A DNA stretch of 64,000 bases, from contig KE546974.1 of NCBI GenBank assembly GCA_000442125.1, positions 186,001 to 250,000 on the forward strand. The letters are read 5' to 3'. Shown here in pieces: positions 1-64,000 of the stretch. Made by a program: the position numbers and the translations under genes. The notes under the pieces are model-generated. The model was not told where the DNA came from. It was given only the letters and a program-made list of their open reading frames with translations, and ran no database searches. Each line of letters starts with the position of its first letter. Positions within the stretch are counted from its first letter, which is position 1. This stretch comes from Opeltia flavorubescens (lineage: Eukaryota; Ascomycota; Lecanoromycetes; Teloschistales; Teloschistaceae).

Positions 1-3000
1 ATTGTCTTCCAAATGTAGGCCTCATGTAATTTCATTCCACATGAGATGTGAATTAATCCGGTTCCAGCTTCTCCCAACTACGCCTCTTACAAACCCAATT
101 CGAACTTCAATATGCACTCAACCTTGCAATGGGTTTTGAAGGCAAAGCATTCGCTGACAGCCCCGATCGAGTAAGTCATCCGTTTCCAGAGTCCCGCCAT
201 CATTTGCTAATTCCGGCAGAACCTTTACGAGCAGTCATGTAAGCGAAAGATGGAGGAAATTCACCAAATGCGAACCAAGCAGTCCGCAACCTTGCAGCAA
301 CAGATGAATCAGCAGATGAACATGCCGCAGCATATGCAAAACATCCCTCAAGCCATAGCTCAAAATCAGGGCCAGGTGCAAGGCCAATTCCCACATGGAC
401 TCCCCAATGCTCAACAACAGCAACAGATGATGCCTGGTCAAGGCATGCCTATGCAGCAACATCAATCGCAACAACCCGGACGTCAACCGCAAGCCATGGC
501 CATGGGACAACGCCAACTAAATGTACACCAGGGGCAGCCATCAATGCCGCAACCCATGCCCCCCCAGTCAAATGCGTACACCCCGACCCCCGAAGAAAAT
601 CAATACATTTCACAGTTGGCGCAACGAATGTTCCAAACAACACCGCAAGATCGGCTGCAAGCCATACAAAACAATATGCGTGTGATGACTGCAGAGCAGC
701 GGGAAGTTCTGAGCCGGCAAGGCTTGGACCCTTTGGCGTATTTCTTCAGAAATCAAGCGCTCAAGAAATTCCTGGAACTCAAACGTGCCCAACCTGGTGC
801 CTCAGCCGCCGTTTTATCCCAAAATAACTCTATAGGAAATGGAACGGCTAGACCCCCTCAGAACGCTGGTCGCCCTGTGGGACAACAGACGCCAGGACCA
901 CAGCAAGCCTTTGCACCCCCATTCGATCAGATAATTGACCAGCAGCGTGATGCTCTTCGCTCTCAGGAAGCTGGCCAGGTTGTGGTTCCGGCCAGTAACC
1001 CACAAGCCAATCTGGATCAACGGAACGTCGCCAGAGGCGCTACACATCAACAGCTCAACTTGCCAAATGGTGGCAACCGCGCATTGCAAAATGCTAATGC
1101 CAATAGTGTGCAATCCCAGTCATTTTGGAATCCTCAAGTAGGGCAGCGTAACATGAATGCTGGACCTGGAGTCAATGGCAACGCTCAAGCTGCGAACTTC
1201 CCGAGTGCAAGTCAGGCTCCATCCAACGTTCTCCAAGGTCAACCTGGTGGCCTTGACAATCAGATAACCAGGACTCCATCCCAAACACCGGGTATGCCTA
1301 ATCTCAACAAGGCGGTAGCTCCCCCGGGCCAGAATAATATGTGGTCGCAAAGAACTCCACAGATTGGTCAAGCCAAATCTCCAGCTGTGTCAGTAGCTCC
1401 TCAAGTGATGCAGCAGCCACCAGAAAGGCCAGAAGGAGCTCAACCACGGCCGCCAATCTTTCAAAACATGCCTCCGCAAATGCAACAGCAGCTCGCTAAT
1501 ATGCCTGAAGAGCAACGTCGAATTTTCTTGCTGAATCTTCAAAGGCGTCAATATATGCAGCAGCAGCAGCAGAGGGGGCAGATGGTGTCGCAACCGGCTG
1601 CGAAGATGGCCAATCCCAGGGTCATGGTCAACGAATCTTTTCCCATGTCTAATCAAGCCAGCCAGTCTGGACTCCCGAATGGCTCGACCGCAGCACTTTC
1701 AAACCAGCCCATGGCCATTTCTCAACCCATGATGCAAAAGAATACAGGTGTGCAGTCTTCCTTTCCTCAACAACCTGGAGACTTGTCGCGGCAGCAGCCA
1801 ATATCTGGTCAACAGCAGTCTTTACAAAGAGGCACTCTCCAACATCCTGGTAACACCACCAACCGTTCCGCACCCCTTACCAAGGAGCAACTCCTGCAAA
1901 TGGACCAGAAACTGTTTCCGGTTGAGATGCTCAGCACAGCCCAAATACCTAAAGATGTGAAGACTTGGGGACAGCTCAAAGACTATGCAACAAAAAATGC
2001 TCAATCGTTACCACCCGGTATACAATCGAAGCTTGAGAATCTTCAAGCCATACAATATCGTTCCCAACAGCAAGAACCCAGGCCTTCTCAGCCAGGACCT
2101 GCTCCTACGGGCATTCCTCAGCAGCAGGCCCCATTCGCCCAGATGGTCTCACAGCCAACTGTTCAAGCGCCCGTTGCTGCTCCTCGACTGCCGAACATGA
2201 TGAACATCCCACCACCTTCCCAAGACGAAATTCAGGCCATGCGTGCCCACCTACCCCCCCATTTAAAAGGCTGTAGCGATTCTCAAGTGATGGGATTCGT
2301 CATGAGAGCGAAGCAAAATGCTATGATGAAAGACCTGCAAACAGCCCGGACCTTTCAGCATGTGAATGGGGTACCCCGAGGCCAGCAGGGACAGTCGAAC
2401 CAGGCCCAAGGAACAAGCGGCCAGTCCGAAATTAAGTTGCAACAGCAGACAAATCAGACCAAAAGCCCTGGACAGCAAAATCAAAAATCGACAGGGCAAG
2501 GAGCCAAGCAGGGTCAAGGGAATCGGAATGTTCCAGCCACCAAGCAGTCACAAAAGGGGTTAAAAAGAAACAGCCCTGATGATGTTGTAGAAGTCCCAAA
2601 CCCGAGTCTCTCGACCGCACAAACTGGAGCACACGGACAATCAGCTACGCAGGCGACAAAACAGCAGCCAGTCGGCACGGCACAAACCGGGAAAGCTGCC
2701 ACAAGTGCTCAAATTTCGTCGTCTCAACGAGAATCGGCATCAAACCATTCCCAAGGTATCGAGTCTCAGAATGCTATGGCGCAAGCAACATCCAATGTTT
2801 CCAAAGAGGAACTGGACCATCGCAGAGACGTGCGATTAAAACAGCTAATGACCGAAGTTGGACAGAACCAGCTTCCGCGTAGACCTGTGCCCATGTCAGC
2901 ACAGGTCAAGGCTCAAATGGCACATAAACTACGCGAATTTGGTCCTATGATTCAACGCATGGAATCCTCGTTCCCAGCATTCTTTCGGAACAATCCCGAT

Positions 3001-4598
3001 GAAAAGGCAGCAAAACATTTGATCCAGATAGTAAGCAAATCATTCCAGACTTTAAAAATGCAAGGATCCTAACACTGTGATAGCGACAAGCAATCAAAGC
3101 TCAATATCGTGACGCACAATACAACCTAGTTGATTATTTCACAATCTCCCCAAGCGAACTAGAGGATGCATCGAAGACAATTCGGCAATACTTCGTATAT
3201 GTAATGAAAATATTTGGCAAACGGCCCAATAATGCACCTCAAACAGGGGAACAACAGCAGAATCAGCGACAGCCGCAGCAGTTGACTAGTAATCAAGAGA
3301 AAGCGCAGTTGAGTGCTGCAAATCTCAAAGAACAACAGAATATGTTGCAAGCTCAAAGAGCAACTGCTTTGCAGAGGAACCAGTCTAACCAAGGCAGTCG
3401 CGCGCCTCCTGCACCCACCTCCGATAAGCCACCTTTTTCTTTTGGACCACAATCGCCGCATGGGGTCCCGCGATACGGCCCTCCTACGCTCACCGCTGAT
3501 CAGCTAGTCCTTCCAAACAAGAGAAGAAAGAGCAATCATCATCAATCCACTCCAGGGTCGACCCCGGCACCTGCCCAGGAAGCCAAATCTACGCCTCAAC
3601 CTATGAAGCTTGCTTCTCCGGAAGTACCCAAGGCTGTAATACCTCAAATGTCGTTTAAGTGTGGCGTTTCAACTTGTCCATCCGGCCAGAAAGGGTTTAC
3701 AACCCAAATGGAACTCGAAGAGCACAACATCAATGAACACGAGCCAAAGGAGGAGGTTATCGAAGATCCAGTGGAATTTGCTCTTGAGTCTATGCGGATC
3801 GCTCTTGGCCTGGATGAAAACGGGAAATCCAAGGCACAAAAGGAGACGCTCGAAGCGCCTAAGATGACAACCTCCCTATCAAGTCAGAGCCATTCGGCCA
3901 TCAAGCAAGAAGTTTCAACGCCGATGGCTCGGGCCTCTACTCAGACTGGACCTTCACCGGCGTCAAACCTCCTCAAGACGCCCCAAACACTATCAGGCAT
4001 CAAGAGTCCAGCTTCTGACGCTCGATCTGTTGCACAAGAAGGCAAGGCAAAGAACGGGAAAGGATCTCAGACTCTCCTCAAAGAGAGCACACCTCCACCA
4101 TTTGATCCTTGGGCAGGATCCTCGATATCATCAGAAGACATTGTATCAGCTTGGTCCAGCATTGCAGACATGAACTCCATGTCTTTTACCAAGATCCAGA
4201 TGGGTCTTACGCCTTCGTCAACCTTTTCAAGCGGCAACGAAAAATCGGAGAAGAACAGTCCCCGCCCGAGCGATATTAGCGAGAATGATGCTGTTAAGAT
4301 CAACATTGATGTCGGAAAGGACGACAAGGATGATTGGATACCGGGCGAGTGGTTTGAGGACACTCTGTATAGTGATATCCAGGGGTTGACCTTCGGCCAT
4401 GATATGACGGCTCAGGATCATATGATGGATGATATGGACTGGGATATCTTTGGGGATGCTTCTGATACTGTCATGATTGATGTTGGTGCCGCTGGTGCGA
4501 ACGGTGGGAAGGGGAAGATACGAGATGAAGATGTGATTAGTAAGGAGTGGCTGAAGATGTACGCGCCTGATAGACCGGTTGTGGAGAGGAAGAGATGA
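1..4598 (+). CDS. MED15: Mediator complex subunit 15 (Gal11/Med15 tail subunit), 5' partial
   Basis: This encodes a glutamine-rich mediator tail subunit that receives activator signals for RNA polymerase II in the nucleus. The proposed exons are <1..14, 68..170, 220..3030 and 3084..4598, giving 1,480 visible residues; the introns are 49-53 bp and two have clear branch sites (TGCTAAT, CTAAC). The spliced N-terminus (FSQLRLLQTQFELQYALNLA, then GFEGKAF) matches the second half of a KIX domain, with the same spacing as yeast Gal11. Two further Gal11-like helical segments lie near residues 169-230 and 592-656 among Q/N/P-rich linkers. A conserved helical block spans about 899-1019 and crosses the last intron, which supports that join. 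A C2H2-like finger (C-x4-C, then H-x4-H) lies near 1167-1200 and the tail is acidic. The first exons lie outside the window. The family call is firm; the first 14 bases as an exon are less certain. Confidence 0.82.
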
Positions 4599-5471
4599 GT
4601 ATTGATGGAGGGAAGGGAGTCACGCAGCGAACGAGTTGACGGAATATCTTGGAGAGTCACGTCTTGTTCAATTTACGGGCTATGAAAAGGCAACAGCGTG
4701 GCGTCGGTGGATCAGGGGTATCAAAACCAGGATCGGAGAAATTATTTTGGGCTGGAACAGGAAGGGCGAAATTTTGGAAACGGGCCATGCAATGAATGAA
4801 ACCATGTTTTGGCTGATGATATTTACGGCTCAGTCATCTGTATGATATGGGTCCTTTTTGGAAAAGGGACGAGGGAGGATTTAGCGTGCGTGCTCGATAG
4901 CGAAAATTTCAATGCACTTTCTGGCTCTTGAAAATTCAATTGAACATGAGAATAATGGCTTCACTATCGTCTTTGGACATTCTGCCCTCGTTGTATTCTC
5001 ACACGCCAACATCACATCATCTACTCCTTTCAACTGTTTCTTGAAGTAGTGGAATTAGTCGGAATGTGGTACTATCGTGATGATCGATTAAATTACACTA
5101 GGACAAATCTGAGTCTGGATCACCTAAAGAAAGGAACTTGCACATAGATAATCAAAAGCCTCGACAGAAGACACGTACACAAACGGGAGTGGGAAAAATC
5201 AATAGCAGAGTAAAATTCTAGAAGAAACGGAGTTCGTCTAAATTTGTTCTCCGAAAAAATTCAAGGTATGAGTGATTTTGTTACGCAGATTCATGGGAAG
5301 TTGAATATCTCCGTTGACATCGGTTTTGTACTGAGTAATATGTGTTGACAAGTAGATGTTAATCAAATTGGCAGGTAAGGTAGCATCTATTCGTGAGTGT
5401 CTCATTCGTACCTTTTGCATTTCAATATTTTGGTCTTCTTGGTAGGAACCTAAAACTGCAATATAAATACA
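4599..5471. other. Intergenic, MED15 3' flank
   Basis: No gene is supported here. The base composition is that of ordinary genic DNA until about 5,450, where the AT-rich block begins. The open frames at 4636-4845 (+) and 5238-5420 (-) lack family resemblance and splice context. Confidence 0.6.
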
Positions 5472-5478
5472 AGTATCC
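5472..5478. repeat. Left target-site duplication of the giant TIR element (AGTATCC)
   Basis: AGTATCC directly abuts the first base of the left inverted repeat. The same seven bases follow the last base of the right inverted repeat at 41045-41051. Confidence 0.75.
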
Positions 5479-5631
5479 TATAGTCGCCCAGGTATACTAG
5501 ATTGCTATAACTTTTTTACTTTTTTATTTTAATAAAATAACCTTTTTAAAATCTAATTTTTATATACGCCCGGCGTTTTATACCTCTATTTTACTTTTAT
5601 TTCGTTATAATTTTATTATAATTTTATAATA
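5479..5631. repeat. Left terminal inverted repeat of the giant element
   Basis: About 153 bp match the reverse complement of 40882-41044. Of the outermost 15 bases, 14 are identical, and the next 35 or so differ only by transitions, as RIP predicts. Shared landmarks include the CATAACTTTTT-like run, the TATATAC-CCG segment and the terminal reiteration of TTATAATTT. The repeat differs in length from its partner by about 10 bp, in the TTATAATTT array. Similarity may run on weakly inward. Confidence 0.8.
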
Positions 5632-6213
5632 AAATTATAGCTATTATTTAAATATTATTTAGTATTTCTAAAATTATATTAAAGCTATTTTTACTTTTAA
5701 TTATATAATAAAATCTATTATTATTAATTTAAAGTTTATTTTAATTATATTTTTATAATATATTAAAAATAATAATATAGAATAAACTTTAAACTAAAAC
5801 GATAAATTTATTTAAAATTATTAGTAATAAAGTTTTAATTTTATTCTATTATATAGTAAATAGCTATTATATATTATATTTATCTTTTATTTATTATATA
5901 TTATACCTACTATATATACTATATTTATTTATAAGTCTAGTTAATATTAATTAATAATAAAATTATATAATAATAAACTTTTAATTTAATTATTTAAATA
6001 TTAAATTATTAAATTAAAGCTTTTAAAATAATAAATTCGATTCTTTTTATATACTTTTTTATATTTTATATAAAAAAATAATTTTTTAAAAATAACCGAG
6101 TGTATTTATACTATAAAAGATAAAAGATATAATATAATCTAATTTCTATAAAATATTATTATATATTATAATACGCGTTATATTATATAATAATAGGCTG
6201 ATTAAATATTCGA
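5632..6213. other. RIP-decayed sequence between left TIR and first LTR element
   Basis: About 580 bp of nearly pure A+T belonging to the host element. No motif, open frame or repeat could be supported. Confidence 0.5.
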
Positions 6214-6218
6214 ATAAA
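6214..6218. repeat. Target-site duplication (ATAAA), left, LTR copy A
   Basis: ATAAA immediately precedes the 5' LTR and recurs at 12653-12657 directly after the 3' LTR. Five bp is the usual duplication for Ty3/gypsy elements. Confidence 0.7.
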
Positions 6219-6642
6219 TATTACGAGCCTAGTAGGTAGCCGCTCGATATAAAATTTATACGTTTAAATAGTATTAAAAACAATTATTTACAGTAATAAT
6301 AAGATAATATTTTAATATTAATATCGATGTAGTAATAATAATAATAAGATAACGCTTTAATATAAATATTAATATAATAATAGTAATAATAAATTAATAT
6401 TATAGTAATAATATCGACGCGATAATATAAAAGGATTTTATTAAATATATAAATTTCCTTTATAATATCTTTAAAATATTATATTTAATTTATTAATTAT
6501 TTTTATTTTTTAATTAAGCTATAATATTAAAACGATTCTTTTTTATATAATTTAATAATTAACGTTTATTATATTTTAAACTTATAGACTTTTAATAAAA
6601 TTAATTTTTTAAAAACTAATTTTATTAAAATAGAATTTAATA
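6219..6642 (+). repeat. 5' LTR of copy A (424 bp)
   Basis: Matches 12229-12652, 17250-17673 and 23260-23683, all exactly 424 bp. It starts TATTAC (probably TGTTAC before RIP) and ends TTAATA (probably TTAACA). It contains an imperfect array of roughly 45-bp AT-rich units (about 6280-6435). Confidence 0.85.
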
Positions 6643-9600
6643 TTTTAAATACTTTTAAAATATTTATTTTAAATTAATATAATATTTTTATTTTAAATAT
6701 TTTTATATTAACTAGTAACTAGTCCGGAATTAAAGTTAATAAACCTAATATTTTTAATAAAAACCGATATAAATTAAACGATTAATTTACTTAATTAGAA
6801 ATATATTTTATATTTTATCTAATATAATATAATAAAAAAACCCTTTTTACCGCTTTATATTTAAAAGGAAAAGTTTAATATTAAATAAAACCTTTATTTA
6901 ATAGATATTTAAAAAAAAAAAAAAATTTTAAATATATATTTAGCGTATTTTTAGCTTTTAAAATAATAATATATAAGATTTTTAGAATATTTAATAAATA
7001 GTTTATCGCGGAATAATATATATAATATTTATAATAAATAATTTTAATATTAGACTATATTATAAAATTTTAAGAATATTTATTTACTATAAAATAGGAT
7101 AATAATATTTTTATTATTATATTTATATAGGGATTTAAAGATAATATAAAGAATAAATTTATAAAAAATAAATAAATAATTAAAATATTTAATAATATTA
7201 TAAAAATTATTATTAATTTTAATAATAAGTTATATAAATAATAATTAGAAAAACGTTTTAATAAAAATTAGTTAAATAATATAAAATATTATTTAAATTA
7301 ATTTTTAAAAAAAGGCTATTATAAAAAAAATACTAGGTCTATAAATAGCTATTATAGACCTATATTTATAGAATTAGGCTCTATTTAATAAAGTAAAGGA
7401 AGAAATTTTAGAAAAATAAAAAAAAAAAAAGAAACTAGAAGATAAATTTTTAAAATATATTATAATTATAATAAACTAGATTATTTCGCGAGAAATTATT
7501 AAAAAAATAAAATATTATTTTAATAATTTAATATTACGTTAAAAAAAAAATTTAAAAAATAAATAGAAATTAATAATAAAAATATTTATAAAAAAGATTT
7601 TAGTATTTTAAAAGTTATTTTAAACGATAACTATTTATTAATAAAAAGTAAAAAATTATTAGAATAGATTATTTAAAAAAATGGAATAAATTTTAATAAA
7701 ATAAATATTAAAAAAGCCTATTAAATATTAATAAAAAAAAAAAACCTTTATAATATATATATAGCCCGATTAAAAATTCTATATTTTTATAAATTTAAAG
7801 AAAGCTATTAATAAAAATTTAAATAATATAAAAATAATTATTATAAATAAATAGATATATAATTATATTTTTAGAATAAATAATAGGAATAGAAAACTAT
7901 AAAGATTATAGACTTATTTAATATATAAATCAAGACTAGTATTAAAAAAAAAAGATTATTTTAAAAATAATATTAAAATATATAAATACTATATTATTAA
8001 AAGAATAATATACTTATAATTAATTAAATTAGAGATTTTATTATAATAATTATTATAGAATTTATTATTTTTTAAAAAATAAATCGAGGTTTTTTTTATA
8101 ATAACTAAAAAAGTATTATATATAACTAGAAAAAAAATATAAATATATAATTTTTAATAAATATAATAGAAGATAATATTAATAAAATTAGTAAAAAACT
8201 TTTAATTAAATACTATTTTTAAAAAATAAATCGGGAAATAACTAAACTTTTTAATAAAAAAGGAATTAAAAGAATATAATATAATAATAGCCTTTAAATA
8301 ATAATATTTAACTAGTTATATATATATTTTTATTTATTTAATAATAGTAATAATAAAGGATTAATTATAAAAAGTTTAAATAATAATTAATTTAAATATA
8401 ACTAGAAATTATATATTAGAATCTTTAATAAAAAGAAAAGAATTATTTTATATTAAAAAAAAAACTTTATATTTATATATAGTAATAGACGGCGGATTAT
8501 TATTAGAAATAATAAAAGAAATATTATTATTAAAAATAATTATTAACTAGTATTAAAAGGAACTTTAATTTAATATTATATTTATAATTAATTATAATAT
8601 AATATTAAAAAGCTTTTAATTAAGGAATTATAATCTAGAAATTAATTAAAAAAAAAAAGTACTTAAATTTAAACGATATTTTTATATAAAAAATATCTAG
8701 TTTATATTTTAATAATATTTAAAAGTAAATAAAAAATTAAATATAAAATATAAATTTATAGCTTTAAATAAAAATAATTAAAAGATATTTAGTTTATTAG
8801 ATATTAATAAAAATTAATTAAATTAAAAAAATAAAATAAAAAAAAAAATCTATAAATTTTTTAAAAATTTTAAACTACCTATAGAAACTTTATTAGAAAA
8901 GATTCTAGATATATATAGAAAATAGAAATATTTATTTTAAAAAAAAGTAATTATAAAAGTATTATTTAATTATTAAATATAAAATTATAAAATTAAATTT
9001 AAATTAAATAAATAGCCTATATTTAAATCTATCTATATATTTTTAAAAAAAAAGTTAATAGTATTTTAATAATATTTAAATAAAAATAAAAAAAAAAAAT
9101 TTATTAAAAAATTTTAATTATTAATAGAATATTTAATCTTTTTTATATTAAAAAAAAATAGATTATTTTATTTATATATCGATTATAGAAAATTAAATAA
9201 AATTATAATAAAAAATTAATATTTATTACCTAATATTTTTAAATTTTAAAATCGATTTATAAAAGTATAATATTATATAAAATTTAATTTATAAAAAGTC
9301 TATAATTTAATATAAATAAAGGCGGGGAAAAAATAGAAAATAGCTTTTAAAATTTAATATAGATATTATAAGTATATAATTATATTATTTAGATTAATAA
9401 ACGCTTTAATAATATATTAAAAAATAATTAATAATATATTTAAAAAATATTTTAACTATTTTATTATTATTTATTTTAATAATATTTTAATCTATTTAAA
9501 AATATTTAAAAAATACTAATAATATATTAGCCTAATTTTCGATTATTTTAAAAATAGGAATTTATAATTTAAATTAAAAAAATATAAATTTTATAAAAAA

Positions 9601-12228
9601 AAAATAGATTTTTTAGAATTTATTATTAAAAGGAATAAAATTAAAATAGATCTAATTAAATTAAAAATAGTTAAATAATAAAAAAAACTATAAAATATTA
9701 AAAAAATTTAAAGTTTTTTTAGCTTTATAAATTATAATAGAAAATTTATTAAAAAATACTTTTATATTATAATATTATTTATTAAACTAATTAAAATATT
9801 AAATAAATAATATTAAAAAAAAAAAATAATATACTTTTAATAAATTTAAAAAAATATATTTATAAGATTTAATATATAAAATTTTTAATTTAAAAAAATT
9901 ATTTAAAATTAAAATAAATATATTAAATTTAATTATTAGTATATACTTTATATAAAAATATAATAGTAAATAGTATCTAATAATATATATATTAAAAAAA
10001 TTATTATTTATAAAATAAAATTATAATATTTATAATAAAGAATTATTAGTAATAATTATAGTATTAGAAATTTAAAAAATCTATATAAAAAAATTACTAA
10101 ACTTAATAATTTATATAAATTATAAAAATTTATTTAGTTTTACTATAATTAAATAGTTAAATTAATAATAAATATAATAATTAAAATTATTAAAATAATA
10201 TAAATTTAGGATTATTTATATATTAAAAAAAAAAAATAAAAAAATTAATATTTTAAATTAAAAAAGCGATTATATAAAAACTAAGGAAACCTTTAATTAT
10301 AATATTTTAAAAGTTAATTATAATAAATTATTATTAGAAAATAACCGTTAAATAAATATAACGCTAAAAATATTAAAAAATAATAAAGAATAGTTTTTAA
10401 TAAAAAAGAAAAAATTTAATATATTAAAAAATAAAATTAATAAATATATTAAAAAATACTATAATAAACTACTATAAAGATATTTAAATATAATAAAAAT
10501 AATATAATTTTTATAATAGAACTACTAGTTTTTTAATATAAAACCGCGTGTTAAAATATATATTAAAAAATATTTTAGTTATTAATAAAATAAATATATT
10601 ATTTATATTTATTATAGCGAAATCTAATACTAAAAATTATTAGATTTATTATAAAAAAAAGTTATTATAAATTTTATTATTAAATTATTAAAATTAAAAG
10701 ATTTAATTATAAAAGAAAAATATAATATTATATTTATTATTATAAATAGATTTATAAAATATTTTTATTTAATATTATTTAAAAAAATATATATTATAAA
10801 ATAATTAGAATTTATTATTATAAATAAATTTATCCGATATTATAAAATATTAATAATAATTATTAATAATAAAAATAAACTATTTATTTTAAATTATTAA
10901 AAAATATTAATTTTTTTATTAAATATTAAATTAAAGATATTAATAGTATTTTATTTAATAATAGATAAATAAATAAAATATATAAATTAAATATTAAAAT
11001 AATATTTATATTATTATATTAATAATATATAAAATAATTAGATATTATTATTATTAATAATATAATTTACTTTAAATATAAAAGAATTAAATATAATAAA
11101 AAAAACTTTTTTTTTTATAAATTTTTTTAAAGATTTAAATTTATTTAAAATAAAATTATTATATTAATCGGCTAAATTAATTATAAAATAAATAAAAATA
11201 ATAAAAAAAATTTATAATAATATTATAAATATATAAAAATTATTAAATATATATTAAAATAAAAAAAAAAAAATAGTATTTTTATTAAAGAAGGGGGATA
11301 AGATATATTTTTTTATAAAAAATTTAAAAATTAAAATATTAAGTAAAAAATTAGATTATATAAAAATCGGACTATTTTTTATTAAAAAAATTAAAAAACT
11401 ATAAAATTATTATTTTAATTTATTATAAAATATTAAAATATATTTAATATTTTATATATTATTATTAAAACTAGCCGACTTTTAAATATTAATCTAAAAG
11501 ATATTTAATTTTAAAATTTAAAAAAAAAATATATTTATTATTAAAAAAATATTAGAAAAATAAAATTAATAGTATTTTATTAAATAAAAAAAATACTTTA
11601 TATTAAAAAATATATAAAAATCTAAAAAATACTTTCTAAATTATTTAAAAATATTATAATAGTTTTATTAATAAATAAAACCTAGTTTAATTAAAAAAAA
11701 GTTTTAAAAAAAAAGGATTTAAAAAAAAAAACTCGTTTATTATAAAGATAAATATTATAATTTATATAATTTTAAAAATTTTTTTTTAATTTTTTTAAAT
11801 ATTTAAATTTTTTTATATTATCTAAATTTTAATTAAATATTTTTTATTTTTAATTTTTTAAAAAACGCTTTTATTATTAGAAATATTTTAATTTTATTTA
11901 TTTTAAATAAATTAATTTATTTATAACCTTTTAAACTAATTTAATTTTTATTTTTTTAAATTTTAATTTTTTTAAAGTTCTATTAATATTTAAAAAATTA
12001 ACTACTAATTTTATTAAATTATATTTTTTTTTTAAATAAATATACTCCGTATAGCTTTTTAATAATAAAAATAAATAATATTTCTTTTATAAATAAATAT
12101 AATAGATATAAAATATTATTATAATAATACCGCGAGAATAAATATATTAATATAATTTAAAATAAAAATTATTTTTATAAAAAAATATAATAAAAATTTA
12201 AAATAAATTTTAAAAAAAAAAAAAATAG

Positions 12229-12652
12229 TATTATAAACTTAATAAGTAGCTATTTAATATAAAATTTATATATTTAAATAATACTAAAAATAATTATTTA
12301 TAATAATAATAAAACGACGCTTTAATATTAATATTAATATAATAATAGTAATAATAAGATAATATTTTAATATTAGTATTAATATAATAATAATAATAAT
12401 AAATTAATATTATAATAATAATATTAACGCAGTAATATAAAAAAATTTTATTAAATATATAGATTTCTTTTATAATATTTTTAAAATATTATATTTAATT
12501 TATTAATTATTTCTATTTTCTAATTAAATTATAATATTAAAACGATTCTTTTTTATATAATTTAATAATTAACGCCCGTTATACTTTAAATTTATAAACT
12601 TTTAATAAAATTAATCTTTTAAAAACTGATTTTACCGAAATAGGACTTAATA
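12229..12652 (+). repeat. 3' LTR of copy A (424 bp)
   Basis: Same length as the 5' LTR. The differences inspected in the first 100 bases are almost all C/T or G/A, so the two LTRs were mutated independently by RIP after insertion. An A-rich purine run directly precedes it. Confidence 0.85.
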
Positions 12653-12657
12653 ATAAA
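12653..12657. repeat. Target-site duplication (ATAAA), right, LTR copy A
   Basis: Repeats 6214-6218 immediately after the 3' LTR. Confidence 0.7.
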
Positions 12658-12899
12658 TTCTAAATTCTTTTTTTTTAGAATTAAAATACTTTTTCTCTAT
12701 AATAGTTTTAGAAACAGCTAGTTATATTACCCCTTTAAACCGTACGGTCTATTTGTATCTTTTCGAAATTATTAATATAAAACTAACGCTAGTAAAGTTT
12801 ATAAAATTATCGCTAGCTTCTAATAAAGAGTATCTCGCGTAAAAAAAATAATAAATTATCTTTAAAATAATTAATAGTAGCGCCGGATATAGTAGAATT

Positions 12900-14400
12900 A
12901 GAATAAGCTAAATTTAATTATAATTAACGAGCTACTATTAAAGCTATTATAGAAGCGGTTATTAACAAATTCCCTAATAAATATCCTTATAATATAGATA
13001 TAAACTTTAACTTTTTTTTTTTAAATTACTATAATAGTACTAGTAAAATCTTTATATAAAATATTATTATAATTAAATTCCGCTCGCTTTTAAAAAGTAG
13101 TAAAATTATTTTTATTATTACCTTTTTTAATATCGTATCGACTCTATTCGATAGCGGTTAGACTATTTATAATATATTTTAGATTTTATAGAACTCGATA
13201 TTTAATAGTATTTATAAGGTTAAAAAAGGTATAATAAGAACGGAACTCTTTTATAAGGCCGATTTAATTTTTTAGAATAAATCGACGATATAGCGGAAAT
13301 AGAATTTTATAGTTATTAGCCGAACTTTTTATAATTTAATAGGAATTAAATTCAATATTCTATTTATAGAAAAGATAGTCTATTTTTATAATAACTTCCG
13401 TTAATATTTACCCGTATAACCTGGTATAGACCCGGATTTAATAATATAAATATATTTATAAAATCTTCCTTTCTAGAAAAATATTTATATTCTATAGTTA
13501 ATAATTAATATATAGCTTCGTAACCTTTTATTAAATATATAAGGCCGCTTTAAAATAAAGGAGTTTATTTAAAAAGTACTAAAAATAGATAACGCTAGTA
13601 CCTTTATTATAAATAAACCTGGTATTAAAAAAGCGCTATAGAAATATAGGTTAATTTTAGAAAATACTCTAAATAATTTAATTAAAGCTATTTATTTAAA
13701 TTTTACNNATTTTAATAATAATAANNATTATTTAAAAAAGCGAGCTATTTTTATTATAGTAAATATCGATATATTAAGAATTAATAATAGCTGCGCGGAT
13801 CTAGTAAAAAATAAATTATATTTTAAATATAATTAAAATTAAATATTAAAAAAAGCTTTAAAAGAAAAATTCGGTTTTAAATATTTCTATAATTTTAATA
13901 AAGTCTTTTTTTTATTATATATTCTTCGCTTTAAAATTAATATATTTATTATATTTATTTATTTATTAATTTAGGCCGTAAAAAGATATAATATTAAAAA
14001 AAAATATATACTTTAATTTTTTTCGTTAGCTACTATAACTTTACTCGATCCTAGCTAAATAATATAAATTTAAAATTCTAGAATTAGGAGCTAAAAACGG
14101 GTATAGAATTTGAAATATTTATAAAAATAAATTATATATAGCTAATCCTTTAGTAAAAGGGTTAAACCCCGATTTATATATTTTTTTTTAATTAAATCGC
14201 TAGCTAAAAAAAGGTAAAAGTATAGATAAAATAATTATCTATTTATTTTTTAATAATAGTACTCTATCTTTTTTTTAAAGGAAGAAGAAAGGCTTTATAT
14301 ATTAAATAATACTTAAAAAATTAAATTATACGACTATTAATAAAGATATATTAGCTATAATAGAATATATAAAAGTAATTTTAATCTATACCGCGCTAGA
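12900..14400 (+). pseudogene. Degraded PIF1/Helitron-type helicase domain
   Basis: One + strand reading frame keeps a recognisable PIF1-superfamily helicase skeleton through RIP damage. It has an entry segment ending in A-x-x-x-A-I near 12.94 kb, a Walker A-like run (N-S-T-S-K, from G-x-G-T-G-K) at about 13033-13050, and a segment at about 13120-13180 resembling the IAS-LL-GG-T-H-F motif of eukaryotic PIF1 helicases. A Walker B-like region follows at about 13275-13290, then a GDFRQ-LPV-like region near 13.40 kb and an N-x-x-L-R segment near 13.52 kb. In life such a protein unwinds DNA as a 5'-3' helicase. It lies just right of LTR copy A. It could be a component of the giant element or part of a Helitron inserted in it; no Rep (HUH) domain was found. 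Four ambiguous bases (13707-13708, 13725-13726) lie inside it. It cannot be functional. Confidence 0.55.
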
Positions 14401-16080
14401 TTTAAATTAAATTATAATAATATTATTATTAGTACTCTACTATAGCTTTAAATTAAGTTATAATATTCGAAGCCGCTATTCTATATATATAAAAAAAATC
14501 CAACCGGTTAAAAAAAAATATTTAAAAAGCTTAAACCTTTTATTTATATACGCTATAATATATTTAATTTCCGTTTTATAAAGGTAGGTTTATTATAAAT
14601 AATAGATAGTAGAAATAAAAACTAAGCGTGTTAAATAAAAAATACTCGCTTTTATATTAAAAATTACTCGAAAAACTAAGTTATTAAATTATATAGCTAT
14701 ATTAATAAAATAATATTAGCTAGAATATAATTTATAGATATAGATCCGCGTTATATCTATTATTTTTACTTATACTATTATTATTAATTATATCCCGTAG
14801 CAGCTTTAAATTAAATTATATTTTTTATAATAGCTATATTATTAAATATATAATTCTAGTTCGAGTAATTAATATATAATAATAATAATTAAAATAGTAT
14901 AATAACCTTTATAATTAAATAGTAAAATATACGTATACTAATATATAAAGCCTAAATTCGATTTTTAGTAAATATTATCGTATTAAATATTATTCGAAGT
15001 AATTTAAGTATATTTAATATTAATAATAATAATATTATCTTTTTTTTACTTTATTCCTTCCTCTAAAATATTATAGTAAAAAGCGACTATAAAAACTTAA
15101 AAAATAGTAAATTAAAGCTAGTATACGCGATTATAATAGTTTAAAAAGTAGTAATTTAAAGCTAGTATATTTATAAATATAAATATCGAATAATAATAAT
15201 ACTTTTATAAAGTAGTTAATATATTTTACTAATATATAAATAAAAGGTTTAAACGCTACTATATAAAGTATAATATAAAATAGAATAGATAAAAGAAATA
15301 TATTAAAACGCTATAGAGCTTTATATTATATAGCTAAAAATAAATAATAAATAGTTAGAAATAGAGTAGTAAATAATAGTAGGTAAATTATTAAATAAAA
15401 CCTAAAAACTTTATAAAAGGATAGAAAAACTTCGGATACTAGGCCTAAATAAAAAGAAATTTATTTTTTATAAGTAATCTAATTAGCTTAAACCTTATTC
15501 TAATTACTAGTTCTAGAAATTCTCTATTTATATTTAGATAAGAAAAGGTATAATAATAAAAAAAAATATTAAAAAGAAGTTTATTATTAAATAATATTAA
15601 AATATTTACTCGTTTTTATATAAATTATAGTTTAACTAATATTTAGCTAAAATATATAATTTAAAATACGCTTAAATACTTAAATTTAATATTACGAAGT
15701 TTATAAATAATATTATTTATTTAAAATATAGTTTATAAAATAATATAGCCGTATATTATAAAATTTTAAAAAAAATTTAAAATTTTTATAATTCGTTTAA
15801 TACGGGTATTTTTATAAAATCTTATATATATTAATTTAAAACGCGTTTTTATAGTAGAATTCTATATTAAATATAAATAATATTAGTCTATAATTTAATA
15901 AAATTATATAGCTAATTATATATTCTAGAATAAATTAAAAATTATTTAATTTTATTTAATATTAATATATAAATAGTTTTAAAAATAAAAATTTAAAAAT
16001 ATAATTATAGAATTTAATAGTTTTTAATAATATTTTTTTTTTATTATATTTTTTCTTCTTTTAATTTTTTTATTTTTATA
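14401..16080. other. RIP-decayed host-element sequence, unassigned
   Basis: Slightly less AT-extreme than the LTR copies, with scattered GC-containing words that suggest former coding sequence. I could not recognise a family on either strand. Confidence 0.4.
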
Positions 16081-16149
16081 TTTAAAACTATTTATAAGTT
16101 ATTTTTAAATTAATTTCAAGCCGTTTTTTTATTTAATTATAAAATTATC

Positions 16150-17000
16150 TAATCCTTTTTAATATAATTTATTAGACTTAAAATTAATTCTATAAATATT
16201 ATAAACTCTACTTTTACGGTTTTTAATACTACCTTTAGTTTATTTACTAAAAATATTCGTTTATAAACGCCTGCTAAAAAAGCTCGATTTCTAAAATCGG
16301 TTAATAAATTTAATAATATAATTACCGAGGTTAGTAATACTAATACTAATATTAAAGCGAAGAGAAAAAGCGATAAAAAAGAAAAATTTTAAAAATATAT
16401 ATTATTTAATCCTTTCTACTCTAATTAAATAATAATAGGGGCCTAATTATATAATATTTTATATTATCGAAACTAGAGTTTAAGTTTATAAAAAGGAAGC
16501 TAATTATTAGTCGAAAATATAAATATTACGCGCCGTATAAATATAAATAAAAGAATAATAAAGGGTTAAATAAAATATATAAACGAAGATAATAAATAAA
16601 TAACGAGCTACTACTATAGAAGATAATAGGCAAATAATAGTAAATAAAATAGTAAAAAAAGCTCTAATTACCGCGGAACGGAATACGGAACTTATCGTTT
16701 TTTAAAATAACAAGATTACTACCTATTATAAAAGAGAAAAAAAAGAATACCGCTATCGCGAAAAAAAAGAAGAAGCTCGTATAATAATAGAGGAAGATAA
16801 AAAGGAGAAAATTTTAAAAATAGAAAGAGAATATTATATAGAAATTCGCTAGTTTATATATAAAAATATCGAAACGGAGTTTTTTTTTATTAGCTAATCT
16901 ATTTTAAACGAAAATAAAATTCTAGCTAACTATAAATTAATAATCGAGGCTAAAAACCGCGAAAATAAAATATTATATTAATAGTAGAATAAATTTTATT
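16150..17000 (+). pseudogene. Degraded coding relic with charged coiled-coil segment, unknown function
   Basis: On the + strand, a stretch near 16255-16390 still reads as a low-complexity basic protein (TPAKKARFLKSVNKFNN and onward). Another at about 16715-16855 reads as a K/E/R-rich helix (KREKKEYRYREKKEEAR and onward), typical of a coiled coil. Long readable runs with amino-acid-like composition are rare in this block, so a former gene of the giant element is likely. No family was recognised. It is inactive and adjoins the left end of LTR copy B. Confidence 0.35.
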
Positions 17001-17244
17001 TATTTAATATCAGTTAGTTTTTAAAGTTAAATTCGGGCTAAACTATAAATTATAATAAATAAATAAGATTAATAAAAAAAAATAAAGTTGTAATTAATTT
17101 AATATTAATTTATTTAAAAAAAAACTTACTAAAATATTAAAAAATTAAAGATTCGATAATAATTATAAACTTATAGTTTAAATTAGATTGCAGTACTCTA
17201 GATTTACACGCTAATATATTAATCTCGATTTTATATTTAACTAG

Positions 17245-17249
17245 AATAG
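17245..17249. repeat. Target-site duplication (AATAG), left, LTR copy B
   Basis: AATAG precedes the 5' LTR and recurs at 23684-23688 after the 3' LTR. Confidence 0.72.
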
Positions 17250-17673
17250 TATTACAAGCCTAATAAGCAGCCGCTCGGTATAAAATCTATATATTTAGGT
17301 AGTATTAGGAACGATTATCTATAATAATAATAAGATAATAGTTTAATATTAATATCGATATAGTAATAACAATAATAAGATAACGTTTTAATATTAGTAT
17401 CGATGTAGTAATAATAATAATAAATTAATATTATAGTAATAGTATTAACGCGGCGATATAAAAGAATTTTATTAAATATATAAATCTTTTTTATAATATC
17501 TTTAAAATATTATATTTAATTTATTAATTATTTTTACTTTTTAATTAAACTATAATATTAAAACGATCCTTTTTTATATAATTTAGTAATTAACGCCTAT
17601 TATATTTTAAACTTATAGATTTCTAATAAAATTAATCTTTTAAAAACTAATTCTATTAAAATAGGACTTAATA
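17250..17673 (+). repeat. 5' LTR of copy B (424 bp)
   Basis: Starts TATTACAAGCC and ends GGACTTAATA. It keeps more G and C in its first 100 bases than most of the other LTRs and so is one of the least mutated LTRs. Confidence 0.85.
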
Positions 17674-20600
17674 TTTTAAATACTTTTAAAATATCTATTT
17701 TAAATTAATATAATACTTCTACTTTAAATATTTTTATACTAACTAATAACTAATTCGGAATTAAAGTTAATAAACCTAATATTTTTAATAAAAATCGATA
17801 TAAATTAAATAATTAGTTTATTTAATTAAAAATATATTTTATATTTTATTTAATATAATATAATAAAAAGATCCTTTTCGCCGCTTTATATTTCAAAAAA
17901 AGAATTTAATATTAAATAAAACCTTTATTTAATAAATATTTAAAAAAAAAAAAAATTTTAAATATATATTTAACGTATTTTTAGTTTTTAAAATAATAAT
18001 ATATAAAATTTTTAGAATATTTAATAAATAATCTACTATAAAATAATATATATAATATTTATAATAAATAACTTTAGTATTAAATTATACTATAAAATTT
18101 TAAAAATATTTATCTATTATAAAATAGAACGATAATACTTTTATTACTATATTTATATAGGGATTTAAAAATAATATAAAGGATAAATTTATAAAAAATA
18201 AATAAATAATTAAAATATTTAATAATATTATAAAAATCGCTATTAATTTTAATAATAAATTATATAAATAATAATTAGAGAAATATTTTAATAGAAATCG
18301 ATTAAATAATATAGAATACTATTTAAATTAATTTTTAAAGAAAGGTTATTATAGAAATAATACTAGATTTATAAATAGCTACTATAAATTTATATTTATA
18401 GAATTAGGCTCTATTTAATAAAGTAAAAGAAAAAATTTTAAAAAAATAAAAAAAAAAAAAAAAATTAAAAGATAAATTTTTAAAATATACTATAATTACA
18501 GTAAATTAAACTATTTTATAAAAAATTATTAAAGAAATAAAATACTATTTTAATAATTTAANGCTATATTAAAAAAAAAATTTAAAAAATAAATAGAAAT
18601 TAATAATAAAAATATTTATAAAAAAGATTTTAATATTTTAAAAGCTATTTTAAATAATAATTATTTATTAATAAAAAATAAAAAATTATTAAAATAGACT
18701 ATTTAAAAAAATAAAATAAATTTTAATAAAATAAATATTAAAAAAATTTATTAAATATTAATAGAAAAGGAAGATTTTTATAATATATATATAGCTTAAT
18801 TAAAAATTCTATATTTTTATAAATCTAAAGAAAACTATTAATAAAGATTCGAGTAATATAAAAATAATTATTATAAATAAATAAATATATAATTATATTT
18901 TTAAAATAAATAATAGAAATAGAAAATTATAAAGATTATAAATTTATTTAATATATAAATCGGAACTAATATTAAAAAAAAAAAAAATTATTTTAAAAAT
19001 AATATTAAAATATATAAACGTTATATTATTAAAAAAATAATATATTTATAATTAATTAAATTAGAGATTTTATTATAATAATTATTATAGAATTTATTAT
19101 TTTTTAAAAAATAAATTAGGTTTTTTTTTATAATAATTAAAAAAGTATTATATATAATTAAAAAAAAAATATAAATATATAACTTTTAATAAATAAAATA
19201 AAAGATAGTATTAATAAAATTAATAAGGAATTTTTAATTAAATATTATTTTTAAAAAATAAATTAAAAAATTATTAAACTTTTTAATAAAAAAGAAATTA
19301 AAAAAATATAATATAATAATAGCTTTTAAATAATAATATTTAACTAGTTATATATATACTTTTATTTATTTAGTAATAGTAATAATAAAAAATAGATTAT
19401 AAAAAGTTTAAATAATAATTAATTTAGGTATAATTAGAAATTATATATTAAAATTTTTAATAAAAAAAAAAAGGTTACTTTATATTAAAAAAAAAACTTT
19501 ATATTTATATATAATAATAAATAGCGGATTATAATTAAAAATAATAAAAAAAATATTATTATTAAAAATAACTATTAACTAATATTAAAAGGAATTTTAA
19601 TTTAATATTATATTTATAATTAATTATAATATAATATTAAAAAACTTTTAATTAAAAAATTATAATCTAAAAATTAATTAGAAAAAAAGAATATTTAAAT
19701 TTAAGCGATATTTTTATATAAAAAATATCTAGTTTATATTTTAGTAATATTTAAAAATAGATAAAAAGTTAAATATAAAACACGAATTTATAACTTCGAA
19801 TAAAAATAATTAAAAGATATTCGATTTATTAAATACTAATAAAAATTAATTAGATTAAAAAGATAAAATAAAAGAAAAAATTTATATATTTTTTAAAAAT
19901 TTTAAACTATTTATAGGAACTTTATTAAAAAAAATTTTAGGTATATATAAAAAATAAAAGTATTTATTTTAAAAAAAGGTAATTATAAAAATACTATCTA
20001 ACTATTAAATATAAAATTATAAAATTAAATTTAAATTAGGTAAATAGTTTATATTTAAACCTATCTATACGCTTTTAAAAAAAAAACTAATAGTACTTTA
20101 ATAATATCTAAATAAAAATAAAAAAAAAAAATTTATTAAAAAATTTTAATTATTAATAAAATATTTAATTTTTTATATATTAAAAAAGGATAAATTATTT
20201 TATTTATATATTAATTATAAAAAACTAAATAAAATTATAATAAAAAACCGATATTTATTATTTAATATCTTCGAGTTTTAAAATTAATTTATAAAAGTAT
20301 AATACTATATAAAACTTAATTTATAAAAAATCTATAATCTAATATAGATAAAAGCGGGAGAAAAATAAAAAATAATTTTTAAAATTTAATATAAATATTA
20401 TAAATATATAATTATACTATTTAAGTTAATAAATATTCTAGTAATATATTAAAAAATAGTTAATAATATATTTAAAAAATATTTCAATTATTTTATTATT
20501 ATTTATTTTAATAATATTTTAATTTATTTAAAAATATTTAAAAAATATTAATAATATATTAATCTAGTTTTTAATTATTTTAAAAATAAAAATCTATAAT

Positions 20601-23242
20601 TTAAATTAAAAAAATATAAATTCTATAAAAAAAAAGTAAATTTTTTAAAATTTATTATTAAAAGAAATAAAATTAGGATAAATTTAATTAAATTAAAAGT
20701 AGTTAAATAATAGAAAAAATTATAAAATATTAAAAAAATTTAAAGTTTTTTTAGTTTTATAAATTATAATAGGAAATTATTAAAAAATATTTTTATATTA
20801 TAATATTATTTATTAAATTAATTAAAATATTAAATAAATAGTATTAAAGAAAAAAAAAATAATATATTTTTAATAAATTTAAAAAAGTATATTTATAAAA
20901 TCTAATATATAAAATATTTAATTTAAAAAAATTATTTAAAATCGAAATAGATATATTAAATCTAGTTATTAGTATATATTTTATATAAAAATATAATAAT
21001 AAATAATACCTAGTAGTATATATATTTAAAAAATTATTATTTATAAAATAAAATTATAATATTTATAATAAAAAATTATTAATAATAATTATAATACTAG
21101 AAATTTAAAAAGTTTATATAAAAAAATTATTAAGTTTAATAATTTATATAAATTATAAAAATTTATTTAATTTTATTATAATTAAATAATTAAACTAATA
21201 ATAAGTATAATAATTAGAATTATTAGAATAATATAAATTTAGAATTATTTATATATTAGAGAAAGAAAATAAAAAAATTAATATTTTAAATCGAAAAAAC
21301 GATTATATAAAAACTAGAGAAATTTTTAATTATAATATTTTAAAAATTAATTATAATAGATTACTATTAAAAAATAACCGCTAAATAAATATAACGCTAA
21401 GAATATTAAAGGATAATAAAAAATAGTTTTTAATAAAAAAAAAAAAATTTAATATATTAAAAAATAAGATTAATAAATATATTAAAAAATATTATAATAA
21501 ATTATTATAGAAATATTTAAATATAATAAAAATAATATAATTTTTATAATAAAACTATTAGTATTTTAATATAAAGCCGTGTATTAAAATATATATTAAA
21601 AAATATTTTAATTATTAATAAAATAAGTATATTATTTATATTTATTATAATAAAATTTAGTATTAAAAATTACTAAATTTATTATAAAAAGAAATTATTA
21701 TAAATTTTATTATTAAATTATTAAAATTAAAAAATTTAATTATAAAAGAAAAATATAATATTATATTTATTATTATAAATAAATTTATAAAATATTTTTA
21801 TTTAATATTATTTAAAAAAATATATATTATAAAATAACTAAAATTTATTATTATAAATAAATTTATTTAATATTATAGAATATTTATAATAATTATTAAT
21901 AATAAAAATAAACTATTTACTTTAAATTATTAAAAAATATTAATTTTTTTATTAAATATTAAATTAAAAATATTAATAGTATTTTATTTAATAATAAATA
22001 AATAAATATAATATATAAATTAAATATTAGAATAATACCTATATTATTATATTAATATTATATAAAATAATTAAATATTATTACTATTAATAATATAACT
22101 CGCTTTAAATATAAAAAAATTAAATATAATAAAGAAAATTTTTTTTTTTATAAATTTTTTTAAAGATTTAAATTTATTTAAAATAAAATTATTATATTAA
22201 TTAATTAAATTAGCTATAAAATAAATAAAAATAATAAAAAGAATTTATAATAATATTATAAATATATAGAAATTATTAGATATATATTAAAATAAAAAAA
22301 AAAAAATAATATCTTTATTAAAAAAAGAGGATAAAATATACTTTTTTATAAAAAATTTAAAAACTAGAATACTAAATAAAAAATTAGATTATATAAAAGT
22401 CGGATTATTTTTTATTAAAAAAATTAAAAAATTATAAAATTATTATTTTAATTTATTATAGGATATTAAAATATATTTAATATTTTATATATTATTATTA
22501 AAACTAGCTAACTTTTAAATATTAATTTAAAAAATATTTAATTTTAAAATTTAAAAAAAAAATATATTTATTATTAAAAAAATATTAAAGAAATAAAATT
22601 AATAATATTTTATTAAATAAAAAAAATATTTTATATTAAAAAATATATAAAAATTTAAAGAATATTTTATAAATTATTTAAAAATATTATAATAATTTTA
22701 TTAATAAATAAAATTTAATTTAATTAAAAAAAAATTTTAAAAAAAAAAGATTTAAAAAAAAAAACTTATTTATTATAAAAATAAATACTATAATCTATAT
22801 AATTTTAAAAGCTTTTTTAAATTTTTTTAAATATTCGAATTTTTTTATATTATTTAGACTTTAATTAAATATTTTTTATTTTTAATTTTTTAAAAAACGC
22901 TTTTATTATTAAAGATATTTTAATTTTATTTATTTTAAATAAGCTAATTTATTTATAGTCTCCTAAATTAATTTAATTTTTATTTTTTTATATTTTAATT
23001 TTTTTAAGGCTTTATTAATATTTAAAAAATTAATTATTAGTTTTATTAAATTATATTTTTTTTTAAGCGAATATATTCTATATAACTTTTTAATAATAAA
23101 AATAAATAATATTTCTTTTATAAATAAGTATAATAGATATAAAATACTATTATAATAATACCGCGAAAATAAATATATTAATATAATTTAAAATAAAGAT
23201 TATTTTTATAAAAAAATATAATAAAAGTTTAGAATAAATTTT

Positions 23243-23259
23243 AAAAAAAAGAGGGATAG
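23243..23259 (+). other. Polypurine tract of copy B
   Basis: An A/G-rich run ending GAGGGATAG lies directly upstream of the 3' LTR, where plus-strand priming occurs in LTR elements. It independently supports the LTR boundary at 23260. Confidence 0.55.
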
Positions 23260-23683
23260 TATTATAAATTTAATAGATAGCCGTTTAATATAAAACTTAT
23301 ACGTTTAAATAATACTAGAAATAGTTATTTATAATAATAATAAGATAACGTTTTAATATTAGTATCGATATAGTAATAATAATAATAAGATAACGTTTTA
23401 ATATTAGTATTAATATAATAATAATAATAATAAATTAATATTATAATAATAATATTAATATAACGATATAAAAGGATTTTATTAAATATATAAATCTCCT
23501 TTATAACGCCTTTAAAATATTATATTTAATTTTTTAATTATTTCTACTTTTTAATTAAGCTATAATATTAAAACGACCCTTTTTTATATAATTTAATAAT
23601 TAATACCCGTTATATTTTAAGTTTATAAACTTTTAATAAAATCAACCTTTTAAAAATTGATTTTACCGGAGTAGAATTTAATA
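23260..23683 (+). repeat. 3' LTR of copy B (424 bp)
   Basis: 424 bp, aligned end to end with the other three LTRs. Its last part keeps GATTTTACCGGAGTAG-like bases lost in the 5' LTRs, so each LTR was mutated independently. Confidence 0.85.
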
Positions 23684-23688
23684 AATAG
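23684..23688. repeat. Target-site duplication (AATAG), right, LTR copy B
   Basis: Repeats 17245-17249 immediately after the 3' LTR. Confidence 0.72.
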
Positions 23689-26600
23689 CTGGTATCGAAG
23701 AATCTATTTTAAAAGTCCGGATAAAATTATATCTAAAAGTCTACTATACTATTTAGCCGAATCTTTACCGCGTTTTTATAGCGTTTTTACTATATTTTTA
23801 CTATAATATCGTTTCGATTACGGATTACTACCCTTTTATTATTCTATATTAAAAGATTTTACTATCTTTTTAAAGTAAATTTTATTAAATTATAAATTTT
23901 ATTAATAGAATAAATTTAATTAATTATATCTATTAGATAAAATAAATAGAATATTTATATAAATTTTTTCCTTTACTCCCTTTTATTAAATTTATTATTA
24001 ATTATATTAAAAACTATAATTATATTTTTTAAATCCCTTTATATTTATTTTTTAGTATAAAAATTCTTTTAAACTAATTAATTTATAGGTTAAACGGTTA
24101 ATTAAACGGTCGCTTAACTTTTTATTTAAATAGCTAATCGATTATTCGAATATAGTAATCTTATTTTTTTAAAACTTTAATTAGGTGCTATTAACTATAT
24201 AAAAGCTAGAATAAAAGAGATTTCTAGTTTATATATTAGCTTATAAGTCGCCTAGAAGAATTTATTTTTTACGTATAGTAGAAGCTAGTTTTAATTACTT
24301 TCGAGGAAAATATTAATCTCTAACTTTATTAAATAAAGGCAGATTCTATATTATAGCGTCCAGATTTATAAATAGAAATATAGAAGAGCTATAACTAGGG
24401 GTATTTCTAATATATTAGAATAACGGTAATAATATTTTTTAATAAAATAATAAAATTTTTTTAAAAAATAAAAGATTTATAGTACTTTTACGCGATAATA
24501 ATAATAGTTATTATTTTTTAATTTCAATTATATTTAATTCGCTTACTATATATCCTTTTTATTTTACCCTAAATTATAGTTTTTTTTTTTTACTCCGATC
24601 TTTTATAATACTAAAAATCGTTTTTTTTATTAAGTCCTTTTTAACTCCAGCCTCTATTTTAACTTTTTTTTTTAATATACGCCCGGTTCTAGTACCGGAT
24701 TTATATTTAGTTTTTATTTTAAATTTTTTTTTAATATATTTATATTTTATTTTAAGCTCCTATTTAGCTATTATTTTTTTTTTTAATTCGATTTTAACTC
24801 TATTATCTAGATTAAAATTCTTCGATTCTATTTTTTTAAAATATTAATTATACTATATAATAAGCGTATATACCTTTTTTTTCTTTAATAAATTTAATTT
24901 TATATTCTTAAAGTATAATAATAAACGGTTTAACTATATTATTTTATATATTATTAGGTCTATTACCGTCTTTAATTTCTATACTTTTTTTTTTAAATTA
25001 AAAGATATAGCAAGAAATTAGTAATCCTAGCCTATATTATTTAAATTTTTAAAAAAATCTTAGATATTTTTAACTCGGAGGATAAATATATTAATAAATA
25101 TATTAATATCGGTAATTATCTATTTTTTTAAAAAATATTTATATAGATTTAATAGCGATTAATACTAGGTAGATAATATTAAACGGTAATATAAAGTAGG
25201 AGGTAAAAAAAAAAATATATTATACTATTTAATCTAGTATCGTTCGATAGTAAATATATTTCTACTTTTATAGTAGTAATTAACAGCTATAATCCTAATA
25301 TTTAGAGTATATTTATTATCGAATAATAGTTTTATATTTTTTAACTTCCTATAAATTTTAAATAGGTAATTTTTAGACCAATTTTTAATATAACTAGATA
25401 GTATTATTTTTAAGCTTTTAAAAAAGACCGAATTTTTTATTATAAATATCTTTTAATAAACCTTTATATTTATATTATATAAATTAAAACGCGGTAGAAG
25501 AAGTTAATCTAATTTAGAAATCGTCTAAAAAAATTAAAAAGGGACTAAAATAGGAGCAATTTAAAAGTAAATAGGGCCGAATTAAAAAAATATATTAATA
25601 TATATAATTTCCTATAAAAGCGGAAGTAATAAAAGATCGAAAATAGGATTTTATATACTATAATCTAGGTAATAGCGGCGTTTTATATAATTTTTATAAA
25701 AGCGACCTGTTTTTAAATAATACGGAGACTAGATAAAAAAAAATATAATAAATTATTAAAATAATAATTTTAAACTAATAGATAAAAAATTAATAAAAAG
25801 TTTTAATAGAAGTTTAAAATTAACGAAAAGCTTTAATATTAAAGCGATAGTTCTATAAAGAATATAATAAAAATAAAAAAAAAAAAAAAGATTTATAAAA
25901 GTTAATAAAAATATTTTTAAAGGATTTATACGGAACTAGTATAGATTTTTATTAAAGGTAATTAAACGCTAATTAAACAGATATTTAATTATTTACCTAA
26001 AAATTATAGTATTAATACCTCTCGAATTATAATTTTAATAAGTAGTTAAACTTTTTAATAATTTTTAAAGATCCGGATTTTATATTTCTTTATATTTATA
26101 AACTCTATTAATAAACTTTATAGGCCGCTCTAGAACTACTATTTTTAAAATCCTAGAATATTACTTTACGATCTAGCTCTTTATAACGCTATAGAATCCT
26201 TGATAAATACGAGTATTATTTAATTTTCTATAGATATAACTAAGGCGGAAAGTCTATATAGCTGCTAAAATAAAAGTAAAAATAAATAAAATAAATTAAC
26301 GTTTAGTATTAAAAGGAATTACTAATAAAAAAAAACTTAAAATACTCTATAGATAAATAAATATTAAAAAAGGAATCCGTAAATAAAAATAGAATATAAT
26401 CGACTATAATTAGTATAATAAGTAAAGAAAATAGTAATAGTACGTTTTATTAAATATAACTTCTATTTAGCCCGTTTAAATAGTTATAGAAATTTATAAA
26501 ATTTATTATACCGTTTTTTTTTTTTATAATAACTATTACTAAATTTTTTAGTCCTTTAAATCTATTTAAGCTAGTAATATTAAATATAGTAGCTTATTTA

Positions 26601-28529
26601 AAAAAGCGGGCTAAAATATAATAAATAAACGCGAGGTTATTCCGAATAAAAAAATATACTAGAGTTGTTTAATTATTTAAATAAGTATTTAGGATTTATT
26701 TATTTATATAAAAGATATAAAATTAAATATAATTAATAAAAAGGAATTTTTATTTTCTATTATAACTATAGTTATAGTTTATACGGTTAAGCCGATATAA
26801 TATATATATTTTTTTATTTTTAATTATACCTTTAAAAAACTAATTTATCCTAGTTTAATATTATTTAATATTTTATATTAAATCTTTCTGTATTTATTTA
26901 AAAGAATATATAAAAATATAAAATAAACGCGTTAAAAAATAGTAGTATATAATAAATATCGAATATAAAAACGAAAATAATAATATATCTAATCTATAAT
27001 AAAAAATTATACTTAATATTAATAAATATTTTAATTATATCCGTTTTATTTTTTTATAAATCTCGTAAAAAATTTAACTAGCGAGAAATATTATTCTTTT
27101 TCTTTTTTTAATATTAGGCTCTTTTAATATTCCTATTAGTAACTTTCGATTTATTCCTCGTTTTAATATAGAATCTATAACCTTAATAGTTTTTATATAA
27201 TAGGATCCCCTATAAAATAAATTTAAAGGCGCTAGTCTATTATTTTACTTTTTAAAATCTATCGCTATAATTTTTTTTAAACTCTTTAATATTTATAAAT
27301 AAAATTTTATACTAAATAAAACGTTAGAAGGAAAGAATATTAAAGGTTTTTATTTTTTTAAAAATATTATTCTCTATTTTAAAAGAAGTATTAATATTTA
27401 AAATTAAGATATAAAATAAATTAAAAAATTAAAAATATATATTAAAGGTTTAAAAGAATAATTAATAGATTTTTAATTTATATATTAATATAAAATTTTT
27501 AGTTTAAATAATTTTTATAATACTATAATTACTTATTTTTAAAAAAATATAATAATTTTTATTTAATATTAGATTAGAATTTTTAAATAAATCTATAAAC
27601 TATAATAATTATATAGCGAAATTAAGGTGAAAACGCGGCTAAGTTATAATATATCCCGCTAGAGCGAATAATAAAAAAAGCTAGTTTTTAGTACTAATAT
27701 TATAAAAGTATCCGATTTTTATAATTTTATTTTAATACGCTTTTAATTTATTTTTATTTTATTTTATTATTATAATAAGCTCCCGCGTTTACTATAATTA
27801 ATATTTTTAAAAAATTTTTAACTTTATAAATAAATAAAGCTATTATAATCGTTTTAATAGTACTATTTATTATTAAAAAACCGCGATATTAAAAACGTAT
27901 ATATAATATATTAGGCGGTATTATAGTATAAAGTAATATCGAGTTATATATTTTTTTATTTATAATTTTTTTTTTATTAATTAAACGAGCTTTAAAAATT
28001 TTTTTAAAGATTTATATTAACGTTCGTTAAATTTTAAATAAAGTATATCGTACTAATAATATAAATAAAAATATTTTTAATAAAACGAAAACTCTAGTTT
28101 AATATTTTAATATTTAAATAACTAATATTTTTAATAATATAACCGAGGCTTAATATATAATATAAATAGTATTTAATATTATAGCGGAATTTTAATAGTT
28201 AATTTAAATAGTTTTCGAAATATTATAATAACTTAATAAATAAAAATCCGATCTAGTATAATAGTAAAATTAAATTCGTTTTTTAAAATATAATTATTTT
28301 AATTATAAAATTATATTAAAATATAAAATCTCGATTTTAAATAAAATTTATATATTTATTTAAATATTATTATTATTAGAAACGGCGAGACCTCTATTTC
28401 TATCTAATATTAAATCTAACTCGTATTCTAATAAAATATCGGATTATACTTAAAGTATATTTTAAACCTACCCCTATTAAAATATTTTTATAATTTAAAC
28501 TAATAATAATCCTTTAATATAAATTAATA

Positions 28530-29400
28530 TTATATTTTAGCTTCTATATTATTATCGCAGCCACGATATTCGATTACTTAAATATTAGCTCCTCGAGTAG
28601 TATTTAATATAAAGATCTTCCTTTTAATTTAATAAAAAATAGAAGGTTAACCCGAAGCCTATTATTATATTAATATAAAAAAAATAGTTAATAAAATATT
28701 ATTATTAATCTATTTTACTACTATTTATATAATTAATTAGGAGTTTATTAATATAAAAAAGCGCGGAGAATTTTGGAATAATATCCGTAGAAAACGGTAA
28801 AAAAAAATAAATAAAAATATTATTCCTTTTTTAAAATCTATAAAAGCGTTTAAAATATATAAAAATAATAAAGCTATTAAATTTAAAGATAATACTATTT
28901 TTTATTATTATATCGCTATTAATAAAATATTATTACCGATTATTTCGGTTAAATTAAAATATTTAAAGTTTTTATTTTTTTTTTATTAATATTATAGATA
29001 GTATTAGTTTTATTATTAATACGCTCTTTTTTAAATAATTCGTCTCCCTCGCTATTAATAATAAATACTCGCTTTTTTAGTAAAACTAGGGTATTTATAT
29101 ATTATTTAGCTATTAAACTAATCTAAATCGTATAAATAAAAACCGTTTATTAATAAATAAATAGGAATTTAAATTTATTAGATACTTTTAAATTAATAAA
29201 CCTTTTTATATATATTTAAAACCGCTTTAATAGATATAAATTTAAATAAAAAATATAAATAGGGAATAAATTATAGTATAGGTCGATAGTATAATAAATT
29301 TACAGGAATTAATAATTAGAATATTTATTAAAGGCTAGAAAAAACTATATTAAAAAATATAAATATATTATTTATACTACTTTTATTTTTATTACTAAAA
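28530..29400. repeat. Diverged direct repeat, unit 1 (approximate)
   Basis: Collinear similarity to about 33580-34280. The clearest match is the AATACTATTTTTTATTATTAT run followed by a CGCTAT-type word (near 28.9 and 33.77 kb). Other collinear matches flank it, including the AACCGC/GGTTTAATA-type segment at about 29.21 and 34.11 kb. Boundaries are rough, and AT-richness inflates apparent similarity. Confidence 0.35.
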
Positions 29401-32400
29401 AGCTTACTAGTTTTATTATTCTCGGGCCGGTTATATATATAGCGCCGTATTTATAAGTTATAATAGCTTTTAAAACTATAGAAAAATATATTTTTATTCT
29501 AGCTCTACTTATTATAAAAAAATAAAAAGGAATATTTAAATAGTATATAATAGAAATACTAGAAGGGAATTTATTATAAAATATTATTATAGATTTATTA
29601 AACGAATATATATTAATTAAAGCGCTAAAAGGTATTATTATTATATTAATATAGTAACCTCGTTTAATATAAGCTTAATATATATTTTATATTCTTTTTT
29701 AAATTTAAAAAAAATTATATTATATTAAATTAAATATTAGATTAAAATTAAATATTTATTTAATTTACCGCCCGGTATATATATATAGTATAATATTTAA
29801 ATTATTTTCCTTTATAATATTTTAAAGTAATTATAAAATTTAAGTATTAATTTTAATTTATTTTTAATAGAGATAATAATATATAAAAATAATAATTTTA
29901 TAAAAATTTTTAAATTTATAATAACTAGTAGTCTTTTTACGCTTATAATAAGTTTTTATTAAATTTTCAATATATTTTCGCTATAAATTTATTAATTTCT
30001 TAAAAAAATTCGATTATATATATATCTATATTAAATATATTAACTATATAATTTATTTATTTAAAAAAAATATAAAAATTTTTAAAACTATTTTTAATAA
30101 AATATATATACTAGTAAATTAAATTTAAAATATTTAATTAATATTTTTTTAAATCTTTTATTAATTATATATATTTTATATAAATATCGCTTTTATTATT
30201 ATATATTTTATACGGTATTAATATTCTCCTTCGCCTTTAACCCTCTATTTTTAATATTTAAAATCTAGTAATTAGTAATAATTTATATACCTACTATTTA
30301 TTCCGAATTTAATATAATATTTATATTAAATTTTAAAATCTGATATAAATTTCTATTTTTATTACTTTAAAGTCCTTAATATATAAAAAAAATTCGTTAG
30401 TTAAAACTTCCTCTAGTTATTAACGGTATAATATTAAAAGCGTTTTATAGTATTTATAAATACCTAGTTTTTTAACTAGTTCCGATTTTTACCGGTATAA
30501 TATTTTTTCTAGCCTCCTTTAAATAACTATAATTTCTTTTTTTTAAATAATACTTTTCCGTTAATATTTACTCGGCTTTTATTTATATTTTTACTTATTT
30601 TTAAAACTAATAATAGCTTCTTTTAATTACTTTAGTTTCTTCTCTTTAAATAATACTCCTCTATTAATATTTATTTGGTTTTTATCTACGTTTTTATTTA
30701 TTTTCGGGGTTAGTAGTAACTTTTTAAAATTATTTTATAATTTTAATTTTAGCTTTAATTATTATTAAAAAATTTAAATAAACGATTTTATTTTATTATA
30801 ATACCGTTCTATATTAATTATATATAAAAAAGACCTTTATAAAGAAACCCTTACTTATTTTTACTAGAAAAGATTTTTTTTAAATAAAGTATTAGAATTT
30901 ATTCTTTAATTTATTTATAGCGGGATATAATTTAATAAAACTTTAAATATAATATTATAAATAAAGCTTTAAATTCTTTTAAAAAAATACCTCCTATTAT
31001 ATAAATAAATTCGAATTTTTATAATAAAAAACTAGTTTAACTACTAGTCTTAATATAATAATTATAATATATTTTATAAAAATCTAAAAAAAATTTTTTA
31101 TTATAATTCTATAATTTTTTTTATTTAATTTTTTTTTTATCTATTTAATTTGATATTATTAATATTATTTTTATTATATTATATCTGGTATTATATTTTA
31201 ATAAATATTAAAAATTTATTATTAATTATATCTGAAACGGTATAAAAATAAATAATATCCGATAATTTTTTAATAATCGATTTTCTATCTATATTTTTAA
31301 ATATACTTTTAGCCGGCGTTTAAAGTAATAAAATTTATATAAATTTCTAAAAATTAAAAAATCGGATAATCTAATATAATATATAGTATTTTTCTATTTT
31401 CGTATTTATTTTAATAATAAAGTAATATTTTATATTCTATATAAAAAAAGCTGGCCGATATCCGGTAGAACTTTTATATAATATCGTCTAAATTTAAGTT
31501 TATTTTAAAAGATAATTTTAATAAAAAAATGAAATATAATAAACTTACGAATATTTAAATTATTATAGAAAGAATTTAAAAAAGGTATTATATAAAATTA
31601 TAAAAAAAATAAATTATTTAATTACTTTTATATAATAAATTATTAAATATAAAAGTATAGCTTTTTAATAATAAGTATTTTATTTTTATCGCTAACTCGT
31701 TATAAAAATAGGTTCTATTAATAATATCGGCTTTTTATATTGGAATATATAGAGTAGTACGGTAAAAGAGTTTAATAAAAGAAAGAAGAATTCGTTTTAT
31801 CTAGGCCTAATATTATATAGTCTTTTAATAGGTATAATAAGTTTAAAAATTATAAAATTAAAATCTATACTACCGTTAATAAATACTTTTATTATTTATT
31901 ATAGATTTATATTAAATATACGGTTTATATTTAAATTAGTATTTTTTAATAGTACTTTAATTATATTTAATTTTTAGAATTTATCTTTTATATAATTCGG
32001 ACGGACTATAAAAGCGAAACCGGGTTAATAATATAAATATATTATTAATTATACTAATAATAAATTCTAGTATATAATTTTTAGACTATTATAAATACGG
32101 TACTAGTACTATAAATATAAAAGTGGAAAAGTAGTAGAATAAACTTATAGATATCTATAAATTCTATTAATAGATATAATATATTAATCTATCTAGTTAT
32201 AATATAGCGCTTATATTATATAAATCTATTTCTAATTTTTTTAAAAAAAAAGTCTTTTTAATAATAATCGTTTAAAAAATTAAATTATTCTTTTAACTAT
32301 TTATTTATATATTATTCGCTCTGAAATTAATAAATTTATAAAATTATAGAATATATATTAAATAAAATTATAAAAATACTATTTAAATATAATATCTAGA

Positions 32401-33579
32401 TATTTATAAAAATTATATTATTATAATATAAAGTTTATTAAAAACTATACTTATTTATTTTTTAATAATAAATTTAAAAAATTTTAATAAAATATATAAA
32501 AATTTAATAAATCTATTTTTTTAAATATTAAAAGACTATTTAAAATTAATTTTTAGATATAAACGATTACTTTTTTTAATTAATATTAGATTAATATATT
32601 AACTAGTTTATAATATTAGACTTTAATCCTATATAGCTACTATTAATTCTAAAATAAAAATATATAATATTTTATAAAAACTATTATCTCGTTTTTCGGG
32701 ATATTATCTATAAGTATATATATAATAGCTAGTTATTTTTATTTAAGCTTTTAAATAAACCAAAAGGCGTATAAAATTAATAGCTATAAGATTTAGTATA
32801 ATTCTATATTTTATAATCGGAATTAATATTATAAAATAATTAATTAATATTAAATATTATAACTTTATATATTATATATATTTAATTATAACTTTTTTTT
32901 TAATTATAAAGTTTAGAAATAGAATAGTAGCGGGATTAATAGCGGGTAGATAAAATAGGTACTATTTAGTAAATAGGGACCTAGAGAATTAATAAAATCT
33001 TTTTAAATTTTAAAATATTAATAAAGCTAGATAAAATAATAGAATAATTATAGTAGTTTTTTTTTTATTATTTAGCTATAAATCTATTTTAAATATTTTT
33101 AATTTATAAAAATTTTAAAAAGTCGATTAAATTAAATATATTATAAATAATATTTATTATTCTATAAAAAAAAATTTTTTATAGTTTTATAGCGGGTTTT
33201 AAATATAATATTCGAAATTATTTCGAAAATTTATTAAAGATCTATCTAATATATAGCGAAATACTAATAATTATAGATTTTATCTCGATTAATATTTAAT
33301 TAAAGTAATATATAATTATATTATCGATTTATTATTAATTATTTTCTATAGTTTAATAATTATAATACTTTAATACGATTTTATTTTAGTTTATTTTTAT
33401 TTTATTTTTTTTTAGTTATAAATATATATAATAGACTAGGGTTAAATATTATCTAAAAAAGTTTATATTTAAATTATAGTAGAAATATTTAAGTTTTTTT
33501 TTAGCGAGATATAAAATAAAAAAAAAGCTATTATTTATTAATAAATTAGCTATTATATATACTATTATTGTATTAATAA

Positions 33580-34280
33580 AGCCTGGTTCTTTAACCGCTA
33601 GCTTTTTAAGTAGCGCGAAAATTATCTTTTTAATATAGAATAGAGGATTTATTTAAAGCCCGTTATTATATAATTATATTTAAACTATTATTAAAAAAAC
33701 TAGCTAGAAATTTATTAATATAAAATAGTAATATTTTAAAATAATAAAACTATTAAATATAAATATAATACTATTTTTTATTATTATACCGCTATAAATA
33801 AAATCGCTAATAAAATATTTCTACCGACTTTTTACTTTAAACCAGAACTTTATAGCTTTTTAAATCTTAACTTTTTTATTATTATAATTATCGATTTTTA
33901 AAGCTTTAGCTATACGGCTAGCACGCTTTTTTTTAAGCGATTACTCTTTATTATATTTAATAATAGTTACTCCTTTTTTTAATAAAAAAATAAAATTTTT
34001 ATATTCTCTAGTAATTTAAATAAAGCTAATAGGAAAGATTTTTTAATAAATAGATAAAAATTTAAATCGCTAGAGATTTTAAAGTTAAAAAAAGTTTTAA
34101 TATATTAATAAAACCGGTTTAATAAATTTAAGTTAAATTAAAAAATATAAATAAGTATTAAATTATAATATAAGTTAATAGAATAATAGATTTAGAAAAA
34201 TAAATAGTTAAAATATATATTAAAAATTAAAAGGAGCTATATTAAATAGTTTTAATTTAATATATATATATAATTATATA
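33580..34280. repeat. Diverged direct repeat, unit 2 (approximate)
   Basis: Partner of the unit at about 28.53-29.40 kb, roughly 4.9 kb downstream in the same orientation. It may reflect two paralogous genes within the giant element. Confidence 0.35.
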
Positions 34281-34665
34281 GTAGTAATAGCTATAAAAGC
34301 GAATTACTATAGTAAACGGTATATTAAAATTAGTATAGCTAGTATAATTAAAATAAATGGAATTAATAAATTTTTCGTATACGCTAAAATAAGCTAAACG
34401 TTTAAATATCTATTAGTAATCTAACTTTATTTATTAAACTATTTACTTTTTTATAATTATCTATTCTAATAATAATTATAAATTTAAATAATCTCGTTAT
34501 TTATAAATTATATACGATATTTATTCTTTACTACTCGCTATTTACTTATATAAATAATAGTAATTTTATTAATAATAGTAGTACTAATAGAATTTTAAAT
34601 AAAAAAAAAATATTTATATTAATTTAAATACTATTTAAATTTTTTTAAATAATATTTAGTATAAA

Positions 34666-34737
34666 TACTTCTATTAAAATTCGAACCTGAATATTTCAGG
34701 TTTTTATATAAATATCTTATTACTAGACTATAAAAGT
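34666..34737 (-). tRNA. tRNA-like relic, probably non-functional
   Basis: The minus strand folds like a 72-nt tRNA. The 7-bp acceptor stem, ACTTTTA with TAGAAGT, pairs at every position with one G-T. An A-box-like TAGTCTAGTAATAAGAT gives a 4-bp D stem. The B box is GGTTCGAAT in a T arm whose 5' strand TCAGG faces TTTAA, exactly what RIP would make of CCTGA. Segment spacing is canonical, with 23 nt between the D and T stems. The anticodon stem is poor, with two mismatches RIP cannot explain; the would-be anticodon reads AAA, and an 8-bp hairpin competes with the T arm. It could be a captured tRNA, a tRNA-derived SINE head, or coincidence. Confidence 0.33.
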
Positions 34738-34828
34738 ATAATATAAATTCGTTCTTATATTTATTAAAATATTTATTAATACTATTAAATCTTTTAATTA
34801 TAATTTCTAATCTTTTTTTAATTAAATT

Positions 34829-34972
34829 TATATCTATTTTTAATAAATCTAATAAAAATAAATTATTTTTTATAAATTCCAATTCTCCTTTAACCGAGCT
34901 TATACCTATTTTTAATAGATTTAATAGAGATAAACTATTTTTTATAAACTCGATACTCCCGCTATTACTTAA
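34829..34972 (-). repeat. 72-bp tandem repeat, two units
   Basis: Units 34829-34900 and 34901-34972 match over most of their length. Seventy-two is a multiple of three, and on the minus strand both units read as related 24-residue segments with the pattern EFIKN-L-LL-LLKI. This suggests an internal protein repeat of helical character surviving as a relic. Confidence 0.5.
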
Positions 34973-37900
34973 ATAAATAAGTAATAATAAAAATATAAAT
35001 AAAATCCTCTATTTAAAAATTATACAGTTTAAGCTCCTTAAATAATTTTTAATATAAAAACCTTTAATTTATAATTAAAAAAAAAGGTCTAATTAAAAAT
35101 ATAGATAGATATAATATAAAAAAATTTTAATATTTTATCGACTATTAATTAAAAGGTAATTATTAGTTTTTATTAAATTTAATCGCTCGATTATTAACTT
35201 TTTAAGCGATTTTTAATACAATTACCCTAGCTCTATAAATAAAAAAAAAACGAGTTAAAGAAAGGAGGGAATAAATTAAAAAAATTTAAAGGTAATTATA
35301 GCTATATTAATAAATATTAAAATTAAAATTGTATTTAAAAATATAAATTAGTCTTTTTTAAAATATTAAAAACCTAATTTAACTATAAACGCTAATAGCT
35401 TTTCTATAAAAAAATATATTGAAATAAAAATAAGTAAAAATTTTTAAATAGAAGTCCTTTTAAAGAATAATTTTATCTATTAAAAAATAGTAATATATAG
35501 TATAAAAGCGCGAAAGTAGGTAATAATATAAAATTCTAAAGTAGAATAATAGACTATAAAGTATAGAATATATAAAAATAAAAAAAAAATAATATAATTT
35601 AATTTAAAAGTTTAAAACCGCTATAAATAAATAATATAATTAATAATTTAGCTATTTAATCGAGTATTATATTTAAAAAAAAATAATATACTTTTATAAA
35701 TTAGATTTTATATATATTAAACTCGTTTATATATTTTAAATTTTATAATTATTTTAAAAGAATTTAAAGAATATTAATAGAATTAAATTAAAAATATAAC
35801 TAAAATATAATTAAAATTAAGATATTTTATATTATTTTTATTATAGAATATAATATAAGTTTATATATTAAATAAATATAATATATTTAATATATATAAT
35901 TATTTAAAATTTTATAAATTATAAAATTTAAAAGTATATTTATAGATAAACTAATATATAAAAGCTCTATAAATATTCTATTATTAAAACTAGCTTTATT
36001 AATATACTAGCTTTTAAAGTAATTTCGCTAGTATTTTATTATCCGGAAAATTTTTATAAAACTTCCTATCTACTTTATTAATAATAAAGCGGACTGTTTA
36101 TAATAACCCGCTATATATATAGCTATTTATAATATTTATAACTACCTACTTTAATTAAATTAGTTTATAAAGGCGGTAAAATTATAATAACTAAAATATT
36201 ATATTAATAAAATTAAAAGGAAGGTTATTTATTAAATTAAACGATTTTATAATAATATCGAATTTTTATTAACTATTCTTTATATTTAAAAAATATAAAT
36301 TATATATAATTAATCCTTCCTATTTACTATAGTATTATTATCGATATTTTCTATTCTATTAATAACATTTTTTATAGCGTTTTAATAAATAATATTTTAT
36401 TTTAATATTAGTATAATATTATTTAATATATTTAAAAAAAATTATATATATTAAAAATAGTTTAAAGCCTTTATTAAACTGGTTATTAAATTAGTAATTA
36501 AATTTTAATATATACTATAAAGCGATAAATATCGATTTTTATTATTAATATAATTAGATTAAAGGGCCTATATTAGCCGAATAAATAGATATTAATATAT
36601 TAATTAATCTTTTTATACTAAATCTTTTTTATATTATTCTATAATTTATTATATTTTTTTATTTTAAAAAGTTTTATTAATATTATTAAAAGCTTTAATA
36701 AAATTTAAAAAATTTAATTTTTTATTAATATAATATTTTAATATCGCTTTTTTTTTTTTTTTTTTTTTAACTAGATTATTTTTTTTTTTAATATAGTATT
36801 TTTTTTTAATATTAAATTCTAAACGGCTTTTTTTAAAAATTTTTTTTTTATTTTTTCTATATTTTATATTAATAGTATTAGTAAACCGTTATAAATTATA
36901 TAGCTGGTTTTTAATAATTTAGCTTTAATAATAATATTTTAGCTTATAATAAAAAGATTATTTAATATAATAAAATAGAAATATAGGCTAATAATAATAT
37001 AATAGTTAGTATAATAAAAGAAAAAAAAAAGGTTAAATAAATAAATAAAGATAAAAAAATAAAAAATATAAAAAAAAATAAATTAGAATTTAATTAATCG
37101 TTAGATAATTATATTTTTAATAATAATCTCGCTTATTATATAACTAATTATTTTTTAAAAAACTTTTTATTAATTTTTTATTATAGGTTTATCGAATTAT
37201 AAAAAGAAATTTTATATTTATATTACTATTTATTAGCGCTATAGCTTTTATATTTTTATAGCCTTTTAATAATAGTAATATTTAATTTATAATAGAATAC
37301 CTTTTATCCGTATTAAATTTAAAAAATATTTTACTTTTTTTAAAGTAAAACCTTTAATTTATAATTAATAATTAGGTTAATTTTATCTATATTATCTATA
37401 ATATATTTTATAACCCGACCGGGCCTTTTAAAAATATTTAAATTATAAAAAAACCGGTATCTAGCGATTCTACGAAAATTTTAAAATAAAAAGTAGTACT
37501 TTATTATAATATTAGCGTTACCTTTAATTTAATTTTATATTATTAATAATAGGATATAATATTTTACTATAATATTATTATTATTATTTACTTAAATATA
37601 TTTAATATTATAAAAATCTAATAAATAAAAAAATATAATAATATCAAACTATTAATAATAAAAAAATAAGAGTTTAAATTTTAATAAATCTTAAATATAA
37701 AAAGCGGCTATTTTTTTTTAACTTTTTTTTTTTTTAACTAATTTTTAAATTAAATTCTTTAGTATTAAATTAAATAATAGTTAATAAATTATTTTATTTA
37801 TATTATTTTAGATATTTATCTAGCTTTATATCTAATTATTATAAATATATAACTCCCGCGCTCGAGTATTAACGGTTTATAATATCTAGTAAATATAAAT

Positions 37901-40881
37901 TTTATAGGTTATTAAATAGAAAAAAAAAGGACTGCCTATTTATATATAATCCGACTTTTATATATTTTTTTACTTATTATTAAAACCGTTAAAATCCTAC
38001 GCGATTATAAATTTAAATTATACTAGTTTTTAAATTAGGCTAAATAAGTTTTTAATAATAAAGTTAACCTTAATATAACTATTAAATATAATATTAGCTT
38101 TTTAATTATTTATATTATTAATATTATTTATAATACTAGTAATTTTAATATCTTTTTTATAAAAATTATCGATTTTTATTATAGGAATAACTATAATACC
38201 GCTAAAATTTTAAGAATAAAAAAATATTTAAAGGTTTTAAAAGCCGAAAAAATAAAAAACCGCTATTATTTTAACTAAATTAATAATCTAAAGTTTAATT
38301 TTCTAAATAGAGCTAAACGCGACGGTTTTTTTTTATATAATAGTTTAAAGTATAAATTATTTAGTAAATTTAATTATAAATATCTACTAGTACTTTATTA
38401 TTTAACTATTTTTTTTTTATTCTTTTATATAACTAGTGGAATAGTTTATTCCTTTTTTTTATATATAATCCTTTACTTCTACTCTTTAATAATTTTTAGT
38501 ATAAAATAGCCGCTAGTATAAATAAATTTAAAATATTATTAATATTTTTTAAACGATTAATAAAATAAATTCGGGATTTTTATTTTTTAAAAACTATTAA
38601 AGGTAAACGGTACTATTATATTATAAATTAAATAAAATATTATATAATTATCTACAAACTTTAAATATTTTATAAAACCGAAATTAGAAAATTCTCGCTT
38701 TTAATTTATAGGTCTTAGAGTTTTTAAAAAATTATATTTATAAAATACTCGCGGTAGGTATTTTAATCTAGAAGATTTTATTAAATCTAAATTTAAATAG
38801 GATTATTCTATTATATAATTATAGACTAGACTAATAAGTTTAATATATAGTAATTTATTTTTTAATACTATTTTAATACTATTATTATTATTTTAAAAGC
38901 AATTCCGCTTTATAATTAAAAGTCTGCCGCTATTATTAAATTCTTTTATAGTCTATTTTTATATACGTTTATATTTTAGTATTTTCTTTAAATTTCTAAA
39001 CTTAAATTATTATATTTTATCTAAAAAATAAAAGCCGGGTCTTTAATTTAAATCTATTAATAAAATATTTTAAAAGCTGGTTTTTTTTATTTAGTCTTTC
39101 CTTTCTTAAAATCCTCCTTTTAATCTATATAATAATTATTATTATTTATTAATAGCTCCAGCTACGGTTATTAATTAAAACCCGCTATTTATTTTAAATT
39201 TTTTATTATTTTTTACTACCGCGAATATTAAATTAATAAACGATTAAAAGTTTTTAATAAATATTAATTTATAAACTAAATATAATATTTAAAACTTTAA
39301 TTAATATAATAATAACCCGGTTAATTTTATAAAATATAGCGATCTTAAGTTTTAAAATTTATATCTAGCGGTAAAAAATCGGTATTTAATCTACTTTAAT
39401 TAAAAACTATTAAAAATATAAAATATAAAAATAAAGTACTTTATATATAAAAAAAAGAATATAACTATAAAAGGTTTTTAAATTAGCGGTAATTTTTTTT
39501 ATATATATATTAAAAACTTTTAATAATAATAATATTATATAATAATATAATTATAAAATATTATATAATTTTTAAACTTTATTTTAACTATTTTTTATAA
39601 TTATAATATTATTTCGCTACTTTTTTATTATAAATTCGCTATATTTTTCTAGTTCCGTTATAAAAATTCGACTATATATATATTTATATATATAATATTT
39701 ATTATAAATTTAAAATTATTTTAAAAGTTTTTAATTATTTTTAAAACTTTTATTAAAAAAAAGTTTATTTTAATATTTTAATTTAAATATTTAAATATTT
39801 ATAATAATTCTATTAATATTATTTATAGGTGCTATTTTTTATATTATATATTTTACTTAATATAAGTTCCTTTAAAATATAAAAAATCTATATTTTTTTT
39901 TATTTTTAATCCTCTATCTTTTATTTAAATTACCTCGCCGGCGGTAATAATATATAAATTTTTTACTTATTCTAAATTATATAAAGTATATTAATAAATT
40001 TATTAGAAATAATAATATAAAAGTTTACCGCTTTAATTATTTAAAAAACTTTAATATATATCTAGTTATAAATATATATCTCGCGAGTTTATATATTTAA
40101 CTTAATATATTTTAATAACCGAATCTATAAATTATTAATTATTATAGCGAATATAATTTAAATAAAAAATTAAATATATTTAAATAAATAAAAGATTTTA
40201 TTTTTTTTTTTTTTAAAGCTTTATTATTTTTTATATTTAATAGTATATATAATATAAAAATTTCTATATTAAAATACTTATTATTAATAGTTCTAGCTTT
40301 TAATATTTATTAATTAATATATATAAATTTTACGCGAGTATTATTATATATAATTAAGATACTAATATTTTTTAAAAATAGTCTAATATATATTAATTAA
40401 AATTAAATTAGAATATAATAATTTTATAAATATTATATTTAATACGGATTTAATTAATTTATTTTAATAAATAAATTAAATAAATATAAAAATAAATTCT
40501 AAATTTTTTTTAATTATATAATTTAGAGATATAAATTTTAAATTTAATTTTTTAAATTATAGTTATTTATTTTTAATATTTTTTTATTAATTAAGTTTTT
40601 TTTATATATATAAAATAAATTTATAGATAAAATTTAAATAAAATTTTATAAATATAAGCTTAATTAAAAAATAAATATAAAAAATAAATTATAATAAAAG
40701 TTAATAAAGCTATAAATTAATACTAGTATATATTTATATAATATAATAAAATTTAAAAAGTATTATATTAAATAATTTTTAAAATTTTATAAATATTAAA
40801 TAAATAAAATTTTAAAATATAAAAGGGTATCGCGGTATATTTAATTATAAAAGAGCTTTATAAATTTAATATAATAAAAAC
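34973..40881. other. RIP-decayed right part of the giant element, unassigned
   Basis: About 5.9 kb without open frames. Long T-rich runs occur near 36.74-36.86 kb, and a segment near 39.56-40.02 kb resembles 29.90-30.34 kb. No gene family is legible. Confidence 0.4.
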
Positions 40882-41044
40882 TATTATAAAATTATAATAA
40901 AATTATAACGAAATTATAGCGGAATAAAAATAAAATATAGGTATAAAGTATCGGGTATATATAGAAGTTAAATTTTCAAAATTTGTTTTAGCGAAATGGA
41001 AAAGTGAAAAAGTTATGGTAATCTGGCACACCTGGGCGACCATA
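40882..41044. repeat. Right terminal inverted repeat of the giant element
   Basis: Reverse complement of the left repeat. Its outer 80 or so bases are much less RIP-mutated than the left repeat and keep words such as CTGGCACACCTGGGCGACCATA-like G/C bases that the left end has largely lost. It is therefore the better guide to the ancestral terminus. Confidence 0.8.
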
Positions 41045-41051
41045 AGTATCC
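41045..41051. repeat. Right target-site duplication of the giant TIR element (AGTATCC)
   Basis: Identical to 5472-5478, directly after the last base of the right inverted repeat. An eighth base is ambiguous because both the element end and the flank could supply an A. Confidence 0.75.
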
Positions 41052-42101
41052 CCATCTACTCACTTCTAGCCTCCGACTCAGCAGAGACGATTCCTCTTAT
41101 GATAAGCTCATCGTTCTAGAATAAGAACCTCGATATCAGACTTACTGCTGACGTTGTTTTTGGTATTAAGAGAATGGTTTTCATGCTATATATTATATGG
41201 TTTAGAAAATCAAGGGGAAGGATCAAAAGGCAAGCGGAATTCAGATGACTTGTACGATGATTCCCCGGAAGGAGGGGAGGAAGAGAGTATAGAGGCTATA
41301 ATATGGACTTTGAGGAAGGCAGATTATTGACTACATGTGCAAATAAAAAAAACATACAGATTGTCCTACTCACACGGATTCAGGCTCGTGGAGAAACGTT
41401 GGCGGCCGGCAATCAACTTTCCCCAATAGAGTCATGCTTGTTAAGTTGGCATTCAGCCCGAGGCTCTCCTACCGCGCTACTTCTGCTCATTTACTGCAGT
41501 CGATTGCTCCTTTTCCCTTATCCTAAAACGGCAACGGCCTATCCTATGTATGTAGTGAATATGTCTTGAGCGAGGACGGCATTCGGGGATATTTCATAGC
41601 GATACAGAGTAAGTTCAATGTGACCAAAGGCCCATGGTACAAGAAAATGGCACCCCCAGACTCTTCCCCTTGCGCTATCGATGATCTGCTTATTGCTCGC
41701 TTCTTTTAATACACCTTCTTTGTTATTCATCATATTAGTCAAAGGGCCTTGGTGTCCCGATTCCCAGGTCCTCGAATGACGAGGACAGATAAGCGAAGTG
41801 GTTGTAGTCCAGAGTATATGAATAACAAGCGGTAGTACACTATCCCCAATTTTCTCACTTTCAATGAACCACCTTTCCATTCTGGCATGCCTAGTGCTCA
41901 AATACGAGGTTTATAAGCTGTTGTCTCAATTTTAATTCTCTTGTTCAGCAATGCTACCAGAGTGGTCAGCTTATTAATCGTTCGCCCCCAATGGGGTCCT
42001 GTATTTCTCCTTTCGGTATATCGCAAGTCTATAAGAGCCGCATATCTCCTGGTTTTCGTACCGGCATTCAAGTTCAATATTTCGAAGAATAGCCCTTCAT
42101 A
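41052..42101. other. Intergenic, upstream of the lyase-like gene
   Basis: Normal base composition resumes within about 30 bp of the element. No gene is supported; the open frames at 41303-41569 (+) and 41539-41901 (-) look fortuitous. The 3' part should hold the lyase promoter. Confidence 0.5.
42030..42036 (+). promoter_or_regulatory. Possible TATA box of the lyase-like gene
   Basis: TATAAGA lies 72 bp before the ATG of the secreted lyase-like gene. TATA-type promoters are common for inducible fungal secreted enzymes. The assignment rests on position and motif only. Confidence 0.3.
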
Positions 42102-43531
42102 ATGCATCTACATCTCGGTTTCGTCTCCCTTGTGACTGCTTCTCTCCTATCTGTCGTTTATTGTACTCCCATCGAGAGTCCAGAATCTACAATCAGGGCT
42201 CTCTATCCACGGGCACCGGCAACGTTCACACACCCTGGTGTACTGCTCAATAAAGCCCAATTGGACTTTATCAAGTCCAAAGTCGCCGCCGGACAACAGC
42301 CATGGGCCAGTGCCTACAGCGCCATGCTTTCCGATTCTCTGGCATCATCGACTCGACAGCCAAGCCCTTTCCCGACTGTAGCCTGCGGTTCCTCGTCCAT
42401 GAATCCTAACGTCGGCTGTTATGAGGAGCGGCAGGATGCTCTTGCGGCTTATGCCAATGCCCTCGCTTGGTACATTTCTGGCACAAAGGCCTATGCAACG
42501 AAAGCCATCTCCTTCATGAATGCGTGGGCTAGCACGATCAAGGACCATACTGCAAGCAACGCACCGCTGCAGACCGGATGGTCTGGCGCTTCTTGGGCTA
42601 GGGCCGCGGAGATCATTCGCTACAGCAATGCTGGATGGTCCTCGAGCGATATTACGGCGTTTGAGAATATGTTGAGAAATGTGTACTTGCCGGAGATCAT
42701 CGGGGGGTCCAACAGTAATGGCAATTGGGAACTCGGTACATGATCTAAATCCCCCCTCCTTTTCCATCGCCCGGGTTTCGACATAAGTTCGCCCGCATAG
42801 GGCTCTTGACTTGACTAACGATGTATACGACCAACGTAGTGATGATGGAAGCCGCCCAAGGCATCGCCGTATTCCTCAACGACGGCGCCACCTACGACAA
42901 AGCCATGACAAAATTCTTCGGCCGCGCCCCCGCATACGTCTACCTCACCTCTGACGGCTCGTGCCCAAAAGCCGCGCCCGGAAGCGGCCTCACCACCTGC
43001 TCCCAAATCGAAGATTACTGGGGCCAATACTCCTACCCGCAAAACGGCATCGCGCAGGAGACTTGCCGCGATTTCGTACACACGGGCTATGGGATTGCGT
43101 CTATGTCGCATGTTGCCGAAACCAGCAAGATCCAGGGCAGTGACCTTTGGACTGGGGATGTGGGGACGAGGATTCGGTATGCTTTGGGGTTTCATAGTCA
43201 GTTCGAAGAGGGGGCAAGTGTGCCTAGTTGGCTTTGTGGGGGGAGTGTGGATTTGAAGAATGGGAAGAGTGATTTTGCGATTACGGAGGTGGGGTATAAT
43301 GCTTTGCATGGGAGGTTGGGGATTGCGATGACGAATACGGGGCTTTTGACGATGGATAATCGACCTGGTGAGTTGACTTCTGCACTCTTTTGTTTGTCTA
43401 GCTCTGGTCTCCCAGTGCCATGGCTTTGGGTTGGCGGTGTGACGGTTGCTGATATGCTGTTTTTAGTGGGGAACAACAAACTTTTCGTCGGGTGGGAGAC
43501 TTTGACTCACGGGGATAACAGTGCTTTCTGA
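42102..43531 (+). CDS. Secreted alginate-lyase-like protein
   Basis: The proposed exons are 42102..42735, 42840..43367 and 43467..43531, giving 408 residues. A signal peptide is evident (MHLHLGFVSLVTASLLSVVYC, cleavage near TPIES). The mature protein resembles the alginate-lyase superfamily (an alpha/alpha-toroid polysaccharide lyase fold), with the core NGNWEL at about 206-211 running straight into VMMEAAQGIAVFLND across the first intron, and the C-terminal motif FVGWETLTHGDN. Both joins restore these motifs, and intron 1 has the branch site TTGACTAAC. Intron 2 is 99 bp, so reading through it would also stay open. Characterised PL5 lyases have a catalytic histidine near this N-x-W motif; here the segment is NSNGNW without it, so the substrate and even catalysis are uncertain. 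The protein is probably extracellular. The gene is the first one beyond the giant element. Confidence 0.8.
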
Positions 43532-43714
43532 TGGGATGAATATGACGAAAACGATGGGACAAGTGGTCTGCTCCTTACCATGAGACTTCGGCGGAAGAAC
43601 CGAACACTGGAACGATGTTGAATAGCCATCAGATATTGATACTGAGAGACGGCATTGAGTGTGAACAATACCAAGAATGTAGAGAGAGATATCATGACCA
43701 TAGCTAGCTCAGAA

Positions 43715-44076
43715 TTATGAGACCAAGTAATCAATGCGTAGTTTTACTGCCACAGCATTGACTTTCACAAAGCCATCTATGATCCTGACTCGGAAACCCT
43801 TGGGAATTCGGCTTGAGGCATTAATGGTCCTATTTTCATATTCCCAGTATGGTGGATAGTTTTCTGCTCCTGTAGGATCATAGACCTGGATCAAAGTACC
43901 TCTACCTATTATCCACCTATCATGATTGACCTTATCGAAAACATGATACAATAAGTATTCTTCCTCTCCCCTAAGTGCCTTATCGCCCTGTGTAAACATA
44001 TATTATTGTTACCTAAGTTCACTTTATGAGTTTGATGAATCTGACACACCTGATCGGACATATCTAGAGCTGACAT
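43715..44076 (-). CDS. Small hypothetical protein, two exons
   Basis: Proposed CDS complement(43715..43987, 44050..44076), 99 residues, starting MSALDMSDQ and continuing GDKALRGEEEYLLYHVFDKV. The 62-bp intron has a GTGTGT donor and a TTTACACAG acceptor and joins in phase 0. The protein has ordinary amino-acid composition, a hydrophobic C-terminal half (RVRIIDGFVKVNAVAVKLRI), no signal peptide and no family I recognise. It lies between the lyase-like gene and SEC39. It may be longer at the 5' end, or a chance frame; the first exon is only nine codons. Confidence 0.4.
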
Positions 44077-44243
44077 TTGGCCACAGGCAATGCTGTTAAT
44101 ACACAGCAAATGATTCCAATAGCAGTCGGCTTGAAGGCTGGCAGTCTTACATTTGAAATGGAGAGTATTCCAGGGAAGAGGAGGGACTAACTCTATTCAA
44201 ATGACTCGGATTTCAGCCCTATGAACGGATAACTGACTAACTC

Positions 44244-47200
44244 ATGTCGAGCTCCACTTCCAACGTCCTATCTTCTCGGAAGATTCCTATGAAAAAGCAT
44301 GAACAGAGGGTGTTACCAATGATGGGTCCTGACTATGTCAACAGAGCCCGTATCATTCTTGAGGCCGTTCACTTTGCTTCAGCCCTCGAGGTGCCCTCCC
44401 TCCATCAGCTCATTGCTCGAGAACCGGAGACCTTGCAATTAGAGCTTGTCTTACGCATTATCCTTACCTATCTCCCTGAAAGCGCCGACCCTAGTCTCTA
44501 CATCGAACTACTACATGAACTAGCTCGCGGGGCTGCTCATGCACCTCCAACCTCCTCTATACGTCATGCTCCAGCTGGGAAAGAGTTGTCCGACAATGAA
44601 GCACTACATCAGGTCCGAAAACTACGCCTGCTACCCTTGGCTGAGGAGCAAGATCTCCAGGCTGGCTGCAGTGATATCTTGTCTCTGTTCCTGGTCCATC
44701 GTGCGAGGAGGATAGAGGCCGAGACTGGATCTATACCACAAATTCAAGAGCTCCTGGAGCCATTCATTAGTCGGGATCCTTACCTACGAAAATGGATGAT
44801 ATCAATCATCCTCCCATTACGGCGGCTTGGCTATGAATATTACAAACAGTCCGAGGACGTGTATACGCTGGAGACCTTGGAAAAGCTCGAAGGTCGACCA
44901 GCTATCGATTCCCTGCTTGCTTCATCCCTTCAAGCCTCCCATGATGGGACTACACAGTCCGCTCGGGACATAAGATGCGTTGTGGCGCCATGGATATATG
45001 GTGAAAGTAGGAGAAAGCGTCGGAAAACACATCATGACAGGAGGCGGAGCTCTCTTAGCGGACCTATGAGCCTTGACCCTGATGCAGCATACAGCGAGGA
45101 ATCCTTCAGCGGCTGGTCCGATGTCAATAACTGGATCGTTGATTTGGCGTTGCGAGACTTCTCCGCCGCGGCCCGAACGATAGAATATTGGGGTGGTCCC
45201 ATCGATATCGATTATGCTGGCTATAACGACGACGAAGGAATTAGCGACGATAATTCAAGAAAGTTACTACAGCAGTATGCTCAGACTGGACTGGCCATCG
45301 TTTACACGACTGTTGAGACTTCTCCGTTAGCGACTGAGAACATGCGTGCCATCCTTCAAAAAGTTGCTTTTCTCTCCGGTCTGGAGTCAGCCATTAAGCT
45401 TGACGACCCTTTAGATTCTGCTACAGCCGATGAAATGAGGAAATATTTAGACCGGATTTCGGAGGTCCATCTCCTTCACAATGCGCTCCTCAGATCTGAC
45501 AATCCAGTGACATGTCCTGGGCCGGCTCCACTATCGATTGCGAGCCTCCTGCTAAAGTCTGCTGCGATACTTCAAAAACTTGGTCATCCTAAGAGCTGTA
45601 AGGCGACGCTGGGTCTCGCAGCCTTTGCTAGGCGTGAGGAGCAAATGGATGAGTTGCGTAAGACGTTGCAAAAGATTCCAGTAAGAACGAGAGACGAAGA
45701 CGCCTGGGCGAAGGTCAGGCACCAAATTCTCTGGCTCAGAGATTGGCAATATCAGGCTTCTTCCGGTAGCATTCACGACAAAGCCAATGCTCTGGGTGTG
45801 TTTGGGAAGATAGAACTAGTGGATATGGAAACCGAACTGCTGAAAGCTTTGCTGAGAGCAAGCTGTAAGTAGAACCCAAGGCTTTCCCTGTCATAGTCGT
45901 GGTCTCAAACTCATGAACGTCGCACAGGCTATAATCTTGCAGCTCATGTATATTGTATGCAAGATGATCGCCCGCTTTCAGAAGCCACGCTTGAGAGGAC
46001 AATCCTAAGCGTAGCTATGTCATTCTACGACGGGGCAAGCAATGGTAATCGTACCCGTGGAGGAGTCCGCAAAGCATCTGAGATGTACGTTGGCATCTCC
46101 AATACGAGCATATAGTCCATTAACCGCTTGCAGTATTGCAGCATTCCAAAGTCACTTCCCACGATCGACTACATTCAACGAAGCCAATGCATTGCTCACA
46201 GCGACCCACTCCATGTCATTTTACTCGCTTACCCTCCAACACGGAGTCCCCTTCCAGCCCGTGAATATCCGAGCGAACAAAGACCCAATGTCCCTGATCG
46301 GCAAGATCCTTGAGCAAAACCCTCGTAGCTATACAAAACTCGACGACCTCATCGAGATCGGTCAAAATCTCACCAAAGCCCCCGGTCTAGCTAAAGTCCA
46401 AGATCAAAACCTCCAAAGGAAACCATATCAAGTAGGTGGGCTAGGTCATCAACTAGCAGAGTCCTCCCGCCGTATCACCTCTATGGCAATTGAAGCAGCT
46501 CTGAAGGAAGACGACTTCGACACCGCATACTCTTACATCGTCAATCGTTTATCCCCTACCATCCCTACCTCACAAAACCAAGACCAAAATCTTACAAATC
46601 TGGCCACCGAAACCGAGCCCGAAGATGACATCTCCTGGCGCGCCGCCTACCTCGCTGGTCGCTCCTCATCCTCTACCACACCCCCATCAATCCACCACCT
46701 CTCCCAACGCCTCGAACTCCTCTCCCTCTCCCTCACCCTCGCCCCATCAACCCACCTCCAAGAAATCCTCCAGGTCTGGCGCTCCGTCGAGTCCGACCTC
46801 TTTGCCCTCTCGGCAGAAGAAGCCGCAGAGGAAGATTGCTGGAATAGTAAAGCTGACCACCGCCAGAGTGTCTCGAGTGTTGTACCGGGCGGCTTTTCCT
46901 CTGTCTCTCAATCCGACTTTGAAATAAGGGAGAGTGATCAATTAGCAAATGAGAAACAGAGAAGGGAGAAGGCGGGGAACAAGGAGGGGGAGGAGGAGGC
47001 TCCGATGGGGCTTTTTGAGGTTGCGAGGGGGGCGGTGGGGGCGTTTAGGAAGGGGGCTTTTCCGCTTAGAGCGGGGGGCGCTGCGGGTGCTGGGGAAGAA
47101 GTGAGGGAGAAGGGGAAGGCGAATAGACCGCTGAGTTGGGGGAGTGAAGGTGGGAGTGAGGGTAAAAGGGAAGAGAGGGTTAGGAAGAGGGATCTCGTCG

Positions 47201-47313
47201 CTAGTGCTGTGACGGGGGGTTTGGCGAGTGGGATTGGCTGGGTCATTGGTGCGCCGACACCATCGACGACGACTACGATGGCGGGAGCTGGGGCGAGGGC
47301 GGAGAGGGGATGA
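44244..47313 (+). CDS. SEC39: Sec39-domain protein, Dsl1/NRZ ER tethering complex subunit
   Basis: The proposed exons are 44244..45864, 45928..46084 and 46134..47313, giving 985 residues. Introns of 63 and 49 bp have GTAAGT and GTACGT donors; the second has a CCATTAACC branch. Both joins are required to keep the Sec39 domain continuous (LLRAS to CYNLAAHVYCMQDD, and ASE to IIAAFQSHFPRSTTF). Sec39 (NBAS-like) scaffolds the Dsl1 complex, which tethers Golgi-derived COPI vesicles at the ER. The helical domain fills roughly residues 25-720. The C-terminal tail is low-complexity, rich in G, A, K and E, and ends in a hydrophobic G/A stretch. The gene is convergent with MOT1. Confidence 0.85.
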
Positions 47314-47855
47314 TGTGAACTTTTTGCTTGCTTGGCTGAGCTATGTATAGAATGAGAGAATGCGTGGTGTTGATAAGCAGAAAACAAACACAGTGATGGA
47401 ATCCCAGACGAACGGGAGATACAACAAAAGAGAACAACAGTAATAAGCAAACAAGACAAAACATACGAGAACTAACCAGATCGAAGATAGTAATACCTGA
47501 TTGCAAAATGAAGTCAAAATGCTTCAGAACAGTGGAGTGTTGCTCTCACAATTACCTGCGTACCGTGCTGGGGTGGTACGCCCTAAGAAATGCGTCCTAT
47601 TTCCCTTTTCTCAAATTATCGAAGAGCGCCTGTATATCCTATAATGCCCCCCTCAACGATGCTCCACCTGTTACCGAACGTCCAGTGGTTCTTACGTTGT
47701 CCTACGTACGCCCCAAACACCACGCTAATATGGGAAACGTCTACCTATGCCAGTATCCGTAAAAATTTGTGTGCCAATTGCCAATACTCCTCCAACTCCT
47801 CCTACCCTCAAAAAACTTCTTATACCCACTAGCAACCCCTTCATTCTTCCCCACC
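47314..47855. other. Convergent intergenic region, SEC39 and MOT1 3' ends
   Basis: About 540 bp between two convergent stop codons. It holds 3' UTR sequence of both genes by position; no gene or clear terminator motif was seen. Confidence 0.5.
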
Positions 47856-50800
47856 TTAAGTTTTCATCGTCGCCAAAAAATGATTAAGATCATACTCCTC
47901 CTCATACTGCCGATCATCCCACAGTTCCTGAAGATCATCCAGATATCCCTTCTTCCCCTTCTCTTTCAACTCGCCCGTCACATCTACCATGTCTTCCTCC
48001 TTGCCCGCTGAGGGGTCAGATAATGGGCCCGAAGCAGAAGAAGTGTTGTCGCCGATATTGAAGAGATCGAGGATCTCGCCCGTTTCCATTGTGGAAAGGC
48101 CTGCGTTTTGCTGGTTGACGACCGTGGAGGCGACGTCGATTTTGAAACGTTGGAGACTATTGAAGCAGATAGTCAGTATAACGGATTTTCTTATAGTAAT
48201 TATAGGCGTGGAAAGAAAAATCACGTACTTCAAGATCTTCTCTTCCAAAGTCCCCCTCGTAATCAGCCGATAAACATTAACCACCTTCTTCTGCCCAATC
48301 CGATGCGCGCGATCCATAGCCTGCAGATCCTTCTGCGGATTCCAATCATGTTCCACAAAAATAACCGTATCCGCACCCGTCAAGTTCAATCCAAGTCCCC
48401 CAACACTAGTCGTAAGCAGCAGACAATCATAGCTAGGATCGGTGTTGAACTGGTTGACAATCTGCTGACGCTTCGATGCCTCCACGCCGCCGTCAAGACG
48501 GAGATACTGGACGCTTGGGAGAAGCTTGCGGAGGACGTCGTTCTGGACGATATCCAGCATTTCCTTCATTTGGCAGAATATGAGAGCGCGGTGCTGGCTG
48601 ACGTAGCTGGGTTCGGCGGCGACCTCACCGGGATTGGCAGACGGTGACGTGCCTATACCACAGTCCACCAAGAGATCACGGAGGGCGGTAAGTTTGGGAG
48701 CATGCGCAATGTCTTTGAGATTCGAATGCTGCTTGGCGAGTAGTGATTGGATGGATTCATATTGCTTATGGCCCTCTTTGACGACCAGGGACGGAGAATT
48801 ACAAAGCTTGCGCATATATTGTAAAGCCTGAAAGATATGTTGCTTGGCTTCCTTATCTTCGCTCCCAGCAGCCTCCGTGAGAGTCTTGCGCTCTCTCTTT
48901 GCAAAGTCTTCGAAAAGCCTCTTCTGGAGATCACTGAGATCGCAATAGTAATTCTGCAGAATCTTGGGAGGTAGATCGTCCAGCACTTCCTCCTTGAGTC
49001 GACGAAGGAGGAAGGGCAAGACTTGTTTGTGTAGGGCCTCGATGGCCAAGGCACCAGCTTCTTGTTCTTTCGAAGATGACTTGCTGAAGCGGCTGGCAGC
49101 AATTGGCTTTGCGAACCTATCCAAGAAAACCTTTTCAGTGCCCAAAAAGCCTGGCATCAAGAAATCGAAGAGTGACCAGAGCTCCAGGACATTGTTCTGG
49201 ATTGGCGTGCCGGAAAGGATTAGACGATGGTTACTTGCTAGGCGCTTGACGGCAATCGTAGTTTTGGCCCGCGGGTTTTTGATCAAATGGCCTTCATCTA
49301 AGACACAGTAGTTCCAGTTGAACGGCGCCAAGACCTCGATCTCGTTTCTACAAACCTCGTAGGACGTGATGACAACGTCGGTCTTGCCAAGTTGATCTCT
49401 CAGCCGGGCCCGATCTCCTGCCGGTCCCACAAATCCGAGGCAAGACAGGAATGGTGCATACGCAGCAATCTCTTGCTGCCAATGACCAGAGAGTGTTGGT
49501 GGACACACGATAAGCGAAGGTAGGCGGCGAAGATCCGGATTCTGGGTTCTAGCGAACTCCTCCGCACGCATATGATGATCGCTTGCAACGATACAAAGAG
49601 TTTGCAAAGTCTTCCCAAGCCCCATGTCGTCGCAGAGGATCCCGTGAAGATGGAAGCGGTTAAGGAAGGCAAGCCAGTTTACCCCTTCCTGCTGGTACGA
49701 CCGGAGTTCGGCCTTGATAGCAACAGGGACTGTGAAAGGTTCAACCTTGCGGACGTCAAGCATCTGGGAGATGAACTTTCGCTCTCGGTCTCTGCCCTCA
49801 AGCAACTTATCCGGAAACCCAGGAGGGTCTGGGATGCCAGCTTCGAGGGGTACAAGCTTGACGAGCGTCGCGAAAGTGGTAGTTGCAATCAGCCGTACGT
49901 CGTTATCCGAGTCGCTCATTCGCCCAAGGACCGGCACAATGAGGAATATCACGTACGGCAAGATACTGTCTTCCATGACGTGGATAAGATGGTAGATCAG
50001 TTCTGTTGCACCCTGTCGTGGCTGAGGGTCGATGGAACTACAGAAGGGTAAAATATCCTCAACCAGCATAATCATAGCCTGTGTCCTCATGATACTGCAT
50101 ACAGTGGCGAAGCATTTGGCGGCGGCGTAACGGAACACGGAAAGCTCACTTCGGAGAGCCTTTGCTATGAGAGGCATCAGACCCTCTACGAAAGAATGGA
50201 GCGATGGATGCAAAGCCGGCACGAGAGCGCGTAGTATTGACAAACCATCGACGACGTCCTGACCCAACTCGTTTTGGGGATCGACAATGTTTTCTGGCAG
50301 GTCGCCACTAAAGGCCTGATGAAGAGGCGCCTCTATTTTACTTCTGATTGCCGGTGCTTTGTCAAGAAGATCTCGTCCAAATATTGTATTCAGTCGATCC
50401 AGGGCTTCCTTGGCACCTCGTCGTTGAACCCGCGCTGCTCTGGCTTCCATCTCGTATCGGGCAGCATCCGCATGATCTTTTCGGTCTTCTTCCTTTCGAA
50501 GCGACAAGACAGAGTCTTTCAAGGCCAAGTTGATCGCAAATTCCGGGGTTTCCGAGGTATCGACACAGTAGAATTTCATAAGATTGGCAATGATCTTATC
50601 AGCTGGTCCACGCTTGCCAGATGCTGCATAGTGGGATATCAGAGCGGCTATCGAGGCAGCTGAACGCTTCTGGAGATCCAAGTTTTCTTCTAGCTTGATA
50701 CTATCCATAAGACCCTTGATTAGAGCAGACGGTTTTTTGGGTACGTAACCGAGAGCTACCAAAGCGCCCGACGCGGCAGCCCTGATCCGTGTATCGCGCT

Positions 50801-53754
50801 CGTTCTTGATCCGTTTTGCATCCTCGATTGATGCAAGAGCATTCGTCCGGGCATCGTTCAGAAGCTGTAAGGAGGTCACTCTTTGCGAGGGAGTCAACAT
50901 CTTCTTCAAACGCTCAAAGTCGGCTCCCACAACAGCATCAGCATTGGCAATGGAGAAGGCAGAAGGACCTGCTTCGGCTTCGCCTTGAACAACAATCGCC
51001 AGTGTTGGTATCTTGGCTTGTGGGACATGAGCCTGATCCCGGAAAGCGTTGAGAAGAGAATGGCATTGTGCTCGCGCAATCCGGAGACATGGGACGATAT
51101 CGCTGTAGCTAGTCGGTCTTTCATCTTCAAGCACAGCTCGTAGAAGAACGCAGATCTTGTCGGAAATTTCGGCATGTAGGGAAACATCCTGGCTCGGTGA
51201 ATGCGCATATTCCTCAGTGATCAGGCCAGCGGCCATCTGTGTTGTCGAGTATGGCGAATGAAGACGTCTTGTGAGCTCACCAATGATCCGCTCGGTTGTT
51301 TGCATCGGGCAAAGGCTCAAAGCTTTACCGAAGGCTTTCGCGGCAAAAATCCTGGATCGAACTAAAGTGTCCACACCCACGAGGTCGGTGTCACCTTGAA
51401 TCATATGTCCATCCACATTATGAGCGGTTGGTGCTGGCTCTTCCTTCTTTTCGGAACGTCTGCGGCGCTTGGCAGCAGGTTCCCCTCCATTACCAGGTGA
51501 TGATCGACTTATTTGAGCCATCGACGGTGCGAACATCTGACCAGAAGGTCTCATGAGAAGGCTTGTGTCCATCGGAATCGGGTTTCGAGAAGTTCCAATC
51601 GGATGAAGGGTCATGTCGAGGGTATCGCTCCAATGAGGTGTGAATTCTGACCAGAACCTGTCGGGACTTTCACCCTGTAAAGTTTCCAACAATGAATACC
51701 ATACATCAAGAGAGAGACTCAAAGTCGGCTCATTCCTCTCAACCAGGAGATTCTGAAAGATAAGTCTCAAAATTCTCCCATTAATCCAGCCCTTGGTCTC
51801 GTCCCCGCCGATGTTCAAGAAGGTCTGGAGAGCGCGGAGTACGGCTGATCTCACGCTGGTGATAGTATGGCGCAAAAATGGATATAGTCTGGGTACTAAG
51901 TGCGTAAACGAATGATGATGATCTTTGGCTGCATTGGATTTCATGGCGATCAAAACCTCGGGAAAGCTGCAAAGCTTGGCCAGAAGATCCATGACAGAGC
52001 CGGTACTAGCACTCAAATCGTCCCGTAGATCTGATAGGCAATCCCAGACAATATTGATTAGTCCATCAAGGGCTGTGGGTCGGAGAGCAACAAATTCCTT
52101 CGCAATCGGCGTCAAGGTCGACGCACTGACAGCTCGTACATCATCGTCGGAGTCGCTGAGGCCTTTCATAACAGCCTCAACGACTCCATCCATCAGGCCA
52201 TTATCATTGACAAGGAGGTCATTTCGCACAGCAACAAGATAACGAAGCCCTATCATGCCTCCGTGGCACACTTCCCATATCTGCACAGGTAAGTGAAGAT
52301 CGTTCTGCATCACCATACGAAACAGTACTCGATAGACTAAGGTGACGGTGCGAGGGGACAAGTGGACGAGTAGTGCTCCAAGTGTCTGACCAATAGTTTC
52401 TCGGATCGGTGCAACGACATTGTCGGAAATGTAATCGCCGAATCTGTCAAGCATGAAAACGCAGCAAAGACGACAAGCAAGATCGTTCAGCCACCGGTCA
52501 TTCAGCCGGTCGTTCTGCGCTTGAGTATTACCTTTAGCGCGACCTGCGCCTCCGCCGTGTACACGAATGACATCACGCAACCCCATAGCGGCTCCGTGGC
52601 GGATTTCCCAGTTATGATCAAAGAGATCGACCGTGAGGAATTCACAGAGACGCTCGAAAGGCCACTCAAGCCCTTCCTCTTCTGCTTTGGTATGGATGAG
52701 AGAATTTTCTGGGAGAAGTGAACCTTTGAAGTCTGAAACTATTCTTGCATCTTCGTCGATCTCCCCGCGATCAAGGGAGAGGTAGTCACCTTTACCATTC
52801 AGGTCTGGCTCCTGTTTAATCTCTTGTTTCAACGCGAATGGTTCGGCTGCTGGGAGGCCATTTGGACTGTCCACGCTCGGCCTGCGGATAGACAAATCGA
52901 CGACTCGGACCTTGTTCGCCTGATTTTTGGCGTTGAGTTTATTCTTCCGCTTTAGTTGATTCAATTGGCGTTTACTCAATGCGCCTTCATCAGTTGGTGT
53001 TTGCGAGAATGAGCCATGACGTGAAGCTGCGGTGAAGGGAGATGGTGATTGCGTTGTATCTTGGGTGTATAAAGAAGACATGGACGTGTTAACTTTGGGT
53101 AGACCCGGTGCGACAGTACCATTCGGTGACTTCCAAGCGGAGGAATCCTGGGTAGGCAGATCATCTTCAAGATACTCCCCTTCGAGACCTAGACGAGCGT
53201 TCAAGGTTCTTTTCTGATGAGCCAGGCGGTCGCCAGGCTCCAACGCTCCCAAGGAATAGTCATGATCTCTCCCGGCGCTACCTAGTAACTTCTTCCCGTG
53301 GGCTAGAATGGCAGCAATGTCAAGCGTTTCCAATGCAAGCAACCCCTCCGTAGAAGCGGTCGAGTCGGTATCCTCCCCATTCTCATATTTCGAAATTGAT
53401 TCTTGCGGATTAGGATTGAATTTGGCAGCATTTTCAACAACACAGCCAATGGCCTTGGCAGCAGCAATGCGAGTATCCCAGGATTTGGATCTCAAGAAAG
53501 GGATAACACGGGTGAGCAGATTGAATAACTCATCGGGATGCTGTTTCTGAACATCTCCAAGCTGTTGTGCGGCAGTATTCCGGATGAGTTGGGTGCTCCC
53601 TGTTTCAAGGAGTCTATGCACTACGGTCAATACTCAACTCGACGCTGATTGGACGGTGAGATTTGCTTACGTGACCAGCCGATCAAGCCTTTCGACATGT
53701 TAGCATCTGACTGCATTCTATGCGCCAAAGGAGTATTCGTTACCTCGAAGTCAT
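47856..53754 (-). CDS. MOT1: Mot1/BTAF1, TBP-associated SNF2-family ATPase
   Basis: The proposed CDS is complement(47856..48156, 48229..53613, 53671..53688, 53744..53754), 1,904 residues. Mot1 strips TATA-binding protein from DNA using ATP. N-terminal HEAT repeats run through the first 1,200 or so residues. The SNF2 ATPase follows, with DDMGLGKT (Walker A) near residue 1340, DEGH near 1447, helicase-C motif YLRLDGG near 1715 and QAMDRAHRIGQ near 1777. The 5' end is unusual: an 11-nt exon (ATGACTTCGAG) and an 18-nt exon, separated by 55- and 57-bp introns, yield MTSRLDRLVTLLETGSTQ, the conserved Mot1 start. The alternative in-frame beginning at 53630 lacks it. The 72-bp 3' intron has a GTACGT donor; removing it restores LEEKILNLQRFKIDVAS. 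The gene is divergent from the Ark1/Prk1 kinase. Confidence 0.92.
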
Positions 53755-54949
53755 CCTTCACCCAGTTGATCGGATACCTAGCAGAGCTTTACTGCAAACA
53801 TTGTTCATTGGCTTATCGTCGAAATTTAGTGTTTCAGGTCCTCGAATTGGTGGTTCCCATTCTTGTATTTGGATGACAGTGTGTTCGCAACGGTGGTTTT
53901 CATTCACAGCGATATATGACAAGCATATTATATTCGAGCGACTGTCGGGATGCCTTTAATGAGGGAAGTAGATGCTTGGTGATGATAGGGCTGATTGGCA
54001 TATCGCAGTCTTCCCAACTGGGGGGTCGCTGTTCCTTTAATACACACCAAGCACGTCGCTTAGCTGCCCCTTTGCAGACAAGCTTGGCAAAGCGGGACAC
54101 AAGCTTTTCATTACCTTTGACCAATCAACATGCAGTATAACGGGGCTTTGATTATTGCAGACGCGTATCAATCCTGCTTTCAATCACACACAAGGCTTGT
54201 GAAAGCTCACATTGCAGCAATGTATGGAATGCATCGTTTAGCTCCACCTGGACAAAGATCGAAGATATACTGTTAGGACACTAAGATGTGAATCCTTTTA
54301 CAGTGAGACACGCTTCCAAGATTTTCATAGCCATAAGGTACTGATCCCTAATTACCTTACAAATAAAGAGCAACCACCGATGCAGCTTGTGTGTTGTCGC
54401 AAATGCATGAATTGCGCCTGGACAGGGACGGGATGATACTTGATAATAGAGCAGGAGATTATCAGTCTGTGGACGCTCGGCGCGCATCGTGCTACGGACA
54501 ATCGCACTCATGTGCAGTCATTTGAATACGAGTGCAGGTCAGTGTTTACCGCCAACAAATCATGTACAGACGGAAAACAGCAGTCCAGAGCAACTCGAGG
54601 GTGTTGAAACCCTAACGTCTACCAAATCATGAATGTGACTCTACAAATATGGCCAGAGAGTCATAGCAGTAAACCACGCGGTAGGTAATGACACCAGTGA
54701 GGCTTAGAAGCATCCATACATAAGTAGTCGATAAGCCGCATGCACGGCTCACATCAACGGTAACCAATCAGAAGACAACTCGAAGCTGGCGCCTGTCGAA
54801 GAAGTGTCTGTCCGACTGACTTCATACTCGGCTTTAATTTTTGGGCAGTTGCCTTCGAGCATAGGCAGCGTTCCAGTCATATGTTGCCTCCAGCAATGAC
54901 CCGGTAACCTTTTTAGCGCTGCTCGCAGTGCCCACGATAAACACTGGTC
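53755..54949. promoter_or_regulatory. Divergent promoter region, MOT1 and Ark1/Prk1-type kinase
   Basis: About 1.2 kb between divergent start codons with no supported gene. A CCAAT box (54764-54768, TAACCAATCAG context) lies about 180 bp before the kinase ATG and could bind the HAP/NF-Y complex. No TATA box stands out near either start. Confidence 0.45.
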
Positions 54950-57900
54950 ATGGCATCCACCTTCAATTCCCCGTTCACCGTACCACCTCGACAGGCCGCC
55001 TTCAATGCCCCTGTTCCAGCAACCGGTCCCATTGTGCCAGCAGGAACGTTTGCTCCAGGAACTAAGGTGCAGGTCGGAGGTCATCGGGTGGTCATTGTAC
55101 GATATCTTTCCGAAGGCGGATTCGCACATGTTTACCTCGTACGCCTTCCGAAGCCCATCAACGGCGACGATGGTGCTGTGCTCAAAAGAGTCGCTGTTCC
55201 CGATAAGGAGGCTTTGTCCAACATGCGGAACGAGGTGGAAACGATGAAGAAGCTGAGGAACCAGCGTTACATTGTCAACTACATCGATTCGCATGCCTCG
55301 CAACTCAAAGGAGAAGGCTACGAGGTCTTCCTACTGATGGAATATTGTAATGGTGGAGGATTGATCGACTTCATGAACACTCGCCTGCAGAACCGTCTGA
55401 CCGAACCTGAAATTCTCAAAATCTTCTCAGATACAGCTATGGGTGTGGCATCTATGCATTATCTCAAGCCGCCTCTCCTGCATCGCGACCTCAAGGTTGA
55501 GAACATCCTCATCACTTCGTCCGGTACCTCTAGCCGATACAAGCTTTGCGACTTTGGCTCAGCTGCTCCACCATGTCCGGCAGCAACAAGTGCCGCTCAA
55601 GGAAGATTGATTGAAGACGACATACAAAAGCATACCACCTTACAATACCGTAGTCCTGAAATGATCGATGTCTACCGCAAGCAGCCAATTGATGAGAAGA
55701 GCGATATTTGGGCATTGGGAGTTTTGCTGTACAAACTTTGCTACTACAAGACGCCTTTCGAAGATCAGGGCCAAATGGCTATACTCAATGCTAGCTTCAA
55801 ATTCCCGGCTTATCCTGCCTTCTCCGACAATATCAAAAAGTTAATCGCTGGCATGCTACGTGAAATGCCCCAAGCTCGGCCGAACATATACCAGGTCATT
55901 CGAGAAATCAGTCTTCTGCGTGGGACCGACATTCCCATCAAAGATATATATGCTAGCCGAACTCAGTCGGAAGCTCGGCGAAGTCAACGCCTTCCACCAG
56001 CAGAACCACGAGCAGCGACGCCACCAGCAATCGTAGCTTCAAAGTCACACTCAGTAGAAGAGAAGCTCGCCGTCCCAGACATTGTGCCGATGCGACGGGG
56101 CAGACCTACTAAGGCCTCACCGGACCAGCGTGCGCCGAAACCCAGTCCTTCACCCTTAAGGATTATCAACGGGGATCCGTTTAGTGCTCTTGATTCAGCA
56201 CCAACTGCAGAAACGAGCCAAGCTTTGGATGAGATAGCTAGCAAATACCCATCCCTCGATGAGTTTTCTCTGCTTCATGAATCTGGTGATAAGTTTGCTT
56301 TCGACAAGAAACCGACAGTACCACCTCAACCCTCAAAAGACATCAGCCAGCGGGTTACGAATGCATTAGCAGACGAAGCTTTCGCCCGACCAGTGCAACC
56401 AAGTCGCGTAATTGTGGAATCACGGCCTGAGGATATGACAAACGCCTCGAAGACCCCTAAGGAGAGTCAAGCAAGAGTAGGGGATACAGTTATGTCCTCA
56501 AGCGCCTCTGAATATCCCTTACCGCCCCGGGAACTACCTTCGCGCTCTACAATGGTTTCAACGGGAACAATGACCTCGCCAAACCAAGAGCTGCCCTTGA
56601 ATTTGCCGTCTTCCAATCGGCAATCCATGCTCCGCTTTCCCCCTACCCAGAACAGGTCTTCAAGTCAACCGAGGGCATCTGACGCCGCACTTGAAGCAGC
56701 TGCTCTGCTGAGACCTGATCAGATAGGAAAAAGGCGGCCTGGACTCTTGGATCATCGGTCTAAGTCCCAGGTTGGAACTTTTGGAAGTATGCAACAAGCA
56801 GGTCCCCCTAGATCTCCGCTTGAAAAACAAGACCCTATGGCTACAGACTTGAATAGGTCACGATCGGCTACCTCCAGAATTCGACCGTCAAGCTTGCAGA
56901 TAGAGCCAAAACGACGCTCATTGCGAAGCCGCGCTCACTCCAAAGAAACTCTCGAAAGCGAAGGAGCTCAAAGCTTGCTCAGTGCAGGGCATTTATCAAC
57001 GGCGGTCACCGGTGGCTCCAATGATGAGCAAGAAGCAACAAAAATCAGCTCCAACGTGGAGTTCCTCAAGGCGATGGAGGAAGAAGACCCGTCGAAAAGG
57101 AAGGAGAAACGTCTCAGCAGTGGATCGAAACATATCAAGCGAGCAAGTATGCCGTCAATCTCCCTAAGTGGGACCCGAAACCTTCTCGCTGGTAGATTTG
57201 GTGAAGCGTTTCGCCGCTTCGAAGCTAACACTACCGACCCTGATCCTCTATTGCCGGCGCTGTCGCCTGATATGGACGGTCCCAACCTAACACCAATCGC
57301 AGGTTCTGAGGCCACGGAGAGTAGAAGCGATGATGGCCACCCATACGAAGAGATTGAGTCGATGCCACCAGAGGTGCGACGGGAGCTCGAACGGCAGCGT
57401 TTATCGCAGGAAGAGAAACGAGTGGCCGACGCAGGTGCAGCGTACCGTCAGAGGCTTGCCGAAGGTGGAGAGGGTCAGATCAATCCACGAGCCGCTTCGA
57501 TCCAGAGTAAAGTCAAAACTCTTCTTGATGAAAGTGGGAGAGGCTCTCCGTCACCAACAAAGAAGCCTGAAGGTTATGGAAGGTTCACAGACCCATCAAG
57601 CCCACAGCTGTCTCGCCGTGTCCCCAGTCCCTCGCCATTGAATACTCGGTCGTTGCTACGTAAAGATTCCCCCTCCTTCCGAGTCCCTCCCCGTACAGAC
57701 TCAATCCCAGCCAACCACTCACTATCTTCCCGTCCGCCCGCTCCTGATCGTTCCTTACCACGACCATCCCCAGCTTCTTCATCAAATCCATCGGCAACAG
57801 CACGCCCATCAATATCTTCCGTCACCGCTTCCGCTCCTCCAACGCCTCGCCCTTCCGCCCCTCCAAAACCTCAATCCCTCCGCACAGGCATCCAATCCTC

Positions 57901-58336
57901 CGCCGCCCCTACGTCTATCAAACCATCCCCACTCAGCTCAAGATCCCTTCCCCACCATCATCATCCGCCACCCCGACTACAAGCATCACAAAGCCAACCC
58001 GATCAACCACCACCGAATATCTCTCGACCCCAACCGCAACCTCACAAACGATCCTCGAACCCCTATCGTCTTCCTAACGACTCCGCACCTGTTGTACCTA
58101 ACAACAACGACTCTTCAGGTCCGGGCAACCTTGACGGTGGTCCTACGAAGGAAGAAGAGGAAGAAGGAGATTGGGAATCTAATTTCAGTAGGAAGTATCC
58201 GACGTTGGCCGGGTTGGAGATGGTGGAGACGGAGATTAATGGTAAGGGTGCTGCTGCTGCTACTGCTGGTGGTTCTTTGACGGGTGCGCAGCCCGCGGCG
58301 GGGGTGGTGGGGGGGACGAGGGTGAGGGATGTATAG
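54950..58336 (+). CDS. ark1: Ark1/Prk1-family serine/threonine kinase (actin and endocytosis regulator)
   Basis: A single open frame of 1,128 residues without an obvious intron. The N-terminal kinase domain covers about 45-330: a divergent glycine loop (LSEGGFAHVY, 53-62), catalytic lysine K79 in VLKRV, EYCNGGGLIDFMN in the hinge and D helix, HRDLKVEN (178-185; D180, K182, N185), DFG at 201-203 and the activation segment TTLQYRSPEM. This pattern is typical of Numb-associated kinases (Ark1, Prk1, AAK1, GAK), which phosphorylate endocytic coat proteins at cortical actin patches. The remaining 800 residues are disordered, S/P/R-rich and contain many PxxP runs, as in Ark/Prk tails that bind SH3 proteins. 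A TLAGLEMVE-like segment near the C-terminus is also ordered-looking. Which paralogue name applies is uncertain. Confidence 0.88.
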   Translation: MASTFNSPFTVPPRQAAFNAPVPATGPIVPAGTFAPGTKVQVGGHRVVIVRYLSEGGFAHVYLVRLPKPINGDDGAVLKRVAVPDKEALSNMRNEVETMKKLRNQRYIVNYIDSHASQLKGEGYEVFLLMEYCNGGGLIDFMNTRLQNRLTEPEILKIFSDTAMGVASMHYLKPPLLHRDLKVENILITSSGTSSRYKLCDFGSAAPPCPAATSAAQGRLIEDDIQKHTTLQYRSPEMIDVYRKQPIDEKSDIWALGVLLYKLCYYKTPFEDQGQMAILNASFKFPAYPAFSDNIKKLIAGMLREMPQARPNIYQVIREISLLRGTDIPIKDIYASRTQSEARRSQRLPPAEPRAATPPAIVASKSHSVEEKLAVPDIVPMRRGRPTKASPDQRAPKPSPSPLRIINGDPFSALDSAPTAETSQALDEIASKYPSLDEFSLLHESGDKFAFDKKPTVPPQPSKDISQRVTNALADEAFARPVQPSRVIVESRPEDMTNASKTPKESQARVGDTVMSSSASEYPLPPRELPSRSTMVSTGTMTSPNQELPLNLPSSNRQSMLRFPPTQNRSSSQPRASDAALEAAALLRPDQIGKRRPGLLDHRSKSQVGTFGSMQQAGPPRSPLEKQDPMATDLNRSRSATSRIRPSSLQIEPKRRSLRSRAHSKETLESEGAQSLLSAGHLSTAVTGGSNDEQEATKISSNVEFLKAMEEEDPSKRKEKRLSSGSKHIKRASMPSISLSGTRNLLAGRFGEAFRRFEANTTDPDPLLPALSPDMDGPNLTPIAGSEATESRSDDGHPYEEIESMPPEVRRELERQRLSQEEKRVADAGAAYRQRLAEGGEGQINPRAASIQSKVKTLLDESGRGSPSPTKKPEGYGRFTDPSSPQLSRRVPSPSPLNTRSLLRKDSPSFRVPPRTDSIPANHSLSSRPPAPDRSLPRPSPASSSNPSATARPSISSVTASAPPTPRPSAPPKPQSLRTGIQSSAAPTSIKPSPLSSRSLPHHHHPPPRLQASQSQPDQPPPNISRPQPQPHKRSSNPYRLPNDSAPVVPNNNDSSGPGNLDGGPTKEEEEEGDWESNFSRKYPTLAGLEMVETEINGKGAAAATAGGSLTGAQPAAGVVGGTRVRDV

Positions 58337-59060
58337 GTGTTGTATGCGGTGCGGGTGGAGAATTATAATGCAACGGCTGCGTCGTTGACAGGTCCGTTGC
58401 CGCTACTGGTGGCGTGGTCGAGGGCGAGGGCGGGTTTGAGGTTTGTGCTGTGGTAGGGAGGGGTGAATGTAGCGATTTCGGGATGGGATGGCGCTTAAAG
58501 ATATAAAGATCAAATCATCGTGGTGAATGAGAATTATGCAAGAGATATGTTTGAAAGATCACTTTGCTTAACTTGATCCCCATTCCCACACCGCTAAAAG
58601 CATTCATACGGATACTGTAGACTGTTTCTATCTTAAAGAATCCGATAATCACATCATTGTCTGAATGACCTGCATTCATTCGTCTTTTTCGCTTTCTTTT
58701 GAAGATATGGACGCCATTGGATTGCAATGTACAGAGATGCTGAAGAGAAAAGTAAAAATCATAGAAAAATACAAAGAAAGAGACAGGGAAGAAACAGACA
58801 TCTTGGTTTTCTCTTCGCTTTCGCCCTTTTGACATCTGTTTGCCTGCTTTCGTCCATTGATCCAAGCGTCCATTTCATTCACATCAAATCCCTATCACGC
58901 AGACTCCGTCATCGCCCCCTGAAAACTCAAATTTTCCGCCATGTTCCATATCCATTCATCATACATCATCATCCAAGTCCATCATGAATCCAATCCTCCC
59001 CTCCCCCTCCCCCTTTCCACCCCTCTCAAAGCCAAGATCAATGCAAACTTGCCTGCCAAC
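58337..59060. other. Convergent intergenic region
   Basis: About 720 bp between the kinase stop and the stop of the minus-strand gene. Only untranslated sequence is expected. Small open frames on both strands show no family features. Confidence 0.5.
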
Positions 59061-60992
59061 CTACCGCTCCTTCGGTCTCGAAAGCGCCTGCAATCTGCTA
59101 AAACTCATAACCCCCCTCCCTTTACCCTTGGGCGTATGTCCCTTCCCCATTTGCACGCGCCCCTTAACCGGACTTCCCCCTTCTCCCGCTAATTTGACTT
59201 TCTTACTAGGCGACATCATCCCCTTGACCGGATCCAAGTTTTCTCTCTCCTCATCCTCGTCCTCAACATCCGAGTTCCCATGGTCGTGTTTCCGCTTCTT
59301 GTTGACGATACCATGCGGTATACCCCCCTCAAGCTTATGGTTCTCGAACGCAGTTTCCGCGAGCGGGGTTGGGAAGCCGCTGGGACGGACGGCGCGGATG
59401 GTGGAGGTAGTACTGGTAGAGGGCCTCTTAAGACCGGAAGTAGGCACGCCGAAATTGATAGTTTTGGTGGAGGAGAAGGTGAAGTCTGTCGGGAGGCCTG
59501 CTGGAGCGGGGATGATGGAGTCAGAGGTAGGGATCTTGGAGGTGTTGCGATGAGTGATGTTTGGAGAGTCGAGGGTTTTCATGCTCTCTGAACGGGGGAT
59601 TTTCGAGGGTGTGTGATGGGTATTGTCAGCGACTGGTTTTGTGGAGGGGGAGAAGTTGACGCGTTTTTTTGCTGGTGGTTCTTTGGAAGGTGTGGGGGGA
59701 AGACTGGGTAGGTCTTTGTCAAGAGCGAGAGGTTTCGATGGAAGTGGGAGGTGGGTTCCTGCTGCGACCTCGATAGGGTCTTCTGAGAACTTGGGCTGCG
59801 AACGGTGGAGAATGGATTTTACAGGGCTGAACCGAGCGAGCTTGGACATGTATTTTTTGCTGCCTTCGGTTTGAGGTGTGCCGAGGGTTTTTGTGGAGGC
59901 TGAGCGACTTAGAGAAGGGATCATGGATGTCTTTGAGGCCTTGACACTGGCTGAGCGAGCAAGAGAAGCTTTGGTGGGTGTGGTGATCGCGCTCGGTAAA
60001 GCCACCAAGCGTGTCGTTGATAGCATGTTCTTCTTTTCGTCGTTGGTATCGCGAGAGACTGGGCGTGTTTTGGAGGCATCATCGCTGGAGTTACGCTTGA
60101 CTCTCTTCCCTGATGCTGCAGCCTCAGTCGAGGGTGGAAGTGCTTTGAAAGATTTAGAACGCGGTAGACCGGATTCTGACTTGTCAAGACCAGCTTTAGA
60201 ATTGCTTCGCTTCAACGATGACGAAGTTGTTGGAGCGGTCACGCTGCTCTGAATCTTAGATTTCCATGTCGAAACATGATTGGCAATTGAGTCCATCTTC
60301 TTAAATTGCTGCTTATGCACATCGCTATATCGGCCACCGCGAGGCTTGGCAATCTTGCGGCCAGCAATTGCAGACAGATCTGTGATTTCTTCCCCATTCT
60401 CCACCTGTTTCTCGCGCTCGGCTTGCATCTTGGCCTTGATGCGGGCGGCTTCCTCACGAACACTATCCATGATTTTTTGGGCTTCTTCGCTGAGGTCAGA
60501 TTCTGGACGAGTAAAGCTGAAGTCGAATCCGGGTGACGACATGTGTGCGGGAAGTGATCCACGGGTTTTCGATGGAGTATTTTCCGTCAGTACTGTATTG
60601 ATTTTTGCTGCGGGTGCCGTCAAAGGAGCAGCGTCAACGAGTGCCGCTTCTTTGATAGTACTCTGGTGTACTTTGCTTGGATGCATCTCTTCAAGCCCAG
60701 GATGAACGCGATGAGCAGTAGGAGGAGTGTGGAAGGAACCAGGCATAGCATAGCATTGAGCTATTGATGTGTTTGGTGGTGCGACTGGGGAAGAGATCAA
60801 CTCGTCGATATTATTCAAACGATTGGGTGGAGACTCTTCGCGCTCCAGGACAGATGACAGCTTGTTTAGGGAGTTCTCAATTCGAGACTGCAATGGTCAG
60901 CTCTCGAATTACACGGATGACACGAGTCGTACTGGAGTTACGCCTCGATTTTGAATGCGTGAGGAACGCCGACGAGGTGGTGTCGCTGCCAT
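59061..60992 (-). CDS. Unrecognised basic, S/T-P-rich fungal protein
   Basis: Proposed CDS complement(59061..60887, 60933..60992), 628 residues, starting MAATPPRRRSSRIQNRGVTP and joined in phase 0 across a 45-bp intron (GTACGA donor, GCTGACC branch, TTGCAG acceptor). An in-frame ATG nine bases upstream (61001) would add MRK. I do not recognise the family. Visible features are a helical, charged segment (DLSEEAQKIMDSVREEAARI) near residues 155-200, then the conserved-looking SDVHKQQFKKMDSIANHVS. Many Cdk-type S/T-P-x-K/R sites follow (SPVKS, TPSKIPR, SPSKKVK, SPVKGR), and the C-terminus is very basic. These suggest a nuclear or spindle-associated phosphoprotein regulated through the cell cycle, but that is inference. 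The gene is divergent from EFR3. Confidence 0.7.
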
Positions 60993-61622
60993 TTTCCTCA
61001 TGGTCTCCAAACTCAATACTTCTCAGATTTGGTTGAAGAGCAGTTGCAAAAGTAAATTGCAAAAGCAATGGTTGAACGCGATTATCTCAATTATCAAATA
61101 TTTGTTTACGGAACTTGCGGACATATCAACAGTAATGGCGTAAGCGGGGCGATCGGCTTGGCTTTGATAAGATAAGCTCTATAAGCGAGCCACCTTCTGT
61201 TGCTTCAGACTTTCCAGAAATTCTACGGAATACAGGGTCCTCATGATGTATTGTCGTGGCGCTCGAATCAAGGACCCTCATACTATGTCTAAGCTTTGCG
61301 TAGTCTATACCTGAGTACAGTAGGACAGGCACAAATGATCCTATTCTATAGCAAAGTCACCAGCAGATCTAGTAGGAGCACGGGCCATCTGACACGATCG
61401 CCATGGCATTTAGAGTAGCCTTGAGCTAAGCACAGCTTGACAAACCGAAATCGCGTCTACAATATTTTGCTAGCTGGCCGTATATAGTCACAGATAGATG
61501 TGCTGCATATATTGAAAATACTCTCTCATCCAGTGGTCGTTCTTGCCTCTGCAGAAATGCTGAAAGGATCCTCGAACGCTTCGCTTGCCTAAACTACCAT
61601 ATACTCTCATTCAAACCATCAA
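60993..61622. promoter_or_regulatory. Divergent promoter region, unknown gene and EFR3
   Basis: About 630 bp between two divergent start codons. It must contain both promoters by position; no convincing TATA or CCAAT element was identified and no gene is supported. Confidence 0.4.
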
Positions 61623-64000
61623 ATGCATGCTGTTCGCCAGTCGTGCCGGCCGAAACACCAAGTTCTAATTCTCAAGTGCTATCCTCGATACCAGAAAAAC
61701 GTCACCGAAGTCAAGCCCAACTCGAGCGAACTTAGCTACCTCCTATATTATGCCAGCACCCGTCGCAGCAAGCTTCAGAAAGTCGGATCTTTCTTGGAGA
61801 AGAAGACTGCGACTGACGTACACAAAGGAAAGATAGGGTGCGTACCCTGAAGATGCCATTGCTAGTCGCTGTCTCTTCCTTGCTATATCTGACCATGACG
61901 TTAGAAATGTACAAGTCACGCTTCAAGTGCTAAGAACACTCATTGAAAAATTACCACGAGATCTCCCTCTCTATGCTCATCATGTCCTCCGAATTCTCAG
62001 CACCGTTCTTCGGTCGAAAGATCTCACTTTAGCCGAGGAGTCGATTCCCTTGTTCGAGACCTTCTGTCAACACCATGACGTTGCTACGCTTGCCGCAGAC
62101 CAGGAACACATCGGCCACTACGAAGATGTTGTCCGGTCATATGCAGCCTTCGCATCTTTACACGCCCCCGGAGATTCAAAAGCCGGATACAGCGCTCCCA
62201 TTGCGATACGCTGGAAAGCCGTAGCGCTGAAAGCGATAAGAAGCATCACGGCCTCAGAAGCAGTTGGCGCCGACGGTGGTCGACAAATGAGCATTGTCAT
62301 GCCCGTCATCCTCCATAGCCTACGGCCCGATGATGAAGGGTTTTTGTGGATCTTGCTGCATCGGAATGAGTCCATGGAAGCTCTGGATAAGGAGTTGATC
62401 CTGAAGAGGAGGAAAAGCACCGCGACGGTTCAAACATTTGACGAGCAATCAAGGCCGAACTCATCCACTTTATCGGCAACAGCCGATGATGCGGACAGAG
62501 TAGCCGAGGAAGAGGTGGGCATGCAGGCTTTGATGGGTCTGAAACAAATTTTTGTAGCCAACAACAGGGGACAAATACCTTTAGCCATAGCTTCGATGAT
62601 CCGGTATATATGTGGCAAAGCACCGCAAGGATCGACAACTCCGAACCATGGCTCATTAAGTCATCAACGAAAATGGATGACAGTACTCGTCGAGACAGTG
62701 ACTAGATGGACACCAGTCCAGGATCGATTCATCATACTGGTGACCATCATGGAGACCCTTGTCAGAAATCCGATTGCGGAAGAGAATCTTGTGCAACAGC
62801 TCTTGCTGACGAACCTGGTCGACTGGCTACTGAAGTCAAGTATCAACATGATTGGCCTCAGCGTTATGGACGTTCTCCTTGGACTTGTACAGCATATCCT
62901 TTTAGTGCTTCAGCTTGGTGGAAAGGGATCAAACGTGCTGCCGCATCATCAGCAAACGGATGCTATCGACCTATTCCAGGATACTGATGGCTTAATAAGT
63001 CCACCTTCGGAGAAGCCGGGGACAGTCAAAGAGGTAACATCCCCATCCTCAAGCAGACAAGAATTACTTGACCTACTTCAGCATTGCATTGGTGACCTCG
63101 CAAATCACATCTACTATTCCGATCAAGTTGCGGATATCATTACAGCAATTCTATTGCGCCTGAAACCGTCGCCCCTATCTGGCGTTACGACCATGGCAGC
63201 CGCAATTGAACATCCTCAGGCAGCAGCACAAGCCATTGCAGATTCTGTTCAGCTTCAGGACAATCCAAACACCGACGAATTCTTTTCGTTTGGGACCGCA
63301 CGATTAACAGCACTCAGAGCTATCAAGGAGGTCATTCTTGTTGCAAACATGAAGGGATCACTCAGTGGCGGAGCTGCAATAGGGCGCCACAGGCTCAGTG
63401 TGCGTGTGTGGGAGGGTACACAATGGCTCCTGCGGGACAATGACCAGCGTGTTCGTAGGGCTTACGTTGATGCCCTACTGACATGGCTGAAACTTGAGAT
63501 GAGCAAGGACGACCTTAGGGTTCTTGAAGACAAGCGTCAGCTTCTGAAGCGCCCATCAAAGGCTGGAGACAGCACAGCGGAATGGGGTCATTTGACAAGA
63601 AGGGCGGTCTCAAATGCATCTCATCGAGAGAAACAGCCAAAGCCGACGCAATCATCGTTTCTCCAATTACTACATCTAGCCATCTACGACAATGCTCTGG
63701 AATCGCCAGAATCCGACGCTGATCTTTTATTATTGCACCTACTGCTCGCCAATCTCATCGAAAAGTTGGGGGTCAACGCCGTCAAGGAAGGGCTGCCAAT
63801 GATTCTACGATTGCAGGAGGACATCAACAACGACACCATTCTAAGTTCACCAATTGCGAAGCTCAAGATAGGTAGCCTCGTACATGGCTATCTGTGGGCT
63901 TTAAGTGTGCGGTTCGAACTTGACAGTACCTTGGTGGGTTACGAGATACAGACGGAGGTCTCCAGGCGCAAACGCCATGGTCTGTGGCTAGATGCAATTC
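61623..64000 (+). CDS. EFR3: Efr3 family protein, PI4-kinase plasma-membrane scaffold, 3' partial
   Basis: The proposed exons are 61623..61837 and 61905 to beyond the window, 770 complete codons visible. The 67-bp intron (GTGCGT donor, ACGTTAG acceptor) joins KGKIG to NVQVTLQVLRTLIEKLPRD, reproducing the conserved Efr3 N-terminus (CRPKHQVLILKCYPRYQK and ELSYLLYYASTRRSKLQKVGSFLEKKT). Efr3 anchors the PI4-kinase Stt4 and Ypp1/TTC7 at the plasma membrane to make PI4P. The cysteines and basic residues at the N-terminus fit the membrane-binding patch known in the family. The rest is a helical ARM/HEAT-like rod. The second exon stays open to the right edge, so the C-terminus is missing from view. 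Confidence 0.88.

Follow-up and report, generated by a model that had tools for sequence, protein, structure and literature searches.

The AT-rich block of about 35.6 kb that lies between MED15 and an alginate-lyase-like gene in the window, the 64,000-nucleotide stretch of DNA analysed here, is most probably a very large, long-dead and probably helicase-carrying variant of IS3EU. It has exact inverted ends abutted by a 7-bp duplication, is saturated with repeat-induced point mutation (RIP), holds two later Gypsy-type insertions and carries pieces of a PIF1-type helicase on opposite strands. The reading that we favour, with some confidence and with real room for doubt, is that of a single cut-and-paste DNA transposon of the IS3EU type with a PIF1 helicase of its own, wrecked by RIP, later entered by Gypsy elements and rearranged by an internal inversion. 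The superfamily itself is known; what is most probably new here is the PIF1-type helicase, in two pieces, inside an IS3EU-type element.

A RIP-saturated block with exact ends

The host is a filamentous ascomycete. On the left of the block, MED15 (211-3069) is probably continued by the open frame that follows it and runs to 4598, and on the right stands the alginate-lyase-like gene (42093-42740). Further flanking genes encode Sec39, an SNF2-type protein with DUF3535 (MOT1-like), a protein kinase and EFR3; residues 7-1924 of the 1925 in the MOT1-like protein are matched by PDB chains titled 'helicase-like protein', which we take to be fungal MOT1 structures. Searches for tRNAs and for Rfam families gave no match. 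Within the block, where G+C is about 5 to 20 percent, five segments have a C/(C+T) before A of 0.003 to 0.011, where the two flanks have 0.70 and 0.62; before G the ratio is kept at 0.85 to 0.93. The near disappearance of C before A together with the retention of C before G shows that RIP is saturated, and it is so nearly throughout the block; the exception is the right edge, whose outermost 84 bases have a C/(C+T) before A of 0.455. From 5479 to 40960, C before A is almost wholly lost and the leftover G+C is mostly CpG, since RIP spares C before G.

The edges of the block are terminal inverted repeats (TIRs). The left TIR (5479-5645, + strand) is RIP-mutated up to its tip, and the right one (40879-41044, - strand; its inner limit is taken from the aligned length) is little mutated in its outermost about 80 bases. 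The outermost 15 bases read TATAGTCGCCCAGGT on the left and TATGGTCGCCCAGGT on the right (reverse complement), 14 of them identical, as a sequence-only reading of this DNA had noted. In a RIP-tolerant alignment the repeats extend to about 166 bp (5479-5645 against about 41044-40879), with 129 identical positions, 29 transitions and 8 transversions in 166 columns and one 1-base gap. The outer 154-155 bases contain 26 transitions; in 18 of them it is the left end that carries the RIP product (T in place of C, A in place of G), and in 8 the right end. The right repeat is the less mutated, as the sequence-only reading also had it. In plain local alignment the two ends score 314 against each other, compared with a mean of 153 (sd 34, maximum 241) for random pairs inside the block (400 draws, pairs less than 900 bases apart being skipped). 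Moreover, in a purine/pyrimidine code, which is unaffected by RIP, no inverted pair of the block scores higher than two segments of the TIRs (79 and 61); a non-TIR pair follows at 58, and the reversed-sequence control reaches at most 44. A RIP-degenerate search allowing up to 9 mismatches found no occurrence of the outermost 45 TIR bases in the window beyond the two ends.

The 7-mer AGTATCC abuts both ends, at 5472-5478 and 41045-41051, just as the sequence-only reading had it, and the chance of exactly abutting 7-mers is 7e-5, or 0.002 when a shift of up to 2 bases is allowed at each end. When the right boundary is shifted in by one base, the match grows to 8 bases, AAGTATCC, and the symmetry of the TIRs is lost. 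A single insertion with TIRs and a 7-bp duplication is thereby supported, in which older insertions, by now unrecognisable, may also be contained. Literature searches with the TIR letters found no paper, and the TIR pattern had no match in the genome contig collection; its one match in the viral contig collection, in a GC-rich stretch of which 501 bases were inspected, showed no similarity past the pattern, and it was taken as chance rather than as a relative.

Two later retrotransposons

Two Gypsy-type LTR elements lie inside the block in the same orientation (+ strand), at 6219-12651 and 17250-23682. Each has 423-bp LTRs and a 5-bp duplication, ATAAA (6214-6218 and 12652-12656) for element 1 and AATAG (17245-17249 and 23683-23687) for element 2. 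Pfam RNase H domains are found in element 2 with E=5.6e-4 (RT_RNaseH_2) and 0.0088, both below the curated cut-offs, and element 1 is assigned to the Gypsy type because it is 90 percent identical to element 2. Subtracting the retrotransposons leaves 35,566 - 2 x 6,433 - 2 x 5 = 22,690 bp, in agreement with the earlier figure of about 22.7 kb. Between the two elements there are 22 transversions over 6,437 columns, and one more column holds an N. Since the LTR pairs within the elements show 1 and 2 transversions in 423 columns, against 8 in 166 for the TIRs, the Gypsy-type elements would be younger than the outer element, provided that the outer TIRs were identical at insertion.

IS3EU-type termini and a probable transposase core

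Fungal IS3EU families, as characterised in a 2025 survey, have TAYGG..CCRTA ends, TIRs over 30 bp and 6-bp duplications (PMC12730594), and a 2023 paper gives complete IS3EU families as always having TA..TA ends and usually 6-bp duplications (PMC10045372). The little-mutated right end of the block reads TATGG..CCATA, which fits the TAYGG..CCRTA of the survey (PMC12730594), and the left end, TATAG, is one RIP-type change from TATGG. The TIRs, at about 166 bp, are well above 30 bp; symmetric ends give a duplication of 7 bp and asymmetric ends one of 8, rather than 6, a deviation but not an exclusion, since the 2023 source says 'usually'. The sequence-only reading had seen the block as a giant TIR element of no nameable superfamily. 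Its first half stands, as one insertion with TIRs, a 7-bp duplication and two later retrotransposons, but its second half does not, since TATGG..CCATA fits IS3EU and the block probably contains the degraded core of an IS3EU-type transposase.

This wrecked DDE transposase core would be of the rva_4 type, rva_4 being the transposase domain of IS3EU. The assignment, less certain than that of the helicase described below, places it at 31803-32373 on the + strand in three frames (31803-32054, 32090-32170 and 32230-32373). It comes from a RIP-aware protein search, in which the element, less its retrotransposons, was compared in all six frames with hand-written family consensuses, rather than curated profiles, under a substitution model of RIP on host codon usage. 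The two rva_4 consensuses, likewise hand-written, were fixed before the site in the block was located and were validated as rva_4 by Pfam (E 8e-30 to 1.5e-37). In the first version of the search, with a null over whole frames, the IS3EU score of 55.7 lay between the null mean (53.1) and the null maximum (66.7), and its best place was elsewhere. The second version modelled RIP more strongly and took its nulls locally, from 216 stretches and 12 shuffles for each of the 21 queries; in it both consensuses peak at one place, with z 8.08 (null maximum 3.15) and 5.02 (4.55). Four non-IS3EU queries among the 21 also rose above their own null maxima, namely a RecQ-like helicase at 6.38 (5.5), which exceeds the weaker of the two IS3EU queries, the hAT C-terminus at 4.28 (3.62), LINE reverse transcriptase at 4.04 (3.95) and DDE_1 at 3.27 (3.16).

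On shorter stretches, the N-terminal piece of the core reached z 7.9 (null maximum 6.51) and the two C-terminal pieces 5.13 and 4.83, under a null maximum of 5.29. The three pieces are collinear and in the correct order, and the positions of the DDE triad are held by N, D and E in the wrecked reading. For the third piece rva_4 tops the Pfam list (E=0.051; 13.7 bits, under the cut-off of 26), and the first two pieces match no Pfam family. The rva_4 assignment is accepted, with less certainty than PIF1, on the agreement between the two consensuses, the three collinear pieces and Pfam. Patterns from the rva_4 alignment matched 63 viral contig and 37 genome contig stretches, none of which was confirmed as a relative.

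A PIF1-type helicase in two pieces

A PIF1-type helicase remnant, recognised by its conserved motifs, is present in the block. Motifs I to IV lie near the left end (12913-13960, + strand), with only about 1 kb of element sequence between that end and the helicase, and were found by both Pfam PF05970 and the RIP-aware segment search. PF05970 matches the + strand at 12.9-13.6 kb with E=7.6e-11 when stops are set to X and 9.5e-16 when they are read through, and the PIF1 query gives z 29.9 in the first RIP-aware version and 32.9 in the second. The segments that cover these motifs score z 18.8, 15.0 and 12.7 over 12913-13785, extended to 13960 in a separate segment search. Four N bases (13707-13708 and 13725-13726) stand in the remnant and perhaps mark a weak spot of the assembly.

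A wrecked C-terminal part lies on the - strand at 40008-40351, with motif V at 40351-40250 (z 6.95, null maximum 6.63) and motif VI at 40196-40008 (z 8.44, null maximum 6.05), in the correct order, 54 bases apart and in different frames. In 12.7-17.2 kb, motifs V-VI reach at most z 2.61. From the - strand piece to the right end there are 693 bases, too short for the missing N-terminal part, here about 1 kb. The simplest reading, which would explain the two pieces best, is that one PIF1 gene was split when about 26 kb of the element were inverted; the C-terminal pieces on which this leans are weak, and no copy with the uninverted order was seen. The main alternative to the inversion would be two part copies of PIF1 in opposite orientation. 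Literature searches for IS3EU with PIF1 and for an rva_4-like integrase with PIF1 gave no title on such an element among the matches listed; the one listed paper that names both IS3EU and PIF1 does so in unrelated mentions (PMC12411881). As far as these searches go, an IS3EU-type element with PIF1 is unreported.

Other internal content

Four old internal duplications score well above reversed controls and contain 10 to 18 percent transversions: 28485-29377 with 33343-34269 (direct), 29860-30385 with 39516-40060, 34116-34365 with 40642-40894, and 14905-15051 with 34737-34597 (inverted). The comparison of 29226-29358 with 40644-40776 scored 59.3, below the control maximum of 60.8. Two of the old duplications adjoin the transposase core, and the duplications are perhaps paralogous genes. 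The first pair was rejected as the LTRs of a third retrotransposon, since its 849 columns contain 112 transversions and its alignment has many gaps. The inverted pair 33002-33145 and 36018-35877 was rejected as the TIRs of a nested element; it scores below the best reversed-sequence control in one comparison and, in the purine/pyrimidine code, reaches 36 against a null of 44. In addition, a 103-bp unit stands in tandem, in about two copies, at 30517-30737, and the copies differ nearly only by transitions. The stretch 16407-17006 (+ strand) has a coding-like phase rich in K, E and R, perhaps of a coiled-coil protein, and matched no protein family; the RecQ-like helicase peak (z 6.38, null maximum 5.5) lies at about 15058-16258 on the + strand.

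Most of the 22.7 kb is without a recognised gene. Ordinary six-frame Pfam scans with X at stops, which took in four frames of 5,472-6,300, only the + strand of Gypsy-type element 2 and none of element 1, returned PIF1, the RNase H domains of the Gypsy type and a single UBA match at chance level (E=0.23). Absence in these scans weighs little, because a full-length Gypsy element showed RNase H domains only. With stops read as Q, W or R, nothing under E=0.17 appeared in Pfam outside PIF1 and the transposase (14.4-15.8 and 39.2-41.0 kb left out). A RIP-tuned codon-phase gene finder, which has little power, placed 9 of 143 windows, including three in PIF1, above the 95 percent level of its null, and period-3 and stop-density scans also have little power in the block.

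Proposed history and rival explanations

According to the favoured reading, an IS3EU-type transposase would have bound the TATGG..CCATA ends and put the element downstream of MED15 through cuts 7 bp apart. The PIF1 helicase would be the element's own gene and may have aided the copying or repair of so long an insert. RIP would afterwards have destroyed the element, the two Gypsy elements would then have inserted, and the C-terminal part of the helicase would have come to the right end through an inversion of some 26 kb whose two breakpoints fall at a single position in PIF1.

The outer element may instead be an IS3EU-type transposon no larger than usual, at about 8 kb comparable to Styx of Zymoseptoria, with most of the 22.7 kb, PIF1 pieces included, being older insertions obscured by RIP. 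The lack of a recognised gene in most of the 22.7 kb, the old internal duplications and the 7,927 bp reported for Styx (PMC10853768) all lend themselves to this account, which we nevertheless regard as unlikely: PIF1 pieces lie near both ends, which a single nested insertion does not explain, and the only nested TIR pair above control in the purine/pyrimidine code, 14905-15010 with 34632-34737, is far apart and without a terminal look. Moreover, a query for the Rep (HUH) domain that would accompany the PIF1 helicase in a Helitron gave z 3.7, under its null maximum of 4.23. It is improbable that the element belongs to another TIR superfamily (MULE, hAT7 or Kyakuja) with the rva_4 core as a passenger or false match. 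Long TIRs are usual in MULEs, and the hAT C-terminus query is slightly above its null maximum (4.28 against 3.62), but the block's ends are those of IS3EU, and queries for MULE (2.94 against a null maximum of 3.83) and KDZ (3.9 against 4.09) fell short, as did the middle part of hAT (3.26 against 3.62), each of these queries being a single hand-written consensus. The survey credits hAT7 and Kyakuja families with 7-bp duplications, and gives Kyakuja CA..TG ends without TIRs (PMC12730594).

Least credible of all is that the block is not one insertion but separate small end elements, a decayed Starship, or debris with edges matching by chance. The score of the ends (314 against a maximum of 241), the chance of the duplication (7e-5) and the confinement of the end sequences to the two ends within the window speak against it, even though AT-rich blocks of ascomycetes often contain nested repeats. 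Starships are described as large and able to decay under RIP (PMC12506042), but a query for their DUF3435 captain reached at best z 2.44 against a null maximum of 3.73 (one hand-written consensus).

With the single-element reading, a block that would otherwise be masked as AT-rich debris becomes a defined element, and its exact ends make intact relatives searchable. If the helicase is the element's own, IS3EU-type size would extend up to about three times that of Styx, the type would join the few helicase-bearing DDE transposons, and the copying of very long DNA transposons would become testable. It is conceivable, though we would not presume it, that giant IS3EU elements of at least 20 kb form a whole lineage in ascomycetes, with their own PIF1-type helicase and 7-bp duplications, in which takeover of the helicase allowed long elements to be copied or repaired in transposition. 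In practical terms, the RIP-aware protein search recovers gene remnants that ordinary profile scans of the block missed.

Comparison with known systems

AcademH elements are Academ DDE transposons that carry a helicase, and they resemble the present element in that combination. In contrast, Academ duplications are given as 9 or 10 bp (PMC10045372). Starships are likewise large mobile elements of ascomycetes (PMC12506042), and Icarus, a putative Starship, is described with TIRs and DDE endonuclease genes (PMC9594970); however, the defining feature of Starships is a DUF3435 tyrosine recombinase (PMC12506042), of which the block gives no signal. Styx, too, comes from an ascomycete, with an IS3EU-related DDE transposase, TIRs and RIP-decayed copies, although its description gives 7,927 bp, 36-bp TIRs, 6-bp duplications and four reading frames, with no helicase named among them (PMC10853768). 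Rust IS3EU families are reported to carry an alpha-kinase and a TET/JBP gene (PMC12730594, PMC10045372), and an alpha-kinase query had no match in the element. With fungal IS3EU families as described in these sources, the element shares TA..TA ends (here TATGG..CCATA) and TIRs over 30 bp (PMC12730594, PMC10045372). Its putative rva_4-type DDE core would be a further likeness. It differs from them in its 7-bp rather than 6-bp duplication, its TIRs of about 166 bp, its 22.7 kb and its PIF1-type helicase.
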